Below, one piece after another: positions 1 to 64,000 of a stretch of DNA of 64,000 nucleotides. Source of the stretch: Faecalibacterium prausnitzii (GTDB taxonomy: Bacteria > Bacillota > Clostridia > Oscillospirales > Ruminococcaceae); assembly GCF_003324185.1 (NCBI RefSeq), contig NZ_PXUP01000008.1:1-64000 (forward strand), written 5' to 3'. Under the pieces are notes generated by a model. The model was given only the letters and a program-made list of their open reading frames with translations. It was not told the origin of the DNA and ran no database searches. Both the position numbers and the translations under genes were made by a program. Position 1 is the stretch's first letter. Each line of letters starts with the position of its first letter.

Positions 1-1145
1 TTGGGGATGACTCTGCCGTAGCGGTCGGTCTGGGTCAGACCACGGTAGCCGCCCTTGTCCACGTTCTCCCGGTCGTATCCGATTTCCAAGGTGATGGACT
101 CCGTCACCAGCTTCTTTTCGGTGAGCCGGAACATCAGAATTTCCGCCATCTCCCGGACGATGAGCTTTGCTTTATCGTTGGGGTAAGGGCAGGTCAGCAC
201 CTGTCCCTCACTGATGCTGTTGGTGCTGGGCTTGTAGCTTTTGATCTCGGCCATACCGCAGGGCTCGTAACCCCATGCGTGGTCAATGAGAATTTCCGCA
301 TCCACGCCAAAAATTTCATACAGTCGATCTTCTCCGTGGATGGAAAACCGTGCCAAGTCCCCCATGGTGTAGATGCCGTGGGCTTCCAGTCGCTTGACGG
401 TGCCGGGACCGGTCATCCAGAAATCCGTCAGCGGGCGATGGTTCCACAGCAGATACCGGTAGGACTGCTCGTCCAACTTCGCAATGCGGACACCATCTTT
501 GTCTGCCGGGATGTGCTTTGCCACAATGTCCATGGCCAGCTTTGCAAGGTAGAGGTTGGTGCCGATGCCTGCCGTTGCGGTGATGCCGGTGTTGTACAGC
601 ACCTCCCGCACCATGGTCATGGCAAGCTCATGGGCGCTCATGTGATAATAGGGCAGATATCCCGTCACATCAATGAAAACCTCGTCAATGGAGTAGGGGT
701 AGATATCCGCCGGGGACACATATTTGAGGTAGGTCTTGTAGATTTGGGTGGACACATCCAGATACCGCTGCATCCGGGGCGGCGCAACAATGTAACTCAA
801 CCCCAGTGCAGGGTCTGCATTCAGGGCATTGGCATCGAAAGAGGTGCTGGCAAAGTGGTATTTTCCATCCTCTCCCCGGACTGCCTTTTTCTGCCGGATA
901 GCGGTCTGCAGCCGCTGGGCGTTGACCTCTTTCACCCGCTGAACGGCTTCAAACAGCCGTGCTCTGCCGGGTATCTTGTAGGCTTTCAGGGAGGGCGACA
1001 CCGCAAGGCAGATGGTCTTTTCGGTGCGGGAGGCGTCTGCCACCACCAGATTCGTGGTCAGAGGGTCCAGATGGCGGTCTACGCACTCCACCGAGGCATA
1101 GAAACTTTTCAGGTCGATTGCCAGATAGGTGCGCTGCGCTGCCAT
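1..1145 (-). CDS. Y-family DNA polymerase (UmuC/DinB-like), 3' end outside window
   Basis: Translesion DNA polymerase that synthesises across lesions. The ATG follows a GGAGGG ribosome binding site by 6 nt. The N-terminus reads LAIDLKSFYASVEC, the metal-binding first palm motif of the Y family (residues 8-21), and the SIDE catalytic motif lies at about residue 152. About 381 codons are visible and the frame is still open at the window edge. Such polymerases are common cargo of clostridial conjugative elements, but here the gene lies outside the sigK repeats. Family assignment is firm; the choice between DinB and UmuC subtypes is not. Confidence 0.9.
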   Translation of the reverse strand, partial: MAAQRTYLAIDLKSFYASVECVDRHLDPLTTNLVVADASRTEKTICLAVSPSLKAYKIPGRARLFEAVQRVKEVNAQRLQTAIRQKKAVRGEDGKYHFASTSFDANALNADPALGLSYIVAPPRMQRYLDVSTQIYKTYLKYVSPADIYPYSIDEVFIDVTGYLPYYHMSAHELAMTMVREVLYNTGITATAGIGTNLYLAKLAMDIVAKHIPADKDGVRIAKLDEQSYRYLLWNHRPLTDFWMTGPGTVKRLEAHGIYTMGDLARFSIHGEDRLYEIFGVDAEILIDHAWGYEPCGMAEIKSYKPSTNSISEGQVLTCPYPNDKAKLIVREMAEILMFRLTEKKLVTESITLEIGYDRENVDKGGYRGLTQTDRYGRVIP

Positions 1146-1252
1146 GATTCAGCCCTCCTTTGTAAAAGTCACAACTATTTATCTTATTATAATAAATCTT
1201 TACGCTGTTTTCAAGATGGAACGCTATTTTATCTGTGATACAGACAACAAAA

Positions 1253-1291
1253 AAGAGTGGCAGCATTTCAAGCTGAAACGCTGCCACTCTG
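1253..1291 (-). terminator. Intrinsic terminator after the GH31 gene
   Basis: An 11-bp perfect inverted repeat (1254-1264 and 1280-1290) is followed on the minus strand by a run of T. It lies 25 nt after the stop codon of the alpha-glucosidase gene and upstream of the polymerase gene. Confidence 0.85.
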
Positions 1292-1315
1292 TAGGAACTG
1301 CGTAATGACTGACGA

Positions 1316-3370
1316 TTATCCTTCTACTTTGACCGTAGCACGATCACTCTTTGCGTTTCCATCCGCATCCAGCGTGATATGCACAAAATGTTCCGGCTTA
1401 TCATAATCCTTTGTCTCGCCGTCATCGGTATAGTATTCATAGGATGCACCATCGGGAGCATAGGCAAGCAGGCGCAGATCTGCAAAATCCACATCGGCAA
1501 CGCTCTGGATCTTTTTGCCGTCCTTGGCAAGGGGCAGAAGGTGTCCCTTGCGCATAAAGAACACCACTTCATCCAGCTCCACCGGAATGTAATGATGGCC
1601 TGCTGGCAGCACACTGGTTTCGATGCGGTTGCTTTCGCTGTACTTTACCCGCACCTGCAGCATCTCCTCCGGCAGATAAACATAACGACCTCGGGCATTT
1701 TGCTCATATACCGGGGCGATCAACAGGCTTTCACCGATCATCACCTCATCCTCTACCTGGCGGGCAAAGTCATCCTCCGGGAAGGCGAACGCCAACGGCA
1801 TACAGTACATGCCGTCGTGCAGGGCAGCCTTCATGTACTCGCTGTAAATGTAGGGCAGCAGCAGGTAGCGCAGCTGTAAAATACCGGCAAAGGCAGCCTT
1901 GTTTTTAAAGCGGTAGGGCTCCTGCCGGCGGGTGTCCTTGGCAGAGTGGTTCCGCAGCAGCGGAGAGAAGATGCCCAAGCCGTACCAGCGCAGCACCAGA
2001 TCCTCCGTGGTATTGCTGCCAAAGCCGCCAATGTCAGGGCCTTCGTACAGGAAGCCGCACATATTCAGGGAGGGCATCATGCGCAGCGCAAGCAGAATGT
2101 GGCTCCACCAAGAATGGTTGTCGCCAGTCCAGATGCCGCCATACCGGTGCATCCCGATGCAGGCAGAACGGGAGTATATCAAAATGCGCTTGTCCGGCTC
2201 CAGCCGCTCAAAAGCCTCGCCTGCAGCGCGGGTCATGTTATAACCAAAAAGATTATGTACCTTGTCGTGCCGCATACGCCCCTGCTTGGTGTTATGGTAG
2301 AACGTCTTATAATCGTTTTCGTTGTTGGAAAGCTCTGCCACCATGCCGGTAAAAGCAGCAAAGCTGGAAATATCCAGGTTTTGCTTGTCGTATTCCCCAA
2401 TTTTAGCAAAGGTCTTTTTCAGTCTTTCCTCTGCGTAGAAGATAGCAGGCTCGTTCATATCATTCCAGAAGCCCTCGATCCCCTGATCCAGCAGAACTTT
2501 ATATTGACTGCCAAACCAAGCACGGGCTTCCGGGTTGAGCATATCGGGGAAGTGTACCCGTCCCGGCCACACACCGGCTACAAAGGGGGTGCCATCCTGA
2601 TTCGTGCAGAAGTAGCCGTTTTTCACGCCCTCCTCGTACACATCATATCCCTCTTCGATTTTGACTCCTGCATCGATGATGGGGACAAGACGGATGCCCT
2701 GCGCTTTCATCTCGGCGGCAAAGTCTGCAAAATGCGGGAAACGCTGCGCATCCACCGTAAAGTCCTTGTAATGCTCCATGTAATCAATATCCAAAACCAC
2801 AGCGTCCAGCGGCATATTATTGGCACGGTAATTTGCCACCACCTCGCGGACCTCGTCCTCGTTCATGTAGCTCCAGCGGCTCTGAGCGTTGCCAAAAGCC
2901 CATTTGGGCGGAATATAACTGCGCCCCACCAACTGGCGGAACTGGTGCACAATATCGGTCAGGCTTTCGCCCTCAATGATGTAGAGATCGTAATTTTCCT
3001 CGGCCACCGTGATGCGTAAGGTATCTAGGTCGGTGTAGCCGCAGTCAAAGGTGACCTTGCCCGGGTAGTCGATAAAAAAGCCAAATGTATCCTTGCCGGA
3101 CACGATCATAAAATTATAAGCACCGTACAGCGAGGATTTGCCCTCGGTATGGTTGCCGTCATCGGAGCATTTGCTTTCGTACACCCACCCGCGCTTGTTG
3201 ATACCACGGACGTTCTCGCCAAGACCATACAGGACATCCTGCGGCTCCATGGCATAGGAGAAACCATCCGGCTCCTTGGTCAGATAGGGTATCGTTTCCA
3301 TCATGGGCAAAAAAGAACCCACTACACTTTCGGTATCAAACGGTTGTCCGTATCGCTTTTTGTAGATCAT
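1316..3370 (-). CDS. Glycoside hydrolase family 31 alpha-glucosidase
   Basis: Retaining alpha-glycosidase expected to release glucose or xylose from alpha-linked oligosaccharides in the cytoplasm (no signal peptide). Both GH31 catalytic regions are visible: GFWNDMNEP with the nucleophile Asp near residue 302, and WTGDNHSWWSH with the acid/base Asp near residue 415. The chosen ATG follows a GAGGAG site by 12 nt; a start 12 codons upstream is in frame but has a poorer site. At 684 residues it is full length. It stands alone, with no sugar transporter next to it, so the substrate cannot be narrowed. Confidence 0.92.
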   Translation of the reverse strand: MIYKKRYGQPFDTESVVGSFLPMMETIPYLTKEPDGFSYAMEPQDVLYGLGENVRGINKRGWVYESKCSDDGNHTEGKSSLYGAYNFMIVSGKDTFGFFIDYPGKVTFDCGYTDLDTLRITVAEENYDLYIIEGESLTDIVHQFRQLVGRSYIPPKWAFGNAQSRWSYMNEDEVREVVANYRANNMPLDAVVLDIDYMEHYKDFTVDAQRFPHFADFAAEMKAQGIRLVPIIDAGVKIEEGYDVYEEGVKNGYFCTNQDGTPFVAGVWPGRVHFPDMLNPEARAWFGSQYKVLLDQGIEGFWNDMNEPAIFYAEERLKKTFAKIGEYDKQNLDISSFAAFTGMVAELSNNENDYKTFYHNTKQGRMRHDKVHNLFGYNMTRAAGEAFERLEPDKRILIYSRSACIGMHRYGGIWTGDNHSWWSHILLALRMMPSLNMCGFLYEGPDIGGFGSNTTEDLVLRWYGLGIFSPLLRNHSAKDTRRQEPYRFKNKAAFAGILQLRYLLLPYIYSEYMKAALHDGMYCMPLAFAFPEDDFARQVEDEVMIGESLLIAPVYEQNARGRYVYLPEEMLQVRVKYSESNRIETSVLPAGHHYIPVELDEVVFFMRKGHLLPLAKDGKKIQSVADVDFADLRLLAYAPDGASYEYYTDDGETKDYDKPEHFVHITLDADGNAKSDRATVKVEG

Positions 3371-3521
3371 AGTAAAACATTTCTCCTCTGTTTTTTGAAT
3401 CGTCACAGTGTAAAACGTACCAACGTATTTTTGATGAACAATTAAGGAACTCTGACATTGGCTGGAGCAATTGGGGCTTCAGCCTTATTTTCAACCCAAT
3501 CGCTGCGGTTGTGCAGCTATT

Positions 3522-4586
3522 TCAATACAAGATCCTTGAAACGTGATGTTCCTGTTTACCCAGATACAGCTCCACGATCATTCGTCCGTTTTCGGTATTG
3601 CAGAGGTCCTCTTTGCAATAGCCGCAGAGCTTTCCGTCTGCCTGTGCCACATAGCGGCGCAGCGGCTGTTGGAGTTCCTGTGGGATGCTGCTCCACGGGA
3701 TCACATAGCTCATGCCGGTGTCCCCCACATCCACGATGCAAGCCCGGTCGCTGTCCTCCTCCGATAAAATCAGCTCTACCTGAAACACATCCGCAAAGGG
3801 TGCGCCCTGATACTGGGCTTTTTCCCGCCTGCGCTGGGTACGCAGGTCAGACAGGGCGGCGTCCAGCTCCGCCTCCGGCACATCGGTCTGGTACAGCAGA
3901 ATGTGCAGCTGCTGCTCTGCCGCCTCGCTCCCTTGCTCCCTGTCGGGCTGCAGGGTCACGTCTGCATGAATGGCGCAGACCTGCTCCTGCAGCTCGGTGC
4001 GCAGCCGTGCAAGCATCTGCTGATGCTCCGCCTCCACCTCCTGCGGTGTTTTTGGCTCCGGGGCAGATAGGTTTTCGGTATCCGGCACAGCGTCCGGCAA
4101 GGACTTTTCTGCCGCAGAGGCAGGTTTCACCGTTGTTTCACGGGGCGGCTTTGCCTCCGCAGCAGGGACTTTCAGCCTATCTGCCGTGGATGCCGATGCG
4201 GTCTTTGCCGCCGTTTTCGGTGCAGACGGAGGCGACCGCTGCTTTTTGGGCTGCGCTGCATCTGCGGCTTTCGGGGCAGCTTTTGCAGATTCAGAGGGAT
4301 TGCTTCTTGTGCCGGAATCGTAGGACGGTCGGAACTCGTTCCCGGTGCGGCGGTAGTACCGCTTGCCCACCTGTTCCCGGCTTTTCTTCACACCATCGTA
4401 GATCCACGCAAAGATCATGTACCGGGTAAGCGTGTCCCAAAAACTGTTGCGCCGACAGCGCCCCTTGCGGTTTTTATGACGGCGGCCGGAGTTGTGGTAC
4501 GCCAGCGACATGGTTTCAAAGACCAGAAAGCCGCACACAAAGCCCATGCCGGCAAACAGCTTTTTCCAGAAGTTCATTCCTCGCAC
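3522..4586 (-). CDS. Hypothetical protein with N-terminal membrane segment and Ala/Pro-rich linker
   Basis: Function not recognised. The 354-residue protein has a hydrophobic segment at about residues 8-28, a basic patch, a long Ala/Pro/Lys-rich low-complexity region at roughly residues 90-190, and a globular C-terminal half. It is preceded by a good GGAGG-type site. The last 26 codons have a diverged twin at 31015-31095 (shared core GRM-VELYLGKQ and ending SRILY), so the family occurs at least twice near the island. I infer a membrane-anchored protein with a cytoplasmic C-terminal domain. Confidence 0.7.
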   Translation of the reverse strand: MRGMNFWKKLFAGMGFVCGFLVFETMSLAYHNSGRRHKNRKGRCRRNSFWDTLTRYMIFAWIYDGVKKSREQVGKRYYRRTGNEFRPSYDSGTRSNPSESAKAAPKAADAAQPKKQRSPPSAPKTAAKTASASTADRLKVPAAEAKPPRETTVKPASAAEKSLPDAVPDTENLSAPEPKTPQEVEAEHQQMLARLRTELQEQVCAIHADVTLQPDREQGSEAAEQQLHILLYQTDVPEAELDAALSDLRTQRRREKAQYQGAPFADVFQVELILSEEDSDRACIVDVGDTGMSYVIPWSSIPQELQQPLRRYVAQADGKLCGYCKEDLCNTENGRMIVELYLGKQEHHVSRILY

Positions 4587-4722
4587 CTCCCGAAGTGTGT
4601 TTTGCGGTGAGCTTTTCTAATCACAAGTCAAGAAATTAGTGCAACATTCAAACAGCATATTTGCGATACGCAATTCAACGCTGTTGCTGCTGTATTAAAA
4701 AGTTGAATTGCTAAGTTTCCTG

Positions 4723-5538
4723 TTATAAAATATTTGCAGCAAATTCATCTATCAGCCGATTCACCTGTTCGGGTTTGTCTGTATTGGAATTATGCCCTGC
4801 TCCTTCGATCCACGTCAATGGGATTTTCGTATTGCGATGCCATGCTTTGTTGTACCGTATACACGAACCTGCGTGATCTTGCGTGCCGCATATCAGCAAC
4901 GCCGGACATTTGATCTCATACGGCAGATTCTTTTCTATGGCCGCTGCCAAAATACGAAAACCATGTCCGGCAATTTGTGCATAGCGTTTCTGGTTTCCGT
5001 CATAAGTCAGCATCATTTCACGCATGAGATTTCTACCGTAATCAGACGTAGCAACGCCTTCCGACCCCGATTTCAGGAGCCATTTCCACGGATAGTGAGC
5101 ATATACCGGTTCCATCCGTTTCAAAAGCCAAATTTCAACTGCCGTCACATAGCTTCGTTGCAGCGGTGCAGAGTCAATGGAGACAAAACCCGTCATTTTG
5201 TCTGGGTAAAGCTGTGCATAAGCCTGTCCCACATATCCACCCATGGACTGCCCGACAATGACAGGCTTTGTGATTCCTTCTTGGTTTAAGATATCGTTCA
5301 GCCATTTTGCCTTATCGAACAGATCAAAATCAAACCGAAACGGCCATGAGGAGCCGTGTGCCGGTGCATCCCAGACGATAACATTATACCTGTTCTCGAA
5401 ATACTGAATCTGCTTATCAAACAATCTATGATCCGCAGTCAACCCCGGCAGAAAAACAAGAGTAATTGTATCCGGGTTTGACACACTTACCCAATACCGA
5501 ATCGTTCCGCACCGAGTTTGACAAGTCTTTTCTTTCAT
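4723..5538 (-). CDS. Alpha/beta hydrolase
   Basis: Serine hydrolase of the alpha/beta fold, probably cleaving an ester, lactone or amide; substrate unknown. The nucleophile elbow GQSMGG lies near residue 97, the acid in CGTQDHAG and the catalytic His in GAGHNSN near the C-terminus. The ATG at 5538 follows GGAGGGG by a few bases and is preferred to an in-frame start 5 codons upstream. It contains 271 residues, a typical length. It ends the sequence to the left of the sigK-derived direct repeat and is divergent from it. Confidence 0.88.
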   Translation of the reverse strand: MKEKTCQTRCGTIRYWVSVSNPDTITLVFLPGLTADHRLFDKQIQYFENRYNVIVWDAPAHGSSWPFRFDFDLFDKAKWLNDILNQEGITKPVIVGQSMGGYVGQAYAQLYPDKMTGFVSIDSAPLQRSYVTAVEIWLLKRMEPVYAHYPWKWLLKSGSEGVATSDYGRNLMREMMLTYDGNQKRYAQIAGHGFRILAAAIEKNLPYEIKCPALLICGTQDHAGSCIRYNKAWHRNTKIPLTWIEGAGHNSNTDKPEQVNRLIDEFAANIL

Positions 5539-5552
5539 CAGGCTCCCCTCCA

Positions 5553-6019
5553 CAAATTACAAGTTATCCCCTTCAGTATACCACGCTTTTCCCCTGCAGA
5601 AAAGCTGCTGCACACAAAAGGCTTCTCCGGCAACTATCCGCGCCCCGGCTCATACAATCTAACAACTATGTACCGGGAGGGATATCGTGTGCTGCTGACC
5701 TTACTACAATTTTTCGCCACAAAATTTCTGTTTCTGGCGCTCCATCTGGAAAGCGGCTGCTTTCCGCGTCCGCTCACAGCCCGGGAAGAGGCCGCCGCTT
5801 TCAGCGCCCTGCACGCCGGAGATGCCGCCGCCCGGGAAAAGCTGATCCGCCACAATCTGCGGCTGGTGGCGCACATCGTAAAAAAATATTACGCCCTGCC
5901 GGGTGATCAAGAGGATCTTGTTTCCATCGGCACCATCGGGCTGATGAAAGCGGTAGATACCTTTGATGCCACACGCAAGGCGCGGTTTTCCACTTATGCA
6001 AGCCGCTGCATTGAAAATG
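5553..6019. repeat. Left copy of 467-bp direct repeat (sigK 5' half)
   Basis: Aligns without gaps to 36491-36957 (constant offset 30938). I count 16 mismatches by eye, about 97% identity. In the 352 coding bases 12 differ and only one change alters an amino acid (His versus Arg). Similarity stops abruptly within the codons for I-E-N-E. Confidence 0.93.
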
Positions 6020-6192
6020 CTATCCTCTCCCCAGCGCACTTTGGGATGGAAAAGAGAATCCACCTCTTTCACGCAATGACGCATCTACGTCAAAATGGAT
6101 TTTTTGGAGCCGAGAGAACGGTTCCTTTTTTCTGCTTCAGAGGGTGTCATGTGAGGGTTGTGGTCTACCCCCTCTATACATCTTGCAGGTAA
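5668..6192 (+). pseudogene. Truncated sigK-like sigma factor (5' half only)
   Basis: The first 117 codons match the intact sigma factor at 36606 almost exactly: N-terminal leader, region 1.2/2.1 (EKLIRHNLRLVAHIVKKYYA) and region 2.2-2.4 up to YASRCIEN. At 6019 homology ends and the frame runs on for about 57 unrelated codons to a stop. Regions 3 and 4 are missing, so the product could bind core polymerase but not a -35 element. The break is at the island's left boundary. Confidence 0.9.
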
Positions 6193-6674
6193 GTTTGGCA
6201 GGCCCCCGCACTACCGTAGAGGCGCAGGCGTTCTACCGTATGTACCATTCTTACGCCGACATCCCGAACCCATGGGACCGTCTGCGTTGGTGCCGCTATG
6301 GTCTTGACCTGCTGCAAAAAGAGGTTGCTGCCATGGTGGGCATGGAGGAATGGCTCTATCAGGATCTGGAAAGCGGCATATTTCACCGCAGCTTTACGCC
6401 GGAACTTGCGGACAAGCTCGCCGCCCTTTACGGTATCCCGGTGGAGGATATTCTGGACGACTACACCCTGTTTCTGCACCGGGGCGGCGGAGCCTTCCTC
6501 CGCAGATACCGGGAGGCAAAAGGCTGGAATCGCCAGCAGCTTGCCGACCATGCAAAGGTCAGTCGGACAAGCATCCGCTGCTGGGAAAATGGACAAAAGA
6601 CCATCCGTCAGAAGTGCTTTTGCCATCTGGTGGAAAACCTTGGTTCCGATTTTCCATCTATGCTTCGCATGTGA
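6144..6674 (+). CDS. Double helix-turn-helix (XRE-type) protein, probably 5'-truncated
   Basis: The 3' two thirds encode two XRE-like segments. The first is at about residues 55-105 (KEVAAMVGMEEWLYQDLESG) and the second at about 115-160 (GWNRQQLADHAKVSRTSIRC). The apparent GTG start lacks a convincing ribosome site and the first 20 residues look non-native. Real coding probably begins near position 6195 or further upstream in a lost sequence, since this is the island edge. An internal ATG at 6240 is an alternative. A DNA-binding regulator is likely; its target is unknown. Confidence 0.6.
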   Translation: MSCEGCGLPPLYILQVSLAGPRTTVEAQAFYRMYHSYADIPNPWDRLRWCRYGLDLLQKEVAAMVGMEEWLYQDLESGIFHRSFTPELADKLAALYGIPVEDILDDYTLFLHRGGGAFLRRYREAKGWNRQQLADHAKVSRTSIRCWENGQKTIRQKCFCHLVENLGSDFPSMLRM

Positions 6675-6702
6675 GGTATGGTAATTTTTCTCCGGTCAAA
6701 CG

Positions 6703-6751
6703 AAAAAGCCTGTCTGCAAGCCACGATATGTGGCAGCGCAGACGGGCTTTC
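6703..6751. terminator. Bidirectional terminator
   Basis: Stem arms 6705-6717 and 6738-6750 (one G-U/T-C exception) enclose an inner GCCAC/GTGGC hairpin. The stem sits between the end of the HTH gene (plus) and the end of the HipA-like gene (minus) and can serve both. Confidence 0.75.
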
Positions 6752-6796
6752 GTTATGGAATCATTCTGTTTCAATTATTCTGATATTCGCTCTGAC

Positions 6797-7873
6797 TTAC
6801 ATGGCGTTCCGTAAAACACGCAGTCGTTCTTCAAACGTTGCTTTCCATGCCGGATGCTCGGAGAATACGGTGTGCTCCACCTGACGGACTTGGTTCAGTC
6901 CGATGTTCCGCACCGCTTCCACTGCAGCATCTTTTTGGCTCAGATGGCGTTTTCCCACGGTCAGACAGTTTGCGCCTTCTGGCGTGTCGTACTGCTGAAA
7001 CGCCCGGTTGAAGTCCATCAGGTCATGCAGACGGATGGGCTGATTGGTTTCGTTGTCTACCAGCAGACCCCAATTTTCCCAATGACGGTCGGTATTGCCC
7101 ACCAGATAATCCAGAATGTTCATCATATAGTAGCCGGGAGCATCCAGCTCTAAGATCTTATCCAGCGTATTCCAATCACGGTTCGTGCAGTAGACGTCAT
7201 AGGCTGCATAGGTCACAAGACTATATCGCTGAGATGTCATGATTTTGCTGATAGAAACCAGCTCATTTTCAAACATTCCCTGCTCATACAGTACCTGATG
7301 GCAGTCAAAGCACCGGCAGATTTTGCTTGCCAGCACTTCACGTTCCACCGCATCCCTGCCACCATCCTTGTAAAGATAGAAGCCATCCTCTTTTCGCACC
7401 CACGCCTTGGGGTACAAGCCGCCCGTAGACAGGTCATTTGCCAGAAGATGGGCGTTTATCACCGTCATTTGGTGCCCCCGCAGCGCAATATCCACAAGCG
7501 CATTGCTTAAGGAGTGTGCAAAAAGGTTGATATCCTCGAATCGAATCTTCTCGTTTTCTTCTTTCACCCAGAACACATCCAGCAAAGACAGACAATGGTA
7601 GGATAATGCAATCTGTGCTCGTTCCCTGTCCGTAACACTCTGAGATGCACCGATACTGTTCAGGATTTCCTTGGCGTAGGTGCGATCCAACGTCAACATC
7701 CGGGAGGCGCACCAATAGTAAAAGTTCGTTACATTATTGATGCGCTCGTCAAAATCATCCGATTCCACCAGAACCAGATCATAGGGCATGAAATCCTCGA
7801 GGCAGACCCTGCATTCCCCTGTCGTGCTGAGTTGTGCCACACAGCTTTCCCGGTGCATGATCTCGTAAAACAT
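6797..7873 (-). CDS. HipA-like serine/threonine kinase domain protein
   Basis: The C-terminal half has the HipA kinase signature: LVGNTDRHWENWG (catalytic loop N-x-D-R-H-x2-N, near residue 260) and LMDFNRAF (metal-binding DF motif). The N-terminal half is not recognised. GGAGGG abuts an upstream in-frame ATG at 7882 with no spacer, so the ATG at 7873, 9 nt downstream, is preferred. HipA kinases phosphorylate translation factors such as GltX and cause growth arrest. No intact HipB-like antitoxin gene is adjacent; only a short unrecognised coding scrap lies upstream. The kinase may be a standalone type. Confidence 0.75.
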   Translation of the reverse strand: MFYEIMHRESCVAQLSTTGECRVCLEDFMPYDLVLVESDDFDERINNVTNFYYWCASRMLTLDRTYAKEILNSIGASQSVTDRERAQIALSYHCLSLLDVFWVKEENEKIRFEDINLFAHSLSNALVDIALRGHQMTVINAHLLANDLSTGGLYPKAWVRKEDGFYLYKDGGRDAVEREVLASKICRCFDCHQVLYEQGMFENELVSISKIMTSQRYSLVTYAAYDVYCTNRDWNTLDKILELDAPGYYMMNILDYLVGNTDRHWENWGLLVDNETNQPIRLHDLMDFNRAFQQYDTPEGANCLTVGKRHLSQKDAAVEAVRNIGLNQVRQVEHTVFSEHPAWKATFEERLRVLRNAM

Positions 7874-7950
7874 GGTTTTCATCCCTCCCTGCGTTCTGTG
7901 TCTTGCTCTGTATTTATATTACCTTCTTTTTTCACGGGACGCAAGAGCTT

Positions 7951-8032
7951 TTACTTTTCAAAAAGCTTTTTCTGCTGCTCCATCAGGACGGTTTCGATAC
8001 GCTCTTTCAGCAAAAAAATGATTTTATTTTGT
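7951..8032 (-). pseudogene. Short C-terminal coding remnant upstream of the HipA-like gene
   Basis: About 26 in-frame codons end in ETVLMEQQKKLFEK and a TAA stop, with a TGA just upstream and no usable ribosome site. The lysine-rich helical ending looks like a protein C-terminus. It could be the tail of a lost partner of the kinase gene, but it is too short to assign. Confidence 0.25.
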
Positions 8033-8063
8033 CAGCAAAATTCCAAAAACTTATGTAACACAA

Positions 8064-8143
8064 AAAGCCCCACGCTCAACGCTGCCTCTGAATCTGACCG
8101 TCTCTGGTCAGAGCAGAAAAACATATGTTGAGCGTGGGGCTTT
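8064..8143 (-). terminator. Long nested-hairpin terminator
   Basis: A perfect 17-bp inverted repeat (8064-8080 and 8127-8143) encloses a second 7-bp hairpin (8093-8099/8106-8112). The left outer arm is followed on the minus strand by TTTTT. It begins 3 nt after the stop codon of the 70-residue gene. Confidence 0.8.
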
Positions 8144-8145
8144 GT

Positions 8146-8358
8146 TTATCGGCTCGGCTGCCAGCCGGGCTTTTGGTGTTCTTTGGGTTTGTAGGTTCCT
8201 TTGGTAGTATCGATCACCGCCTGCAGCAATTCGAGCTTCTGCCATGTGGGGCAGTTCAGACGGTCGATTTTTTCGATCACATAGTTGGCGTGGGCGGTTG
8301 CGACCCGTTTTCCGAGTTCGTCCCATCCCTCTTTCGTTTTGGGGTAATGTACCACCAC
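8146..8358 (-). CDS. Small hypothetical protein of mobile-element type, possibly frameshifted at its 5' end
   Basis: A 70-residue product opening with two GTG codons, without a good ribosome site. In another frame just upstream, GGAGG precedes GTG and codons reading SEPCERVPP. One extra C in the five-C run at about 8363-8367 would join that frame to IEVVVHYPKT and give a protein about 13 residues longer with a proper start. Either a single-base deletion has broken the start or the GTG is used. It follows the MazF-like gene; function unknown. Confidence 0.55.
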   Translation of the reverse strand: MVVHYPKTKEGWDELGKRVATAHANYVIEKIDRLNCPTWQKLELLQAVIDTTKGTYKPKEHQKPGWQPSR

Positions 8359-8442
8359 TTCAATGGGGGCACTCTTTCACATGGCTCACTCACCTCCGAT
8401 TACATCGCTATCACCTCATTTTTACGGGTTACTGGTTGTCCG

Positions 8443-8826
8443 CTATTCGCTGCGGTTTCCGCTCAGAACGTTCAGAGCCAGACTGACCAGCAAAGCCATA
8501 TCAATGCGGAGCATTTCAGCCTTGCTGGCATAGCCCATAAAGCGTTCAATGCGGGATTTATCGATCGTGAAGATCTGCTCCAGAAGAATCATGGACGGTT
8601 CTTCAAAGGCCGGGTTGGAATCCACCAGCACATGGGTGGGCTGGTTTTTCTTCTTTTCCGTCCGGGTGGTAACAGTTGCAACGATCAATGTAGGCGAATG
8701 ACGGTTTCCAATGTTGTTCTGCAGAACTACCACAGGGCGTTTCCCGCCCTGTTCCGAGCCGATATGCGGCTCCATGTCTGCATAGTAGATGTCCCCTCTG
8801 AGATATCTCCAATTGTTCGGTAACAT
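8443..8826 (-). CDS. MazF/PemK-type toxin endoribonuclease
   Basis: A 127-residue protein of the PemK/MazF fold. It opens with RYLRGDIYYADMEP, then GGKRPVVVLQN, the conserved beta-barrel strand, and IVATVTTRT. Members cleave mRNA at short sequence motifs. The ATG at 8826 follows AAGGAGG by 9 nt. No MazE-like antitoxin is encoded next to it: the genes on either side are the ParB-like protein and the 70-residue protein. That resembles copies carried in clostridial conjugative elements, where the toxin stands without a classical antitoxin. Confidence 0.88.
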   Translation of the reverse strand: MLPNNWRYLRGDIYYADMEPHIGSEQGGKRPVVVLQNNIGNRHSPTLIVATVTTRTEKKKNQPTHVLVDSNPAFEEPSMILLEQIFTIDKSRIERFMGYASKAEMLRIDMALLVSLALNVLSGNRSE

Positions 8827-8911
8827 AAAAATCAACCTCCTTTTTATGTAAGAAACAGCCGCCGCAGACGGATGCCACGACGGCTGTTGTTCAGGAGGTA
8901 AAACGAAATTG

Positions 8912-9652
8912 TCAGTTTTTCAGCGGCAGACTCATCTCACGGCTGGCACCGTTATAGATGCGAAGAATCTGCCGCATGTGGCGGTTTGCAGAACTGCCGG
9001 TGTCTTTCTGAGCCAGCTGCGTGATGGTTTTCGGGTGTGTCCTTGCCAGCTGCTGCACCAGCCGCTCCCGGCTGTACTCGCCCTCGTATACGGAGATGAA
9101 GCGGGCCACACCACGGATTACACCGGCAAGGTAGGAATCCACATTGCCCTTCCACGCCTCGTTGATGATGTGAAGCATCTCGACGTAACGCTCACAGCCA
9201 TACTGCTTGTACAGTTCGTATGCCGTTTCGATGCAGTAGATTTTCCAAGGTGCCCGGATGCCGTCATAGGCAAATTCCACACCGGCATTCGACGTGATCC
9301 CCACAAAGTAAAGTGCATCCGGGTTTTCGGCCACCAGATTTGCACGAAGGCGTTCGCCCGCCGTCAGGCAGGTAGCATTGCCCGTCTGAATCGCAAACAG
9401 CGTTGCTTCGTCTTCTTTGGTAAGGCCATAGAAGACTTTGCAGCGAATCGTCACATCCTTGCCACCGTTACAGGTTCGACGTGCTTCTACCGTGTTCTGC
9501 CCATCCAGAATGTAGCCATTCCATGTGATGATGGGATTCAGAAGACGACCCTCGGCAATGATGTTCTGCTCAAGCTGCTGTTCTTCCTCAAACTGCAGCG
9601 GCGGAATTTTGCTTTGGAACTCCGGGTCAATTTTAAGCTGGCTCAGTTTCAC
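8912..9652 (-). CDS. ParB/Srx-like nuclease domain protein
   Basis: A 246-residue protein with an N-terminal ParB-like domain: IPPLQFEEEQQLEQNIIAEG followed by LNPIITWNGYILDGQN, the conserved box at about residues 40-55. The C-terminal half is helical and unassigned. It starts at GTG after AAGGAGA and overlaps the end of the upstream zinc-binding gene by 20 bp, so translation is probably coupled. Proteins of this type are common on plasmids and conjugative elements. No ParA partner is present, so a role in partition is not supported. Confidence 0.75.
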   Translation of the reverse strand: MKLSQLKIDPEFQSKIPPLQFEEEQQLEQNIIAEGRLLNPIITWNGYILDGQNTVEARRTCNGGKDVTIRCKVFYGLTKEDEATLFAIQTGNATCLTAGERLRANLVAENPDALYFVGITSNAGVEFAYDGIRAPWKIYCIETAYELYKQYGCERYVEMLHIINEAWKGNVDSYLAGVIRGVARFISVYEGEYSRERLVQQLARTHPKTITQLAQKDTGSSANRHMRQILRIYNGASREMSLPLKN

Positions 9653-9875
9653 GTCGGTTCTCCTTTCCGGTCATTTTCGATTTACGGACAATGGGCTGAA
9701 CGTAGTAGTCAAACCCATATCGTGTCTGGCAATACGTGCAGACATCCTTGACGAGCTGCCTGGGGTCGGCTCTGCGAAGCCGGACGCCCTTTGCGTCCAA
9801 AAATGCCCCTCGGCAGACGGCGCACAAAGTTGTCAGGGTGGATTCATCCACCTTTTTTGTGGTCTTGCGGTTCAT
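9633..9875 (-). CDS. Small zinc-ribbon-like protein
   Basis: An 80-residue basic protein with two CxxC pairs, CAVCRG near residue 18 and CTYCQT near residue 47, consistent with one structural zinc. The ATG at 9875 follows AAAGGAG by 8 nt. A hairpin with a T-run ends only about 20 nt before this start, so expression may depend on read-through or on a promoter within that stretch. It is the first gene of the ParB-like/MazF-like block. Specific function unknown. Confidence 0.7.
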   Translation of the reverse strand: MNRKTTKKVDESTLTTLCAVCRGAFLDAKGVRLRRADPRQLVKDVCTYCQTRYGFDYYVQPIVRKSKMTGKENRRETEPA

Positions 9876-9893
9876 TTGCGTACTCCTTTTCGC

Positions 9894-9937
9894 TGATATA
9901 TAAAAACGCCGTCCGTGGTTACCCTCGAACGGCGTTT
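9894..9937 (-). terminator. Terminator hairpin upstream of the zinc-ribbon gene
   Basis: Nine-bp arms 9904-9912 and 9929-9937 are followed on the minus strand by TTTTTATAT. The hairpin lies at the 3' end of the candidate RNA and just before the gene at 9875, so it may act as an RNA 3' end or as an attenuator. Confidence 0.75.
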
Positions 9938-10240
9938 GGAAAAGGTTTTGTATGGTTTCTCTTAATTTGCCCCCGGCACCCCTGAGAAAGGGAAACAATC
10001 AGGCGTTGGATTTGCACCACTCCATTGGCCTCTCGGCCACCCCGTCTTCTTTATGACCGGGCCGCGAATTACGGAAGTATCATTATCTGGAAATACCTGA
10101 AGCTGCATATTCAATTTTCAAGGTCCGCCCGGCTGCGGCTCCCGCTCCCTTTCGGAGGTGGGCCGCTGCCGTGACAATAGTGTATCGTACTTTCGAGCAA
10201 AAGTTTATGGACTCGTAGTCCAAGTCACCCACCCTCTTAG
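9895..10240 (-). ncRNA. Candidate structured non-coding RNA or long leader
   Basis: No reading frame is convincing here, yet the minus strand folds in many places: GGACT/AGTCC (10209-10221), GCGGC/GCCGC (10135-10139/10162-10166) around CTCC-GAAAG-GGAG, and TGGCC-GAGA-GGCCA (10026-10039) with a GNRA loop. It ends in the terminator at 9894-9937. One stretch resembles a serine-tRNA D-arm but no T-arm or acceptor stem follows. It matches no riboswitch I know. The strand is chosen from the terminator and the downstream genes. Confidence 0.5.
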
Positions 10241-10279
10241 TCCATATATTGTATACAACAGTCCCAAAAAGCAAAAAAA

Positions 10280-10322
10280 TCCCGCCTGAAAAGCAAAACC
10301 TTCGCTTTGCCCTCAGACGGGA
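10280..10322 (-). terminator. Intrinsic terminator
   Basis: Arms 10280-10289 and 10313-10322 (TCCCGCCTGA/TCAGACGGGA) with a seven-T run on the minus strand. It lies about 20 nt after the stop of the broken gene at 10341 and shares sequence with the hairpin at 11432-11468. Confidence 0.75.
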
Positions 10323-10340
10323 TGTCTTTCGACACGACTG

Positions 10341-10628
10341 TTATAAATTCAAAAAGCCATTGTCCAGCATTTCCGCGCTCAGGCTGCCCGCATCCGGGGT
10401 GCCTGTCATGATGCCGCACGCTCCGTGCGCTACCATTTCGCGGGCGCGCTGCCCGGCTTTTCCTGCCAGCTACGGTCCGCTGAGAAAGACAACGCCTTTT
10501 TCCCGGCTGGGGAAAGCATCCGGCTGCACACAGTCCGCAAAATGCGGCGGCACCAGCAGCAGCCATGGCCCGCCCAGCTGGATCTGCTGTAGCTGACGAA
10601 GGAAATGCGCATCGCCGGAAAATTGCAT
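10341..10628 (-). pseudogene. Unrecognised gene broken by an in-frame TAG
   Basis: One frame reads coherently from an ATG at 10628 through PWLLLVPPHFADCVQP and GVVFLSGP, meets a TAG at 10470-10472, and continues as GQRAREMVAHGACGIMTG to a TAA at 10341. The conserved-looking sequence on both sides argues for a single nonsense mutation in a once longer protein; the 5' part also looks lost, as there is no ribosome site. I do not recognise the family. Confidence 0.6.
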
Positions 10629-10718
10629 GGGTTTTACCGCAATTTGATTGCAACCGCCTTGAAATTATCTTACAATCATAAATACTTTCTTTTCACAAGA
10701 GAATCGAGGAACTAAAAA

Positions 10719-11375
10719 ATGACATATAAAGATATCAAACACAACGAAGAAGTCAACGAACTGCTGAAAAAGGGCAACCAGAATCTGGGCCTGCTGGGCT
10801 ATACCGACCACTCGCAGGCTCATTGCGTCCGGGTAGCAGAAACCGCTGCGCAGATCCTGAAAAAATTCGGTTATTCGGAACATGACATCGAGCTAGCCCG
10901 GATCGCAGGCTATATGCACGACATCGGAAATGCCATCAACCGGAACCGCCACGCCGAATACGGTGGGCTGCTGGCCAATGAGATTCTCAAACAATATGAC
11001 CTAAGCATTCCGGACCGCATCACCATCGTGTCTGCCATTTCCAATCACGATGAATCTACCGGCGGAGCTGTGGACCCCATCTCGGCAGCCCTCATCATCG
11101 GTGATAAGACCGATGTGCGCCGCAGCCGCGTGCGGGAAAAACCGAAGGCAACCTTTGATATCCATGACCGGGTCAATTACGCGGTGACAGACCAAACTCT
11201 GAAAATCAACACCGAGAAAAAGGTCATCTCGCTGAATCTGCAGATCGACACCGACATTTGCAGCATGTACGAATATTTTGAGATTTTCCTGCAGCGGATG
11301 CTGATGTGCCGCGGGGCTGCCGATATGCTGGGAGCAACCTTCAAGTTGACGGCCAATGGGGCCAAAGTTCTTTAA
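10719..11375 (+). CDS. HD-domain metal-dependent phosphohydrolase
   Basis: A 218-residue protein with the HD-domain metal ligands in order: H in TDHSQAHC (about residue 34), MHDIGN (about 66), H of NRHAEYG, and the Asp of IGDKTDVRRSR (about 130). HD proteins hydrolyse phosphoesters of nucleotides or cyclic dinucleotides; the substrate here is unknown. It is one of the few plus-strand genes in the island, stands alone, and lies between two related minus-strand terminators. Confidence 0.85.
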   Translation: MTYKDIKHNEEVNELLKKGNQNLGLLGYTDHSQAHCVRVAETAAQILKKFGYSEHDIELARIAGYMHDIGNAINRNRHAEYGGLLANEILKQYDLSIPDRITIVSAISNHDESTGGAVDPISAALIIGDKTDVRRSRVREKPKATFDIHDRVNYAVTDQTLKINTEKKVISLNLQIDTDICSMYEYFEIFLQRMLMCRGAADMLGATFKLTANGAKVL

Positions 11376-11431
11376 TGTGTAGCCATCTCCTTAAAGAACA
11401 GGAACCAGCCTTTACAATAAAAAACAAAAAG

Positions 11432-11468
11432 TCCCGCCTGAAAGTAAAGCTTTCACTTTCAGGCGGGA
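11432..11468. terminator. Bidirectional terminator
   Basis: Perfect 14-bp arms 11432-11445 and 11455-11468, with A-rich sequence on the left (a T-run for the minus strand). It lies 57 nt after the HD gene and 77 nt after the ABC remnant on the other strand. Confidence 0.8.
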
Positions 11469-11544
11469 TGTCTTTCAATATGACTGCTATGGCGGCATGC
11501 GTGACCATGAACTCTGCACAATGTCAATTCCTAGACAACTTTTT

Positions 11545-11721
11545 TCAAATACAGATCTTCAATGATGGTGGTTTCATCGTATGCAGCAACTGTGCAGGCG
11601 ATCCCTGTTCTGCTACTACTCCATCTTTGAGCACCACAATCTTATCTGCACTGGAAACAGTGCGCATCCGGTGGGCGATGATGCACCAGCGAATCAGCTT
11701 TTTCGGTTTCTCCGTCTTCAT
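11545..11721 (-). pseudogene. Internally deleted ABC transporter gene
   Basis: A 58-codon frame starts at an ATG with a perfect GGAGG site 8 nt upstream and encodes MKTEKPKKLIRW. It then jumps directly to CIIAHRMRTVSSADKIVVLK, the H-loop and C-terminal end of an ABC ATPase. The exporter's membrane part, Walker A, signature and Walker B are all missing, so an in-frame deletion of well over a kilobase is inferred. It is the last member of the methyltransferase/ATC-hydrolase gene series. Confidence 0.75.
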
Positions 11722-11781
11722 CTTTTTTGCCTCCGATTGCAGTTCATGATTCTGCTTTTCATTTGGGCAATTTCCAACTTC

Positions 11782-12261
11782 TTAGAAAATCAAATGGACA
11801 ATACCGCCGACAATTGCCGCTCCCGCAACCCAGATCAGCGCCAGTATGCTTCGCTTTTTCAGCACCTGCCTCTAGGTCTGCACGAACGGCGCATCTTCAA
11901 GCCCTGGCAGCACCCAAAACTGGCTGTGCCCGACCCATAGCTTGTCGATTACAACGCCGTCATAGATATTCATAACCTCAAGAAACAGCAGCGCCTGCCA
12001 ATAGGCCTCACCAAAGGAGGAAGCCCCGTTCCACAAACCGATGATCAGCACAAGAGCAGCAAGCATCACGATAAAGAACGGTATCATAAAGCATTTTCGT
12101 TTCCGGTTCATCGTATTGCGGTCGATCAGTCCCAGTTCGATGGCGCGATCCTGCACCTCCTTGGGATAAAAGTACAGTCCGTTGACAGCACCACCGATCA
12201 CAGCGATTTTTACCATTGCGGTAAACAGCAGACAATAAAGCAGCAGTTGCAGTACGATCAT
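11782..12261 (-). pseudogene. Membrane protein gene with a late nonsense codon
   Basis: The ATG at 12261 follows GAGGAG. The product has hydrophobic segments at its N-terminus, around residue 75 and around residue 100, and the motif YFYPKEVQDRAIELGLIDR. A TAG at 11872-11874 interrupts the frame, which continues for 29 more codons with another membrane helix (ILALIWVAGAAIVGG) to a natural TAA. The change is likely TGG to TAG. The truncated 129-residue protein may still be made. A second member of the family is broken at 14570-14837. Confidence 0.7.
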
Positions 12262-12408
12262 TGTTTTTCTCCTCTCAGTCTGCGTGCGAATCGGGCATAT
12301 GCTCCCATTTCCTTCGTCTTCCATTGTGGTTCATACAAAACAAGAAAGTATGCCAGAAATACCATGTACCGAATCGTTTGATTTCCATACCAATCTGCCT
12401 CCCCGCTA

Positions 12409-13011
12409 TTATCTGACCTTCATGCAAAAATCGCAGCGGTCATTTCCGCGCCCCAGCGTCATGCTTCTCTCCCAGATCAGCTTCGGATGCAGCCCGGTAT
12501 AGCTGATGTCATCGCTGTCGCAAAAGCAGCGGCACAGCTCCGGGCAGCCGTATTCTGCGCAGGTGTCGTGATAGGGACACTTCATCATATCCACACGCCA
12601 GACGCCGTTACCGGTCTGCAGTTCTTTTGGGACAAAGCCCGCCGCCGGGCCGAAAACGCTCCGGGTGGATTTGACAAAAACGCCGGGAACAAGGCGGTAA
12701 AGCCCCGGTATGTGCAGCAGGGCGGCAAGCTGTTTGTGGCTTGTTCTCGCCAGCCGCTCCACATAGCCATGAACGGTTTGCAGTGCCTCCTCTTTCGGCA
12801 TGACCCGCTGCAAGGTCTCGTAGGCCGCAACGCCCGGCAAGATTTGCCGTTTGAGGTGGTATTGCTTTTCCTTGCTTGCACCCGCGTTTTCAGCCAGCAG
12901 CGCATTCAGGCGCATATCAAAAGCGGCGTTCAGCTGCTTTGCCTGCGTGGGAAAGCGTTGCGCCGCAGTCTCCCGAAAGTCACGGGAAAGATAGGTTTCC
13001 TTCCTCTTCAT
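12409..13011 (-). CDS. ATC-hydrolase-family protein (paralog 1)
   Basis: Resembles the family named for L-2-amino-thiazoline-4-carboxylate hydrolase, which opens a thiazoline ring during cysteine formation in pseudomonads; most gut homologs are uncharacterised. The 200-residue protein has an N-terminal helical part and a Cys-rich C-terminal half: MKCPYHDTCAEYGCPELC, then a second cluster ending RCDFCMKVR. The ATG lies 6 nt after the stop of paralog 2, whose last codons (GAAAGGG) supply the ribosome site. Family placement is probable; the reaction is not established. Confidence 0.75.
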   Translation of the reverse strand: MKRKETYLSRDFRETAAQRFPTQAKQLNAAFDMRLNALLAENAGASKEKQYHLKRQILPGVAAYETLQRVMPKEEALQTVHGYVERLARTSHKQLAALLHIPGLYRLVPGVFVKSTRSVFGPAAGFVPKELQTGNGVWRVDMMKCPYHDTCAEYGCPELCRCFCDSDDISYTGLHPKLIWERSMTLGRGNDRCDFCMKVR

Positions 13012-13017
13012 CGTCCG

Positions 13018-13650
13018 TTACCCTTTCTTTTTGTACCCGCAGTCGCAGTAGGGTCCGCCGGAGGCAAGGGTATACTGCCGCACAAAATTTGTCACACCGC
13101 CCGCTTCGCTCATGGTGTAGTCCAGACGGCACAAAGCAGGGGTCAGGTCATATAGCCCCAGCTTTTTCATCAGCACACAGATGCCGCATTTTGTAAAGCG
13201 TCCCTCGTAGCCGCTGCCATCCGGGTATTCGTAAAACTCCATATTCCACGAGTAGGGGTTGCGGTCGGCGGCTTTCAGGGCGGCAGTGGCTTTCATGGCG
13301 GCTATATCCTTTGCGGTAAACTTGCTTTTTCCGCTCTTGCGGCAGAACCACTGCATGGGCTTTGTCATCATGGATCTTGCGTAGTAATCCGTCAGCCTGT
13401 CCACCTCTGGGCGTTGCGGCATGGAGAGAATGAACGCGCCGAGCATTGCGCAGTTGACGATGTTCATCTTGAAGCGGTCCGCTTTTTCAAACTCCGGCAG
13501 CCTGCGGATGATCTGCCGGTATTGTGGCTTTGCCTTTTTCGTGATGGCTCTTGCGGTGGCTGCATCATAGCCCAGCACAGCGGTCAGCTGCTTTTGAAAG
13601 GAGCCAGCAAACAGCACCCACATTCCCATGGGCATTCCGGCATACTTCAT
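13018..13650 (-). CDS. ATC-hydrolase-family protein (paralog 2)
   Basis: A 210-residue member of the same family, with FTKCGICVLMKKLGLYDLTP, ALCRLDYTMSEAGG and a C-terminal GGPYCDCGY. The Cys and Asp positions in the ALC-LDY box are shared with paralog 3. The ATG at 13650 follows GGAGGT by 8 nt and overlaps the TGA of the reductase gene by four bases (ATGA), which indicates coupled translation. No signal peptide is seen, so it is cytoplasmic. Confidence 0.8.
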   Translation of the reverse strand: MKYAGMPMGMWVLFAGSFQKQLTAVLGYDAATARAITKKAKPQYRQIIRRLPEFEKADRFKMNIVNCAMLGAFILSMPQRPEVDRLTDYYARSMMTKPMQWFCRKSGKSKFTAKDIAAMKATAALKAADRNPYSWNMEFYEYPDGSGYEGRFTKCGICVLMKKLGLYDLTPALCRLDYTMSEAGGVTNFVRQYTLASGGPYCDCGYKKKG

Positions 13651-14573
13651 TGCAGATACCTCCCGGCTTCCGCTTCCAGTGCCTGCCATACCGGGTAGGC
13701 TGCGCCGTTCGCATCGAAAAATTTCTTAAGATCCCGGTTCAGCGCACTCATTTCGTCGATGGCGTTCATGGCATGGTCGGAGGCGCAGAGTTTTCCCAGC
13801 GAGGTGGCGCACATCAGCTTGAAAAAGCGCAGGCAGGTCTTGCGGTACTTTTCCCCTTCAAAGTCCGCATCCTCCTTGGGCAGAATGGCGTGCCCGGCAT
13901 TTCTGATGGCGCGGTATCCCTCGATGTTTGCATCCAGCAGACGGTTCAGGTATGCAGTATCTCCCCTGAGCTTTTTCAGGTCGCCGTCTGTCTTATAGCA
14001 GGCGAAGGCCGCAGGCATCACAAACGCGGCATGGCAGAGCAGATAGTCCTCCATGTTCGGCTCGTAAACAACCTTATATTTTGTGCCGTGGAAGATGCGC
14101 CCGATCAACTGTTTATTGGAGGTTGCACCCGGCAGCTGCCCGATGGTGATCTTTTTCAGGTCGATGGAGACCACCCGGTCAGCCTCCCGATGCCCGGCAG
14201 AAAGCGCAAAGGCAAACAGGACGTTCTTTTCCGGCAGTACCGCCGCCAGTGCCCTCGCCTGCACATTGTTCCCCACAAAAACGATGTTCTTCGTCCGGTT
14301 CGCCCGCAGCGTGTCCAGAACGGAATCCAGCTGTGTATAGCGCAGGACCACAAAGATCACATCGTACATTGCATCCGGTGCAAGTTCAGTCACCACCGGA
14401 ATGCGGCTGACCGAGGTGCAGGGTGAAAACTTATCCTTGATCCGCAGGCCGTTCTGCTTGATCTCCGCAGCCCAGTTTCCCCGCGCAAGCAGAGTGACAT
14501 CCTTTCCGGCGCGCAGCAGATTTCTTGCCAGATTGCACCCCAGAACGCCTGCACCATATACCAGAATTTTCAT
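13647..14573 (-). CDS. Ketopantoate-reductase-like NAD(P)H oxidoreductase (PanE/ApbA family)
   Basis: A 308-residue protein opening with the Rossmann motif MKILVYGAGVLG, followed by LLARGNWAAEIKQNGLRIKD and VGNNVQA, typical of the PanE/ApbA family. PanE reduces 2-ketopantoate in pantothenate synthesis, but this gene has no pan neighbours and sits among ATC-hydrolase paralogs. A related 2-keto acid substrate is therefore more likely. The ATG follows GGAGG by 6 nt and overlaps upstream and downstream genes by ATGA. Confidence 0.82.
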   Translation of the reverse strand: MKILVYGAGVLGCNLARNLLRAGKDVTLLARGNWAAEIKQNGLRIKDKFSPCTSVSRIPVVTELAPDAMYDVIFVVLRYTQLDSVLDTLRANRTKNIVFVGNNVQARALAAVLPEKNVLFAFALSAGHREADRVVSIDLKKITIGQLPGATSNKQLIGRIFHGTKYKVVYEPNMEDYLLCHAAFVMPAAFACYKTDGDLKKLRGDTAYLNRLLDANIEGYRAIRNAGHAILPKEDADFEGEKYRKTCLRFFKLMCATSLGKLCASDHAMNAIDEMSALNRDLKKFFDANGAAYPVWQALEAEAGRYLQ

Positions 14574-14837
14574 AGCTTGCCTCCAAATCCGATCTTCACG
14601 ATCTGCATTTTCATCCCGTTGTCCCCGACCTTGGCGAGAAATCGGAAAAAGCCGCTGACAGAAGGATCTTTCAAATCGTTGTACCCCAGCATATAGCCCC
14701 GGCTGGATACTTGCAAACGGCTGTCCCATGGGGTAAAGATGCACCATCCCAACAGCCCCCTTGCGGATGCCCACGGCGCAGATCAGAACCAGCAGAACTC
14801 CCAACCCAAGACCTTCCAGAATCACCTGTAAAAGCAT
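14570..14837 (-). pseudogene. Frameshifted or fused remnant of a small membrane protein gene
   Basis: An ATG at 14837 with an AGGAGG site starts a hydrophobic N-terminus (LEGLGLGVLLVLICAVGI) and reads to GMVHLYP. This matches the N-terminus of the membrane protein at 12261 in style and position. The meaningful frame then shifts by one and reads YMLGYNDLKDPSVSGFFRFL and MKMQIVKIGFGGKL to a TGA that overlaps the reductase start. Either a frameshift or a deletion joining two genes explains it. Confidence 0.55.
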
Positions 14838-15538
14838 TCCTTATTCCTCCTGTATCCGTTTTCATCCCGGTATTCGGGATGTTCCTTTACGTATGGATCC
14901 TTATCGCCGCAGATGGTATAGTCGCATCGGCAACCGTCCACGCAGGTGGTCGTCCGCACCAGCTTGGCATGGAGCAGTTCCATGGACGCATAGTCCACAT
15001 TGCACAGGGCGGGCATAATGTCCGTAAATCCGAACCGCTTGGCAAATTCCGCCACCGGGCACGCCGTAAATTCATAATAAATAGGCTTGTCGGTTTCATA
15101 AGGCGCAACCGACATCTCGTAATCGTGCCATTTGTCGCAGCCGCTTTTCGCACGAACAAACGCCTTGTACATCAGCTTCCTCCAGAACGGTTTGTTGCAG
15201 TCCACAAATTTCAGCTTGCGGAAAGTTGGAAGAATCAGTTTTTCCTCCATCTCTTCAATTTCACGGAATGTGGTCACATCCCGGCACACATCGTAATAGC
15301 ACATAATGGCGATGCAGTCGTAGGTGCCGCCTACGCCGTTGTGAAAATTCTTTTTACCGCCGAGGTCGGTGCGCCACTTGGAAAGAAGCTCTGCGTATCT
15401 CAGCTGCACCTGCTCCCAGACCACCTCGCGCTCCACCTCCGGATAGTGCAGAGTGATTTTCGCCAGAATTTCCTTTTTGCAGGGTTTGGAATATAGCACA
15501 TGGCAGCTACGGTCAATTTGTAATTCACTGTCCTTCAT
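14822..15538 (-). CDS. ATC-hydrolase-family protein (paralog 3)
   Basis: The longest of the three paralogs, 238 residues. The C-terminal half carries FTACPVAEFAKRFGFTDIMP, ALCNVDYASMELL and a Cys cluster TTTCVDGCRCDYTICGD. Relative to paralog 2 it has an N-terminal extension. It overlaps the metallo-beta-lactamase-fold gene by 4 bp upstream and the broken membrane gene by 16 bp downstream. It is presumably cytoplasmic; the substrate is unknown. Confidence 0.8.
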   Translation of the reverse strand: MKDSELQIDRSCHVLYSKPCKKEILAKITLHYPEVEREVVWEQVQLRYAELLSKWRTDLGGKKNFHNGVGGTYDCIAIMCYYDVCRDVTTFREIEEMEEKLILPTFRKLKFVDCNKPFWRKLMYKAFVRAKSGCDKWHDYEMSVAPYETDKPIYYEFTACPVAEFAKRFGFTDIMPALCNVDYASMELLHAKLVRTTTCVDGCRCDYTICGDKDPYVKEHPEYRDENGYRRNKECFYR

Positions 15539-16398
15539 CTTCCCACACCTTTCAGAAAACCGCTCTTTGCATTTTCTTCGGTGTCGTCCGATTCGTCGTA
15601 GGCATCATAGGGCGCCGATGGGTCGTGTACTCGTTTTTTGAATGGTGAACAGCTCTTGTCTTTGTGGGCAAACGCAAAGGCAAAATTGTCCGTCCATCCC
15701 GTGTGACCGGTGATGAAATATGGATGCAGCCCACGTGCGCGCAGTTTCCGCTCCAGCTCCGCCAGTGACTGCACAGCCAGCTTATTGTCCTCCGCCAGCG
15801 AGGAAATGAAGCTGTAGCCGCCGTCCGCGCCAAACCACAGCGTGTCGCCGGTAAAAAGGTATTTATCGTCAATGAGGTAGACCATATGTCCCCATGTATG
15901 GCCGGGAACCAGAAAACACTCGATCCTGACGCCGTCAATGTCAAGTACCTGCCCATCGTGCAGCAGTACCTTTTCGTTGTTGATCGTGACCTGCGGCAAT
16001 TTATAGAGATGATAGATGACTTTTCGCCGCACCTCGCCGGTGAGATACCGGTTCTCGATCTCGCCGATGTACAGCTTCGCATTCCGGAACAGCCCCGGAC
16101 TGTCTGCTTCCACCGCACCCACATGGTCGGTGTCCTGATGGGTGATAAGGATATGGTGTATCGACTTCGGATCAATCCCAAGCCAGCCCATTTTTTCGGC
16201 AAGGCGGTCGTAGTTATATCCCGCATCGACCATAATGGTCGTATCGCCTTTGCGGTAGAAGAAGATGTTCGCCACCCATTCGCGCACGCAGGCAACATTC
16301 TCGTCGATCCAGCCGGTGTTCAAAGGCTTGAAGATCTCCTTGCCTCGGTACATCCAGCTCATTGCTTTTCTTTGAAATTCCGTTGCCTTTTTCGACAT
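15535..16398 (-). CDS. Metallo-beta-lactamase-fold hydrolase
   Basis: A 287-residue protein of the metallo-beta-lactamase superfamily. The metal site appears as THQDTDHVG (HxDxDH variant with Gln at the third position) near residue 87, then PGHTWGHMVY and LFTGDTLWFG. The C-terminal His comes from FITGHTGW. Glyoxalase II-like or lactonase-like activity is possible. It overlaps paralog 3 by ATGA and follows the first methyltransferase by 9 nt, so it belongs to the same operon. Confidence 0.85.
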   Translation of the reverse strand: MSKKATEFQRKAMSWMYRGKEIFKPLNTGWIDENVACVREWVANIFFYRKGDTTIMVDAGYNYDRLAEKMGWLGIDPKSIHHILITHQDTDHVGAVEADSPGLFRNAKLYIGEIENRYLTGEVRRKVIYHLYKLPQVTINNEKVLLHDGQVLDIDGVRIECFLVPGHTWGHMVYLIDDKYLFTGDTLWFGADGGYSFISSLAEDNKLAVQSLAELERKLRARGLHPYFITGHTGWTDNFAFAFAHKDKSCSPFKKRVHDPSAPYDAYDESDDTEENAKSGFLKGVGR

Positions 16399-16407
16399 GA
16401 TCGCACC

Positions 16408-17016
16408 TCATTTCTGTGCTGTGATGCACAGCCAGCCCTTTTTATTTTTGTGGCTTTGGATCTGACAAAATCCTGCTTTTTCCAGATACTTTTTCAGTGC
16501 AGTATCCGTATAGATGGTCATGCCATCGATGATCTGCGTCCATTTGTCGTCTTTTGTCGTTTCGCCGTTTGCTTTGTTACAGATGAAAAAGATTCCGCCG
16601 GGCTTCAGCACCCGATAAATCTCTCTGAAATTCTGCGCAAGTTCCGGCCAGAAATAGACCGTTTCAAAGGCGGTCACCACATCAAACTGCTCCGCTTTAA
16701 ACGGCAGTTCTGCCACACTTGCCTGTTGCACGGTACACCGTCTTGCCGCAATGGCTCTGGCATTGACTTTTCGCGCTTTTTCCACGCTGACGGCTGAGTA
16801 GTCGATGCCCTGCACCTTGCCGTTGGGGCACAGTTTCAACAGCGTTTTAATGTTCGCTCCACCGCCGCAGCCGCAGTCCAGCACCATGGCATCCGGGGCA
16901 GTCTGTAAAAAACTCAGCCCCCATTCTGCCATTGCGCTGTGTCCAAAGTTCATCATAGCAACCATGATCTTCCCGCCAAGGCCTACGGGCTTTCGGGTGT
17001 TTTCAAAGAAGGACAT
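16408..17016 (-). CDS. Class I SAM-dependent methyltransferase
   Basis: A 202-residue methyltransferase with the SAM-binding motif I VLDCGCGGGANIKTLL near residue 45, motif II and motif III KPGGIFFICNKANGE. The small N-terminal cap points to a small-molecule substrate rather than DNA. It starts one base after the stop of the upstream methyltransferase and precedes the hydrolase-fold gene by 9 nt. Confidence 0.88.
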   Translation of the reverse strand: MSFFENTRKPVGLGGKIMVAMMNFGHSAMAEWGLSFLQTAPDAMVLDCGCGGGANIKTLLKLCPNGKVQGIDYSAVSVEKARKVNARAIAARRCTVQQASVAELPFKAEQFDVVTAFETVYFWPELAQNFREIYRVLKPGGIFFICNKANGETTKDDKWTQIIDGMTIYTDTALKKYLEKAGFCQIQSHKNKKGWLCITAQK

Positions 17017-17017
17017 A

Positions 17018-17632
17018 TCACACCTCCGATTTCACACATTCCGTATAGGTCAGCGGAAAAGAGGTCTTTAGAACAACACTTTTTCGCACTGTCCAATCAT
17101 TCTGTTGCAGAAATTTTAGGTATTCTTCACTCGTCCACTTGCTGTGGAGAGGAAAGCCTGCCAGATTCATGAAAAAGGCTTTGATCTTACCGGGAAATGA
17201 GTTTTCTGCGTGCGTAAAGGTAGGCGCAATCAGCACACCGTCATCCTTCAGCACCCGTTTGATCTCTCGCAGTGATTTTTCTGGCTGAGGCACAATGTGC
17301 AGTGCGTTTGATACGATTACCACATCGAATGATTTGCTCGCGTATGGCAGAGAAAACATATCCTGCACGGAAAAACGCAGCTTCGCAGAGTAATTCCCCC
17401 GTTTGGCCTCTGCAATCATTTCCGGAGAGGCATCCGTCGCCTCGATGTGTGCCGCTGCTTTTACGATGTGCTTGGCGATCAGTCCCGTTCCGGTAGCCAC
17501 CTCCAGCACTGTTTTGTCTTTCACGACCGGACGGATCAGCTCATACATTTTCTCGTATACTGCCCTGTCTTTTCGCATAAAGCAGTCATACAGACCTGCA
17601 TTTCTGTCCCAGAAATTCTTGTGTTCTCGCAT
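17018..17632 (-). CDS. Class I SAM-dependent methyltransferase (first gene of operon)
   Basis: A 204-residue UbiE/Methyltransf_11-like enzyme: VLEVATGTGLIAKHI (motif I, near residue 40), FDVVIVSNALHIVPQP, and LKDDGVLIAPTF. The ATG at 17632 follows AAAGGAG by 9 nt; an in-frame ATG 10 codons upstream lies inside the first operator-like palindrome and lacks a ribosome site. The sequence is diverged from the next methyltransferase, so the two are not a recent duplication. It opens the eight-gene coupled series. Confidence 0.88.
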   Translation of the reverse strand: MREHKNFWDRNAGLYDCFMRKDRAVYEKMYELIRPVVKDKTVLEVATGTGLIAKHIVKAAAHIEATDASPEMIAEAKRGNYSAKLRFSVQDMFSLPYASKSFDVVIVSNALHIVPQPEKSLREIKRVLKDDGVLIAPTFTHAENSFPGKIKAFFMNLAGFPLHSKWTSEEYLKFLQQNDWTVRKSVVLKTSFPLTYTECVKSEV

Positions 17633-17651
17633 TGCTGTCTCTCCTTTTATA

Positions 17652-17703
17652 GTTAGTTTCATCTAACCAGCACGTGCACATTTACAAGTTAGGTTCGGCT
17701 AAT
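17652..17703. promoter_or_regulatory. Two tandem operator-like palindromes upstream of the methyltransferase operon
   Basis: GTTAG-N6-CTAAC at 17652-17667 is perfect, and GTTAG-N6-CTAAT at 17688-17703 is nearly so. Their centres are 36 bp apart and directly precede the first gene. Size and spacing fit a dimeric TetR-type repressor binding two sites. No TetR gene is in the window. Confidence 0.55.
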
Positions 17704-18088
17704 TTCATGCATTTAGGAAAAGCCGCATTTCTGCGGCCTTTCGGCTTATACAAATAGCTTGCTGCAAGCATCACACATCTGCGCTTTCAGCCACTGAGGA
17801 TAACACCTCTCGATCTACTCCTTATGGAAACAGCCAAAATCTATTTTCACACCATTGCGGTGACTTTTGCCTTCTTATCCATATTATATCGTGCTCACTT
17901 CTTTTTTGCAATGGTATAGTATAGTAAGTTTAACAAGAATCCTCCGATTTCGCGTCGGCCTCATAGGCGCACTTTAGTTGTCCTTGCAGGACTACCTACG
18001 GTTCGTTTTGACTTTTCAGTGTTCTATACAGCCGAATTTGGGCAAAAAAATACCCCGTTAGTTTCCCAACGAGACATCGAAGATGATT
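17704..18088. other. Intergenic region without a recognised gene
   Basis: About 385 bp. A short hairpin at 17722-17737 (GCCGCA/TGCGGC) with flanking A and T tracts may be a weak terminator. An AT-rich stretch near 17915-17935 could hold a promoter. I see no coding sequence with a ribosome site. Confidence 0.5.
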
Positions 18089-18310
18089 CTATTCTGTTTT
18101 CTGTATACCATTTGTTGAAATTTGCGCGAGGTTCGGCAGGTAAAACAGCTTATTTCCAGAAAAATCAGTCAACGGCAGAGGCTGCGCAAAGTTTTGCCGC
18201 AGCAATTCGGCAAATTCTTCGACGCTGACAGTCGAGTACTTGTATTCCATCCGATTGAGTTCAAACAAATACTTATCTGAAAGCATTTTGGCAAACTGTG
18301 CCCCATCCAT
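18089..18310 (-). CDS. Small hypothetical protein
   Basis: A 73-residue product, opening MDGAQFAKMLSDKYLFELNR, whose ATG follows GAGGTGG by 5 nt. No domain is recognised; it looks like a short soluble helical protein or the N-terminal part of a longer one. A perfect 20-bp palindrome lies 26 bp upstream of the start, so the gene is probably under direct repressor control. It is separated by more than 450 bp from the methyltransferase operon downstream. Confidence 0.5.
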   Translation of the reverse strand: MDGAQFAKMLSDKYLFELNRMEYKYSTVSVEEFAELLRQNFAQPLPLTDFSGNKLFYLPNLAQISTNGIQKTE

Positions 18311-18336
18311 TCTGTCCACCTCGCAGTTGATACTTA

Positions 18337-18356
18337 TTGATACTATATAGTATCAA
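18337..18356. promoter_or_regulatory. Perfect 20-bp palindromic operator
   Basis: TTGATACTATATAGTATCAA is fully self-complementary. It shares the ACTATATAG core with the paired sites upstream of the MarR gene at 36198-36245. Its position just before the 73-residue gene suits a repressor site. Confidence 0.6.
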
Positions 18357-18448
18357 TATACCGATTCTTTATAAAAAAGTCAACCGAAACAGGCCGAACC
18401 AACTTTTTTCCATACTTTCCGTCAAAATTCCCGTGACACAGCCACGAA

Positions 18449-18961
18449 TCACATCTCCATCGGCTTATTCCCCACTTCGTCCAGATACGCATTCAAAAAT
18501 TCCGCTGCAAGGCTGTTGGGACGGATGTTTTCTCTGGCTTCCTGTGGGGTGAACCACTTGCAGCGGTCCACTTCGTGGTTGATATGCAGCGCCTTTGCGG
18601 TTCTGACGAAAGCCGTAAAGTTGCACATCAGCGTGTTAGACGGCTCAAAAAACTTGGTACGGTTGAACCGGAGGTGCTCTACTTCCAACCCGGTTTCTTC
18701 CCGGACCTCCCGCACCACGGCGTGTTCTTCTGCCTCACCGCGGTTCACATATCCAGCCACCAGAATATAAGAGGGCTTGCCGTACTGCTGGATGAGCAGA
18801 ATTTTCCCGGTTTCCTCATCCACAACAATCATGCTGACTGCCACATTGTACATCGGGAACCGGTATTGCTGGCATTTCGGGCAATAAGGCACAATGCCCT
18901 CTTCTTCCAGTTCTTTTTCAATCAATGCCGTACCGCATTCAAAGCAATGCTTCTGAATCAT
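18449..18961 (-). CDS. NUDIX hydrolase with zinc ribbon (NudC-like)
   Basis: A 170-residue protein with an N-terminal CFEC...CPKC zinc ribbon (residues 8-30) and a Nudix box, G-x5-E-x7-REVREETGL, at about residues 70-92. NudC-type enzymes hydrolyse NAD(H) or decap NAD-RNA, but this protein is shorter than NudC and lacks its N-terminal domain, so another nucleotide is possible. It starts two bases from the end of the HD gene upstream and is likely co-transcribed with it. Confidence 0.85.
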   Translation of the reverse strand: MIQKHCFECGTALIEKELEEEGIVPYCPKCQQYRFPMYNVAVSMIVVDEETGKILLIQQYGKPSYILVAGYVNRGEAEEHAVVREVREETGLEVEHLRFNRTKFFEPSNTLMCNFTAFVRTAKALHINHEVDRCKWFTPQEARENIRPNSLAAEFLNAYLDEVGNKPMEM

Positions 18962-18963
18962 TT

Positions 18964-19455
18964 TTACACTCCAAACACTGTTTTCGTCAGCCGGATACCT
19001 GCGGCCGTCTTCATCGTATGTTCCATAAAGGTTCGGATTGCCTGCTGGTCGTACCCGCTTTCGGACGCATTGACGATATAATCTGCCTCAATCAGAATCT
19101 GATAGTCAATGCCGTCGATCTGCGCCGGACTATGGTGGTGCCCTACTAGATAGGCCACACGGTCGATCTGTTCTGCTGTCATGCCGGTATCCGCCAAGAA
19201 CTCCCGCACCAGCGGGGCACCCTCCTGCTCCTGATATTTACCATTGGTGTTGCCGTACTTTTTGCGGCAGAGCGGGCAGGCGATATCGTGGGTGATGGCC
19301 GCCACCTCCAGAATAAACTGCGTGTCTGCGTCCAGCCCCTCCAGCTCACCAATGGTTTTGGCATAGGTCCACACGCAGCTCAGGTGCGTGATGTCATGGA
19401 TATTCCCTTCGGAAAAGGCGATCATCTTTTCCATGATCTGTGCAATGGTCATCAT
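18964..19455 (-). CDS. HD-domain phosphohydrolase
   Basis: A 163-residue HD protein. The pattern is NIHDITHLSCV near residue 20, AAITHDIACP near 54, VGHHHSPAQ near 105 and EADYIVN near 124. The genomic pairing with a Nudix hydrolase suggests nucleotide clean-up. The ATG at 19455 is preferred over a GTG three codons upstream because it is better placed after GGGGG. Confidence 0.82.
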   Translation of the reverse strand: MMTIAQIMEKMIAFSEGNIHDITHLSCVWTYAKTIGELEGLDADTQFILEVAAITHDIACPLCRKKYGNTNGKYQEQEGAPLVREFLADTGMTAEQIDRVAYLVGHHHSPAQIDGIDYQILIEADYIVNASESGYDQQAIRTFMEHTMKTAAGIRLTKTVFGV

Positions 19456-19507
19456 TTGTTTCACCCCCGTTTTTAATACTTAAATGTTCACCTTGATAAA
19501 CGCGAAC

Positions 19508-19768
19508 TTATTCTTCAAATTTTTTATGACACTTTGGACATTCTTTAGGGATCGGCCTATAACCAACAAGCGAGCAACCGCAATAAGGACATTTCATCAT
19601 GGTGAGATGATATACAATACCACCAACAACAACCATTGCACCGATTAGCAGGCATAGGTTTACTCTGTACTCCTTTGCCGTCATTGCTCCTATTACTGCG
19701 AGCAATATTCCTATCATCAAAATGATCCAAGAAATGGCAGCCTGCTTTTGTGGGCTATTGTTTTTCAT
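19508..19768 (-). CDS. Small membrane protein with C-terminal zinc ribbon
   Basis: An 86-residue protein with two membrane helices (about residues 12-30 and 36-55) followed by CPYCGCS...CPKC, a zinc ribbon facing the cytoplasm. Its 5' leader (positions 19769-19795) resembles that of the 52-residue membrane protein at 36472. The role is unknown. Confidence 0.6.
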   Translation of the reverse strand: MKNNSPQKQAAISWIILMIGILLAVIGAMTAKEYRVNLCLLIGAMVVVGGIVYHLTMMKCPYCGCSLVGYRPIPKECPKCHKKFEE

Positions 19769-19782
19769 ATAATCACACCCCT

Positions 19783-20022
19783 CTACAAATTCCGATTCAT
19801 AAAATCCCCGTCAGAAGAGCCACCGGTGTTCAAAGTTCCGTCTGGCCTAACCGTCAGTATCTTGGAGAGCGTTCCCGCCGCTCCCAGAAACACCACGGAA
19901 AAGCCCGTGGCTTTGATGATTGTATCCTGATAGCGCTCTTTCAGAAAGCGTTTGAACAGAATACCCAGCACACCGCCTATCACAATGGCCAGCGCATTGA
20001 TGATCGTTCCCAATCCCCGCAT
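19783..20022 (-). pseudogene. DUF554 membrane protein, N-terminal fragment
   Basis: The 79 residues begin with GTIINALAIVIGGVLGIL and include GFSVVFLGAAGTLSKIL, as in the N-terminal third of DUF554 (YdfK-like) proteins, normally about 230 residues. After ILTVRPDG the sequence loses family character and stops. A 3' deletion is inferred. Confidence 0.65.
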
Positions 20023-20039
20023 TTTCGTTTTTCCTTTGC

Positions 20040-20522
20040 TTACTGATTCCTGTATTTGTTTAAGACTTCATCCGGGATATGACAGTAGCTGCAGTCTTCC
20101 GGGTACCGCTCCAGATGGTGCTGATGCCCCTCTGCACTCCGGACGTAATTCGTCAGCGGCAGCACTTCCACAACGATTTTATCCCGGTCCTTCCGGCTGT
20201 CAATAAAGGCTCTTGCTTCTTCCAGATGTCCGGGATTTGTGCTGTAAAGCCCCGTGCGATACTTTTTTCCAACATCAACGCCCTGTTTGTTCAGGCTGTA
20301 CGGGTCGATGATTTCAAACAGATGCTCCATAAGCTCTGTAACACTGGTACATTTCTCATCAAAGACCACTTTAACGCACTCTGCGTATCCATCATACTGG
20401 CCGTCCAGCGTGTTTGTTGTTCCGTTGGCTCTCCCGGCTTCGGTTGTCCGTACACCGGGCACCGTGTCAAAAAAATGCTGGACGCCCCAAAGGCACCCGC
20501 CTGCAATGTATACCGTTTCCAT
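20040..20522 (-). CDS. msrA: Peptide-methionine (S)-S-oxide reductase
   Basis: A 160-residue enzyme that reduces methionine S-sulfoxide in proteins using thioredoxin. The catalytic motif reads GGCLWGVQHFF at residues 8-18 (Leu replaces the usual Phe after the catalytic Cys). NKQGVDVGKKYRTGLY and EGHQHHLE, both family signatures, follow. C-terminal CSYC gives possible resolving cysteines. The ATG at 20522 fits the family start; a longer version with 14 extra residues is possible. It is monocistronic among remnants. Confidence 0.92.
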   Translation of the reverse strand: METVYIAGGCLWGVQHFFDTVPGVRTTEAGRANGTTNTLDGQYDGYAECVKVVFDEKCTSVTELMEHLFEIIDPYSLNKQGVDVGKKYRTGLYSTNPGHLEEARAFIDSRKDRDKIVVEVLPLTNYVRSAEGHQHHLERYPEDCSYCHIPDEVLNKYRNQ

Positions 20523-20619
20523 ACTCTTGACTTTCCTTCTTTTACTGGTACAGTTTGCATCCATGCTCTGTACTCCTTACGGTTTCCTTGCTAGCTGCAA
20601 ATCGATTCATCATACCAAC

Positions 20620-20727
20620 TCACAAAAAGTGCTTCCGCACCATTGCAGAGTAATTATCATATTGTTGAAAGCCATATCGCTCATAAAATGGGATCGTTTT
20701 ATTGTTACAGCTCTCCGGAGCCACTTT
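20620..20727 (-). pseudogene. GNAT acetyltransferase C-terminal remnant
   Basis: The frame reads NNKTIPFYERYGFQQYDNYS and ends MVRKHFL plus stop. This is the last strand and helix of a GNAT acetyltransferase (the FYERYGF motif is typical). The acetyl-CoA binding part is missing, so this is a 3' remnant. Confidence 0.65.
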
Positions 20728-20754
20728 ATGTGCGTTGTGCCTTGGCGCAGACCG

Positions 20755-21789
20755 TCAGCACTCCACTGCCACCTTGATCACGCCGTCCCGTTTCTTTTCA
20801 AACAGCTCGTAGCCCTCTGCGATCCGGCGCAGGGGGTAGGTGTGGGTAATGAGCGGTTCGGTATCGATCTTGCCTTCTGCGATGAGACGCAGCGTTTCTT
20901 CACAATCGCAGCCGTCCACGCCGCCGGTCTTAAAGGTGAGGTTTTTGCCGTACATCTCCGGCAGCGGCAGAGTCTGCGCCTTATCGTACAGCGCCACCAC
21001 CGTCACAACGGCGTTGGGTCTTGCGCACTCCCACGCCAGCCGGAAGGTAGTGTCCGCCCCTGCCACTTCCAGCACCACATCTGCCCCGCCGTGGTCGCTG
21101 TTGGCGCGCACAAAGGTGGCGCAGTCCTCCGGCTGCACCGTGAGCACCTGCGGGTAGTGCTGACGGATGAACTGCAACCGGTTCTCGTCCTTTTCGCACA
21201 CGATGATGCGCTTGGGGCTGTGCAGCATGACGCACAGCAGCGTGCAGATGCCGGTCGGCCCTGCACCGAGGATCAGCACGGTATCCTCGGGGGTGATTTC
21301 CGAGATGCGTGCCGCCCAAAAGCCGGTGGCCAGCACATCGCCCACCAGCAGCGCCTGCCGATCGGTAACGCCGTCCGGGATCTTGTTCAGTCCCTGATCC
21401 GCAAAGGGCACCCGGACATACTCGGCCTGCCCGCCGTCGATGCGGCAGCCCAGCGCCCAGCCGCCGTTTTGATCGGTGCAGTTGTTCACAAAGCCTTTTT
21501 TGCAGAAAAAGCACTCTCCGCAGAAGGTCTCCACGTTCACCGTCACCCGGTCGCCGGGTTTCACATTGGTCACCGCACTGCCCACTTCTTCCACGATGCC
21601 CACCATCTCGTGCCCTACGGTGATGCCGGGCACCGCCCGGGGCACGCTGCCGTGCTTGATGTGCAGATCGCTGGAGCAGATGCTGGCAAGGGTCACCTTT
21701 ACAATGGCGTCCCGCTCGTGCTGCAGCACCGGCTTTGGTTTTTCCATCAGGGCAAACGTCCCCTTTGAAACATAGGTATAGGTCAGCAT
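20755..21789 (-). CDS. Zinc-dependent medium-chain alcohol dehydrogenase
   Basis: A 344-residue MDR-family dehydrogenase. The catalytic zinc ligands are in ICSSDLH and GHEMVG (near residues 37 and 60); the structural zinc site is CGECFFCKKGFVNNC (near 90-105); the nucleotide fold is LILGAGPTGICTLL (near 168). Substrates could be secondary alcohols or polyols. The ATG at 21789 follows GGAGG. It stands alone between a GNAT remnant and a bidirectional terminator. Confidence 0.9.
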   Translation of the reverse strand: MLTYTYVSKGTFALMEKPKPVLQHERDAIVKVTLASICSSDLHIKHGSVPRAVPGITVGHEMVGIVEEVGSAVTNVKPGDRVTVNVETFCGECFFCKKGFVNNCTDQNGGWALGCRIDGGQAEYVRVPFADQGLNKIPDGVTDRQALLVGDVLATGFWAARISEITPEDTVLILGAGPTGICTLLCVMLHSPKRIIVCEKDENRLQFIRQHYPQVLTVQPEDCATFVRANSDHGGADVVLEVAGADTTFRLAWECARPNAVVTVVALYDKAQTLPLPEMYGKNLTFKTGGVDGCDCEETLRLIAEGKIDTEPLITHTYPLRRIAEGYELFEKKRDGVIKVAVEC

Positions 21790-21950
21790 CCTTTTTCCTC
21801 CATGCACTTTGATCTTTCCGAACGGAGTATACCGCAAAAGTCAGCCGCTGTCCCGGCTCACAGGATATAGTGAGGTACCTCCATAAATTCTGAAGTTGCT
21901 GTTCTCAGTATACCATGGTTTTCCCTTGCGGAAAAGATAGCGAAACAAAA

Positions 21951-22016
21951 ATGCCCCCGGAGGGCTTATTGCGGCTCTCCGGGGGCATCTTATGTGCGTT
22001 GTGCTTTGGCGCACAT
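21951..22016. terminator. Two hairpins after hsp20
   Basis: A perfect 12-bp stem (21951-21962/21977-21988) is followed by a second TGTGCG/CGCACA stem (21993-21998/22011-22016). They lie directly after the Hsp20 stop on the minus strand, and a T-run follows the longer stem. Confidence 0.8.
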
Positions 22017-22026
22017 GACCGGCGTT

Positions 22027-22491
22027 TTACTCGATTGCAATCAGATTCGGGTTCTCAGGCAAAGCCTTCGTCTGCTGAGGAGCAGGCAGCTCGATGTGCA
22101 GGACACCATCCTCGAACTTTGCGTGGATGTCTTCCTTCTTCACATCGCCCACGTAGAAACTGCGCGCGCAGGTGCCGGAGAAGGATTCGCGCCGCAGATA
22201 GCGGCCCTTCTTATCCTTTTCGTCGTTGCTGTGGCTGCGCACTGCCTGAATGGTCAGGTAGCCATCGTTCAGATCCATCTGAACGTCCTCCTTCTTGCAG
22301 CCCGGCAGGTCAACAGCTACTTCGTAGCCGTTGTCCGTCTGTTTGACATCGGTCTTCATCATGTTTGCACCGCGCTTACCAAAGGTATCACGAGCCTCAC
22401 GGTTCATCATACGTTCCAGTGCAGCGTCATTCCAGAACGGATCGAAGAAATCATCGAACAGGTTTTCATGGAAAACAGTCGGCATAAACAT
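22027..22491 (-). CDS. Hsp20/alpha-crystallin small heat-shock protein
   Basis: A 154-residue holdase that binds unfolding proteins. N-terminal FDDFFDPFW is followed by the alpha-crystallin domain from about residue 48 (GYEVAVDLPGCKKEDVQMDL) to GVLHIELPAP. The ATG at 22491 follows GGAGG by 8 nt. A CIRCE element 136 bp upstream points to HrcA repression and heat induction. Confidence 0.93.
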   Translation of the reverse strand: MFMPTVFHENLFDDFFDPFWNDAALERMMNREARDTFGKRGANMMKTDVKQTDNGYEVAVDLPGCKKEDVQMDLNDGYLTIQAVRSHSNDEKDKKGRYLRRESFSGTCARSFYVGDVKKEDIHAKFEDGVLHIELPAPQQTKALPENPNLIAIE

Positions 22492-22626
22492 AAAACATAC
22501 CTCCAATCCCGGCGTTCGGGTCGGGGCAAAGACTTTGAAGCGTCCATTCGGAAAGGCTTTCCGGGGAGCCTTGCGGCTCTCCTTTTGCCCTTCCTCCTGA
22601 GCACGCCACTGTTATAGCACCGTTCA

Positions 22627-22653
22627 TTAGCAGTGTCAATAGAAGAGTGCTAA
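22627..22653. promoter_or_regulatory. CIRCE element (HrcA operator)
   Basis: The right arm GAGTGCTAA is perfect and the left arm TTAGCAGTG has two mismatches to the consensus TTAGCACTC. The spacer is exactly 9 bp. It lies upstream of the Hsp20 gene. Confidence 0.88.
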
Positions 22654-22728
22654 AATTCATAAAAGAATAATACTTTCATAAAATCCCATGCAATCTTTTC
22701 AAAATTCAGTCGCATCATCGTGTTTTTA

Positions 22729-23064
22729 TCATTTCTGCCGGTACATCGGCGTAGACAGATATTTCATGCCGTTGTCCGGGACGATGACCACGATGTTCTT
22801 TCCCTGATTCTTCGGTCTGCGGCCCACCTGCACCGCTGCGTGCAAAACCGCTGCTGCCGATGTGCCCAGAAACAGTCCTTCCGCCCGCAGCACCTCATGG
22901 GCCGTTTCGTAGGCTTCCTCGGTGCGGACATTGATGCATGCATCGCTCCAGTCTGGCCGCAGATAGTCGGAAAGTGCGCTTTCCGGCACATCATACGCCG
23001 GCAAAACGCCATCTATGATCTGCGCACAATCGTAGTTGAGGGAACCAAACGAAAGGATTTTCAT
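22729..23064 (-). pseudogene. Chimeric fragment: sugar-kinase start fused to cysteine-synthase end
   Basis: The first 12 residues (MKILSFGSLNYD) look like the start of a PfkB-type kinase. From residue 13 the sequence is the C-terminal third of a cysteine synthase-like PLP enzyme: IIDGVLPAYDV, GLFLGTSAAAVLHAAVQ and KNIVVIVPDNGMKYLS. The PLP lysine and most of the fold are missing. An in-frame deletion joining two formerly neighbouring genes is inferred. Confidence 0.65.
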
Positions 23065-23076
23065 GGTATATCTTTT

Positions 23077-23901
23077 TTACTCCATTCTCTGAATCACCGC
23101 ACCCAGCCATCGGCACAGGGTATCGCCTGCCTGATTTGCGATCTCCAGCACGCGGGCGTGGCTATGCTTGACCGTCTGGATGCCGGTGGCCATGTTAGTG
23201 ATGCAGCTGACAGCCAGTACCTTCATGCCCATGTAGTTGCAGACCATGGTTTCCGGCACGGTGCTCATGCCCACGGCATCGGCTCCCATCCCCGCAAAGG
23301 CGCGAATTTCAGCCGCCGTTTCATAGCAAGGGCCCATAAAGCCCATGTAAACGCCCTCCTTGTAGGCAATGCCCAGTTCATCGGCGGTCTGCTTGGCAAG
23401 GTTCCGCAGTTCCAGACTGTAAGGTTCGGTCATGTCCGGGAAGCGGGGGCCGAAGCGCTCATCGTTGGGGCCAATGAGGGGGTTCGTGCCCATCATGTTG
23501 ATGAAGTCGGTAATGAGCATCAGGGTGCCCGGCGCAAACTCCCGGTTGATGCCGCCGCAGGCGTTGGTCAACACCACCTTTTCCACGCCCAACAGCTTGA
23601 ACACATAGAACGGGTAGCAGACTTCCTTCATGGAGTAGCCCTCATAGAAATGGAAGCGGCCTTCCATGGCGTAGACTTCCGTGTCCCCCAGCTTGCCAGC
23701 CAACAATGCACCTTTGTGTCCTGCCACCGTGGATACCGGGAAGTTGGGGATATCCTTGTAGGACAGTTCTTCCGTGTCCGTAAAGTCCGCGGTCAGCTTG
23801 CCAAGGCCGGAGCCCAGCACCACCGCGATCTTCGGGCGCTTTTTCGTGTGCGTCTTGATATATTCCACACTTTCCAGTGCCTTTTCATAAAGATGTTCCA
23901 T
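23077..23901 (-). CDS. Purine nucleoside phosphorylase
   Basis: A 274-residue enzyme that splits inosine or guanosine to base and ribose-1-phosphate. Family marks: VVLGSGLGKLTADF (phosphate-binding, near residue 25), GHKGALLAGKLG, EGRFHFYEGYSM, NACGGINREFAPG and GPCYETAAEIRAFAGMGADA. The ATG at 23901 follows AAAGGAGA. No deoxyribose or nucleoside transport genes adjoin. Confidence 0.93.
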   Translation of the reverse strand: MEHLYEKALESVEYIKTHTKKRPKIAVVLGSGLGKLTADFTDTEELSYKDIPNFPVSTVAGHKGALLAGKLGDTEVYAMEGRFHFYEGYSMKEVCYPFYVFKLLGVEKVVLTNACGGINREFAPGTLMLITDFINMMGTNPLIGPNDERFGPRFPDMTEPYSLELRNLAKQTADELGIAYKEGVYMGFMGPCYETAAEIRAFAGMGADAVGMSTVPETMVCNYMGMKVLAVSCITNMATGIQTVKHSHARVLEIANQAGDTLCRWLGAVIQRME

Positions 23902-24002
23902 ACCGTTCTCTCCTTTTCCCAAAAAATTCGATATACTCTCTGGGTTCAGTATATCGGATTTTTCAGGCCGATGCAAGACACCCTCCATCGAGTCTTATTA
24001 AA

Positions 24003-24055
24003 AACCAAGGAGCAGATACTTCACATCACGAGTGTGTTGTATCTGCTCCTTGGTT
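24003..24055 (-). terminator. Intrinsic terminator with 17-bp stem
   Basis: Perfect arms 24003-24019 and 24039-24055, followed by TTTTT on the minus strand, 12 nt after the stop of the ADP-ribosylglycohydrolase remnant. Confidence 0.85.
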
Positions 24056-24066
24056 CTCCGAATGTC

Positions 24067-24255
24067 TTATCTCTGGCCGATGTTCCACCGAAACAGCTCA
24101 TATCCTACCCGGATATTCTCCGGCAGACGTTTCAAAGTCTCGTCCCGCAGTTCCTGCGGCATCCCGTAAAAAGCTTCGGCAATGCCGCCGGTGAAGCAGG
24201 CAAGGGTGTCGCTGTCGCCGCCCAGAGAAACTGCATTGCGAAGTGCATCCCTTTA
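24067..24255 (-). pseudogene. ADP-ribosylglycohydrolase C-terminal remnant
   Basis: The frame reads ALRNAVSLGGDSDTLACFTG, then GGIAEAFYGMPQELRDETLK, and ends near YELFRWNIGQR plus TAA. GGDSDT-x2-CxxG is the metal-binding signature of DraG-type hydrolases near their C-terminus. The 5' three quarters are gone; the join to the AT-rich DUF262 gene is near 24255. Confidence 0.75.
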
Positions 24256-24276
24256 TATCAAGTTTCGCCTTTGAAA

Positions 24277-26076
24277 TCAGAGAGAATCATAGTATTGATG
24301 TATTTTCTCGGCCATCAGTTCCCGACGCCTTTGTAGAAAATCCTGATAGTCGCCAATCTCCATGCTTTCAAATCCGTCTGGAATACAATTCTGTTTAAGA
24401 TTTTCAGCCAGCCTATCTTGTTCTATGATTCCACCATAAACAGGCTTTTTCGTATTGCATTGCCCTATCACTTCAGTCATATAGTGGGCTGGCGAACTAT
24501 CTTTAATTTTAATGTTGATTTCCTGTTGAATAAAAGCATAATTCGCAATTTGATTGTATTGTGCTTGCACAATTCCATTTTTTATCAAGTAATTTTTCGG
24601 GAACAAATGGTGAATATCGCCTCTGTTTTCCAACATGGACTCAATATCAATTTCCATCGACAAAAAGCCTTTATCGTGTGCCTTGACCTGTGCCACAAGG
24701 AACATATTAAAATATGGACTGCTCGCAACCGATGTGTTCAGCCGTTGAACAAGATTTACCTTCCAGTACGCCTCAGATAATTCGCCCGCCTCTGTGATAT
24801 TCAGGTACTGCATCGGATCATCATAAGCAAAGAATCTCTTAATGTCGTAATCAAATGCAGACTCTGGCGAGCCAGAAGAATATCTTCCCGTCAAAATAGA
24901 CAAAGCCAGCCACTTGCGTACAATCTTTTCGATTTGATTACTATCCACTTTTCGTTCACGAAGTGCAAGAAAAAGCGCATAGCCAAAGTTCAAAACATTT
25001 TGTGAACGAATCAGCGATTTTTTCACAATTCCCGCTGAGCGCACAATCATCAAATACCGTTCGTAATTTGTCTGATTCACCGCTTGCAGAACTGCCTCAT
25101 GTAATTGATTGAACGACCTTTCTTCTATTTCGATCTTAAATTCACGCGTTTCAAAATCTCGGCCTGAAAGCAAGCTAACCAAATCTGCTAGCTTTCCTCG
25201 CTTGAATTTATATGTAAATGCAACACGAAGAATATCCGTATAACATGTGCGATAAATCGTTGCATTCTTTGCAGCTGCCCACTTTATAGCTTCGAATTCC
25301 GGTCTCGCCGCAAATTCAGCATCATTTTTCTTGATTTCTTTCAAATCCTCCGGAGACTCCAACAAATGACAGAAGTAATCAATCGTTTTTCGGGTCACAT
25401 TTCCATTATATATTTCATTCGAAGAAATCTTAGACATTGCAAAATCTGCTTGCGACAGAACCACACCCTTAGAATTGATTCGAATAAAAATTTCCGTTAC
25501 ACTGTCAATATCCAAATCTTCTGCCAGCGTAATAACACCAATGCTATTATTTTGTATTGCCCTCAACCGATTGATTGTGTCATTGATTTCCTGTGCTTTG
25601 TCCATAATTCCGTTTTTCTGGCAATATTCCATCACAAAAGAAAAAGAACCAAAGGACACATCCAGCACTTTTGCAATATCCGGAATCCATTTACTGCTTT
25701 TTTGATTTGCGGAATTTGCCACTTCAAATATTTCGTCAATGGGGTTAAACGCAATACAGACCCGTTTCCATTTATAGTGGCTGTCTAAAACCTCCTGTCC
25801 CACAATTGCAGCCGCCATAGCAGTAATACGCTGTTGCCCGTCGATCAGAACTTTTTTCCCTATTGCAACTGTTCCGTCTTTCAACTTTACACTTGGATTT
25901 TGCCATACGATAATATATCCGACCGGAAAGCCCTTATAGAGCGAATCCATCAAATCACGCACTTGCGTTGCGTCCCATACAAATGGACGTTGCATTTCCG
26001 GAATCGCAATATTACCGGATTTTATATCCGCCAAAAGCACATCCACCGTATAATTATTCACGCTATATCGTGCCAT
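24277..26076 (-). CDS. DUF262 (GmrSD-type) protein, probable defence nuclease
   Basis: A 599-residue protein. The N-terminal DUF262 domain shows IPEMQRPFVWDATQVRDLMD and VLIDGQQRITAM (the DGQQR nucleotide-binding motif, near residue 80). Toward the C-terminus DIHHLFPKNYL fits an HNH-like nuclease motif near residue 495. GmrSD-type systems restrict modified phage DNA. The gene is visibly more AT-rich than its neighbours, which suggests separate acquisition. It is a single fused protein with no partner gene beside it. Confidence 0.82.
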   Translation of the reverse strand: MARYSVNNYTVDVLLADIKSGNIAIPEMQRPFVWDATQVRDLMDSLYKGFPVGYIIVWQNPSVKLKDGTVAIGKKVLIDGQQRITAMAAAIVGQEVLDSHYKWKRVCIAFNPIDEIFEVANSANQKSSKWIPDIAKVLDVSFGSFSFVMEYCQKNGIMDKAQEINDTINRLRAIQNNSIGVITLAEDLDIDSVTEIFIRINSKGVVLSQADFAMSKISSNEIYNGNVTRKTIDYFCHLLESPEDLKEIKKNDAEFAARPEFEAIKWAAAKNATIYRTCYTDILRVAFTYKFKRGKLADLVSLLSGRDFETREFKIEIEERSFNQLHEAVLQAVNQTNYERYLMIVRSAGIVKKSLIRSQNVLNFGYALFLALRERKVDSNQIEKIVRKWLALSILTGRYSSGSPESAFDYDIKRFFAYDDPMQYLNITEAGELSEAYWKVNLVQRLNTSVASSPYFNMFLVAQVKAHDKGFLSMEIDIESMLENRGDIHHLFPKNYLIKNGIVQAQYNQIANYAFIQQEINIKIKDSSPAHYMTEVIGQCNTKKPVYGGIIEQDRLAENLKQNCIPDGFESMEIGDYQDFLQRRRELMAEKIHQYYDSL

Positions 26077-26241
26077 AGTCAAATTCCCTTCTATTGTATC
26101 ATCCTGGAATTCTATCTAAAGTTGTTTTCATACAAAGCGTTATTAAATTTTATTTAATCTTATCACATCCGGCGGGGCGGTGCAAGGGGTGCTCTTGTTT
26201 CCTGTCCGCGCAGCTATTATAATAATAGGTACCGAAAGAAG

Positions 26242-27123
26242 GTGAGCTTCCTGCACGACATCTGGAATCCATGGCACGGCTGCGTCAAGTGCAGCGAGGG
26301 CTGCCAGAACTGCTACATGTATTTTCTCGACCGGATGCGGGACCAGAACGGGGCCGAGATCTACAAAACGAAAAGCGGCTTTTCCTACCCGCTCCAGAAA
26401 GACCGCACCGGACACTACAAAATCCAGAGTGGTGAGCAGATCCGGGTCTGCATGACCTCGGACTTCTTCTTGGAAGAAGCCGACCCGTGGCGGGTTGAGG
26501 CGTGGGACATCATGCGCCAGCGCAGCGATGTGGTGTTTTTTCTGCTCACCAAACGGCCGCAGCGGGTACGGGAGTGCCTACCGCCGGACTGGGGCAGCGG
26601 TTGGGACAACATCTTTTTCAACGTCACCTGTGAAAATCAGCGCCGCGCCGATGAGCGCATCCCCATCCTGTTTGACCTGCCCTTCAAGCACAAGGGCATT
26701 ATGTGCGCGCCCTTCATCGGACCGGTGAGTATCCGGCAGTACCTTACCGCCGGGCAGATCGAACAAGTCATCTGCGGCGGCGAAAACTATGATGGTGCCC
26801 GCCCCTGCAATTTTGATTGGGTCAAATCGCTCCGGCAGGAATGCGTGGATGCCAACGTAACATTCTGCTTTATCGAGACCGGCACTGTGTTCATCAAGGA
26901 CGGCAGGCGCTACCACCTGCCAAACAAGCAACTGCAAAGCCGGATGGCTTATAAATCCGGTATGAACTTTCAGGGAAGTCCCATCCGTTTTGACCTCGTG
27001 GACGACTGGGGCTACCCCATCCCGCAGGAAGATCTCTATGTGCCCCATTTCCGCGCAAACTGCGAGACCTGTGGCAGCAAGTTGATCTGCAACGGCTGCA
27101 GTGACTGTGGAAAATGCTTATAA
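26242..27123 (+). CDS. DUF5131 (phage Gp37/Gp68-like) protein
   Basis: A 293-residue protein with WNPWHGC and EGCQNCYMY near the N-terminus, a Cys arrangement like radical SAM enzymes, then CMTSDFF, FLLTKRPQRV and VICGGENYDGARPC. The C-terminus ends in a four-Cys zinc cluster. It starts with GTG right after AAGAAGG; no ATG is available. The TSDFF...LTKRP pattern also occurs in the radical SAM protein at 35071, so the two are distantly related. Function unknown. Confidence 0.8.
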   Translation: MSFLHDIWNPWHGCVKCSEGCQNCYMYFLDRMRDQNGAEIYKTKSGFSYPLQKDRTGHYKIQSGEQIRVCMTSDFFLEEADPWRVEAWDIMRQRSDVVFFLLTKRPQRVRECLPPDWGSGWDNIFFNVTCENQRRADERIPILFDLPFKHKGIMCAPFIGPVSIRQYLTAGQIEQVICGGENYDGARPCNFDWVKSLRQECVDANVTFCFIETGTVFIKDGRRYHLPNKQLQSRMAYKSGMNFQGSPIRFDLVDDWGYPIPQEDLYVPHFRANCETCGSKLICNGCSDCGKCL

Positions 27124-27138
27124 AATAAAGGAGTTCTA

Positions 27139-27591
27139 TCAATACAAATGGAACTTATGGCTGATCTGGTGTGCAATTTCGTCCGGCAGCGGACGGAACC
27201 CAATGCAGGTCAGGGTCATGCCTTCTCCGTTTTCATCAAACTCTTCCGGCTTCAGCTCGGTGTGGCAGGCATCCCGGATAAGGAAGAAGTCTTTGTTTTC
27301 CACCAGTCCCAATTCCTCGGCAATGGTCTTTGCTTTCAGCAGTTGATTGCGGTTCTTTGCCCCGCAGATAGTTTTGGTAAAAGAACCATCGAACCATTCT
27401 TCATAAGTTGCCTTATCCAACATGATTTCTGCCCGATAGCCGGTAATTTCTCCGTCTTTCTCAATGGGTTTCACGCCCTGTCCCATGCCGATGGGGTCGG
27501 TGAGGAATGCCAGCGAAGCGTGGCAGCACTGCGCCGCCAGCTTACCGGGAGACATCTGCAGATCTTTTCGTGCAATGATGAGTTGACGCAT
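27139..27591 (-). CDS. Archaeal-type peptidyl-tRNA hydrolase (PTH2 family)
   Basis: A 150-residue protein beginning RQLIIARKDLQMSPGKLAAQ followed by CCHASLAF, matching the PTH2 fold (positions 2-28), with a C-terminal GFRPLPDEIAHQI in place of the usual RPLP-ending. PTH2 frees tRNA from peptidyl-tRNA. Bacteria normally use the unrelated Pth; a PTH2 gene in a bacterial accessory region is less usual and suggests transfer or a special role. Confidence 0.8.
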   Translation of the reverse strand: MRQLIIARKDLQMSPGKLAAQCCHASLAFLTDPIGMGQGVKPIEKDGEITGYRAEIMLDKATYEEWFDGSFTKTICGAKNRNQLLKAKTIAEELGLVENKDFFLIRDACHTELKPEEFDENGEGMTLTCIGFRPLPDEIAHQISHKFHLY

Positions 27592-27603
27592 TTTTTCTCC
27601 TTC

Positions 27604-28191
27604 TTACGACAGTTTGATCTTCAAATCTGCCAGCAGATTCACCGCTTCCGGCAGGGAAAATTTCGCATCCTTCAGGCGGCTACCCAGAATGTCCACCTTA
27701 TAACCGGCGGCATCCCGGAAATCCGCCTTGCGCAGGTCACACTGGTAGAACTCCGTTTCGTGAAGTTCTACACCCTTGAAATTCGCCAGCTGCATCTCGC
27801 ATTTGGCAAACATGGAGCCGACAATTTCGTTGCCGTCCGAAAAGTCGAAGCGGTTAAAGTTCATTTCGGTGAAGGTGTTATATTTCAGACTGCACTCTTT
27901 CAGCGTGTGGATAGGGTCCGGGAAGGCACCGTTGGACATCAGCGGTGCCCACTCGATTTCATTCAGGCGGCAGTCCTCAAAATCCAGCGACTGCACCGAG
28001 GAATGGGTACTGCGCAGACCTGTGATCTCACACCGCACGAATTTGCACTCATTCAGCGTGGTATGATCCAGTTCGCATTTGGTAAAGGAGCAATCCACAA
28101 ACACGCAGTCGGTAAAGTCGCAGTCCTCAAAAGTCTCCTCGGTGAACGACAGGTCAGCAAACCGTTCACCTTCACAATAACGCTCTGTCAT
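27604..28191 (-). CDS. Pentapeptide-repeat protein
   Basis: A 195-residue protein built of A/C-(D/N)-(L/F)-x-x repeats (for example FEDCDFTDCVFVDCSF at about residues 21-36), expected to form a quadrilateral beta-helix. Some members protect gyrase from quinolones; others are effectors of unknown role. It ends 12 nt before the PTH2 start and probably shares its transcript. Confidence 0.82.
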   Translation of the reverse strand: MTERYCEGERFADLSFTEETFEDCDFTDCVFVDCSFTKCELDHTTLNECKFVRCEITGLRSTHSSVQSLDFEDCRLNEIEWAPLMSNGAFPDPIHTLKECSLKYNTFTEMNFNRFDFSDGNEIVGSMFAKCEMQLANFKGVELHETEFYQCDLRKADFRDAAGYKVDILGSRLKDAKFSLPEAVNLLADLKIKLS

Positions 28192-28203
28192 AAAATTCTC
28201 CTG

Positions 28204-28305
28204 TCAGCGCAGTTCTTCCAACAAGGCCGTGCAGCCTTCCAGCTCTTTCCTGCCGTATTGCAGCAGCGTACCGTCAATATCGCTGCAAATCAGTTTGATT
28301 GACAT
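28204..28305 (-). pseudogene. HAD hydrolase N-terminal remnant
   Basis: Thirty-three codons read MSIKLICSDIDGTLLQYGRK and end in ALLEELR plus stop. DIDGTLL is motif I of HAD phosphatases of the Cof type, which are normally about 270 residues. The rest is missing. It overlaps the end of the DUF523 gene. Confidence 0.7.
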
Positions 28306-28751
28306 TTTCCGTCCTCATTTTTCAAGATAATTTTAGGCAATTCCCCGGCATCCAGAACACGGATGCCTTCGTCCATCAGCATCTTGGCAAAAACACCCTG
28401 TCCGGGAATCTTTGTCCCGGAAAACGTTCCGTCGTAGATTTCCTTCACGCCGCAGCTGGGGCTGCGGGATTGCAGGATGGCAAGCTCCACCCCATTTTCT
28501 TTTGCGATGGCAAGGGCCTTGGCTGCGCCCGCTCGGAACTCCCGGTCCACATTGATGCCCTCTTTGTTCGTGACAACGCCCTGCACGATTTCCGCCGGGC
28601 ACCGCGGTGTGGGCAGGCCGCCCAAAACCTCCGGGCAGACCGGAACCACCTGATGCCCCCGCGCAAAATCACAGACCGCCTGATTGTAATTGTTTCCGCC
28701 GCTGTATTTGCAGTTTTCGCTCAGCAGGCAGGCGCTGACCAGAATCTTCAT
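28290..28751 (-). CDS. DUF523 protein
   Basis: A 153-residue member of DUF523, with KILVSACLLSENCKYSGGNN at the N-terminus, VPVCPEVLGGLPTPR, LQSRSPSCG and GVFAKML. The conserved cysteines suggest metal or thiol chemistry, but the biochemical role is not known. It is full length for the family. The 3' end overlaps the HAD remnant by 16 bp. Confidence 0.85.
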   Translation of the reverse strand: MKILVSACLLSENCKYSGGNNYNQAVCDFARGHQVVPVCPEVLGGLPTPRCPAEIVQGVVTNKEGINVDREFRAGAAKALAIAKENGVELAILQSRSPSCGVKEIYDGTFSGTKIPGQGVFAKMLMDEGIRVLDAGELPKIILKNEDGKCQSN

Positions 28752-28837
28752 TGTTGCGCGCTCCGTTTTTCAGATACTGAATCTTTTACCTATTCTACCA
28801 CGCTTTTGGGCATTGAAAAAGAGGATTCTGCTTTTTC

Positions 28838-28990
28838 CTATCCCCATACCGGGAGGTCCGCCGTAATCTTTTCTAATTCCTGTGCAAGAAACGTCAGTCT
28901 TTCCCTCAGATGGTTGTTATGCGGTGCATCTCCGTTCAGCAGATATCCATCCCATTTATACACAGTTCCGAACCAAAAGAACCGCATAAT
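28838..28990 (-). pseudogene. Unrecognised C-terminal remnant
   Basis: A coherent frame (MRFFWFGTVYKWDGYLLNGD, then LRERLTFLAQELEKI, stop) of about 50 codons has no ribosome site and opens just after a terminator. It looks like the end of a longer protein; the family is not recognised. Confidence 0.4.
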
Positions 28991-29007
28991 GTTCTCATCA
29001 AAAAACA

Positions 29008-29030
29008 GGGAGTGACATCAAATCACTCCC
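29008..29030 (-). terminator. Intrinsic terminator
   Basis: Eight-bp stem GGGAGTGA/TCACTCCC followed by a T-run on the minus strand, 18 nt after the stop of the superoxide reductase gene. Confidence 0.8.
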
Positions 29031-29047
29031 CGTTTGCATTGATTGTA

Positions 29048-29425
29048 TCAGAGTTTCGTCATCCAGAGCCCATGCAGATTGCAGTATGCGTAAACGGCCA
29101 CCGGCTTTTCACTGCCCAGTTCAAAAACAGCTTTGGGTGCCTGCCCCAGATTCAGATAGCGGATCTGTCCGCCGTTCTCAGTCTCCACAAAAATCCACTG
29201 AATATAGTGAACATCCGCCATGGGGTGCTCCACCGCGCCCACTGTGACCGTGAGACGACTGCCGGAAAGCTCTGCCACCGGCAGATGCTTCTCGCCGCTG
29301 GCTTCCACCGTATTGGGAACCAGCTCTTTCATTTTCTCCCCGCAGCAGACCAGCGGAACGCCTGCGTTATGGATGGTAGTGACGAGGTTGCCACAGTGAT
29401 TGCAGATGTAAAACTTTGCCTTCAT
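29048..29425 (-). CDS. Superoxide reductase (desulfoferrodoxin type)
   Basis: A 125-residue protein that reduces superoxide to peroxide in anaerobes. The N-terminal desulforedoxin domain has CNHCG (residues 8-12) and CCGEKM (27-32). The catalytic iron site is formed by EKH (about 45), EHPMADVHYIQW (His pair) and CNLHG near the C-terminus. The ATG at 29425 follows GGAGG by 9 nt. It is monocistronic with its own terminator and fits an obligate anaerobe. Confidence 0.9.
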   Translation of the reverse strand: MKAKFYICNHCGNLVTTIHNAGVPLVCCGEKMKELVPNTVEASGEKHLPVAELSGSRLTVTVGAVEHPMADVHYIQWIFVETENGGQIRYLNLGQAPKAVFELGSEKPVAVYAYCNLHGLWMTKL

Positions 29426-29530
29426 ATCGAAATCCTCCATCGGAATGTTATCGGTGTGTTTCTTGTGTCTATATGATAACATTTCCTATTTATGATTTCT
29501 GTGACTGAATCACGCAAAGCGTTTTTGGGC

Positions 29531-30256
29531 TCACTTGCAATAAATCTCAATGGCTTTCTGCGCAAATTCTGCGGCACCGGCACCGCCGGCAGCATTGATG
29601 TTTTCCGTAAATGCTCCGCCTGCCCCATACATCTGCCCCAGCTGATTCAGGATCACCTTGGAACAGTTATAGTAGTGCTCTGTGATAAACTCCTGCAGCT
29701 TCTTCACCTGTGCCTGCACTTCAGAGTCCGCCGGGTCTTTGCTCTGCATCCCGCCGAATGCCGCCACGATGTCCATCAGTTGACTGCTCATGTCCTTGAC
29801 CTCTTTCTCGGTCTTATGGGCAGTTTTTTCCTCAAACTCTTTGTATTCCGGCGTTTCGCCCCATTCCTTTTGGGCCTGCTCGGTATACTTCTTGATCTTC
29901 TGCGTATCAAATGCGGTAAAGTCCATAACCATTCCTCCTGTGGATCGAATTTTCTGCGCAAGGCCAATCAGATCTTCAAGATGCTGCTTTTTCAATGTCA
30001 GAAGTGTGATCTGCTGTTCCAGTGCTTTCTGCCGGTCAAAAGCAGGATTCTCCACGATTTTCTGGATGTCCTTCAGCGGAAATTCCAGTTCCCGGAACAA
30101 TAAGATCTGCTGCAAACGTTCCAGCGCGGCATCGTCATACAGCCGATAGCCTGCTTCGGTACGGCCCGCCGCGCGCAGCAGACCGATTTTATCGTAATAT
30201 TGCAGGGTCCGGATGCTCACTCCGGTCCGCTTGCTCACTTCGTTCACCGTCATCAT
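29531..30256 (-). CDS. MerR-family regulator with TipAS-like C-terminal domain
   Basis: A 241-residue activator. The N-terminal HTH (TVNEVSKRTGVSIRTLQYYD, residues 3-22) and RTEAGYRLYDDAALERL are typical of MerR. A coiled segment at about 85-110 and an effector domain of the TipAS type (EYYNCS-like region YYNCSKVILNQLGQMY near 200-215) follow. TipA relatives respond to thiopeptides or other bulky drugs. No obvious target gene is adjacent. Confidence 0.85.
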   Translation of the reverse strand: MMTVNEVSKRTGVSIRTLQYYDKIGLLRAAGRTEAGYRLYDDAALERLQQILLFRELEFPLKDIQKIVENPAFDRQKALEQQITLLTLKKQHLEDLIGLAQKIRSTGGMVMDFTAFDTQKIKKYTEQAQKEWGETPEYKEFEEKTAHKTEKEVKDMSSQLMDIVAAFGGMQSKDPADSEVQAQVKKLQEFITEHYYNCSKVILNQLGQMYGAGGAFTENINAAGGAGAAEFAQKAIEIYCK

Positions 30257-30334
30257 CTTGCTGTCCTCCCTTGCGACAGCCACAGTATACGCTATGACGC
30301 TGCGTCAGGGTCAAGAGGTTTTCTGAAAAATTTT

Positions 30335-31000
30335 TCAGCCTTCCCTCTGCTCCACGATTTCCAAGCTATCCCGCCCTACATGGCAGAGCAGAAACAGCAC
30401 CCGCACACCTGCGGCCTTTGCTTCGGCCAGTGCCGTACCAAACTCCGGCTGTGTGCTGACATTTGGCCGCACCTCGGTGATGCCTTCCATCTGAATCACA
30501 AAGGCCACGGCGCACCGATACCCTGCCTGCTGTGCCTGCGCCAGCTCGTGCAGGTGCTTCACGCCGCGCTCGGTAGGTGCATCCGGGAAGTAGCCGATAC
30601 CGTCCACTTCCAGTGTGCAGCCCTTGACTTCCATCAGATACTTTTGCTCGCCCTTTTCCATATAAAAGTCGATGCGGGACTTGCCATAGGTGAATTCCGG
30701 CTTGATATAGTCGTAGCCCTGTTTTGCAAGCCACTCTCCTACTACCTTGTTGGGTGCCTGACTGTCCATGTTGACCCAACCAAGCCCCTGCTTATGTACC
30801 GCCACAAGGCCGTATTTTGTTTTGCGTTTCGGGTTATCCGACACTTCCAGCCGAACCGCCGTGCCGGGCAGCAATAGCTCTTTGCACCGCCCGGTGTTCT
30901 TGACATGGACGGTTTCCACTGCTCCATTCACTTCTACATGGGCAATAAAGCGGTTGGGACGGTCAACAAAAATGCCGTCTACGATTTCTCTGTATTTCAA
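30335..31000 (-). CDS. sfsA: SfsA family DNA/RNA nuclease-like protein
   Basis: A 221-residue SfsA: GIFVDRPNRFIAHVEVNG at the N-terminus, NTGRCKELLLPG, then YGKSRIDFYM and LMEVKGCTLE, which match the family's PD-(D/E)xK-like core, and FPDAPTERGVKHLHEL. First described as a sugar-fermentation stimulator in E. coli; a nuclease activity is suspected. Full length. Confidence 0.92.
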   Translation of the reverse strand: MKYREIVDGIFVDRPNRFIAHVEVNGAVETVHVKNTGRCKELLLPGTAVRLEVSDNPKRKTKYGLVAVHKQGLGWVNMDSQAPNKVVGEWLAKQGYDYIKPEFTYGKSRIDFYMEKGEQKYLMEVKGCTLEVDGIGYFPDAPTERGVKHLHELAQAQQAGYRCAVAFVIQMEGITEVRPNVSTQPEFGTALAEAKAAGVRVLFLLCHVGRDSLEIVEQREG

Positions 31001-31014
31001 TCTTTACTCCATTT

Positions 31015-31095
31015 TCAGTACAGGATTCGGGAGCCATGCCCATCCTGTTTACCAAGATACAGTTCCACGACCATCCTGCCGCTTTCACTGTTGCA
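31015..31095 (-). pseudogene. C-terminal fragment of the 3522-4586 protein family
   Basis: Twenty-six codons read LCNSESGRM then VVELYLGKQ and end SRILY plus stop. The protein at 3522-4586 ends LCNTENGRM, IVELYLGKQ, SRILY. Only this tail is present; its 5' side runs into the macrodomain gene in another frame. Confidence 0.7.
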
Positions 31096-31612
31096 GAGTT
31101 CTTGCCTGATACACCCGCTCCGTCCGGGCATCGAAGCAGCAGAGAATCACCTGCATGGCGTAATCCGCGTGATCTTCCAGCCACTGTGCCACTGTTTTGA
31201 CTGCAATCTCTGTGGCATCCTCCAGCGGGTAGCCATACACGCCGGTCGAAATTGCCGGGAACGCAATGCTATGGACATCATGCTCTTTGGCAAGGTTCAG
31301 CGAATTGCGGTAGCAGTCCGCCAGCTGCGCGGCATCCTCTGCTGTGCCGGAATATATCGGGCCTACCGTATGAATGATGTACTTTGCTTTCAACCGGTAT
31401 CCCTTGGTGATTTTTGCTTCTCCGGTGCGGCAGCCGTGCAGCGTGCGGCACTCCGCCAACAGTTCCAGCCCTGCTGCCCGGTGGATGGCACCATCCACAC
31501 CGCCGCCACCCAGCAGACTGCGATTGGCCGCATTTACGATGCAGTCACAGTCCAGTTTGGTAATATCACCCTGCACCACTTGAATCTGATTTTTTACTTT
31601 TTCAGAAATCAT
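31085..31612 (-). CDS. Macrodomain ADP-ribose-binding protein
   Basis: A 175-residue macrodomain with [19 protein letters not shown] (residues 11-29), [16 protein letters not shown] (loop 1), and [13 protein letters not shown] (loop 2). These residues bind ADP-ribose; bacterial homologs deacetylate O-acetyl-ADP-ribose or remove ADP-ribose from acidic residues. The ATG at 31612 follows GAGGTG. It lies 10 nt after the isochorismatase gene and is likely co-transcribed. Confidence 0.92.
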
Positions 31613-31622
31613 TGTAAACACC

Positions 31623-32150
31623 TCACTTTTTGAGCAGCACCAGCGCCTTGTCCATGGGCACACAATCGGCATAGCGGTCCGGCCAGAGGAATTCATTGTA
31701 ATAGTGGTAGCTCTGCTCCCCCGTCATGTACTCGTTGTCCTGCGTGGAATTTGCATAGGCAGGAACGATCATGTGCAGACCATGCTCAAAGCCCGCCTCC
31801 ACCGTTGCATTGATGCAGAAGTCCGTCATGATGCCGCAGACCATCACATCTTTTTCGCCCTTTTCCGTCAGATATTCCAGCAGGCCGCTCTCTTTTTTGA
31901 ACGCACTGCATACGGTTTTGACGAACCGTTTTTCAGTCAGCAGCGGTGCAAACCCGGAATAGACCTCAAATTCATCGTCTCCGATGGAAAAGCCTGTACC
32001 GGGCCCATCGTCATGCTGGACATAGACGACCTCGATTCCCTGTTCGCGGGCAGTCCGGATCAATTCCCTGATGTTGCTGACAAACTTTTCAAACGCGTAC
32101 AGGCGTTCATCCACGATACCTTTTTGTGTATCCACAATCAGTAAAACCAT
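31623..32150 (-). CDS. Isochorismatase-like cysteine hydrolase
   Basis: A 175-residue member of the isochorismatase superfamily. The triad is Asp in LLIVDTQKG (residue 7), Lys near residue 77 and Cys in [12 protein letters not shown] (near 110), a nicotinamidase-like arrangement. A possible role in NAD salvage is suggested by the macrodomain gene next to it, but the substrate is not determined. Confidence 0.87.
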
Positions 32151-32350
32151 GTGTAAGCCCTCCTGTTTTTCTTTGAGTTCATGCTATCATAGATCGCCGT
32201 TTTCTACAAGCAGATTCGAAAAATTTACTTCTTCCAAAGCCTGTCTGATGGGTTTGTTATGGCTCCCCATCGCCGCAGCAGTCCACAGGCGGTTTTGAAA
32301 GATAAATCTCCTTCATTTTCATTTTCTGCTTAACGGCAGCAATAAAAAAG

Positions 32351-32385
32351 ACCCCCGCAGCGTATGAGTTGACGCCGCGGGGTTT
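32351..32385 (-). terminator. Intrinsic terminator
   Basis: GC-rich stem (ACCCCCGC at 32351-32358, GCGGGGT at 32377-32383) with a six-T run on the minus strand, immediately after the YczE-like gene. Confidence 0.8.
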
Positions 32386-32386
32386 C

Positions 32387-33025
32387 TCAATTGTTCGGTT
32401 TGTATTGCAGCACCTTCTGGGAGAACGTCCGATCGAAGAACTGGATGAAGGGCCCAAGGCAGAACGCACAGATCAAGGTGCCAAGGCCCACAAGGCCACC
32501 CAGCAGCCAGCACAGCAGGGCGCTGAGCGCATCGGTGAAGATGCGGCACCCGAAGTACGGGCAGGGTGTGTAGTCCCGCAGACCGAGGGAAAGGTAATCG
32601 TAGGGCGCAATGCCGAGGTCGGCGGTCTGGTAGAGCGAAGCGCCCAGCGCCGTGACCAGCACCGCCGCGATGACCCACGCCAACTGCACCGCCAGCGACG
32701 GCGCGTCGCCGAAGTGGGCGTGAATGGGGTCATAGAACGCCGTGACGATGTACCCGATGCAGATGCCGTTGACGAAGGTGCCAAGGCCGATGTACTTGCG
32801 CCCGAACCAGAATTCCAACAGGAAAAACAGGATGTTCGTGCACAGGTTCTGGGTGCCCAGCGAGATGCCGAGCAGCTCCGCCAGCCGCATGTTCAGGGCG
32901 CTGATGGAGTCGTTGCCGAGGTGGGACTGCTTGAAAAGCGCAATGCCAAGGGCGATGATGACGATGCCCGCCACCATGCCCACCACCCGCCGGGCAGTCG
33001 GTTTGCGCAATGCGGTGCCGTTCAT
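32387..33025 (-). CDS. YczE/YitT-family integral membrane protein
   Basis: A 212-residue protein with five to six membrane helices and the family features GIALFKQSHLGNDSISALN near residue 26-45 and LYQTADLGIAPYDYLSLGL near 130. YczE relatives are linked to antibiotic synthesis and membrane roles, but transport substrates are unknown. The upstream gene is only a remnant. Confidence 0.82.
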   Translation of the reverse strand: MNGTALRKPTARRVVGMVAGIVIIALGIALFKQSHLGNDSISALNMRLAELLGISLGTQNLCTNILFFLLEFWFGRKYIGLGTFVNGICIGYIVTAFYDPIHAHFGDAPSLAVQLAWVIAAVLVTALGASLYQTADLGIAPYDYLSLGLRDYTPCPYFGCRIFTDALSALLCWLLGGLVGLGTLICAFCLGPFIQFFDRTFSQKVLQYKPNN

Positions 33026-33091
33026 AGGGGATTCTCCTTTAGCGTTTCTTTTCCCCTATTATACGCCTACTTTGGGCGTGAGACAAACTAT

Positions 33092-33385
33092 TTATGGAAA
33101 GATACAACGATATACGGGGGATCCGCCTTGCCCCTTTAATCTCACCTCAATCCGTTCTTTCTCCAGCCCCTCCCCGATCACGATGAGCACTTCCTGCCCC
33201 TTGTGGATAGCGTTTGCCGTCAGGCCGTCGGCGGTGGCGTTCAGCTCCACCCAGCCGTTCTCGTCCTGTACGAAGCCTTTCGCCCGCAGCACATGGCCGC
33301 ACGCGGGGTCGGTGAAGAGGGCCGGGATATTCTGTTCGAGCTGCTGGCACGAGAGGCCCAGCTCCAAAAAGTAGGCCGAACCAAA
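33092..33385 (-). pseudogene. CobW-type GTPase/metallochaperone, C-terminal remnant
   Basis: Roughly 95 codons read ACGHVLRAKGFVQDENGWVE and IHKGQEVLIVIGEGL, as in the C-terminal domain of CobW/YjiA-type zinc metallochaperones. The GTPase part is missing and upstream sequence is IS-derived, so this is a 3' fragment left by a rearrangement. Confidence 0.65.
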
Positions 33386-33567
33386 GGCCCTATGCGGTTG
33401 GCGTTACCCGCTTCTAATTATAGCAAAAGGAGGTTCTTTTTCTACCGTTTCAACGCTACGGCTCTTTTCTTCCACAAGCATAGCTTGTGGTTTTCTCTAT
33501 GAATAAGAGCGGGGCCTTGCAAATGATATGTACCCGGTTTTCTGGACACCGGTTCAAAATTGAATAA
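33386..33567. other. Non-coding segment ending in an IS3-type terminus
   Basis: About 180 bp without a gene. The stretch near 33527-33560 (TGTACCC ... TGGACACCGG ... ) resembles the terminal sequence of IS3-family elements and precedes the transposase fragment. Confidence 0.4.
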
Positions 33568-33876
33568 TTAAGTTTCCATCATGGATGCTTCCCTGAATTT
33601 AGAGGGAGGCATCCATTTTGTTTTCGCTTGGATCCTGCTGTTATTGTAATAGTCGATATAATCAGCAATAGCTTTGGAGAATACTTCAAAGGAAGGATAA
33701 TCTTTCTCAAAACCATAGAACATTTCATTTTTCAATCTACCAAAGAAGGTCTCCATAATACAGTTGTCATAGCAGTTACCTTTTCTGGACATGGATTGAA
33801 TGATTCCGTGTTTCTGAAGTTCATTGCGGTAGAATGCGTGCTGGTATTTATCCTTTGGTAATCTCCAGATAAACAC
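33568..33876 (-). mobile_element. IS3-family transposase (OrfB) C-terminal fragment
   Basis: A 102-residue fragment with IIQSMSRKGNCYDNCIMETF (containing the second catalytic Asp and the Glu region of the DDE core), FGRLKNEMFYG, and the end motif IDYYNNSRIQAKTKWMPPS. The 5' part, including OrfA and the first Asp, is missing. It abuts a broken conjugative-element gene at about 33880. Confidence 0.88.
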
Positions 33877-33883
33877 TAATCTC

Positions 33884-34073
33884 CATGATTGTTACCATTG
33901 AAGGAATACATTTGCGACGATCTTCGGGCATAGATCATCAGCTGATCCGGGTAACTGTATTTGTACAGCCGTGCCGCTGTGATCAGAAATTCTGCCCAGT
34001 GCTCCCACTGTCGCGAAAAGCTGTCTGCCGTTTTGCAGGCAAGTGCAAGATATTCTTCGGTTTTGTTTGGCAT
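33884..34073 (-). pseudogene. N-terminal remnant of a conjugative-element helicase/methylase gene
   Basis: About 50 codons start at an ATG with a strong AAAGGAGG site: MPNKTEEYLALACKT, then WAEFLITAARLYKYSYPDQL, MIYARR. The ITAARLYKY-Y-QLMIYA pattern opens the very large SNF2/methylase proteins of Tn5252-like conjugative elements. Homology stops at the IS3 fragment, so the gene was truncated there. Confidence 0.7.
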
Positions 34074-34174
34074 TTGAAGCCTCCTTTCGGTTTCAGGGTA
34101 CAAAAAGAGCGGGCAGCCGTTTCATCGTTGCCCGCAGAGGTATGGAATGATTTACTTATTTGATAAACTGGAAG

Positions 34175-35083
34175 TTAGCGATTTCTTTTTCCGGTATTCT
34201 CTGTCCCACGGATTTCCTCATGATAGAAATAATCTACGATCACCGGATGCCCCTGCGGGACTCTGCCATAAGGCATTTCATTATCCACAAAGGGACAATC
34301 ATACTTCTTAGCCATTTCCGCAGCTTTTACTTCAAGTGCTTCAAAGTAGCTGCGGTTATGCTTGTTATAGATCTCATCGTAAAGTGGCACAAGATCAGGC
34401 TGTTTTTCGGCGATATAATCCATAATTGTCTTTTTGAAGCCGCCCCGAAGATTAAGGTTTTCGAGCCAGAACAGATCGCACTGATCCTTTACCCGCTCAA
34501 AGATGGCTTCAAAGTCCGTGATACCGGGAAATACCGGGGATACGAAACAGACTGTACGGATACCTGCTTCATATACCTGCTTCATAGCAGCGATACGGCG
34601 CTCAATGCTCGAAGCAGAGTCCATATCGTTCTTGAAATTTTCATCCAGTGTGTTGATCGACCATGAAACAGTTACACGTCCAAGCTTCTTCAGCAGATCA
34701 ATATCCCGTACCACAAGATCCGACTTTGTGCAGATCAGGATATCTGCGTTACTGCCGATCAGCTGCTCCAGAAGTTTTCTGGTATTCCCGAATTGCTCCT
34801 CCTGTGGATTGTAGCCATCTGTCACAGAACCGATGACCACCCGCTGTCCGGCATATTTCTTCGGATTTTTAATTTCCGGCCAATGCTTCACATCAAGGAA
34901 AGTGCCCCATTCCTCCGTGTGTCCGGTAAAGCGCTTCATAAAAGAAGCATAGCAATACTTGCAGGCATGTGTACAGCCCACATAGGGATTGACCGAGTAA
35001 CCGCCTACCGGCAGACTAGACTTAGTCATGATGTTCTTTGTTTCCACCTCACGAATGAGGATTCCATTTATTACTTCTTCCAT
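34175..35083 (-). CDS. Radical SAM mobile pair protein B
   Basis: A 302-residue radical SAM enzyme. The cluster motif is CTHACKYCYAS near residue 38, followed by VVIGSVTDGYNPQEEQ and ILICTKSDLVVRD, as in the photolyase-like SPL group. Its start overlaps the end of protein A by 13 bp. Together with A and a MarR gene it forms the known but functionally undefined radical SAM mobile pair system of gut Firmicutes. Substrate unknown. Confidence 0.88.
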   Translation of the reverse strand: MEEVINGILIREVETKNIMTKSSLPVGGYSVNPYVGCTHACKYCYASFMKRFTGHTEEWGTFLDVKHWPEIKNPKKYAGQRVVIGSVTDGYNPQEEQFGNTRKLLEQLIGSNADILICTKSDLVVRDIDLLKKLGRVTVSWSINTLDENFKNDMDSASSIERRIAAMKQVYEAGIRTVCFVSPVFPGITDFEAIFERVKDQCDLFWLENLNLRGGFKKTIMDYIAEKQPDLVPLYDEIYNKHNRSYFEALEVKAAEMAKKYDCPFVDNEMPYGRVPQGHPVIVDYFYHEEIRGTENTGKRNR

Positions 35084-35760
35084 GATTTCTGTACCTCTAA
35101 CACTTTATTAAATTCTTCTGGCATTTCCTGAATCATATTTTCATCCCCTATGATAGGGACAAGGTCTTCCTTCATAAACACCGGAATGCCGAGCTTATGT
35201 GCCTGGTCCGCCAGAGACCATGCCCATTCCAGCTCCGTATGAATCTTCCTGCTCTGAGCTCCGGTCATGGTGCCGACAACGATCCAATTGATTCCGGAAA
35301 GGTCAACTGTGCCGGGATCGTCGAATAACGGTTCAAAGGTAACATGGTAATGTTTTGCTCTGACGTTTTTCCGAAGGGCGTCGATACGCCACAGTTCTGC
35401 TTTCCTCGTCACCGTAACGCCAAACCATGCGTTTTCCAGATCGGTATCAAAATCCAGCAGATCAGGTCGCTTGGTCAGAAACAGAAACTGATGCTGTGGA
35501 TTTTCACGGATCTTTGCAAATACCTCGTCTCTCCATTCCGGCTTCCATCCGGAGAGATCGCTCATGCCGGTAAGAAGAAAGTTCTGCGGACGTTTCTTTT
35601 CCATCATCTTGAGCTTACCCGGAAAGAATTCAGGGTCAGCGAAGTCATCAATCATATGCCAGCGTTTCACATTATTGTGGGCATAGCAATATGCACACCC
35701 CACTGTGCAGCCGATGACGATATTCATGTTCTGAATCTGATCTTTGATACAAATACTCAT
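35071..35760 (-). CDS. Radical SAM mobile pair protein A
   Basis: A 229-residue protein with IGCTVGCAYCYAHNNVKRW (CxxxCxxC near residue 19), LLTGMSDLSGW, FLFLTKRPDLL and IVVGTMTGAQSRKI. The ATG at 35760 overlaps the TGA of the MarR gene by ATGA, so all three were translationally coupled. The TKRP segment recalls the DUF5131 protein at 26242. It probably acts with protein B on one substrate. Confidence 0.87.
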   Translation of the reverse strand: MSICIKDQIQNMNIVIGCTVGCAYCYAHNNVKRWHMIDDFADPEFFPGKLKMMEKKRPQNFLLTGMSDLSGWKPEWRDEVFAKIRENPQHQFLFLTKRPDLLDFDTDLENAWFGVTVTRKAELWRIDALRKNVRAKHYHVTFEPLFDDPGTVDLSGINWIVVGTMTGAQSRKIHTELEWAWSLADQAHKLGIPVFMKEDLVPIIGDENMIQEMPEEFNKVLEVQKSWKK

Positions 35761-36194
35761 GATTCCTGCCAACCCTCAAGATTTTTTCTGATACGGTCGA
35801 GGTATTCCTCAAACTGGGCAATTTCTTCTTCTGAAAAACCTTTGTAGTAAATACTTCCCATCTCGTTAGATACAGAATCGTACTCGCCCTTTAAGGAATG
35901 TGCTTTCTCAGTCAGAAACAAGAGTGTTTTCCTTTTATCCGTTTCAGACTGAACACGTCTTATCAGCCCTTGATTTTCCATTTTTTCCAGCATCGTCGTA
36001 AGAGATGTTATCGCTAATCCTCATTTGACCGAGAGTGACCTGATTGGGATACCATCCTCCTGCCACAGCACATAAAGAATACGCCCTTGGGCTCCATTAA
36101 ACGCATCAATATTCTTTTCACTGAGAATCTTCTCGAAAATCCGGTCTCCAAGCTGTTTTATTTTGGTGACAAGAAATCCTCCATTCATTTCCAT
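35757..36194 (-). pseudogene. MarR-family regulator of the mobile pair, interrupted by a TGA
   Basis: A single frame runs from an ATG at 36194 (AGGAG site) through GAQGRILYVLWQEDGIPIRS, meets TGA at 36021-36023, and continues in frame as LAITSLTTMLEKMENQGLIR and the dimer helix to 35757. CGA to TGA would be the simplest change. The stop falls in the DNA-binding domain, so the repressor is presumably inactive unless read through or restarted at an internal ATG at 35993. Confidence 0.8.
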
Positions 36195-36197
36195 GCA

Positions 36198-36245
36198 AAA
36201 ACTCCTATATAGTAGTTTATTAAAAACATACTATATAGGAGTTTT
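36198..36245. promoter_or_regulatory. Paired operator: 17-bp inverted repeat
   Basis: Perfect arms 36198-36214 and 36229-36245, each holding the palindrome CTATATAG, with a 14-bp spacer. It lies directly upstream of the MarR gene, the expected autoregulation site. The AGGAG in the left arm is also the MarR ribosome site. Confidence 0.7.
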
Positions 36246-36313
36246 ATTGTCAAGATTTTATATGTCTTAATAGGTAAATTCCGTTTTTTTCAATTCTCCA
36301 AACTGGAATTGTC

Positions 36314-36472
36314 TTACTTCTTGTCATTGAAGTAGATGATAAAAGCACCCATTACTGCAATAGCAATGAGCAATCCAAACTCAACCCAATTACCTAAAAG
36401 TTCAAGTCCTACGACCATACCTAAATAACCAACAATCAATGTAACGATTGCTGCCAAAATCGCTTTACCCAT
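36314..36472 (-). CDS. Small membrane protein (52 residues)
   Basis: Two hydrophobic helices at about residues 4-24 and 31-48, ending FNDKK. The ATG at 36472 follows AAGGAG. The leader closely resembles that of the 86-residue membrane protein at 19768. It is the last gene before the right repeat. Function unknown. Confidence 0.55.
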   Translation of the reverse strand: MGKAILAAIVTLIVGYLGMVVGLELLGNWVEFGLLIAIAVMGAFIIYFNDKK

Positions 36473-36490
36473 ATAATCACACTCCTTTGT

Positions 36491-36957
36491 CAAATTCCGA
36501 GTTATCCCCCTCAGTATACCACGCTTTTCCCCTGCAGAAAAGCTGCTGCGCACAAAAGGCTTCTCCGGCAACTATCCGCGCCCCGGCTCATACAATCTAA
36601 CAACTATGTACCGGGAGGGATATCGTGTGCTGCTGACCTTGCTACAATTTTTCGCCACAAAATTTCTGTTTCTGGCGCTCCATCTGGAAAGCGGCTGCTT
36701 TCCGCGTCCGCTCACAGCCCGGGAGGAAGCCGCCGCTTTCAGCGCCCTGCGCGCCGGGGACGCCGCCGCCCGGGAAAAGCTGATCCGGCACAATCTGCGG
36801 CTGGTGGCGCACATCGTAAAAAAATATTACGCCCTGCCGGGCGATCAGGAGGATCTTGTTTCCATCGGCACCATCGGGCTGATGAAAGCGGTAGATACCT
36901 TTGATGCCACACGCAAGGCGCGGTTTTCCACCTATGCCAGCCGCTGCATTGAAAACG
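36491..36957. repeat. Right copy of 467-bp direct repeat (sigK 5' half)
   Basis: Partner of 5553-6019. It includes the sigK upstream region and codons 1-117 and runs on without a break into the rest of sigK. Confidence 0.93.
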
Positions 36958-37310
36958 AGATCCGTATGCAGTTCCGGCGGGAGCGCAAGAGCGGGCAGAC
37001 CGTCTCCCTGCAGGAAGCTTTGGAGGCAGACGGAGACTCGGCGCTGACCTTAGCAGACGTGATACAGGACGGCTTTTGCATGGAGGACAGCTGTGAGCGG
37101 CAGGAGGATGTCCGGCGGCTGCGGCAGCTGCTGGACACCCTGCCCGCCCGGGAGCGGCAAATCTTACTGCTGCGGTATGGGCTGGCCGGGCAGCCGCCCC
37201 TGACCCAGCTGGAGACCGCCGGGCTGCTGGGCATCAGCCGCAGCTACGTTTCCCGGCTGGAGACCCACGCGCTGGAACTGCTGCGGCAGGCGTGGGGCAA
37301 AAACGGCTAG
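36606..37310 (+). CDS. sigK: RNA polymerase sigma factor of the SigK type
   Basis: A 234-residue sigma-70-family protein. Region 2 runs from about residue 60 to 130 (DLVSIGTIGLMKAVDTFDAT and FSTYASRCIENEIRMQFRR). Region 4 follows at about 170-230 with LPARERQILLLRYGL and LLGISRSYVSRLE as the HTH. An N-terminal hydrophobic stretch (VLLTLLQFFATKFLFLAL) is where pro-SigK has its leader. SigK directs late mother-cell genes in spore formers. The gene is intact across the island's right boundary. Confidence 0.88.
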   Translation: MYREGYRVLLTLLQFFATKFLFLALHLESGCFPRPLTAREEAAAFSALRAGDAAAREKLIRHNLRLVAHIVKKYYALPGDQEDLVSIGTIGLMKAVDTFDATRKARFSTYASRCIENEIRMQFRRERKSGQTVSLQEALEADGDSALTLADVIQDGFCMEDSCERQEDVRRLRQLLDTLPARERQILLLRYGLAGQPPLTQLETAGLLGISRSYVSRLETHALELLRQAWGKNG

Positions 37311-37313
37311 TTT

Positions 37314-37928
37314 TCACTCCTGCAAAATTTTCAACTGTAACTCGTCCAGTTGTTCAAAAGTATATAGCCGGTTAAAAGCTTCTACCAGTTCCTTTTTGGA
37401 AAGGCGCGGCGGCAGCCCCAGCGCATTCAAGAGTCTAGCCTTGCGCTCGGCGCTGCCGGGCTTGCCGGAAAGCCCCCACTCGTACAAATCAGTATAGGTG
37501 ATCTGCCGCCCCGCCGGGCGCACCGGCGCGGCACCGACTTCCGCGCCCAAGGCGTCCAGCAGTGCCTGCCGCACAAGGGCGTCATCCACGCCCTCTACCC
37601 CCAGCAGCCCCTCCTTGCCGGGCTGCGCCTTGCGCTTTTCCTTGCCGTGGATGGCGGGCACATAAGCCTGCACCACGTTCTGCGCACCCACCATGTTGGT
37701 GATGTAGTTGCGGATTCGGAAGCCTGCCGCGTCCGAATCCGTGAGCAAGATCAAACCGTTTTTCTGCGCCAGCGCCCGGAACAGCTGCTGGCGCTGTTTG
37801 TCTTTATAAATGCCAAAACCATCCGTCAGCAGGATCATGGCATCGGTCAGGTGCGCCAGACGGACGGCATCGTACTTGCCCTCCACGATCAGCACCCGGT
37901 CGGTATGGATCATCTCGTTTTGCATCAT
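37314..37928 (-). CDS. Toprim-domain protein (RNase M5-like)
   Basis: A 204-residue protein with a toprim fold: VLIVEGKYDAVRL (Glu motif near residue 16), ILLTDGFG and LILLTDSDAAGFRIRN (DxD motif near 62). RNase M5 matures 5S rRNA, but the C-terminal half (SKKELVEAFNRLYTFEQLDE) belongs to DUF4093, so its role may differ. It overlaps the end of holA, so the two genes are coupled. Confidence 0.83.
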   Translation of the reverse strand: MMQNEMIHTDRVLIVEGKYDAVRLAHLTDAMILLTDGFGIYKDKQRQQLFRALAQKNGLILLTDSDAAGFRIRNYITNMVGAQNVVQAYVPAIHGKEKRKAQPGKEGLLGVEGVDDALVRQALLDALGAEVGAAPVRPAGRQITYTDLYEWGLSGKPGSAERKARLLNALGLPPRLSKKELVEAFNRLYTFEQLDELQLKILQE

Positions 37929-38953
37929 CTTCCGCTCCCCGCCAGCGCCAGACGGCACAGTGCTGTTTCCAGCAGTGTCTGCGCCGCCACAGGCTGGCTT
38001 TTCAGGCTCTGGTCCAGCTCCAGCAGCACCTGCAAGCAGGCCTCCAGCTGGGGCAGGGTGTAGTGGGCGGCAGTTTCTGCCGAGCGCTTCAGCCGGTAGT
38101 CGCTGCCCTTATAGCCAAAATCTTTGTGCACCGCACTGTAATTCTTCCGCTTTGCCGCCCCAAGCTTTACCCGGTACAGGTCCACATAGCTGCCGATCAT
38201 GGCCGCCGTAATGGCGATGGGCTCCTGCTGCAGCCGCAGCAGGGTCTGCAGCTTTTTGCAGGCTCCGGTGGCGTTTTTGGCGGTGATCATGCGGATCATC
38301 TCGAACACGTCCGCTTCAAGGCTCACTGTGCCCATCTCTGCCACCATGGAGGCGCTCACAGTCTGGTAGCCGGACAGGGCGCAAAGCTTGTCCACCTCGT
38401 TTTCCAGCAGAAAAGGGTCCTCGCCGCAGCGCTCCAGCAATGCGGTGGCTGCGCCGTCCGGCAGGGTCGTGCCCTGCGCCTTTGCGCGCTCCATCATCAG
38501 ATTTTTCAGTTCAAAGGGGCGGGGCTTTGCCAGTTCTTCCGTGTAGCCAATGGCTTTGCACTGGGCTTGCAGCTTTTGCGCCTGCTTGCCCAGCTTGAGC
38601 TTACCGCGTTCCAACGGGAATACGCTACCCAGCACTGCCACGGCGTTTTCCAAGCTGGAAAGGGTGCTGCACAGCTCGTCCAAATCCTTGCTGCCGTAGG
38701 CTGCGGGGTCTATTTCCGGCAGCACCACCACGCGTCGGGTACCAAAAAATGAGATGGTACCCGCTGCCATGATAAGCTGTTCCAGTTCCGGCGCAGCGCC
38801 GTCCAGGATGGTGGCGTCCTCGTCGCTGTCTGCCGACAGCATCCGCACCGCCGCCGCCACTGCCTGCCGCACCAGATACCGCTCGCTGGAATAAAAATAG
38901 TAGACCGGGCAGCCCTTGTCGGCCAGCTGCCGGAGTTTTGCTTCCGTGGCCAT
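37925..38953 (-). CDS. holA: DNA polymerase III subunit delta
   Basis: A 342-residue clamp-loader subunit. Family features are YFYSSERYLVRQAV near residue 19, FFGTRRVVVLPEID near 69, and the C-terminal helical collar (ALCRLALAGSGR). Together with gamma/tau and delta-prime it opens the sliding clamp. The ATG is close to an AGGAAAGGGG site and the 3' end overlaps the toprim gene. Confidence 0.88.
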   Translation of the reverse strand: MATEAKLRQLADKGCPVYYFYSSERYLVRQAVAAAVRMLSADSDEDATILDGAAPELEQLIMAAGTISFFGTRRVVVLPEIDPAAYGSKDLDELCSTLSSLENAVAVLGSVFPLERGKLKLGKQAQKLQAQCKAIGYTEELAKPRPFELKNLMMERAKAQGTTLPDGAATALLERCGEDPFLLENEVDKLCALSGYQTVSASMVAEMGTVSLEADVFEMIRMITAKNATGACKKLQTLLRLQQEPIAITAAMIGSYVDLYRVKLGAAKRKNYSAVHKDFGYKGSDYRLKRSAETAAHYTLPQLEACLQVLLELDQSLKSQPVAAQTLLETALCRLALAGSGR

Positions 38954-39021
38954 GCAAATGCCCCTTTCCTGTTATAAAATGCTCCTTGTATTGTACCACA
39001 CTCGGCTCGGATTGCAAAGCG

Positions 39022-41145
39022 CTACCCAAGCTTTTCACCGCCGGTGCGGCGCAGGCTGAGGGAGGCAGTGTACTGCGTTTCCGGCGGCATCCAACTGTAA
39101 CTGCGCAGCGCCAGCAGCTTTTGGTACCGCACCGTCTCCGGCTTTTTCGGTGTGGCAATCAGCCACTCTGTCTGCAGCGGCTGCGCCAGCTCTGCCTTGC
39201 CGCTCAGGGTCACAAACTGCCGGTTGCCGATTGTCAGCCGCACAAGACACCCGTCCCGGGTGCGCAGCAGTTCCACCGCCGCCGGGGTGCAGCGCAGCTT
39301 ACGGCTGGCATTGACCGGCAGACGCTCTGCCCTTATCCCCTGCTGCGCGGGCAGGGTGCAGGCGATTTTTGCATTCATGCGCAGATCTGCCACCAGTTCC
39401 ACGGTGCGCACGCCCCGCCGCGCCAGCTGGTTTTCCACCGCACGCTGGGCGGCGCTGCCGCCCCGGAACAGTACCACTGCCCGGTCGTTCTGGGCAACCA
39501 CTACCGCAGGCGCCTGTGCGCTGCCCACAAGGTCGATGTGCACCACGTCCCGGCTGAGGGCGTTGCCTAGCCCGATGCCCACCGCTGCCGCCAGCAAAAT
39601 GCCCGGCAGCGCCACCCGCAGACGCACCCGCCAGCGGAAAGCCAGCACCCCAAGCCCGCACAGCAGCAGACAGACCAGCGCTGCGTAAGCGGTATCAAAG
39701 TAAATGGATGCCCCGGGCTTTGTGCTGAGCCAGACCGCCCAGCCGTTCAATAGCCCTGTGAGCAGGTCTGCCGCCCGGGAAAGCACCCCGTGCACCGGTG
39801 CCAGCCACGGCACCAGTCCCACAAAGGCTGCTGCCAACCCCAGCAAAAGCAGCGGCTGCACCATCCACAGCACCGCGATGCCGGAAACCACCGCCCATAC
39901 GCTGACACTCAACCCCCGCAGCACCAGCACCGGGAAGGTAGCCGCCGAGGCGCAGGCGGCAATGCAGGCACTCTCTGCAAGACCCTGAAGCCGTTCCGGC
40001 AGCCTGTTGAACCACGGACGCCTGACCGGCTTTTGCAGGTTCTCCCCTGCTTTGACCCAGAAACGCCTGTCGTGGGCGTCCCGCATCCGGCGGATGCAGG
40101 CGTTGCCTGCCACCGTGCCCACCACTGCCGCAAAGGAGAGTTCAAAACCGATATCCCACACCGCATAGCTGTTGGCGGCGGTCATCAGGATGCCTGCCGC
40201 CGCCAGCGAGGTGAGAGTATCCGCCGGGCCCCATACCCACACACCCAAGGCGCTGACCCACACCGCCACGGCGGCGCGGCGCACCGAGGGTGTAAAGCCA
40301 GTCACACCCATCAGTCCCAGCGCCAGCAGACTTTTCCAGACCGTGCGCCGTCTGCGGCGGCGGTAGCTCTGCTCCCAGCGATAGGGCAGCAGCACGCTCA
40401 GGATATCCCCGCACAGGATGGAAACGTGCATGCCGCTGACCACCAGCACATGGGAAAGCCCCGCGCCCCGGTAGGCGCTGCGCAGCTGCGCCGAAAGCCC
40501 GCTGCGGTCGCCCACCGTCATAGCAGCCAGCACGCCGCCGGTGTCCCGGTGCATCTCCCGGCGCAGGCTCTCGCTCAGTTTTTGCTGCAAGCGGTGGGTG
40601 CGGGCACGGAAGCTGCCACTCTCGCCCAGCACGGTAAGCTGTGGTTTTTCCGGTACAGGCTCTGCCTGCAGCGCGATGCCGTCTGCATACTGTGCCGTCC
40701 GTTCTTCTATGTCCGGTTGTTGCAGCGTGAACCGGCCCTGCACCCGCTGCCCTGCCGCACAGGCGGGCAGTTCTGCACAGGTGATGCGGAAGCCCGCACG
40801 TCTGCCGTTCACGCCTTCCACCCACAGGGTCGCGTCCACTGTGTCCGAAAAATAGCTGCTGTCCGCGCGCTCCACCTCAGCGGTCAGCAGCACGGTGCGC
40901 CCGGCGTAATTTGCCCGGGTACGCTCCAGCCGGGCGCTCGTGGTATGCACCGCGCAAAGCCCTGCCAGTGCACCCAACAGCAGGCAGACCGCCAGCTTGC
41001 GGCTGCCATCCGGGATGCAGAGCAGCAGCAAAAAGGCAACAAAAAATGCCGCAAACGGCATAAAAAGCTCCGTTTGCGGCAAAAAAGTCCACAGGAAACT
41101 AAGGCCCATCATTCCGGCGCAGAAAGCGCAGAGCGGGCGGCGCAT
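39022..41145 (-). CDS. ComEC/Rec2-family competence membrane protein with degenerate C-terminal domain
   Basis: A 707-residue polytopic protein. The N-terminal domain (DUF4131-like) is followed by the Competence core with LSHVLVVSGMHVSILCGDIL near residue 240 and about eight helices. ComEC forms the DNA uptake channel. The C-terminal region after residue 530 replaces the usual DVGQGD and HxHxDH metallo-beta-lactamase motifs with DLVGSAQ and no His cluster. Nuclease activity is therefore doubtful. Confidence 0.85.
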   Translation of the reverse strand: MRRPLCAFCAGMMGLSFLWTFLPQTELFMPFAAFFVAFLLLLCIPDGSRKLAVCLLLGALAGLCAVHTTSARLERTRANYAGRTVLLTAEVERADSSYFSDTVDATLWVEGVNGRRAGFRITCAELPACAAGQRVQGRFTLQQPDIEERTAQYADGIALQAEPVPEKPQLTVLGESGSFRARTHRLQQKLSESLRREMHRDTGGVLAAMTVGDRSGLSAQLRSAYRGAGLSHVLVVSGMHVSILCGDILSVLLPYRWEQSYRRRRRRTVWKSLLALGLMGVTGFTPSVRRAAVAVWVSALGVWVWGPADTLTSLAAAGILMTAANSYAVWDIGFELSFAAVVGTVAGNACIRRMRDAHDRRFWVKAGENLQKPVRRPWFNRLPERLQGLAESACIAACASAATFPVLVLRGLSVSVWAVVSGIAVLWMVQPLLLLGLAAAFVGLVPWLAPVHGVLSRAADLLTGLLNGWAVWLSTKPGASIYFDTAYAALVCLLLCGLGVLAFRWRVRLRVALPGILLAAAVGIGLGNALSRDVVHIDLVGSAQAPAVVVAQNDRAVVLFRGGSAAQRAVENQLARRGVRTVELVADLRMNAKIACTLPAQQGIRAERLPVNASRKLRCTPAAVELLRTRDGCLVRLTIGNRQFVTLSGKAELAQPLQTEWLIATPKKPETVRYQKLLALRSYSWMPPETQYTASLSLRRTGGEKLG

Positions 41146-41151
41146 CCCGGC

Positions 41152-41691
41152 TTAGTGGAAGAACAGGGGCAGCGGCTCAAGGAAGATGATATCCTTGCGC
41201 TCGGAAGCATCGCCCTCGGCCAGAACAGCGGCCTGACCCACGATGGTGCACTGGGTCTTTTCTGCCAGCGCGTCCAGCGCCTTCAGAGAGCCGCCGGTGG
41301 AGATGACATCGTCCACCACCAGCACCCGCTTACCGTTCATCTTTTCCAGCTCTTTGCGGTCGATGACCAGCTTCTGCTTACCGGCAGTGGTAATGGACTG
41401 ATCTTCCACCACCACGGGGTCCGGCATATACAGCTTGACACCCTTACGGGCGCAGATATAGGGCTTGCCGCTCTGGCGGCTCATCTCGTGTGCCAGCGGG
41501 ATGCCCTTGGCCTCGGCGGTGAGCAGGATATCAAAATCCGGGCACTTCTTCAGCAGCTCCGCAGCGGCGGCCACGGTCAGCTCGGCATCACCCAGCATGA
41601 TGAAAGCGGCAATGTCCATGTGGTCGTTCACCTTGCAGATGGTCAGCTCACGGGTCAGGCCTGCAACGTGCAGGGTATAAGTTTCAGCCAT
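41152..41691 (-). CDS. Phosphoribosyltransferase (Apt/Xpt-like)
   Basis: A 179-residue purine phosphoribosyltransferase. The PRPP-binding loop VLVVDDVISTGGS lies near residue 117, preceded by FDILLTAEAKGIPLAHEMSR. It probably salvages adenine or another purine. The ATG at 41691 is preferred to a TTG two codons upstream. It follows the HIT gene by 27 nt; both may share transcription with alaS. Confidence 0.85.
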   Translation of the reverse strand: MAETYTLHVAGLTRELTICKVNDHMDIAAFIMLGDAELTVAAAAELLKKCPDFDILLTAEAKGIPLAHEMSRQSGKPYICARKGVKLYMPDPVVVEDQSITTAGKQKLVIDRKELEKMNGKRVLVVDDVISTGGSLKALDALAEKTQCTIVGQAAVLAEGDASERKDIIFLEPLPLFFH

Positions 41692-41718
41692 AATCAAAAT
41701 CTCCCTTTCGTATTGGAA

Positions 41719-42051
41719 TCAGACAGGCAGTTTTTCGCCGCCCAGAACATGGAAATGCAGATGCTTCACGGTCTGGCCTGCGTCCTCGCCCACGTTGGAG
41801 ATGATGCGGTAGCCGTTTTCCAGCCCCTGCTCCTTGGCCAGCTTTGCGATGACGGTGAAGATGTGACCCAGCAGAGCGGCATCCTCCTCGGTCAGCACAG
41901 CGGCAGAGGAGATGTGCTTGCGGGGAACCACAAGGAAATGCACCTTTGCCTGCGGGTTGATGTCGTAGAATGCCACCACCTGGTCATCCTCGTACAGCTT
42001 TTTAGAGGGGATCTTGCCCTCTGCGATCATGCAAAACAGACAATCTTCCAT
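41719..42051 (-). CDS. HIT-family nucleotide hydrolase
   Basis: A 110-residue protein of the histidine-triad family: CLFCMIAEGKIP at residues 4-15 (zinc-type N-terminus), VVPRKHISS, and the triad HLHFHVLGG near the C-terminus (HxHxH). HINT proteins hydrolyse AMP-lysine and aminoacyl-AMPs, which fits a place directly after alaS. The start follows AAGGAG. Confidence 0.9.
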   Translation of the reverse strand: MEDCLFCMIAEGKIPSKKLYEDDQVVAFYDINPQAKVHFLVVPRKHISSAAVLTEEDAALLGHIFTVIAKLAKEQGLENGYRIISNVGEDAGQTVKHLHFHVLGGEKLPV

Positions 42052-42130
42052 GGGGAACACTCCTTCCTGCTTCTACAAAAGCCCGCCGCCCCGGCGCGCA
42101 TCCGGCACCGGGCGGGGACATGGATCCTTT

Positions 42131-44791
42131 TTAGCCCAGAGCCTTCTTGACGATGGCGCTCACAGCAGCCAGTGCTTCATCGATCTTGGTCTCGTCCTTC
42201 AGACCTGCCATTGCAAAGTCCGGCTTGCCGCCGCCCTTGCCGCCTGCGATAGCGGACAGCTCCTTGACCAGCACACCGGCTTTGAGACCCTTTTCCTGTG
42301 CCAGCTTATTCACGGTAACGGCCATGGTGATCTTATCCTCGGCCTTGCCCACCAGAACAGCCACCACGGGGTTCACGGCCTTGTCGCGGATGCTGTCGCA
42401 CATACCGCGCAGGGTGTCGCCGGTGGTACCGGTAAAGTATGCAGAAGCGATCTTCACGCCGTCTGCTTCCTCGGCATTGTCGAACAGACTGTCCACCTTG
42501 GAAGCGGCGATCTTTGCCTTCATCTCCTCCAGCTCGCGGCTCATGGCCTTGTTCTCGGCCATCACAGCCTCGGCACGGGCGGGCAGAGAAGCCACGTTGT
42601 TGGCCTTGAGGGTGTTCGCCACATCATGCAGCATAGCTTCCTGCAGGTTTGCACGGATCAGCAGGTTGCGGCCGGTGACAGCCTCGATACGGCGGATGCC
42701 GGCAGCCACAGAGGACTCGCTGACGATCTTGAAGCCGCCGATCTGGGCGGTGTTCTTGACATGGGTGCCGCCGCAGAACTCGGTAGACCAGCCCTCGATG
42801 TCCACCACGCGGACCACCTTACCGTACTTTTCGCCAAACAGAGCCATTGCGCCCAGCTTCTTGGCTTCCTCCACCGGCATCTCCTGCACGGTGACGTTCA
42901 TGGAGTCGAAGATCTTATCGTTGACGATCTTCTGCACCCGTGCCAGCTCTTCGGGGGTCACGGCGCTGAAGTGGGTAAAGTCGAAGTGGGTGATGGAGGC
43001 ATCCTGATAGGAACCTGCCTGATGCACATGGTCACCCAGCACCTCACGCAGGGCAGCCTGCAGCAGGTGGGTAGCGGTGTGGTTGCGGGCAATGGCCATG
43101 CGGTAGCCCTTGTCCACCTGTGCAGTCAGCACATCGCCCACCTTCACAATGCCGCTTTCCAGCACGCAGGTGTGGACGTAGTAGCCCTTGGGGGTCTTTT
43201 TCACGTCCAGCACGCGCAGGCTGCACTCGGCACCGTTCAGCACGCCGTGGTCGGCAGCCTGACCGCCCATCTCTGCGTAGAAGGGGGTCTTATCCAGCAC
43301 CACCAGCACGCCGTCCTTTGCCTCCTCGTCGGTGGCAATAGCATCGGTCAGGGTCTCTTCATCGCTCAGCGCCACAACAGTGCCCTTGTCGGTCAGGGTG
43401 TCGTAGCCGGTAAAGACGGTGGGCTCGGCTTCCAGTGCGCCGAACAGATCCTCGCTCCAGCCGGAGATGTTCTTCTTCAGACGCTCGGCGCGGGCGCGCT
43501 CCTTCTGCTTCTTCATCTCTGCATGGAAGCCGTCCTCGTCGATCTCCAGACCCTGCTCGGCGGCGATCTCCTTGGTCAGATCCAGCGGGAAGCCGAAGGT
43601 ATCGTTCAGCTTGAAGGCGTCCATGCCGCTCAGCAGCTTCTGGTGTGCCTTCTCCAGACGGTCGATCATGTTGTTCAGGATGTTCATGCCGGCATCGATG
43701 GTGCGGGCAAAGTTTGCTTCCTCGGTGCCGATGACCTTCTTGATATAGGCGTCATGCTCGCGCAGTTCGGGGTAAGCGGACTCGCTGGACTGGATAACGG
43801 TCTCCACCAGATCCACGAGGAAGGGGTGGTCGATGCCCAGCATCCGGCCGTGGCGGGCAGCGCGGCGCAGCAGACGGCGCAGCACATAGCCGCGGCCCTC
43901 GTTGGAGGGCAGGATGCCGTCAGACACCATAAAGGTGCAGCTGCGGATATGGTCGGTGATGACGCGGATGGAAATATCGGTCTTGGGGTCCTGCTTGTAG
44001 GTCTTGCCTGCAATGTGCTCCACATGATGCAGCACGCTCTGCACGGTATCCACCTCGAACAGGTTGCCCACGTTCTGCATCACGCAGGCCAGACGCTCCA
44101 AGCCCATACCGGTATCAATGTTGGGGCGTGCCAGACGCTCGTAGTGGCCCTTGCCGTCGGCGTCGAACTGGCTGAACACGAGGTTCCAGATCTCCATATA
44201 GCGGTCGCAGTCGCAGCCCACGCCACAGGTCGGCTTGCCGCAGCCGTACTCGGGGCCGCGGTCAAAGTAGATCTCGGAGCAGGGGCCGCACGGGCCGGAG
44301 CCGTGCTCCCAGAAGTTGTCTTCCTTGCCCAGACGCACCATGTGGTCCGGGGCAATGCCAACCTTCTTGGTCCAGATATCGTAGGCCTCGTCGTCCTCCT
44401 CATAGACAGAGATGTGCAGACGATCCTTGGGAATCGCCATCCACTCATCGCTGGTCAGGAACTCCCATGCCCAAGGAATGACCTCGTCCTTGAAGTAATC
44501 CTGGAAGGAGAAGTTGCCCAGCATCTCAAAGAAGGTGCCGTGGCGGGCAGTGATGCCCACGCGCTCGATATCCGGGGTGCGGATGCACTTCTGGCAGGTG
44601 GTCACGCGATGACGGGGCGGCTCCTCCTGTGCCAGAAACCACTTCTTCATGGGGGCCATGCCGCTGTTGATCAGCAGCAGGCTGGGGTCGTTCTTGGGTA
44701 CCAGGGGGAAGCTGTCCAGACGCAGATGACCCTTGCTTTCAAAGAAGCTCAGGTACTTTTCGCGCAGTTCATTCAAACCGGTCCATTGCAT
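42131..44791 (-). CDS. alaS: Alanyl-tRNA synthetase
   Basis: An 886-residue class II synthetase. The catalytic core holds motif 1 around SFPLVPKNDPSLLLINSGM and motif 2 in TTCQKCIRTPDIERVG; motif 3 includes GMGLERLA. The editing domain has HTATHLLQAAL (zinc His pair) and CGGTH. The C-Ala domain ends with GGKGGGKPDFAMAG. The ATG at 44791 follows GAGGAGAG. It is controlled by a T-box leader. Confidence 0.97.
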   Translation of the reverse strand: MQWTGLNELREKYLSFFESKGHLRLDSFPLVPKNDPSLLLINSGMAPMKKWFLAQEEPPRHRVTTCQKCIRTPDIERVGITARHGTFFEMLGNFSFQDYFKDEVIPWAWEFLTSDEWMAIPKDRLHISVYEEDDEAYDIWTKKVGIAPDHMVRLGKEDNFWEHGSGPCGPCSEIYFDRGPEYGCGKPTCGVGCDCDRYMEIWNLVFSQFDADGKGHYERLARPNIDTGMGLERLACVMQNVGNLFEVDTVQSVLHHVEHIAGKTYKQDPKTDISIRVITDHIRSCTFMVSDGILPSNEGRGYVLRRLLRRAARHGRMLGIDHPFLVDLVETVIQSSESAYPELREHDAYIKKVIGTEEANFARTIDAGMNILNNMIDRLEKAHQKLLSGMDAFKLNDTFGFPLDLTKEIAAEQGLEIDEDGFHAEMKKQKERARAERLKKNISGWSEDLFGALEAEPTVFTGYDTLTDKGTVVALSDEETLTDAIATDEEAKDGVLVVLDKTPFYAEMGGQAADHGVLNGAECSLRVLDVKKTPKGYYVHTCVLESGIVKVGDVLTAQVDKGYRMAIARNHTATHLLQAALREVLGDHVHQAGSYQDASITHFDFTHFSAVTPEELARVQKIVNDKIFDSMNVTVQEMPVEEAKKLGAMALFGEKYGKVVRVVDIEGWSTEFCGGTHVKNTAQIGGFKIVSESSVAAGIRRIEAVTGRNLLIRANLQEAMLHDVANTLKANNVASLPARAEAVMAENKAMSRELEEMKAKIAASKVDSLFDNAEEADGVKIASAYFTGTTGDTLRGMCDSIRDKAVNPVVAVLVGKAEDKITMAVTVNKLAQEKGLKAGVLVKELSAIAGGKGGGKPDFAMAGLKDETKIDEALAAVSAIVKKALG

Positions 44792-44867
44792 AGATCTTTC
44801 TCTCCTCAATCGTCTTTGGCGCTTATGCGCCGTTTTTATGCTGTTATGGCAGAGGGGCGGCACGGAG

Positions 44868-45171
44868 AAAAAACAAAAAACAGCCCTCATCCCAAAAGGG
44901 ACGAAGGCTGCTTGTGCATCAAACTCCGTGGTACCACCCAAATTGCAAAGGATCACTTGTCCCCTGCCGCTTTCGGCGCATTAACGCTGCGCAGCGTCCG
45001 GTTTACATTCGCCGGAAGCTCCGGGGTGGCGCGAAATGATCCCAACCGGAGCACCTTACAGCCGCGGGCGCTCTCTCTGGACGGTGGTGTGTGCATTTCT
45101 GACCCCATCATTGCCATCTGTCATAATTTTACATTCCGCAAAGCAGCGCAGTGCCCCTTTGCGTACAGCTA
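44868..45171 (-). promoter_or_regulatory. T-box leader of alaS
   Basis: The minus strand contains GGGTGGTACCACGGAG (the T-box, about 44925-44940), preceded by a long folded leader and followed by a terminator hairpin (44881-44911) with a T-run. Uncharged tRNA-Ala binding should favour the antiterminator and allow alaS transcription. I did not assign the specifier loop with certainty. Confidence 0.9.
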
Positions 45172-45200
45172 AATTATAGCATACGCAAAACGTTTGTCAA
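45172..45200 (-). promoter_or_regulatory. Sigma-A-type promoter of the alaS leader
   Basis: TTGACA (45195-45200) and TATAAT (45172-45177) on the minus strand, separated by 17 bp, directly before the T-box leader. Both hexamers are consensus. Confidence 0.85.
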
Positions 45201-45216
45201 CGGTTTTGAGCAAAAT

Positions 45217-45933
45217 TTACGGCACCCAGATGCGGCGCACCTCCAGCACCTTGCCGCCCTGCACCACCAGCGTGGTATTATAGGTGGTCCAGTTACCGGG
45301 GTCTGCATTGATCGCTGCTGCCACCGCATCCGCGCCCGTAGTCTCCACGGCTTCGGCCTGCGGGTCGGCAGAACTGTCCTTCAGCACTACATCCTCTGCC
45401 AGCGGCATCGTCTTTTCTCCCATCTCATAGTAGACAGGGTAATCGTCAAAGGTCATCGTCCGGTAGGTGTCATCATCCTCCAGCTTCAAGTCCAGCCCGC
45501 CGGGCTGCTCCATGCCGCCGTTGATGCTTACAAGATGGAATTCGTCATTTTTTTCGATGCTCGTCACCGCAACGTTCACGACCTGATTCCATGCCGCACC
45601 CTCTTCGTGGAAGGTGATCTTGTCTCCAACGGCAAGGTTTTCAACATCCTCTTTTTTATAAATGTCGTAGCTGAACACCTTTGCAGTCAATTTACCGTTC
45701 TGCACACCGGAGGTAATGGAGGCAGAAACAAATGTGGTGGTCTGCGTGTCATCAAGGTCATCCAGTGTCCATGTCCACAGATTGATTGGTTCCGTAACGC
45801 CTTCTTCTGCCACATGGGACGAGGCCGGCACTGCACTGGATGCGGGGGTGCTGGCGGGGGGGCCGGAGCTGCCGCAGGCCGTCAATGCGATGCCCGCAGC
45901 CAGAACAGCCAGAATCTTATATTTCAGGTTCAT
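45217..45933 (-). CDS. Lipoprotein of unknown function
   Basis: A 238-residue exported protein with a signal peptide and lipobox LTACGSS (Cys at residue 20), then a Pro/Ser/Ala-rich linker. The mature part begins near residue 45 and contains NLWTWTLDDLDDTQTTTFVS. No enzymatic motif is recognised. It is transcribed toward the alaS promoter and its 3' end lies 17 nt from the -35 element. Confidence 0.75.
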   Translation of the reverse strand: MNLKYKILAVLAAGIALTACGSSGPPASTPASSAVPASSHVAEEGVTEPINLWTWTLDDLDDTQTTTFVSASITSGVQNGKLTAKVFSYDIYKKEDVENLAVGDKITFHEEGAAWNQVVNVAVTSIEKNDEFHLVSINGGMEQPGGLDLKLEDDDTYRTMTFDDYPVYYEMGEKTMPLAEDVVLKDSSADPQAEAVETTGADAVAAAINADPGNWTTYNTTLVVQGGKVLEVRRIWVP

Positions 45934-46037
45934 AAAAATACCTTCTTTCTTGACGCGGTAGATTTATTCCGCTACAATAAAAACGAATCAAGAACCCATT
46001 CTATTGCAACTGATTTTAAGATAGAGAGGAATTTCCC

Positions 46038-46988
46038 GTGAAAATTTTAAAAGTAAAGTGTCTTGCCCCCACCCGGCTGGACAATTATCTGACCCAACAG
46101 TACCCCGCCCTGACCCCCGGCCGTCTGAACAAGGCGCTGCGGGAGAACAAGATCAAGCTGAACGGCAAAAAGCAGCCGCTTTCCACCCGCGTGATGGCAG
46201 GCGACGAGATCAAGCTGTTCATTCTGGACGATGTGCTGGACGCCGACCGCCGGGTGGAAGGCCCCGCGTGGAAGAACGCCCGCACCCCGGCACAGGTTGT
46301 GTACGACTGCCCGCAGATCCTGATCGTGAATAAGCCCGCCGGCGTTGCGGTGGACGGCCCGGAGGACGATACTCTGCTGAACCGTGCGCTGCTGTACCTG
46401 AACAAGCAGGGCGAGTACAAGGAGAACGACCTGTACACCCCCGCCTTGTGCCACCGGCTGGACACCGGCACCAGCGGCCTTGTGATCATTGCCAAGACCC
46501 CGGAGGCTGAGGAGCTGTTCCTTTCTGCCATCAAAAACCGCGAGGTGCAAAAGACCTACCTCTGCGTCACCTTTGGCCGTCCCATGCCGCCGGACGCCAC
46601 CTTGGGCGGCTATCTGCTGAAGGATGCTGACCGCGGCATCGTGAAGATCGTGGAGGACAAACAGCCCGGTGCCAAGGAGGTGGAGACCCGGTACGAGACC
46701 ATCGCCGTCTCCGGCCGTCTGGCCCTGCTGAAGGTGCAGCTGATCACCGGACGCACCCACCAGATTCGCGCCCACATGGCCAGCATCGGCTGCCCAATCC
46801 TTGGCGACAGCAAGTACGGCAACAACAGTGCCAACCGGGAGCTGAAGCTGAAGTATCAGGCGCTGTGCGCATGGGAGCTGACCATGCCCCGCTTCACCCA
46901 GCCGGACTTTGCCTTCCTCAGCGGCAAGACCTTCCACGCCCCGAAGCCGTGGTATTACCAGCAGGTGCTGGACGGCACTTTGAAGTAA
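46038..46988 (+). CDS. RluA-family pseudouridine synthase
   Basis: A 316-residue rRNA- or tRNA-modifying enzyme. The N-terminal S4-like RNA-binding domain (LDNYLTQQYPALTPGRLNKA, residues 13-32) is followed by the catalytic HRLDTGTSGLVI with the Asp near residue 140, and KVQLITGRTHQIRAHMAS (RTHQIR motif). Substrate site not determined. A terminator follows at once. Confidence 0.93.
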   Translation: MKILKVKCLAPTRLDNYLTQQYPALTPGRLNKALRENKIKLNGKKQPLSTRVMAGDEIKLFILDDVLDADRRVEGPAWKNARTPAQVVYDCPQILIVNKPAGVAVDGPEDDTLLNRALLYLNKQGEYKENDLYTPALCHRLDTGTSGLVIIAKTPEAEELFLSAIKNREVQKTYLCVTFGRPMPPDATLGGYLLKDADRGIVKIVEDKQPGAKEVETRYETIAVSGRLALLKVQLITGRTHQIRAHMASIGCPILGDSKYGNNSANRELKLKYQALCAWELTMPRFTQPDFAFLSGKTFHAPKPWYYQQVLDGTLK

Positions 46989-46991
46989 CAA

Positions 46992-47023
46992 AAAAGGAGA
47001 TGTCCTGCCGGACATCTCCTTTT
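46992..47023. terminator. Bidirectional terminator
   Basis: Perfect 14-bp arms (46992-47005/47010-47023) with A-run and T-run on either side, between two convergent genes. Confidence 0.9.
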
Positions 47024-47043
47024 TGTTACTTATAATAGAAACC

Positions 47044-48063
47044 TCAGACCCGCACCATATCCGGGGTGATCTCAGCCAGCGTATGGGCACCGCACATCTG
47101 CATGGTGTCGGCCAGTTCCCCGGCCAGCTTATCGATGTAGCACTTCACGCCCTCTGCGCCGCCGCCGTAGACAGCGGTCACAAAGGGACGGCAGATCAAA
47201 ACGCCGTCTGCACCCAGCGCCAGCGCCTTGAACACATCCACACCGGTGCGGATACCGCCGTCCACCAGTACCTTCACGCCGGTGCCCTTGAGGGCTGCGG
47301 CGATCTCCGGCAGCACCTCGGCGGTGGCGGGGCACTGGTCCAGCACACGGCCGCCGTGGTTGGACACCACGATGGCGGCGGCTCCGGCCTGCTTTGCCTT
47401 CAGTGCGCCCTTGACGGTCATCACGCCCTTGACGATGAAGGGGCGCTCTGCCAGCTGCACGATCTCAGCCAGTTCCTCTACGCTCTTGCTGCCGGCGGGC
47501 GGGGTCATGTTCTTCAGGAAGGGCAGACCCGCTGCATCCACATCCATGGCCACGGCAAAGCAGCCGCTGGCCTTGGCCTGCTCCATCTTTTCCCGGATGG
47601 TGCCGATGTTCCACGGCTTGATGGTGGGCACACCGCAGCCGCCCGCAGCGCCGATGGCGCGGGTAGCCATCTCCATCACGGTGGGGTTGGTGCCGTCGCC
47701 GGTAAAGGCAGCAATGCCGTTTTCGGCACAGGCGCGCACCAGCACATCATTATAGGTCATGTCGGTGTAGGTATCGGAGTAGTGCAGGTTCACTGCGCCC
47801 ACAGGGCCTGCAAAGAAGGGATAGCGGAAGCTTTTGCCGAACAGCTCCAGCGTAGTGTCCGGTGTACCGCCGGGGCACAGGGTGTCCATGTTCACCCGGA
47901 TGTCCGCCCACTTATTATAATTGCGGATAGCGGTATCGCCCACGCCCTTGGCACCCGGGCCGGGGATCTGGTTTTTACAGGCCACGCCGTTGCACACCGG
48001 GCAGGCCTTGCAGTATTGACCAATGCAGGTACGGGCATTGGCAAGTACTTCAGGATAAGTCAT
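47044..48063 (-). CDS. FMN-dependent alpha-hydroxy-acid oxidase-like protein
   Basis: A 339-residue TIM-barrel flavoprotein with GPVGAVNLHYSDTYTD, VKGVMTVKGAL (FMN Lys), SNHGGRVLDQCPA (catalytic His and Arg of the family) and VLVDGGIRTGVDVFKALALGAD (phosphate-binding). An N-terminal Cys cluster CKACPVCNGVACK may bind metal. In anaerobes such enzymes likely act as dehydrogenases rather than oxidases. The ATG at 48063 follows GGAGG. Confidence 0.88.
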   Translation of the reverse strand: MTYPEVLANARTCIGQYCKACPVCNGVACKNQIPGPGAKGVGDTAIRNYNKWADIRVNMDTLCPGGTPDTTLELFGKSFRYPFFAGPVGAVNLHYSDTYTDMTYNDVLVRACAENGIAAFTGDGTNPTVMEMATRAIGAAGGCGVPTIKPWNIGTIREKMEQAKASGCFAVAMDVDAAGLPFLKNMTPPAGSKSVEELAEIVQLAERPFIVKGVMTVKGALKAKQAGAAAIVVSNHGGRVLDQCPATAEVLPEIAAALKGTGVKVLVDGGIRTGVDVFKALALGADGVLICRPFVTAVYGGGAEGVKCYIDKLAGELADTMQMCGAHTLAEITPDMVRV

Positions 48064-48251
48064 AAAAGCATCCTCCTTATATTTCCCGCCGCTGCGGCAC
48101 AAAATGACCCACCGCAGTGCTCTTTGCCCTCAATATAGACCTATTTTAAAGGTGCGTCAAGGGCTTTTTGTGTTTTCCGTCCATGTGGCAGAATACTTTC
48201 TCGCGTTTTTTCGTCATTTTTAAAAAAGTCTGATTTTTTTCAAAAAAATCC

Positions 48252-48280
48252 TTGACAAAAAGCCTGCTTTCAGGTATTAT
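48252..48280 (+). promoter_or_regulatory. Promoter of tRNA-Ser
   Basis: TTGACA (48252-48257), 17-bp spacer, TATTAT (48275-48280), 46 bp upstream of the tRNA. Confidence 0.85.
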
Positions 48281-48325
48281 AGTGGAGCGCCAAGGGCACC
48301 CGCCCAAAGGCAGAACAAAAGATGT

Positions 48326-48417
48326 GGAAAGATGGCTGAGTTGGTCTAAGGCGCACGACTGGAAATCGTGTAACGTGTCAAAAGCGTTCTGGGGTTCGAA
48401 TCCCCATCTTTCCGCCA
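48326..48417 (+). tRNA. tRNA-Ser (anticodon GGA)
   Basis: A 92-nt cloverleaf: acceptor GGAAAGA/TCTTTCC, D-arm GGCTGAGTTGG, anticodon loop CTGGAAA (GGA), an extended variable arm as in serine tRNAs, and T-arm GGTTCGAATCC. GCCA is encoded at the 3' end. Confidence 0.97.
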
Positions 48418-48418
48418 G

Positions 48419-48446
48419 AAACCTGAAACAGAAATGTTTCAGGTTT
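48419..48446 (+). terminator. tRNA-Ser terminator
   Basis: Eleven-bp stem (48419-48429/48436-48446) followed by a T-run, directly after the CCA end. Confidence 0.92.
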
Positions 48447-48472
48447 TTTGTTTTGTCCGCAGTTTGCGGCGC

Positions 48473-48501
48473 TTGACATTTGCGGGCAGTTCCGTTATGC
48501 T
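48473..48501 (+). promoter_or_regulatory. Promoter of the following gene
   Basis: TTGACA (48473-48478), 17-bp spacer, TATGCT (48496-48501), 36 bp before the ATG at 48538. Confidence 0.75.
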
Positions 48502-48537
48502 GAAACAAATACGTTTTACCGGAAGGAGAGGTTTCCC

Positions 48538-49428
48538 ATGGCATCTTCCCACAAAAAGCGCACCGGTCTGCGGGCGGCGCTGATCGTTCTGCTGTGTCTG
48601 GTTTTGGTGTGCGCGGTGGCTGCGGCAGTGCTGTACAGCTTCGTCAGCCGCAAGATCAAGGCATTCCAGAGCGGTGCCAGCTTTGCGCTGGACTACACCA
48701 TCACCTCCACCGAAGCAGAGCCCCCTGCTCTTTACGCCCTGCTGGACAAGTTCGGCGGCACCACCGGCAGCCTGACCGGCCAGTACACCCCCCGGGCGGT
48801 GCAGCTGGCGCTGTACCCGACGGGCACCAGCACCGTCAACGATGCCCCTCTGACCCGGATGTACATCAGCGAGGAAGAGACTCTGTACGATGCCGGACAG
48901 CTGTACAACAAGCTGCGCAGTACCGTTGTGGCCGAGTATCCGCTGGCAAGCCTGCTGCTGCCGGGCTGGTCGCTGGGCAGCTACATCTCCCAAGACCAGC
49001 TGGCCACCCTGCTGGGGGTAGACCCCGCCGCCACCGGCTTGCAGCAGGTGAATGACTTCCAGCTGAATCTCAAGCAGCTTAAAACCGTACAGCCCGCCAA
49101 CGCGAAGGAAGGCTACCTCTACCTTCAGCTGCCGAACCTCACCGCCGGGGAGGACGCGCCGCAGCTGATTCTGGGCATCGAAAAGCAGGGGCTGCTCAAG
49201 ACCCTGTCCCCCAAGGTGCACATCCTGCTGGACGTGCCCGCCCACCACATCCATGCGGAGCTTTCCGGCACCGTGACTGCCGCCCAAACCGTGGTGACCG
49301 CCCCCACCTCCCGGATGCAGGACTCTGACGTGGAAAGCCTTGTGCAGCTGCGCAAGACCATCGAGAGCATCGTGCAGTTCGTGCAGACCGCCGCCCAGAG
49401 CGATGATGCTGCCTCCCCTGCTGCATAA
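48538..49428 (+). CDS. Membrane-anchored hypothetical protein
   Basis: A 296-residue protein with a basic N-terminus (SSHKKRTGLRAA) and one strong helix (residues 13-35), then an extracytoplasmic domain with repeated TGTST and LYNKLR-like segments but no recognised domain. The ATG at 48538 follows AAGGAGAGG. It is monocistronic with its own promoter and terminator. Confidence 0.75.
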   Translation: MASSHKKRTGLRAALIVLLCLVLVCAVAAAVLYSFVSRKIKAFQSGASFALDYTITSTEAEPPALYALLDKFGGTTGSLTGQYTPRAVQLALYPTGTSTVNDAPLTRMYISEEETLYDAGQLYNKLRSTVVAEYPLASLLLPGWSLGSYISQDQLATLLGVDPAATGLQQVNDFQLNLKQLKTVQPANAKEGYLYLQLPNLTAGEDAPQLILGIEKQGLLKTLSPKVHILLDVPAHHIHAELSGTVTAAQTVVTAPTSRMQDSDVESLVQLRKTIESIVQFVQTAAQSDDAASPAA

Positions 49429-49450
49429 AAAAGCTTATATAAACACAAAA

Positions 49451-49478
49451 AATCGGACAGACTGCGGTCTGTCCGATT
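49451..49478 (+). terminator. Intrinsic terminator
   Basis: Perfect 12-bp stem (49451-49462/49467-49478) with A-run before and a T-run after. Confidence 0.92.
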
Positions 49479-49591
49479 TTTTTGTTCACAGGTAGGGTCG
49501 TAACGAAAAACGGCTTTTGCAGCGCCTGTTTCCTTCGGAAACATTTGCGCTGCGGGGGAAATCTCTAAAAAACAGAACAATGATTCTGCTT

Positions 49592-50413
49592 TTACTTCTT
49601 TACGGTCTTTTTGCAGGGTGCACGCTTTGCCTTGGGCTTTGCAGCAGCGGGTGCGGCCTTAGTTGCAGGGACAGCAGTCTCAGCCTTGGTCTCCACAACG
49701 GGCGCAGCCTTCACCTCTGCGGCGGGGGCAGCTGGCTCTGCCTTTGCCTTAGCGGCCTTCTTCACGGCGGGCTTTTCTGCCTTGACCGGCTCTGCAGCCT
49801 TTGCGGTGGGAGCAGCGGGCTTCTCCTCTGCCTTCTTGGTGGTGCGGGGCTTGCGGGCTGCGGGCTTTTTGGCGGGAGCGGCTTCCTTGGCCGGTGCGGA
49901 CTTCGTCTCGGCAGCGGGTGCTGCCTGCTCAGCCTTAGCGGCACGCTTTACGCGGTCCTTTACCTCAGAGATGACCCACAGCTGGTCGCCACCGCCGGGC
50001 ACTTCCTGCCAGATCTGCAGCACAGCGCCCACCTCGGCACCGATGCCCACGGTGTCCACGCACTTGCCGCCTGCCCAAGAGGAGCGCAGACGCACGGTGC
50101 CCTCCGGGGTGTGCTCCACCTTCCACATCTGGGACGTGCCGCCCACGTCCTCCCACAGGTGCAGCCATGTGCCGTTGGCAGTGCCAGTCATGGTCAGATC
50201 CAGCAGCTTGCCGGAAGCACGGTTGCGGATGCGGTACACGCCATCGCCCTCGCGGACAAAGCTCCACTCCTGTTCGGGCTTGTGGTCATACTTGCCCAGA
50301 CGGACAGTGCCGCCATCCTTGCTGCCTTCCACTGCCTGAATGACGTTGCCGGTGTGAGCGGCAATGGTATAAAAGCGGTCGGCTTCGATCACAGTTTGTG
50401 CTACGGATTTCAT
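49592..50413 (-). CDS. Ricin-type lectin domain protein with Ala/Lys/Pro-rich tail
   Basis: A 273-residue protein. Residues 1-140 form a ricin B-like beta-trefoil with three repeats, marked by YRIRNRASGKLLDLTM, GTWLHLWEDVGGTSQMWKV and KCVDTVG...LQIWQEVPGGGDQLW (the QxW triplets). From about residue 150 the chain is a low-complexity tail of AAPAKKPAA-type repeats like histone H1 C-termini. There is no signal peptide. The ATG at 50413 follows GGAGGG. The role of the combination is unknown. Confidence 0.8.
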   Translation of the reverse strand: MKSVAQTVIEADRFYTIAAHTGNVIQAVEGSKDGGTVRLGKYDHKPEQEWSFVREGDGVYRIRNRASGKLLDLTMTGTANGTWLHLWEDVGGTSQMWKVEHTPEGTVRLRSSWAGGKCVDTVGIGAEVGAVLQIWQEVPGGGDQLWVISEVKDRVKRAAKAEQAAPAAETKSAPAKEAAPAKKPAARKPRTTKKAEEKPAAPTAKAAEPVKAEKPAVKKAAKAKAEPAAPAAEVKAAPVVETKAETAVPATKAAPAAAKPKAKRAPCKKTVKK

Positions 50414-50693
50414 GTACAAATCCCTCCCAATCATAAAATGCACAGATTTTTCCAATTCCTTCTTATAAAGAATACCACATATCGTGATTTTTCACAAGCA
50501 ATTCGACAATTCTTTAGCACTTTATATAGAAACCACCCTGTTTTCACCCGCTTTTTCGCCCCTTCGCAGGGGCGAAAGGCTGTTTTTTCTCCCTCTCGAC
50601 ATTTTGCCGCAACTGCGTTATACTGTTTCTATCAGGACTATCTGCCGCTCTGGAAGGGGCGGTTTTCTCGTTTTTGAAGGAGGATATTTTTCC

Positions 50694-52082
50694 ATGACCC
50701 AGCAGGACCGCACTGCGGTGCAGTATCACAAAATGACCGAGACCCCTATCCCCCGGCTGATCCTCAGTCTGGCCGCGCCCACCATTTTAAGTATGCTGAT
50801 CACCAGCATCTACAATCTGGCCGATACCTTTTTTGTGGGGCGCATCTCCACCAGTGCTTCCGGCGCGGTGGGCGTCGTTTCCAGCCTGATGGCTATCATA
50901 CAGGCGCTGGGCTTTATGCTGGGGCACGGCTCCGGCACCATCATCAGCCGCCGCTTGGGCAGTCAGGATACCCACGCCGCCACCCGCTTTGCTTCCACCA
51001 GCTTTTTTACGGCGCTGGCCTTTGGCGTAGTGCTGGCGGTGGTCGGCCTTGCCACCCTGCCGGACTTTATGATGCTGCTGGGCAGCACCGAAACCATTCT
51101 GCCCCATGCCTGTGCCTACGCCCGGCCCATCCTGCTTGCCGCACCGCTGATGATCTCCAGTCTGGTGATGAACAACATCCTGCGGTATGAGGGCAAGGCG
51201 AACCTTGCCATGGTCGGGCTGGTCACCGGCGGACTGCTGAACATTGCACTGGACCCGCTGTTCATGTTCGCTTTAGGGTTGGGCACTGCCGGTGCCGGGA
51301 TCGCCACTGCCCTCAGCCAGACCATCAGCTTTGGCATTCTGCTGTATATGTTCCTGCGGGGCAAAACGGTCAGCCAGTTCCGGCTTTCTGCCGTCACCCG
51401 GGAGCCGCGCGAGTTTTTGCAGATCCTTGCAGGCGGCGCGCCCAGCTTTGGCCGTCAGGGGCTGAACAGCATCGGCGGGATGCTGCTGAACATTGCCGCC
51501 CGCAGCTACGGCGATGCCGCCGTGGCGGGCATGAGCATCGTGTCCCGCATTTTTATGTTCATCCTCTCAGTGGCCATCGGCGTGGGACAGGGCTTGCAGC
51601 CGGTGGCGTCCTTCAACTACGGCGCCCGCAAATACCACCGGGTACGGCAGGCCGCCGTCTTTACCCTGAAAGCCGCCTTTGCGCTGCTGGTGGTGCTGAT
51701 CGCGGTGTGCTGGTGGAACGATGAAAACCTGATCCGCCTGTTCCGGGACGACCCAGAGGTCACTGCCGTGGCGCTGCCCGCCTTCCGCTACCAGTGCTTT
51801 GCCATCCTTCTGCAGCCGGTGATCGTGGTGACCAACATGACCTTCCAGAGCGTGGGCAAGGCCGGGCGCGCCACCTTTCTGGCCTGCTGCCGGCAGGGCG
51901 TGTGCTTTATCCCGCTGATTCTTGTACTTCCCCGGGTGCTGGGACTTGTGGGTGTGGAGCTTTGCCAGCCCATTGCAGACGCGCTCACCTGCTTCATTTC
52001 TCTACCCTTTTTGCTGGCCTTTCTGCGGCAGCTGGAGCAGATGGACAAGGCAGAAGCGTCCCATGCCCCGGCGCAGCTGTAA
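50694..52082 (+). CDS. MATE-family multidrug/Na+ antiporter
   Basis: A 462-residue exporter with 12 predicted helices in two six-helix halves. Landmarks are IYNLADTFFVGRISTSASGA (residues 40-59), GHGSGTIISRRLG near 86 and GVGQGLQPVASFNYGARKY near 300. It pumps cationic drugs or metabolites out using Na+ or H+. The ATG at 50694 follows GAAGGAGG. Confidence 0.94.
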   Translation: MTQQDRTAVQYHKMTETPIPRLILSLAAPTILSMLITSIYNLADTFFVGRISTSASGAVGVVSSLMAIIQALGFMLGHGSGTIISRRLGSQDTHAATRFASTSFFTALAFGVVLAVVGLATLPDFMMLLGSTETILPHACAYARPILLAAPLMISSLVMNNILRYEGKANLAMVGLVTGGLLNIALDPLFMFALGLGTAGAGIATALSQTISFGILLYMFLRGKTVSQFRLSAVTREPREFLQILAGGAPSFGRQGLNSIGGMLLNIAARSYGDAAVAGMSIVSRIFMFILSVAIGVGQGLQPVASFNYGARKYHRVRQAAVFTLKAAFALLVVLIAVCWWNDENLIRLFRDDPEVTAVALPAFRYQCFAILLQPVIVVTNMTFQSVGKAGRATFLACCRQGVCFIPLILVLPRVLGLVGVELCQPIADALTCFISLPFLLAFLRQLEQMDKAEASHAPAQL

Positions 52083-52203
52083 TGTAATTGTAACCGTTTT
52101 TAGCCGCATTTTTCTGCAAGTTCTGCAATGAAAAATGCGGCTGTTTCGTATTCTGAGTGAACGGTAAAATTTTCCTCCCTGTTTTTGCAAAGGAGTGGTT
52201 TTT

Positions 52204-53832
52204 ATGAAGCGTGTTGTCTTGCGTATCGGCTGCGGGGCAGTCTGCACTGCCCTTGCCCTTACTTTAGGCTGTGGCTGCGCCCTGCTGCCGCCCGCCACCG
52301 GCGTGCCGGGCGCTGCAAGCTCTGCCGTTTCGGTACCTACGGACGACAACGGCAAACCCCTGTACGACCCTGCCGTGCTGAACGATGGCCGTCTGCGGGT
52401 GCTGTACTACTACGGCCGTTCCGGGAGCAGCACCACCATCCTGTGCGGCAGCACCCCGCTGCATCAGTCTGCCCGCAGCGAGAACGTCTCGCTGGTGGAG
52501 GACAGTGCTACCGGTGCAGCAGACTACTGGCTGCGCAGCTGGTCCGACCACACCGGCCGGGGCGGGCGCCGCACAGCCCTGTACGACAAGACCGGCACCG
52601 AAGTAATGACCTTTGAGGGCGAGCAGAACGCCACCCTGCAAAACGGCCTGCTGGTGCTGCAGGAGAGCCGCCTGATCGACGGCGGATACGTCCCGGAGTC
52701 CGGCTACGGCACCTGTCAGGTCATCGACCTTGCCACCAGCGCAGCTCTGCCGGTACCGGAGGGCGCATACAGCTGCACCCTATGCGGCGATAAGCTGGTG
52801 TTCAGCTGCTACGCCCGCCCGGAGGGGCTGGACGATTACGACTGGGATACCGACTACCGCCAGAACAGCTGGGTGGTGGTGCAGGAAAAGGACGGCACCC
52901 CTGTCTACCGCGCCGACGCCGCCTCGGCATACCGCCTTTTCTACGACAGCGACACCCTGAGCGACTGGGTGGTGCTGGATGTTACCACCGGGGAAGAAAC
53001 CACCGACCGGATTTTGTACAACGTCCTGACCGGCGAGCAGTGCACGGGCTTTTTGCAGGTCTATCCGGGCGGTCTTGCCAGCTTTTCCACCAGTGATGGC
53101 CGGTACGAGCTGCGGGACATGACCACCGAGGACCGCGGACTGATTGCCGCCTTTGACGAACAGCCCAGCCAGTATTTCCCGGGCTATGTGGTAACATGGC
53201 ACAGCGGCGAGGATCACGGCTACGAACTCTATGATCTGGAGACCGGCACCAAGACCCCGCTGTACGATGTGAACGCCACCGACAACACCGTAGCCGTCTA
53301 CGCGCTGGATGGCAGTCTGCGGGTGTACAGCACGGACAACGGAAAGCTGCTGACCGACACCACCGTAGAACCGGTGGAGCACCAGCAGCGGGTACGGATG
53401 AGCAACTGCGGCAGTGGCTATGTCTGGCTGAAATTGCAGGATAACGACCGCTACGAGACCACCGCCACCCGGCTGTACGGCCCGCAGGGGCTTGTCAGCG
53501 ACCTGACCGCCCTGCAGGGCAAGTACAGCTACATCAACTACCTGACCACCGACCCCGACGGCAGACCCATGTTCTACGGCAGCCGCGCCGCTGCGGGCAG
53601 CGCCTACGGCAACGTATACGATGTGCTGGACGCAGACGGCAAGGTGGTGCTGCAGGGGCTTTCCAGCTGCACCAGGTACTATTCCAACAGTCTAAACGCC
53701 CTGCCCGACCATGTGTTTGCCGCACAGCGGGGCTTCTATGTGGGCTGGATGGACACAAGCGGCAACTGGCTGTACTGCCAGAGCATTTTCTCGTCTGCCA
53801 CTGCGGACGATGAACCGAGTTACGGCTATTGA
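52204..53832 (+). CDS. Large lipoprotein, probably beta-propeller-like
   Basis: A 542-residue exported protein: signal peptide with lipobox LTLGCGCAL (Cys near residue 24), then repeated segments of the form 'x-YDKTG-x-E-VMTFEG', 'VYDVLDADGKVVLQGLSS', suggesting beta-propeller or similar repeats. No catalytic motif was seen. It is followed after 17 nt by the PstS-like gene and may be co-transcribed with it. Confidence 0.7.
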   Translation: MKRVVLRIGCGAVCTALALTLGCGCALLPPATGVPGAASSAVSVPTDDNGKPLYDPAVLNDGRLRVLYYYGRSGSSTTILCGSTPLHQSARSENVSLVEDSATGAADYWLRSWSDHTGRGGRRTALYDKTGTEVMTFEGEQNATLQNGLLVLQESRLIDGGYVPESGYGTCQVIDLATSAALPVPEGAYSCTLCGDKLVFSCYARPEGLDDYDWDTDYRQNSWVVVQEKDGTPVYRADAASAYRLFYDSDTLSDWVVLDVTTGEETTDRILYNVLTGEQCTGFLQVYPGGLASFSTSDGRYELRDMTTEDRGLIAAFDEQPSQYFPGYVVTWHSGEDHGYELYDLETGTKTPLYDVNATDNTVAVYALDGSLRVYSTDNGKLLTDTTVEPVEHQQRVRMSNCGSGYVWLKLQDNDRYETTATRLYGPQGLVSDLTALQGKYSYINYLTTDPDGRPMFYGSRAAAGSAYGNVYDVLDADGKVVLQGLSSCTRYYSNSLNALPDHVFAAQRGFYVGWMDTSGNWLYCQSIFSSATADDEPSYGY

Positions 53833-53849
53833 GTTAGGAGGGCTTTTTT

Positions 53850-54845
53850 ATGAAAAACGCTAAAATTTCCCGCCGCAGTTTTCTGCTGGGGCTGGCTGCC
53901 TGCTCCGCCGCCGGGGTGCTGACCGCCTGCAAGGGCACGGATGCGCCCTCCGGCAGCACGGCTTTCTCTGCCGCAGAGCCGCCCGCGTCCTCTGCAGCGT
54001 CCTCGGCTGTGCAGCAGCCGGAGCCGTTTCTGACCGTGGAGGAGTTTCCCCCGCTGGACGGCAGCACCGCCTGCATCCCCCTGATGGCGCAGATACTGGC
54101 CGATACCACCGGCATGGACTTGGAGGAAGCCCGCAGCAGCATCACCGTGAGCACCACCGCCTACGCATGGGAGAACTTTGGTCTGTACGACACCACCACC
54201 CGGATGCTGGTGGTGTACGAAGCGCCGGACTATGTAAAAGAAGAGCTGCAGGAAGCCAATGTGGAGCTGGAGCAGAAGCCCATCGGGGTGGACGCGCTGG
54301 TGTTCATCGTCAACGAGGATAACCCCGTGCAGGCGCTTACCCAGCAGCAGCTGCGGGATATCTATGCCGGAAAGATCACCAACTGGAAGGATGTAGGCGG
54401 CAAGGATCAGGCCATCGTTGCCTTTCAGCGCGGCGAGGACTCCGGCAGCCAGACCCTGTTCAAAAAACTGCTCATTCAGGGTGGCGAGCTGATGACCCCG
54501 CCCTCTGAGCTGGCACCCGCCGAAATGGGCGAGCTGGTGGACAGCATTGCCGATTACAACAACAGCGCCAACGCCATCGGTTTCTCCGTGTATTACTACA
54601 TCGACCAGATGTACTCTAAGCCCGGGCTGCGGCTGCTGGCGGTGGACGGTGTGATCCCCAGCAACGACACTCTTGCCGACGGCAGCTACCCCCTGTGCAA
54701 CGATTTCTACGCCGTCATCCACCCAGATGCCGCCGCCGACAGCCCGGAGCGCCGTCTGTACGACTGGCTGGACACCGCCGACGGCATCGCCTGCATCCAG
54801 AAGGCCGGGTACGTTCCGGCACAGTCTGCCGCCAAGGAGAATTGA
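53850..54845 (+). CDS. PstS-like phosphate-binding lipoprotein
   Basis: A 331-residue periplasmic-binding-type protein. The N-terminus has SRRSFLLGLAACSA, then lipobox LTACKG (Cys near residue 27). The PBP-like domain includes EEFPPLDGSTACIPLMAQIL and YAGKITNWKDVGGKDQAIVA with GEDSGSQTLFKKLL, as in PstS. No pstCAB or phoU follows; instead a PsiE-like gene does. Confidence 0.85.
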   Translation: MKNAKISRRSFLLGLAACSAAGVLTACKGTDAPSGSTAFSAAEPPASSAASSAVQQPEPFLTVEEFPPLDGSTACIPLMAQILADTTGMDLEEARSSITVSTTAYAWENFGLYDTTTRMLVVYEAPDYVKEELQEANVELEQKPIGVDALVFIVNEDNPVQALTQQQLRDIYAGKITNWKDVGGKDQAIVAFQRGEDSGSQTLFKKLLIQGGELMTPPSELAPAEMGELVDSIADYNNSANAIGFSVYYYIDQMYSKPGLRLLAVDGVIPSNDTLADGSYPLCNDFYAVIHPDAAADSPERRLYDWLDTADGIACIQKAGYVPAQSAAKEN

Positions 54846-54942
54846 TTTTTCCATGAATTGACAGCCTGCCCGCATTCTGCTACAATCTAACCAGAAGTTT
54901 GTCGAATCCTGTTTAGCAGAATGCCGAAAGGAAGGTCTTACT

Positions 54943-55473
54943 ATGGAGCATCCCTCTCACCCGGTAGAAAGCCACTGGCGTACCTCCCTGCGCAACCGCA
55001 TTATTCAGGCTTCCAGTCTGCTGGAAGTGCTGTTATCCGGGCTGGTGCTGATCGGTCTGCTGCTCAGCGTTGTGCCTCTGATCCGCTGGATGCCCGGCCT
55101 GCTGTTCGATGGCAACGAGGCAGAGATCCGCACCTTTCTGGAGCGCAGCTTGGACATTGTGATCGGCATCGAGTTCATCAAGATGCTGGCCAAGCACAGC
55201 CCCGGCAGCAGCCTTGAGGTGCTGCTTTACGCCATTGCCCGCCATCTGGTGGTGGGACACGATTCCGCCGTGGAGAATCTGCTCAGCGTGGGCGCAATCG
55301 CGCTGATCTTCATTGTGCGCAAGTTCTTCTTTGTCCCGGCCTTTGGTGCGCACCTGCCGGACGGTCATCCTGCGCCGGATCTTACCCCCGCCCAGAGCGG
55401 TATCCCCGCCGACTGGTTCCGTCGGCGGCATTCCGAAGCAAAGCCTGAGGAAGAGACCGAGACAAAGGAATAA
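54943..55473 (+). CDS. PsiE-like phosphate-starvation-inducible membrane protein
   Basis: A 176-residue membrane protein with four helices and the segment LDIVIGIEFIKMLAKHSPGS followed by LLYAIARHLVVGHDS, typical of the PsiE family. PsiE of E. coli is induced by phosphate starvation. It follows the PstS-like gene by 97 nt, which supports a link to phosphate supply. The C-terminus is a charged tail. Confidence 0.75.
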   Translation: MEHPSHPVESHWRTSLRNRIIQASSLLEVLLSGLVLIGLLLSVVPLIRWMPGLLFDGNEAEIRTFLERSLDIVIGIEFIKMLAKHSPGSSLEVLLYAIARHLVVGHDSAVENLLSVGAIALIFIVRKFFFVPAFGAHLPDGHPAPDLTPAQSGIPADWFRRRHSEAKPEEETETKE

Positions 55474-55483
55474 GCATATACAA

Positions 55484-55528
55484 AAACCACCCCGCAGCGG
55501 CCGGTGAACGGCTGCTGCGGGGTGGTTT
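55484..55528. terminator. Bidirectional terminator
   Basis: Perfect 15-bp arms 55484-55498 and 55514-55528 between two convergent genes. Confidence 0.92.
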
Positions 55529-55539
55529 ACTATTTTCTG

Positions 55540-56202
55540 TTACTTTTTGCCGTGACGGCCAAAGCGGTACTCCTTGCCCTCGCGGATGCGCTGGATATTG
55601 GAGCGGTGCATGTAAATGACCATTGCGGCCATAATCACCGAGCCGATGGTGCACACGGCAAGGTCGGCGGCAGAATAGCCCCGGAACACGCCGTACAGGA
55701 TGGTGAGCACCGGGTAGAGTGCTGCCATGGTCACGCTGCCCAGTGACACCATGCCGGTGGGCAGCAGGCAGGCCAGAAAGATGACCGCCAGAAAGGGGAT
55801 CAGAACCGGCTGGATGGCCAGAATGGTGCCGCCCGCCACCAGCACGCCCTTGCCGCCCTTGAAGCCGAAATACAGGGGCTTCAAATGGCCGATAATGGCA
55901 AAGATGGCGGCAAGGTACACCGCAAGATAGGGCGAGAGCGTGGTGCTCTCCGGCATCAGAGTGAACAGCCAGCGGCCGATGCACACCGCCAGCACACCCT
56001 TGAGCACATCACCAAAAGCGGTAAGTGCCGCTGCCTTTTTACCGAAGGTGCGCAGCATATTGGTCATGCCTGCAGCGCCGCTGCCGTACTTGCGTACGTC
56101 ATCGTGGTACAAAAACTTGCTGACGAGGATACCGGTGTCGATGCTGCCCAGCAGATACGCCTGTACAGCGGACACCGCAGCGATGAGAACAGATTTCATC
56201 AT
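55540..56202 (-). CDS. plsY: Glycerol-3-phosphate acyltransferase PlsY
   Basis: A 220-residue membrane enzyme that transfers acyl from acyl-phosphate to glycerol-3-phosphate, the first step of phospholipid synthesis. Motifs: LLGSIDTGILVSKF, VRKYGSGAAGMTNMLRTFG (family motif 1 near residue 45), and FGFKGGKGVLVAGG (motif 2 near 110). The GGAGG site precedes two ATG codons. Confidence 0.94.
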   Translation of the reverse strand: MMKSVLIAAVSAVQAYLLGSIDTGILVSKFLYHDDVRKYGSGAAGMTNMLRTFGKKAAALTAFGDVLKGVLAVCIGRWLFTLMPESTTLSPYLAVYLAAIFAIIGHLKPLYFGFKGGKGVLVAGGTILAIQPVLIPFLAVIFLACLLPTGMVSLGSVTMAALYPVLTILYGVFRGYSAADLAVCTIGSVIMAAMVIYMHRSNIQRIREGKEYRFGRHGKK

Positions 56203-56220
56203 CTGAGCCTCCCTGACGTG

Positions 56221-57564
56221 TTATACGTCCTTGGCACCCACCTCGCCGGAGCCGCGCTCCCGCACGACCAGACGGATGGGCGTATGCTCCAGACCAAAGT
56301 TTTCGCGAATCTGGTTGATGAGATACCGCTGATAGCTGAAGTGGAACAGGTGCTTTGCGTTCACGAAGGCCACGAACGTGGGGGGACGGGTAGAGGCCTG
56401 CGTCAGGTAGTAGATCTTCAGGCGGCGGCCCTTGTCGCTGGGGGGCTGCATCCGGGCGGTAGCGCGGGCCAGCATCTCGTTCAGCACGCCGGTGGGCACG
56501 CGGGCACCGTTCTCGGCGTCCACATCCCGGATCAGCTGCATCAGTTTGTTCACGTTGTAGCCGGTCTGGGCAGAGATGAAGATAATGGGTGCATAGCCCA
56601 TAAAGCTGAAGCACTCGGCATAGCCCCGGCGCTGCAGCTCCATGGTGTTGGTCTCCTTGCCTTCCACGGCATCCCACTTGTTTACCACGATGATGCAGGC
56701 CTTGCCCTGCTCGTGGGCGTAGCCTGCCACCTTGCTGTCCTGCTCGGTAAAGCCGACGGTGGCATCCACAAGGATCAGCGCCACGCGGCTGCGCTCCACA
56801 GCAGCCAGTGCACGCACCACCATGTAGCGCTCCAAGCCATCGCTGATGTTGCTGCGCTTGCGCAGACCGGCGGTATCGGTAAAGATGAACTTGCCGTAGG
56901 CGTTGTCCACCGGGGTGTCGATGGCATCACGGGTGGTGCCGGCCTCGTTGGCCACGATCATACGATTCTCGCCCAGAATGCGGTTGGTCAGGCTGGACTT
57001 GCCCACGTTGGGGCGGCCGATGATGGCAACGGGGATACGGTCCTCTTCCACCACGGTCTCGCTGAAGTCCAGATGGGCGCACACTGCATCCAGCAGATCG
57101 CCCGTACCGTGACCATGCACGGAAGAAATGGGCATCACCTCGTCAAAGCCGAGGTTGTAGAACTCGTACAGTTCCATGGGAGCCTCGCCCACCTTGTCGC
57201 ACTTGTTCACGGCCAGAATGATGGGCTTGTGGCTGCGGCGCAGCATGTGCGCCACATCCTCGTCGGCTGCGGTCAGGCCGTTGCGCACGTCCGTGACCAT
57301 GATGATGCAATCGGCGGTGTCAATGGCGATCTGCGCCTGCTCGCGCATGTGGGCCAGAATGCCCTCGGTGGCCTTGGGCTCGATGCCGCCGGTATCCACC
57401 AGCAAAAACTCGTGGCCGTTCCACTCGCAGTTGGCAAAAATGCGGTCGCGGGTAATGCCCGGGGTATCCTCCACAATGGCAAGGCGCTGGCCGCACAGCT
57501 TATTGAACAGGGTGGATTTGCCCACGTTGGGGCGGCCCACCACTGCTACGATCGGTTTGCTCAT
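56221..57564 (-). CDS. der: Ribosome-assembly GTPase Der (EngA)
   Basis: A 447-residue GTPase with two G domains and a C-terminal KH-like domain. First domain: GRPNVGKSTLF (residue 10), DTGG and NKCD; second: GRPNVGKSSLTN near 187, DTAG, NKWD. It aids 50S subunit maturation. The ATG at 57564 follows GGAGGAGAC. It ends 19 nt before plsY, a linkage common in Firmicutes. Confidence 0.97.
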   Translation of the reverse strand: MSKPIVAVVGRPNVGKSTLFNKLCGQRLAIVEDTPGITRDRIFANCEWNGHEFLLVDTGGIEPKATEGILAHMREQAQIAIDTADCIIMVTDVRNGLTAADEDVAHMLRRSHKPIILAVNKCDKVGEAPMELYEFYNLGFDEVMPISSVHGHGTGDLLDAVCAHLDFSETVVEEDRIPVAIIGRPNVGKSSLTNRILGENRMIVANEAGTTRDAIDTPVDNAYGKFIFTDTAGLRKRSNISDGLERYMVVRALAAVERSRVALILVDATVGFTEQDSKVAGYAHEQGKACIIVVNKWDAVEGKETNTMELQRRGYAECFSFMGYAPIIFISAQTGYNVNKLMQLIRDVDAENGARVPTGVLNEMLARATARMQPPSDKGRRLKIYYLTQASTRPPTFVAFVNAKHLFHFSYQRYLINQIRENFGLEHTPIRLVVRERGSGEVGAKDV

Positions 57565-57614
57565 GGGGTCTCCTCCTTTCTTAAAAGGGGTAAAATACAA
57601 TAAAAATGGCGTTA

Positions 57615-58952
57615 TCAGCTGCCACTCTTCCTTCTGCGGGCAATGTGCAGGCCGCTGCGCAGCAAGGCGCGGGCTTCGTCCCCGCCTGCCGTGGGCAGCA
57701 CCTCCACTTTTACGCCCAGCTGCTGCCCCAGCTGCTCCACCGTGATATCGTCAAGGAAGGTGTCCTTTTCCTCCCGCAGCATCACAGCCGGGATGCCCAG
57801 TGTTTTTGTAGCAAGCTTGCCAGCGCACTGGGCGATGATGTCGGTGGCGGTGATGAGGCCGGTCACACCAACATTGCCGCCGAAAAAGCGGTTCTGGATG
57901 GTGTGGACGTGCACGGTGATCATGGGGTACTGGCGGTGCAGCTCCTCCATCATGCGGGTGATGAGGGGCGCTGCCATGGTGCCGGTGACCACGTCCAGCT
58001 CCTTGGTGCCGTAGATCCGGTGGGGCTTGTCCAGTTCCGCCAGAAATTCTTCCTCGAACAGGCGCATCATGCCCACGCCGTTTTCCAGCTGATCGTAGTC
58101 CTCGTAGAACGCCGCCGCAGGGATGGGGCGGCCTGCCTTAAGGTACCATTCATCGCTGGGGTAGATGATGCGCTTGCCGTGGCGGCGCTTGCATTCATCA
58201 CCGAATTCTTCCATAATGTCGATGACCTCAGCGCTGGTCTTTGCATCGTAGGGCACCTGCGGGTACAGATTTTTGCGGTAATCCGTAATACCGCAGGGCA
58301 CGGCTGCAATGCTTTGCACCATGGGGGTCAGCTCCAGCAGGTCGGCAAGGGTGCGGCGCAGCTCGTCGCCGTCGTTCACGCCGCGGCAAAGCACCAGCTG
58401 ACAGTTGACGGCAATGCCGCCCTCCACCAGCCGGGGCAGGTACTTGAGCACCTCGCCGCCGCGCTTATTGGCCAGCATCCGCACCCGCAGCTGGGGGTTG
58501 GTGGTGTGCACCGAGATATTGATAGGCGAGATGTGCATCTTGATGATGCGGTCGATCTCGTGATCCTGCATATTGGTCATGGTGATGTAGTTGCCGAACA
58601 AAAAGCTCAGCCGTTCGTCATCATCCTTGAAATACAGGCTCTCGCGCATACCCGGGGGCAGCTGGTCGATGAAACAGAACATGCAGTGGTTGGAGCAGGA
58701 ATGCTTTGCATCGCCCAGATAGGTCTTGAACCCGCAGCCAAAGGGGCCGCGCTGCGGCCGCTGCACCTCCCACTCCCGGATGCCGTCCGCTACCCGGGCC
58801 TTCAGGTGGAAGCTGCTGCTGTCGGTATAAAAATCGTAGTCCAGCGTGTCGTTCAGCTCGTTGTCGTCCACGCTCAGCAGCTCGTCACCGGGGGCAAGGC
58901 CAAGAGCCTCGGCCTCGCTGCCGGCATCCACCTGCTCGATCCGTATCGCCAT
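57615..58952 (-). CDS. DUF512 radical SAM protein with N-terminal PDZ domain
   Basis: A 445-residue protein. A PDZ-like domain (residues 5-40, GSEAEALGLAPGDELLSVDD) is followed by the radical SAM cluster CSNHCMFCFIDQLPPGMR near residue 88, and the DUF512 domain. It is widespread and conserved in clostridia next to der, but its substrate is unknown. The ATG at 58952 is preferred since GGAGG is 9 nt upstream. Confidence 0.9.
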   Translation of the reverse strand: MAIRIEQVDAGSEAEALGLAPGDELLSVDDNELNDTLDYDFYTDSSSFHLKARVADGIREWEVQRPQRGPFGCGFKTYLGDAKHSCSNHCMFCFIDQLPPGMRESLYFKDDDERLSFLFGNYITMTNMQDHEIDRIIKMHISPINISVHTTNPQLRVRMLANKRGGEVLKYLPRLVEGGIAVNCQLVLCRGVNDGDELRRTLADLLELTPMVQSIAAVPCGITDYRKNLYPQVPYDAKTSAEVIDIMEEFGDECKRRHGKRIIYPSDEWYLKAGRPIPAAAFYEDYDQLENGVGMMRLFEEEFLAELDKPHRIYGTKELDVVTGTMAAPLITRMMEELHRQYPMITVHVHTIQNRFFGGNVGVTGLITATDIIAQCAGKLATKTLGIPAVMLREEKDTFLDDITVEQLGQQLGVKVEVLPTAGGDEARALLRSGLHIARRRKSGS

Positions 58953-58978
58953 CTGCATCCACCTCCTTTAAAGCACAA

Positions 58979-59008
58979 GAAGGGGAAGGCTTTGCGCCCT
59001 CCCCTTCT
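58979..59008 (-). terminator. Probable terminator after rpmF
   Basis: Arms 58979-58990 and 58997-59008 (one mismatch) lie 36 nt after the rpmF stop on the minus strand. Confidence 0.6.
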
Positions 59009-59044
59009 GTACATAACACCATTATGCCACCAATTACGCGCAAA

Positions 59045-59224
59045 TTAGGCCTTCTTGATGACTTCCTCGCCCTTGTAGTAACCGCAGTTGCCACATGCCT
59101 GGTGGGGGAGCTTCAGAGAGCCGCAGTTGCTGCACTTCACCAGTGCGGGGGCCTCCAGCTTCCAAACATTGCTGCGACGCTTGTCGCGGCGGGCCTTGGA
59201 AAGATGTCTCTTAGGTACTGCCAT
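59045..59224 (-). CDS. rpmF: Ribosomal protein L32
   Basis: A 59-residue zinc-type bL32: MAVPKRHLSKARRDKRRSN at the start, then CSNCG...CGNCG as zinc ligands. The ATG follows AAGGAGG. It ends 20 nt beyond the yceD gene, the usual yceD-rpmF order. The zinc-dependent form was kept. Confidence 0.97.
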   Translation of the reverse strand: MAVPKRHLSKARRDKRRSNVWKLEAPALVKCSNCGSLKLPHQACGNCGYYKGEEVIKKA

Positions 59225-59247
59225 ATTTTTGCACCTCCTTGATGGGT

Positions 59248-59751
59248 TTATCTGTTCAGCAGTGATTTAAGGATCGCGAGCCTAGTGTCTACGGGGGCAT
59301 CGGTCTGCTCTGCCGGTGGGCAGGTGCATTCCGCCTTTTTCTTACCGCACTGCGGGCAAAGCCCGGCGCAGTCGGGGCTGCAAAGCAGCACCGTGGGAAT
59401 CTGGAACATAAACTCCTGATTGAGCCATTCGTCCACGTCCAAGTGTCCTTTTTCGTCCAGCGGAAGATCGAAATCCGGGTCATCCAGATCCCGCTCCTTG
59501 ACGATCCACTCCGTATCGACTGTCTCTTCCCGGGTGACCGGGTCCAGACAGCGGGCGCACTCTCCGTGCACCGATGCCTTTGCCCGCAACGTTATCTGAA
59601 CCTCGTCGCCATCGGTCTGCGCGTCAAAGACGGCTGTGACCGGCTGCGGGATCCTTGCACCGGCATAATCGTACGCAGATAAATCACACTGAAACTCTGC
59701 ATGGTACGGCTTTGCGCCGGCTGTGATAAACTTTCTCAGGTCAAATTGCAT
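59248..59751 (-). CDS. YceD-family (DUF177) protein
   Basis: A 167-residue protein with the family core CARCLDPVTREETVDTEW (Cys pair near residue 65) and a C-terminal CPQCGKKKAECTC zinc cluster. YceD proteins are linked to 23S rRNA stability. The ATG at 59751 fits the family start. It is in an operon with rpmF. Confidence 0.9.
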   Translation of the reverse strand: MQFDLRKFITAGAKPYHAEFQCDLSAYDYAGARIPQPVTAVFDAQTDGDEVQITLRAKASVHGECARCLDPVTREETVDTEWIVKERDLDDPDFDLPLDEKGHLDVDEWLNQEFMFQIPTVLLCSPDCAGLCPQCGKKKAECTCPPAEQTDAPVDTRLAILKSLLNR

Positions 59752-59814
59752 AGTACACCTCTGAAAAGGCTGCTTTGTTAGTATAGCGCCAAAGCAACCC
59801 TTTGTCAACACCAA

Positions 59815-59864
59815 AACAGGCAGAAAACCGAAAAAATTTATTTTTCTCCGGTCTTCTGCCTGTT
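59815..59864 (-). terminator. Terminator after the P-loop protein gene
   Basis: Ten-bp arms 59815-59824/59855-59864, 33 nt after the stop on the minus strand. Confidence 0.6.
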
Positions 59865-59896
59865 GGAAAAGCCTTTAGCCCTGTTCTTTTATCAGA

Positions 59897-60301
59897 TCAC
59901 AGGTACTTCTTCACATCGTGGGGCAGTGCGGCCTCGTCTGCGCTGACGGTCACGGTGACCTTCACGCTGTCGCCGGCAATGGCTGCCATCTCGTCCAGCA
60001 CAACGCCCAGACGGTTGATATCGTGGTCCAGCACCTTCAGGATGCCGTCAATGTACAGGTCGGTGATGTCGTAGTTGCTTGCCATCAGGCCGGCCACAAA
60101 GCCGTACAGCATTTCGCCGCCGGAGATCTTGTACTCGTCCAGATCGATCAGACGTGCTGCAGGAGCGATGTCGTAGGTGAGCTTCATGCCCTTTTCCACA
60201 ACAACAACATTGCCTTTGGAGGTCTTGACCGCGTCGTTGATCTGGTCGATCATAGCCTTGGTCTTGCCGGAGCCCTTGGTACCAACAATCAGTTTAATCA
60301 T
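59897..60301 (-). CDS. Small P-loop ATP-binding protein
   Basis: A 134-residue protein with a Walker A motif VGTKGSGKTKAM (residues 6-17), then VVVEKGMKLTYDI and LDHDINRLGVVLDEM. It is too short for a PilT-type ATPase. Function unknown but conserved-looking. It is monocistronic with its own terminator. Confidence 0.75.
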   Translation of the reverse strand: MIKLIVGTKGSGKTKAMIDQINDAVKTSKGNVVVVEKGMKLTYDIAPAARLIDLDEYKISGGEMLYGFVAGLMASNYDITDLYIDGILKVLDHDINRLGVVLDEMAAIAGDSVKVTVTVSADEAALPHDVKKYL

Positions 60302-60363
60302 AGTTCAGTCCTCCTGTATTTTCCACGCCTTGCGGCGGGAGATCATTTTTAACGTTCGGCAGC

Positions 60364-61695
60364 TTACTTCAGCTTTGCCTCCAGCTCTGCGGTCAGGCCC
60401 TCATAGCCGGGCTTGCCCAGCAGGGCAAACATATTCTTCTTGTAGCTTTCCACGCCGGGCTGGTTGAAGGGGTTCACGCTCAGCAGGTAGCCGCTGCAGG
60501 CGCAGGCACGCCAGAAGAAGTAGATCAGGTAGCCCACATTATAAGCAGACAGGTCATCCACCTCGATCAGCACCTCGGGCACACCGCCGTCGGTGTGTGC
60601 CAGAATGGTGCCTTCCATGGCCTTGCGGTTGACCACGCTCATATTCTGGTTTGCAAGGAAGTTCAGGCCGTCAAAGTTGCCCTCCAGCGGGTCGATGAAC
60701 AGATCCTGTGCGGGCTTCTTCACGTCCACGATGGTCTCGAACATGATGCGGGCACCTTCCTGAATGAACTGACCCATGGAGTGCAGGTCGGTGGAGAAGA
60801 TGCAACTTGCGGGGAACAGACCCTTGTTGTCCTTGCCCTCGCTCTCGCCGAACAGCTGCTTGTACCACTCGTTCATCAGGGTGAAGTCCGGCTCGTAGCA
60901 CTCCAGGATCTCCACAGCCTTGCCCTTGCGGTACAGGATGTTGCGGATGGCGGCGTACTTGTAAGCATCGTTGTCGGGGCTCAGCACGGAGAAGCGCTCC
61001 ATAGCGTCGGCAGCGCCCTGCATCAGAGCATCGATGTCGATGCCGGCAGCGGCGATGGGCAGCAGACCCACGGCGCTCAGCACGGAGTAGCGGCCGCCCA
61101 CGTCATCGGGAACTACAAAAGTAGGCCAGCCCTGTGCGTCAGCCAGCTGCTTCAAAGTGCCCTTGGCACGGTCGGTGGTGGCGTAGATGCGCTTGTTGGC
61201 TTCCTCCACGCCCATCTCCTTTTCCAGCAGCTCGCGCAGCACACGGAAGGCCAGAGAGGTCTCGGTGGTGGTGCCGGACTTGGAGATGACGTTGATGGAG
61301 AAGCGCTTGCCCTTGCACAGGCTGATGATATTGTTCAGGTAGGTGGGGCTGATGCTGTTGCCGCAGAAGTAGATCTTCAGACCATCCTCCAGCTCGTTGT
61401 GGTACATACCCTTAACGGCCTCCACAACAGCGCGTGCGCCCAGATAGCTGCCGCCGATACCGGCCACGACCAGAACGTCGGAGTCCTCGCGGATCTTGGC
61501 AGCAGCTGCCTTGATGCGGGCGAACTCTTCCTTGTCGTAATCCCGGGGCAGGGTCATCCAGCCCAGAAAATCGCTGCCGGGGCCGTTCTTGGCTTCCAGC
61601 TGCTTGTGGGCGGCTTCTACCTGCGGGTAGATGGCTGCATATTCCTCTTCGCTGATGAAGCTGGAGAGGTGTTTCGTGTTCAGTGCGACACTCAT
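60364..61695 (-). CDS. pgi: Glucose-6-phosphate isomerase
   Basis: A 443-residue glycolytic enzyme. Motifs: [19 protein letters not shown] (near residue 72), [32 protein letters not shown] (family signature) and a catalytic Glu in [14 protein letters not shown]. The Lys/His region is near the C-terminus. The ATG at 61695 follows TGGAGG. It is a single gene. Confidence 0.97.
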
Positions 61696-61920
61696 TTTAT
61701 TAAAACCTCCAAACGATCTGCCGGGCCTTTGCCCTGCGAGGAAATATCTTGGTATAAGTGTACCGTTCCCTCCGGGTAAAGTCAAGGTCAAATTCCTTAG
61801 ATTTCATACAATTTTAATAGTGTTTTTTTGTTTCTTCATCCAGATTTGTTCAGGTATCCAACAGTCCCACCGGGCGTCCGGTGCACTTTTGTGCGCTGAA
61901 GCGCCTTTTTCGGCACAGGG

Positions 61921-63153
61921 TCAGGCTGCTGTCCCCCGCAGGCTGTCCCACAGCAGCTGCAAGGCGGTGTCAACATCCATGCGGGGCGCATCGGCGGCAG
62001 CGCACACCGGGTACTCCCCCTGTACTGCTTCGCCGCACAGCAGCTGCGCCTTGCCCACCGTCTGTCCCCGGGTCACCGGGGCTTCCAGCGTGTCGGGCAG
62101 TTCCAGCTGCACGGTCAGCTGTCCGGCGCTTTCGGCGGGCAACAACGCGGTCTGCGGCAGAGCGGCGTAATCCAGCGGCACGGTCTCCTCCGTGCTGCCC
62201 TTTACCTTTAATTGCAGCGGGCGCTCCTGCGGCAGGGGCACCGGTGCGGCACGGTAGGCCGCAAAGCCGTAGTCCAGCAGGGTGGTGGCGGCTTCGAACC
62301 GTTCCTTGCTGGAGGGTGCACCCAGCACCACCGCGATGAGATTCAGCCCGTCCCGGGTGGCGCTGGCGGTAATGCACACGCCCGCTCCGCCGGTGGTGCC
62401 GGTCTTGAGCCCGGTGATGCCGTTATAACGCCGCAGCAGCTTATTGGTGTTCACCAGCTGGGTCTGCCCGCCCCGCAGGGTGTCCGTCCAGATGCCGGTA
62501 TAGTGCAGCACCTCCGGGCAGGTGTTCAGGATGGTGCGGCTCATGATGGCTACATCCCGTGCGGTGGAAAGATGCCCTTCTGTGTCCAGCCCGCAGGCGT
62601 TGCGGAAGGTGGTGTGCTCCATGCCCAGCTCTGCGGCGCGGGCGTTCATCTGCTGCACAAAGGCAGGCTCGCTGCCGCCCACAAGCTCTGCCACCGCCAC
62701 TGCTGCATCGTTGGCAGAGGACACGCAGATGGCCTTGAGCATCTCGTCCAGCGTGAACTGCTCCCCGGGCTCCAGCCAGATCTGACTGCCGCCCATGTGG
62801 TAGGCGTGCTCACTAACCGGCACAGCGGTATCCATGGTCAGCCGCCCGGCGTGCACCGCCTCAAAGGTGAGCAGCAGGGTCATCACCTTGGTAATGGAGG
62901 CGATGGGCATGGTCTGGTCAGCGTTCATCTCGTAAAGCACCGCGCCGCTGGTCTGGTCGATAAGGATCGCCGCGCGGCAGGGCAGGGTAAGCTGCGGCGG
63001 GGTGACCGTCAGGGTCTGCGCTGCCGGTTCTGCCTGCGTTTGCACCGCCGGTTGAATGCGCAGCCCCTTGCCCTGCGCCGTGCCGAAGGCCAGCGCAAAC
63101 AGCCAGAAGCAGACCACCCCCGCGCACAGCAACGCCAGATTTCTCCGTTCCAT
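61921..63153 (-). CDS. Serine-type D-Ala-D-Ala carboxypeptidase
   Basis: A 410-residue penicillin-binding protein (DacA/DacF type) that trims the pentapeptide of peptidoglycan. A signal peptide/anchor lies at residues 5-27. The SxxK motif is in MPIASITKVMTLLL near residue 82; SxN in VSSANDAAVAV near 144; KTG in GLKTGTTGGAG near 250. The C-terminal domain is a beta-rich PBP5-type tail. The ATG follows GGGAGGG. Confidence 0.93.
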   Translation of the reverse strand: MERRNLALLCAGVVCFWLFALAFGTAQGKGLRIQPAVQTQAEPAAQTLTVTPPQLTLPCRAAILIDQTSGAVLYEMNADQTMPIASITKVMTLLLTFEAVHAGRLTMDTAVPVSEHAYHMGGSQIWLEPGEQFTLDEMLKAICVSSANDAAVAVAELVGGSEPAFVQQMNARAAELGMEHTTFRNACGLDTEGHLSTARDVAIMSRTILNTCPEVLHYTGIWTDTLRGGQTQLVNTNKLLRRYNGITGLKTGTTGGAGVCITASATRDGLNLIAVVLGAPSSKERFEAATTLLDYGFAAYRAAPVPLPQERPLQLKVKGSTEETVPLDYAALPQTALLPAESAGQLTVQLELPDTLEAPVTRGQTVGKAQLLCGEAVQGEYPVCAAADAPRMDVDTALQLLWDSLRGTAA

Positions 63154-63380
63154 TTCCGTCCCTCCCCGTGCGAAGTCTCTTGCTGCTACTGTATGCAGTG
63201 GTCTTTTCAGGCATGCCGCTCGTCAATTTTGCCGTACTATTTTTCATATTGTGTTCGTTTTCTGTTAACTTTGGTACCTGTCCCTTGACTTTTCACGGCA
63301 AAACTTGTAAAATTGAACTGTTCCCAGAAGGGAGCAAGCCCAGTTTCATACAATCATGCAATCACAAGGAGGGTCTCATT

Positions 63381-63716
63381 ATGAATCTTTCTCGCCGTAA
63401 CTTTATAAAGATCGCCGGTCTGTCCGCTGCTGCTGTTGCAGGTGCCGCCCTGTTCACCGGCTGCTCCGGTCAGCTCATGCTGCCCGTCCGGTTCTCTGCT
63501 ACCGTGATCGGTAAAGATATCCAGAAGGCTCTGGACACCAAGCAGTTTTCTGTCGTGGCCAGCCTGAAGCCGGACGCCCAGGAGAACGCCATCAACGCTT
63601 TTGTGAGACGTCAGCTTCCCCTGTCTATGTACGAGGTCGATTTCATTGAGCGCAAGACCGATACACTGGACGGCAAGGAGACCGATTATCTGTTCGTTAC
63701 CCTGAAAAACAGCTAA
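63381..63716 (+). CDS. Small lipoprotein with Tat-like signal
   Basis: A 111-residue exported protein: SRRNFIKIAGLSAAAVAG is a twin-arginine-like signal, followed by lipobox FTGCSG (Cys near residue 28). The mature part of about 80 residues has no recognised domain. The ATG follows AAGGAGGG. The similar N-terminus of the PstS-like protein suggests both use the same export route. Confidence 0.75.
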   Translation: MNLSRRNFIKIAGLSAAAVAGAALFTGCSGQLMLPVRFSATVIGKDIQKALDTKQFSVVASLKPDAQENAINAFVRRQLPLSMYEVDFIERKTDTLDGKETDYLFVTLKNS

Positions 63717-63743
63717 CGGCTCGTCATTCCTTCCTGCAGCTTT

Positions 63744-63767
63744 GGGACGCGAGATTTTTCGCGTCCC
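63744..63767 (+). terminator. Intrinsic terminator
   Basis: Nine-bp stem (63744-63752/63759-63767) with a T-run, 27 nt after the lipoprotein gene. Confidence 0.9.
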
Positions 63768-63896
63768 TTTTTGTTTTGACGCACTGCAAAAGACCGGTGT
63801 CTCCGTGCAAAAACAGTCTTGCACCCCGGTGGGCTTCTGTTATATAATGAGAAGAAATGCAAAACACCCCCGTTTTTATCGAAAGGATCGTTCCCC

Positions 63897-64000
63897 ATGC
63901 GAGTTTGTTTTTATACCCTCGGCTGCAAGGTCAACCTGAACGAGACCGGTGCGCTGGAACAGCTGTTCCGCGCCAACGGCTTTACCATTGCGCAGGAAGG
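63897..64000 (+). CDS. tRNA methylthiotransferase MtaB-like, 5' end only
   Basis: The first 34 codons read MRVCFYTLGCKVNLNETGAL and continue open to the window edge. TLGCKVN-E-T/A is the N-terminal UPF0004 signature of MiaB/MtaB proteins (Cys for the auxiliary cluster). MtaB adds a methylthio group to t6A37 in tRNA. The start follows AAAGGA. Confidence 0.9.
   Translation, partial: MRVCFYTLGCKVNLNETGALEQLFRANGFTIAQE

Follow-up and report, generated by a model that had tools for sequence, protein, structure and literature searches.

Two Copies of the sigK 5' Half in the Window

The window, a 64,000-nucleotide stretch of a Faecalibacterium genome, contains two 467-bp direct repeats (5553–6019 and 36491–36957) offset by 30,938 bp, a length and spacing that an earlier note on this DNA had reported and that were reproduced on recomputation; the repeats differ by 16 mismatches (96.6% identity). 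Each repeat, on the plus strand, opens with the 115-bp region upstream of sigK (5553–5667 on the left, 36491–36605 on the right; 96.5% identical) and continues into the gene. The left copy comprises sigK codons 1–117 (5668–6018), matches Sigma70_r2, ends in ...C-I-E-N (AAT) and departs from sigK thereafter; clear decay is absent from this orphan half. The right copy is a whole sigK of 234 codons (36606–37310, plus strand; 234 aa) with Sigma-70 regions 2 and 4, in which the break point corresponds to codon 117 (36954–36956). Translation and junction alignment thereby confirmed that the left copy ends within the I-E-N-E codons and the right one is full length. Twelve of the first 117 codons differ between the copies, 11 of them synonymously, as previously counted. 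The chromosomal right flank begins with the DNA polymerase III delta gene (holA, 37928–38953, minus strand; Pfam DNA_pol3_delta_C), which adjoins complete sigK in 9 of the 31 genomes of the genus (labelled G000 and so on) used for comparison.

Comparison of junctions identified the sequence that follows the orphan half (6019–6066, plus strand; GCTATCCTCTCCCC...) as the left end of a skin-type element, one arm of its attachment site, referred to here as end a. The same or nearly the same sequence occurs at the left junctions of G005, G006, G012, G029 and G030 and, inverted, beside the sigK 3' halves of G021 and G026. Just inside end a lies an XRE-like HTH gene (6144–6674, plus strand; Pfam HTH_3) whose cluster, c31, is represented in four other regions. 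Element remains and accessory cargo extend over 6019–33393, about half of which is common, in conserved order, with the intact element of G029: blocks of at least 200 bp, 95–99% identical, cover 13,554 of the 27,375 bases (17,307 in G006), and the last block (28944–33393) corresponds to 61433–65882 of the G029 region. According to coordinates mapped from this alignment, the C-terminal part of a RepA_N replication-initiator gene remains as a stub at 33128–33393 (minus strand). An accessory segment (33918–36506), 97.3% identical to G012 55490–58078, stands in place of the element's lost right end. Similarity to G012 stops at 36506 and the repeat starts at 36491, and the 16-bp stretch common to the accessory segment and the sigK upstream region (36491–36506, plus strand) is the putative junction.

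This junction lies at the edge of a dispersed 33-bp promoter-like motif found upstream of sigK and also at 21904. The motif was considered as a recombination site and rejected because it precedes other island genes too; it may be a promoter or operator only.

The break falls at the same sigK codon (CIEN/E) in 13 of the 31 genomes (10 plus 3 drafts), as the earlier note's reading required, and this identity rules out chance. A full sigK together with a separate 5' half is also present on single contigs of G006, G012 and G030, so nothing indicates that the layout in the window is an assembly artefact.

Intact Elements in the Genus and Beyond

In five of the 31 genomes (G005, G007, G014, G021 and G029), sigK is split at CIEN/E by elements of 19–53 kb, the two halves standing in order on a single contig and the junctions matching. 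Outside its element, about 29 kb before the 5' half, G029 also has a short sigK fragment (residues 8–44). A large serine recombinase (LSR) with Resolvase, Recombinase and Zn-ribbon domains is encoded at one element end, beside a sigK half, in all five, and at E<=1e-100 the LSR is found in these five only; in G029, a RepA_N gene, recognized in the protein, adjoins it. The attachment sites consist of inverted-repeat arms (GCTATCC.../...GGATAGC) and a core AA(T/C)G, the left arm of G007 diverging after GCTAT. The skin element of Bacillus subtilis has an AATGA core in sigK. The analogy with skin drawn in the earlier note was borne out: judged by sequence, the elements that split sigK in these five genomes are of the skin type. 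In four drafts (G004, G008, G013 and G025) sigK was recovered as fragments only, most of them on different contigs, and no LSR reached E<=1e-100.

The cargo sampled on these elements consists chiefly of metabolic, regulatory and defence genes. Scanning of 30 proteins, a subset of the genes of the five elements, revealed two further recombinases and one VapE-like protein (G021); none of the 30 matches capsid, tail or terminase families, and many are without any match. A 22-mer representing attP had no exact match among IMG/VR viral contigs and thus gives no support for a free or viral form; the nearest phage integrase (36.5%) and the nearest solved structures were uninformative on the question.

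In an order-wide sample of 295 genomes, 17 of the 22 matching LSR loci outside the genus adjoin a sigK half, and these 17 belong to 16 other genera. The sigK 3' tail, sought with a degenerate DNA pattern, was located in only two (G029 and G025) of nine genomes; the pattern also passed over G135 and G302, in which the 3' half extends that far. It is therefore unreliable outside the genus and gives no proof of a three-piece sigK elsewhere.

Loss of the Recombinase and of the Right End

The island in the window retains the element's left end at 6019. The right end, with its junction to the sigK 3' half, is absent from the window, a complete sigK occupying that place, and only the left arm was found. 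A genome-wide comparison at E<=1e-100 gave no LSR of this family, nor did one of the window region at E<=1e-3, and no integrase was recognised among 29 scanned proteins (20, some in the flanks, plus 9), some of whose frames are probably antisense. LSR stubs were likewise not found in the window, including the 400 bp upstream of either sigK copy, or in the examined regions of G003, G006 and G023, so that a rebuilding of sigK in the window is argued by analogy.

The earlier note had proposed a search for empty sites in related strains. None occurs in the four closest relatives: a left copy and a complete gene share one contig in G000 and G006 (102 kb apart in G006) and lie on two contigs in G003, and G023 retains a promoter remnant only. 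Further away, five genomes (G009, G017, G019, G020 and G022; 20–30 kb examined) contain a complete sigK free of any such remnant.

Probably Rebuilt sigK Genes in Relatives

A truncated LSR gene lies directly upstream of complete sigK in G010, G012 and G030. In G012 the junction interrupts the LSR gene and coincides with a 3-bp match, CGG. The two copies of G012 are identical over 437 bp; those of G030 are 96.9% identical across 452 bp, and the coding parts alone reach 100% in G012 and 98.9% in G030. In the window neither copy resembles its partner more than it resembles those of other genomes. The two 5' halves of the window may thus be alleles from different strains, as the earlier note proposed; in G012, and largely in G030, the copies are local. 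The converse generalization, that duplicated 5' halves are always local, was discarded as well: it is true of G012 and mostly of G030 and fails in the window's group.

Element genes are found upstream of complete sigK, with no left copy, in G001, G015, G016 and G028. DNA of the G014 element type runs in G001 roughly as far as the beginning of the LSR gene and is followed by complete sigK; shorter blocks are shared by G015. Gene content upstream of sigK is highly variable. In a tree of the 31 genomes, built without a SpoIVA row for G002 and G013, rebuilt and split genomes fall together: G012 with G005, G010 and G030 with G029, and G001 and G015 with G014 and G025 in one supported group of four. 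Two genomes carry a 49-bp LSR relic: in G029 it lies upstream of the sigK 5' half, in G030 upstream of the left copy. Since G029 is split, its relic suggests that in some cases an element may have inserted anew into a rebuilt gene; the split-to-rebuilt direction is not proven for each genome pair and may be reversed in some.

Both 5' halves of the window are under purifying selection (omega about 0.03). The split halves are constrained in the same way, with omega values of 0.045–0.123 in four split genomes and 0.17–0.22 in G029.

A Model for the Origin of the Island

These observations lead us to a model, which we consider probable, in which the island is a fossil skin-type element and sigK was made whole without excision, through acquisition of a second promoter and 5' half. 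Comparison shows that an LSR element entered sigK between codons 117 and 118, splitting the gene as it still does in the five genomes described above. Later, a second promoter and 5' half would have been joined to the 3' half stranded at the element's far end, an event that would have deleted the right attachment arm together with the gene for the recombinase and the greater part of the repA-like gene. The retention of the left end and of G029-like DNA, the loss of the LSR, and the LSR stubs of G010, G012 and G030 together argue that sigK was probably rebuilt in this way at the recombinase's expense; for these deletions, the evidence is the absence of the parts concerned in the window and the truncated intermediates in relatives. 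The new copy could have come from a sister chromosome with the element excised or from another strain's DNA, with homologous recombination over the 3' half and downstream DNA on one side and, on the other, joining at a few to some dozens of matching bases, as in homology-anchored illegitimate recombination. The left 5' half would remain as an orphan attL. With no recombinase of the LSR family left, the island is predicted to be incapable of site-specific excision, although the 467-bp repeat could still allow its deletion by homologous recombination. Several observations weigh against the model. No LSR stub was found in the window, and the G029 alignment reaches only about half of the island. 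The window's copies differ by 3.4%, mostly through synonymous changes, which makes purely local copying unfit for the window, and the orphan left half is without clear decay. Nor is the direction from split to rebuilt proven for every pair, and the four drafts named above gave only sigK fragments and no LSR at the stated threshold.

The earlier note had proposed that an incoming element carries a replacement promoter and 5' half and regenerates sigK on integrating. Such an element would give the observed final layout of 5' half, island and complete gene, and constraint on both 5' halves agrees with it, but no second sigK 5' half was found on any of the five intact elements, which possess the LSR and both arms and bear at one end the LSR while sigK stays split. 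Moreover, no element arm borders the right 5' half of the window, where the left end only was found, and the rebuilt gene stands at the LSR/attR position, remnants of the LSR marking the start of the new 5' half in G010, G012 and G030. We regard this proposal as improbable. A somewhat better candidate, though still unlikely, is Campbell-type entry, in which a circle or fragment bearing a 5' half, end a and cargo, freed earlier by repeat recombination in another strain, recombined homologously with the 5' half of an intact sigK and so entered it, with no rebuilding in the window's lineage. It accommodates the resemblance of the window's copies to alleles of different strains, as well as the left copy and complete gene at varied spacing in near genomes (102 kb in G006, two contigs in G003); it leaves unexplained both the LSR stubs that precede complete sigK in G010, G012 and G030 and the element genes upstream of it, with no left copy, in G001, G015, G016 and G028. 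Variable gene content upstream of sigK might instead suggest that sigK 5' DNA was simply duplicated, independently of site-specific integration, in an accessory region prone to recombination. We give this almost no weight: 13 of 31 genomes share a single break codon with an identifiable element end behind it, five of them have an LSR at one end, and the shared junctions refute the idea.

If sigK was rebuilt at the recombinase's expense, excision is not the only fate of such an element; in the second, the host gene is rebuilt and the element frozen as chromosomal cargo. sigK might further act as an island-building ratchet, in which the gene is split, is rebuilt beside the element under selection for sigma-K, with a new 5' half that erases the recombinase, and becomes a new target, an extension to which we give slightly less than an even chance. 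Each cycle would then strand one more cargo block upstream of sigK, and the 49-bp LSR relics of G029 and G030 would be remains of earlier rounds.

sigK in Faecalibacterium and Comparison with Known Systems

Faecalibacterium is usually described as non-spore-forming. Spo0A and SpoIVA domains are present in 31 of 31 genus genomes, and the selection on sigK raises the question of why the genus retains the gene despite this description. Skin elements have so far been known mainly from Bacillus and Clostridium-type species; here, one LSR family stands beside sigK halves across 16 other genera of the order.

No report of an element lacking LSR and attR beside a rebuilt sigK was found in the literature searched, whose scope excluded preprints and most subscription papers; the novelty of the rebuilt gene is accordingly provisional. 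The only paper to bring together sigK, the skin element and Faecalibacterium is a phage review that, in its accessible portions, does not link them, and the available text of PMC8340488 and PMC4430133 has nothing on Faecalibacterium sigK.

Skin elements of sigK are described in B. subtilis and Clostridioides difficile, and also in Clostridium tetani and C. perfringens prophages. Like the elements of the genus, they are LSR elements that split sigK and have inverted-repeat arms at their attachment sites. Such elements restore the gene when they excise in the mother cell, with the help of a directionality factor, and they usually, though not universally, have prophage gene content. The LSR of C. 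difficile directly precedes the 3' part of sigK (PMC5025042), an arrangement shared by four of the five split genomes. The known skin elements have been described as prophage-like (PMC5025042, PMC5553647, PMC10747680), whereas the cargo sampled in the genus is mainly metabolic, regulatory and defence-related. The B. subtilis and C. difficile elements use different sites (PMC5025042). Unlike all of these, the copy in the window has lost the LSR and attR and stands beside a rebuilt gene. The gin element in gerE of Bacillus cereus ATCC 10987, a non-phage element of 28.6 kb with serine recombinases, is alike in size (PMC5595907), but it has another target gene, and a rebuilt target is absent from the accessible description (PMC5595907). 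In the orphan immunity arrays of Vibrio type VI secretion, growth proceeds through repeated recombination anchored on one side and leaves orphan gene parts (PMC5361080), as proposed here; the Vibrio model operates without a site-specific recombinase (PMC5361080), and the anchor and the selected function differ.

The sigK gene in the window and across the genus

Pairwise comparison placed two direct repeats of 467 bp at 5553-6019 and 36491-36957, differing by 16 mismatches at an offset of 30,938, and so bore out the coordinates claimed for them in the earlier note. The left copy comprises sigK codons 1-117, with the sigK reading ending after C-I-E-N, and the right copy runs into a complete sigK of 234 codons; 11 of the 12 codons that differ between the copies do so synonymously. 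The window, part of contig C72 in genome G000, has its nearest database loci in Faecalibacterium.

Using the SigK protein as a query against 31 genomes of the genus, complete or almost complete sigK was found in 20 among the matches listed (G002 and G024, both within this count, reach a contig end at residue 217), sigK parts only in nine, and just weaker paralogues in G018 and G027. These last two genomes, 89% and 99% complete, have no close SigK match among the matches listed and may have lost the gene. Spo0A C-terminal and SpoIVA ATPase domains are present in all 31.

Five of the nine parts-only genomes (G005, G007, G014, G021 and G029, hereafter split) carry the 5' and 3' halves in order on a single contig. 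The 5' half ends in ATTGAAAAT (ATTGAGAAT in G021, ATCGAAAAT in G005) and is directly followed by GCTATCCTC (GCTATACTA in G007), while the 3' half starts AA(T/C)GA, preceded by ...GGATAGC(A/G). Drafts G004, G008 and G025 show a related element end at the same codon, with the pieces on separate contigs. The left break falls at the CIEN codon in 13 of the 31 genomes, including the left copies of G000, G003, G006, G012 and G030.

Both halves are conserved in split G005, G007, G014 and G021 (omega 0.045-0.123) and looser in G029 (0.17-0.22), whose 3' half contains a second interruption; some of this constraint predates the splits. Constraint on orphan left copies is not uniform: left and right differ at three nonsynonymous and one synonymous codons in G030, and at four and 15, respectively, in G006.

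Intact elements and their recombinase

Junction coordinates give inserts of 19.1 kb (G014), 27.1 kb (G007), 30.2 kb (G029), 41.1 kb (G005) and 52.6 kb (G021). In all five the element ends are inverted repeats of one another, matching the expectation for serine-recombinase attP arms, and the G021 element is inserted in the opposite orientation. Flipped orientation was also seen in G026 and locus L201; G026 retains an orphan sigK 3' half with end a, the left element end, 26 kb upstream of a complete sigK.

Every split genome has, at one junction, a large serine recombinase (about 570-650 aa) that contains Resolvase, Recombinase and Zn-ribbon domains. At E<=1e-100 it occurs in exactly these five of the 31 genomes, although the Recombinase domain family is matched in 27; were the two traits independent, so perfect an overlap would have a chance of 1 in 169,911, a rough guide only, as the genomes are related. 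At this threshold it was not found in the drafts with separated halves.

An order-wide sample yielded matches in 24 of 295 genomes at E<=1e-90, with a sigK half (one half was sought) within 1.5 kb of the recombinase in 19 and no sigK within the 1.5 kb examined in five. As G007 and G014 are among the 19, the count outside the genus is 17 of 22, in 16 other genera. At 15 of the 19 loci the sigK match starts at the break codon behind a GGATAGC-like end, which has variants (for example L205, L207, L213 and L219); translation gives NEI at the break position in L209, L211 and L215, and in L201 the recombinase adjoins the 5' half. The family (L199-L222) is dispersed through the order. The recombinase tree disagrees with the family codes, and near-identical copies are shared across families (L209/L211; L210 and partial L220), which points to transfer.

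Two further serine recombinases in the G021 element (L134:15005-16696 and L135:15599-17095) may mark nested elements; a BREX-type BrxL gene in G007 (L141:7284-8741) indicates that elements can carry defence cargo; and a RepA_N replication-initiator gene adjoining the G029 recombinase (L128:5617-6576) hints at a plasmid-like circular stage. At G029:C1:2044791-2066062 (L128, L185) sigK is interrupted again, at codons 214-217, by 21.3 kb of inserted DNA that encodes a separate serine recombinase, and the final piece adjoins holA, the chromosomal right flank, leaving the gene in three pieces. The 3' halves of L208, L211, L216 and L219 end at residues 215-218, which suggests, without proving, that this second interruption occurs elsewhere.

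Composition of the island

Sequence comparison aligned island blocks with the G029 region at 95-99% identity and in the same order: 6019-8016, 8017-8833, 9498-10348, 18105-19509, 21911-22732, 26154-28758 and 28944-33393, the last ending within the repA-like gene that adjoins the G029 recombinase. Of 27,375 bases, 13,554 lie in blocks of at least 200 bp that also occur in the G029 region, so that about half of the cargo is unlike G029; the corresponding counts for G006 and G023 are 17,307 and 16,918. End a lies at 6019. A recombinase of the sigK-associated family, a right arm and a 3'-half junction were looked for in the window and none was found. Instead, 33918-36506 matches a G012 segment at 97.3%; as the upstream repeat of sigK starts at 36491, inside the last bases of this segment, the 16 bp at 36491-36506 are common to both neighbours.

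The island also holds a GmrSD restriction domain gene of low GC (about 0.42; 24277-26082). A 33-bp promoter/operator-like motif (5572-5604, 21904-21936, 36510-36542) recurs upstream of sigK and other island genes, and at further genomic positions as well.

Proposed rebuilding of sigK beside the stranded element

Relatives preserve recombinase remnants directly upstream of complete sigK: codons 1-137 plus roughly 251-297 or 224-297 in G030 and G010, and codons 1-134 in G012. In G012 the 437-bp copied segment shows no difference from the left copy, and the recombinase gene and this segment meet at a CGG present in both. G001 has G014-type element DNA up to about the recombinase gene start, then complete sigK; G015 has shorter blocks of such DNA. 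A genome tree built from holA and the SpoIVA ATPase domain pairs G012 with split G005 and G010 and G030 with split G029, and groups G001 and G015 with G014 (split) and G025 (draft); on it, the split state requires five changes, at least four of them forced. We interpret the recombinase end as a site where sigK was rebuilt repeatedly. Fresh insertion into rebuilt genes, the opposite sequence of events, probably also happened, because a 49-bp stretch of recombinase DNA lies upstream of the G029 5' half (91.8%, E 1e-14) and another upstream of the G030 left copy (85.7%, E 2e-7).

Upstream of either window copy no recombinase relic was detected and, with no recombinase stub in the window, we infer the rebuilding of its sigK from these relatives. 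Rebuilding could proceed by homology-facilitated illegitimate recombination, a process known from other bacteria (PMC3240628; PMC5361080). Pairing would take place across the sigK 3' half and downstream DNA, and the second join, within the element, would be illegitimate or use short homology. In G012 the donated DNA may have come from a sister chromosome; in the window's group it may have come from another strain, as the copies there differ like strain alleles. The main rival is that a sigK-bearing fragment entered by homologous recombination.

In the open literature searched, which excludes preprints and most subscription journals, no account was found of Faecalibacterium skin elements or of a stranded element with sigK rebuilt next to it. 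Skin elements with a recombinase adjoining the sigK 3' moiety are already known (PMC5025042), as is a non-phage gene-intervening element from gerE (PMC5595907).
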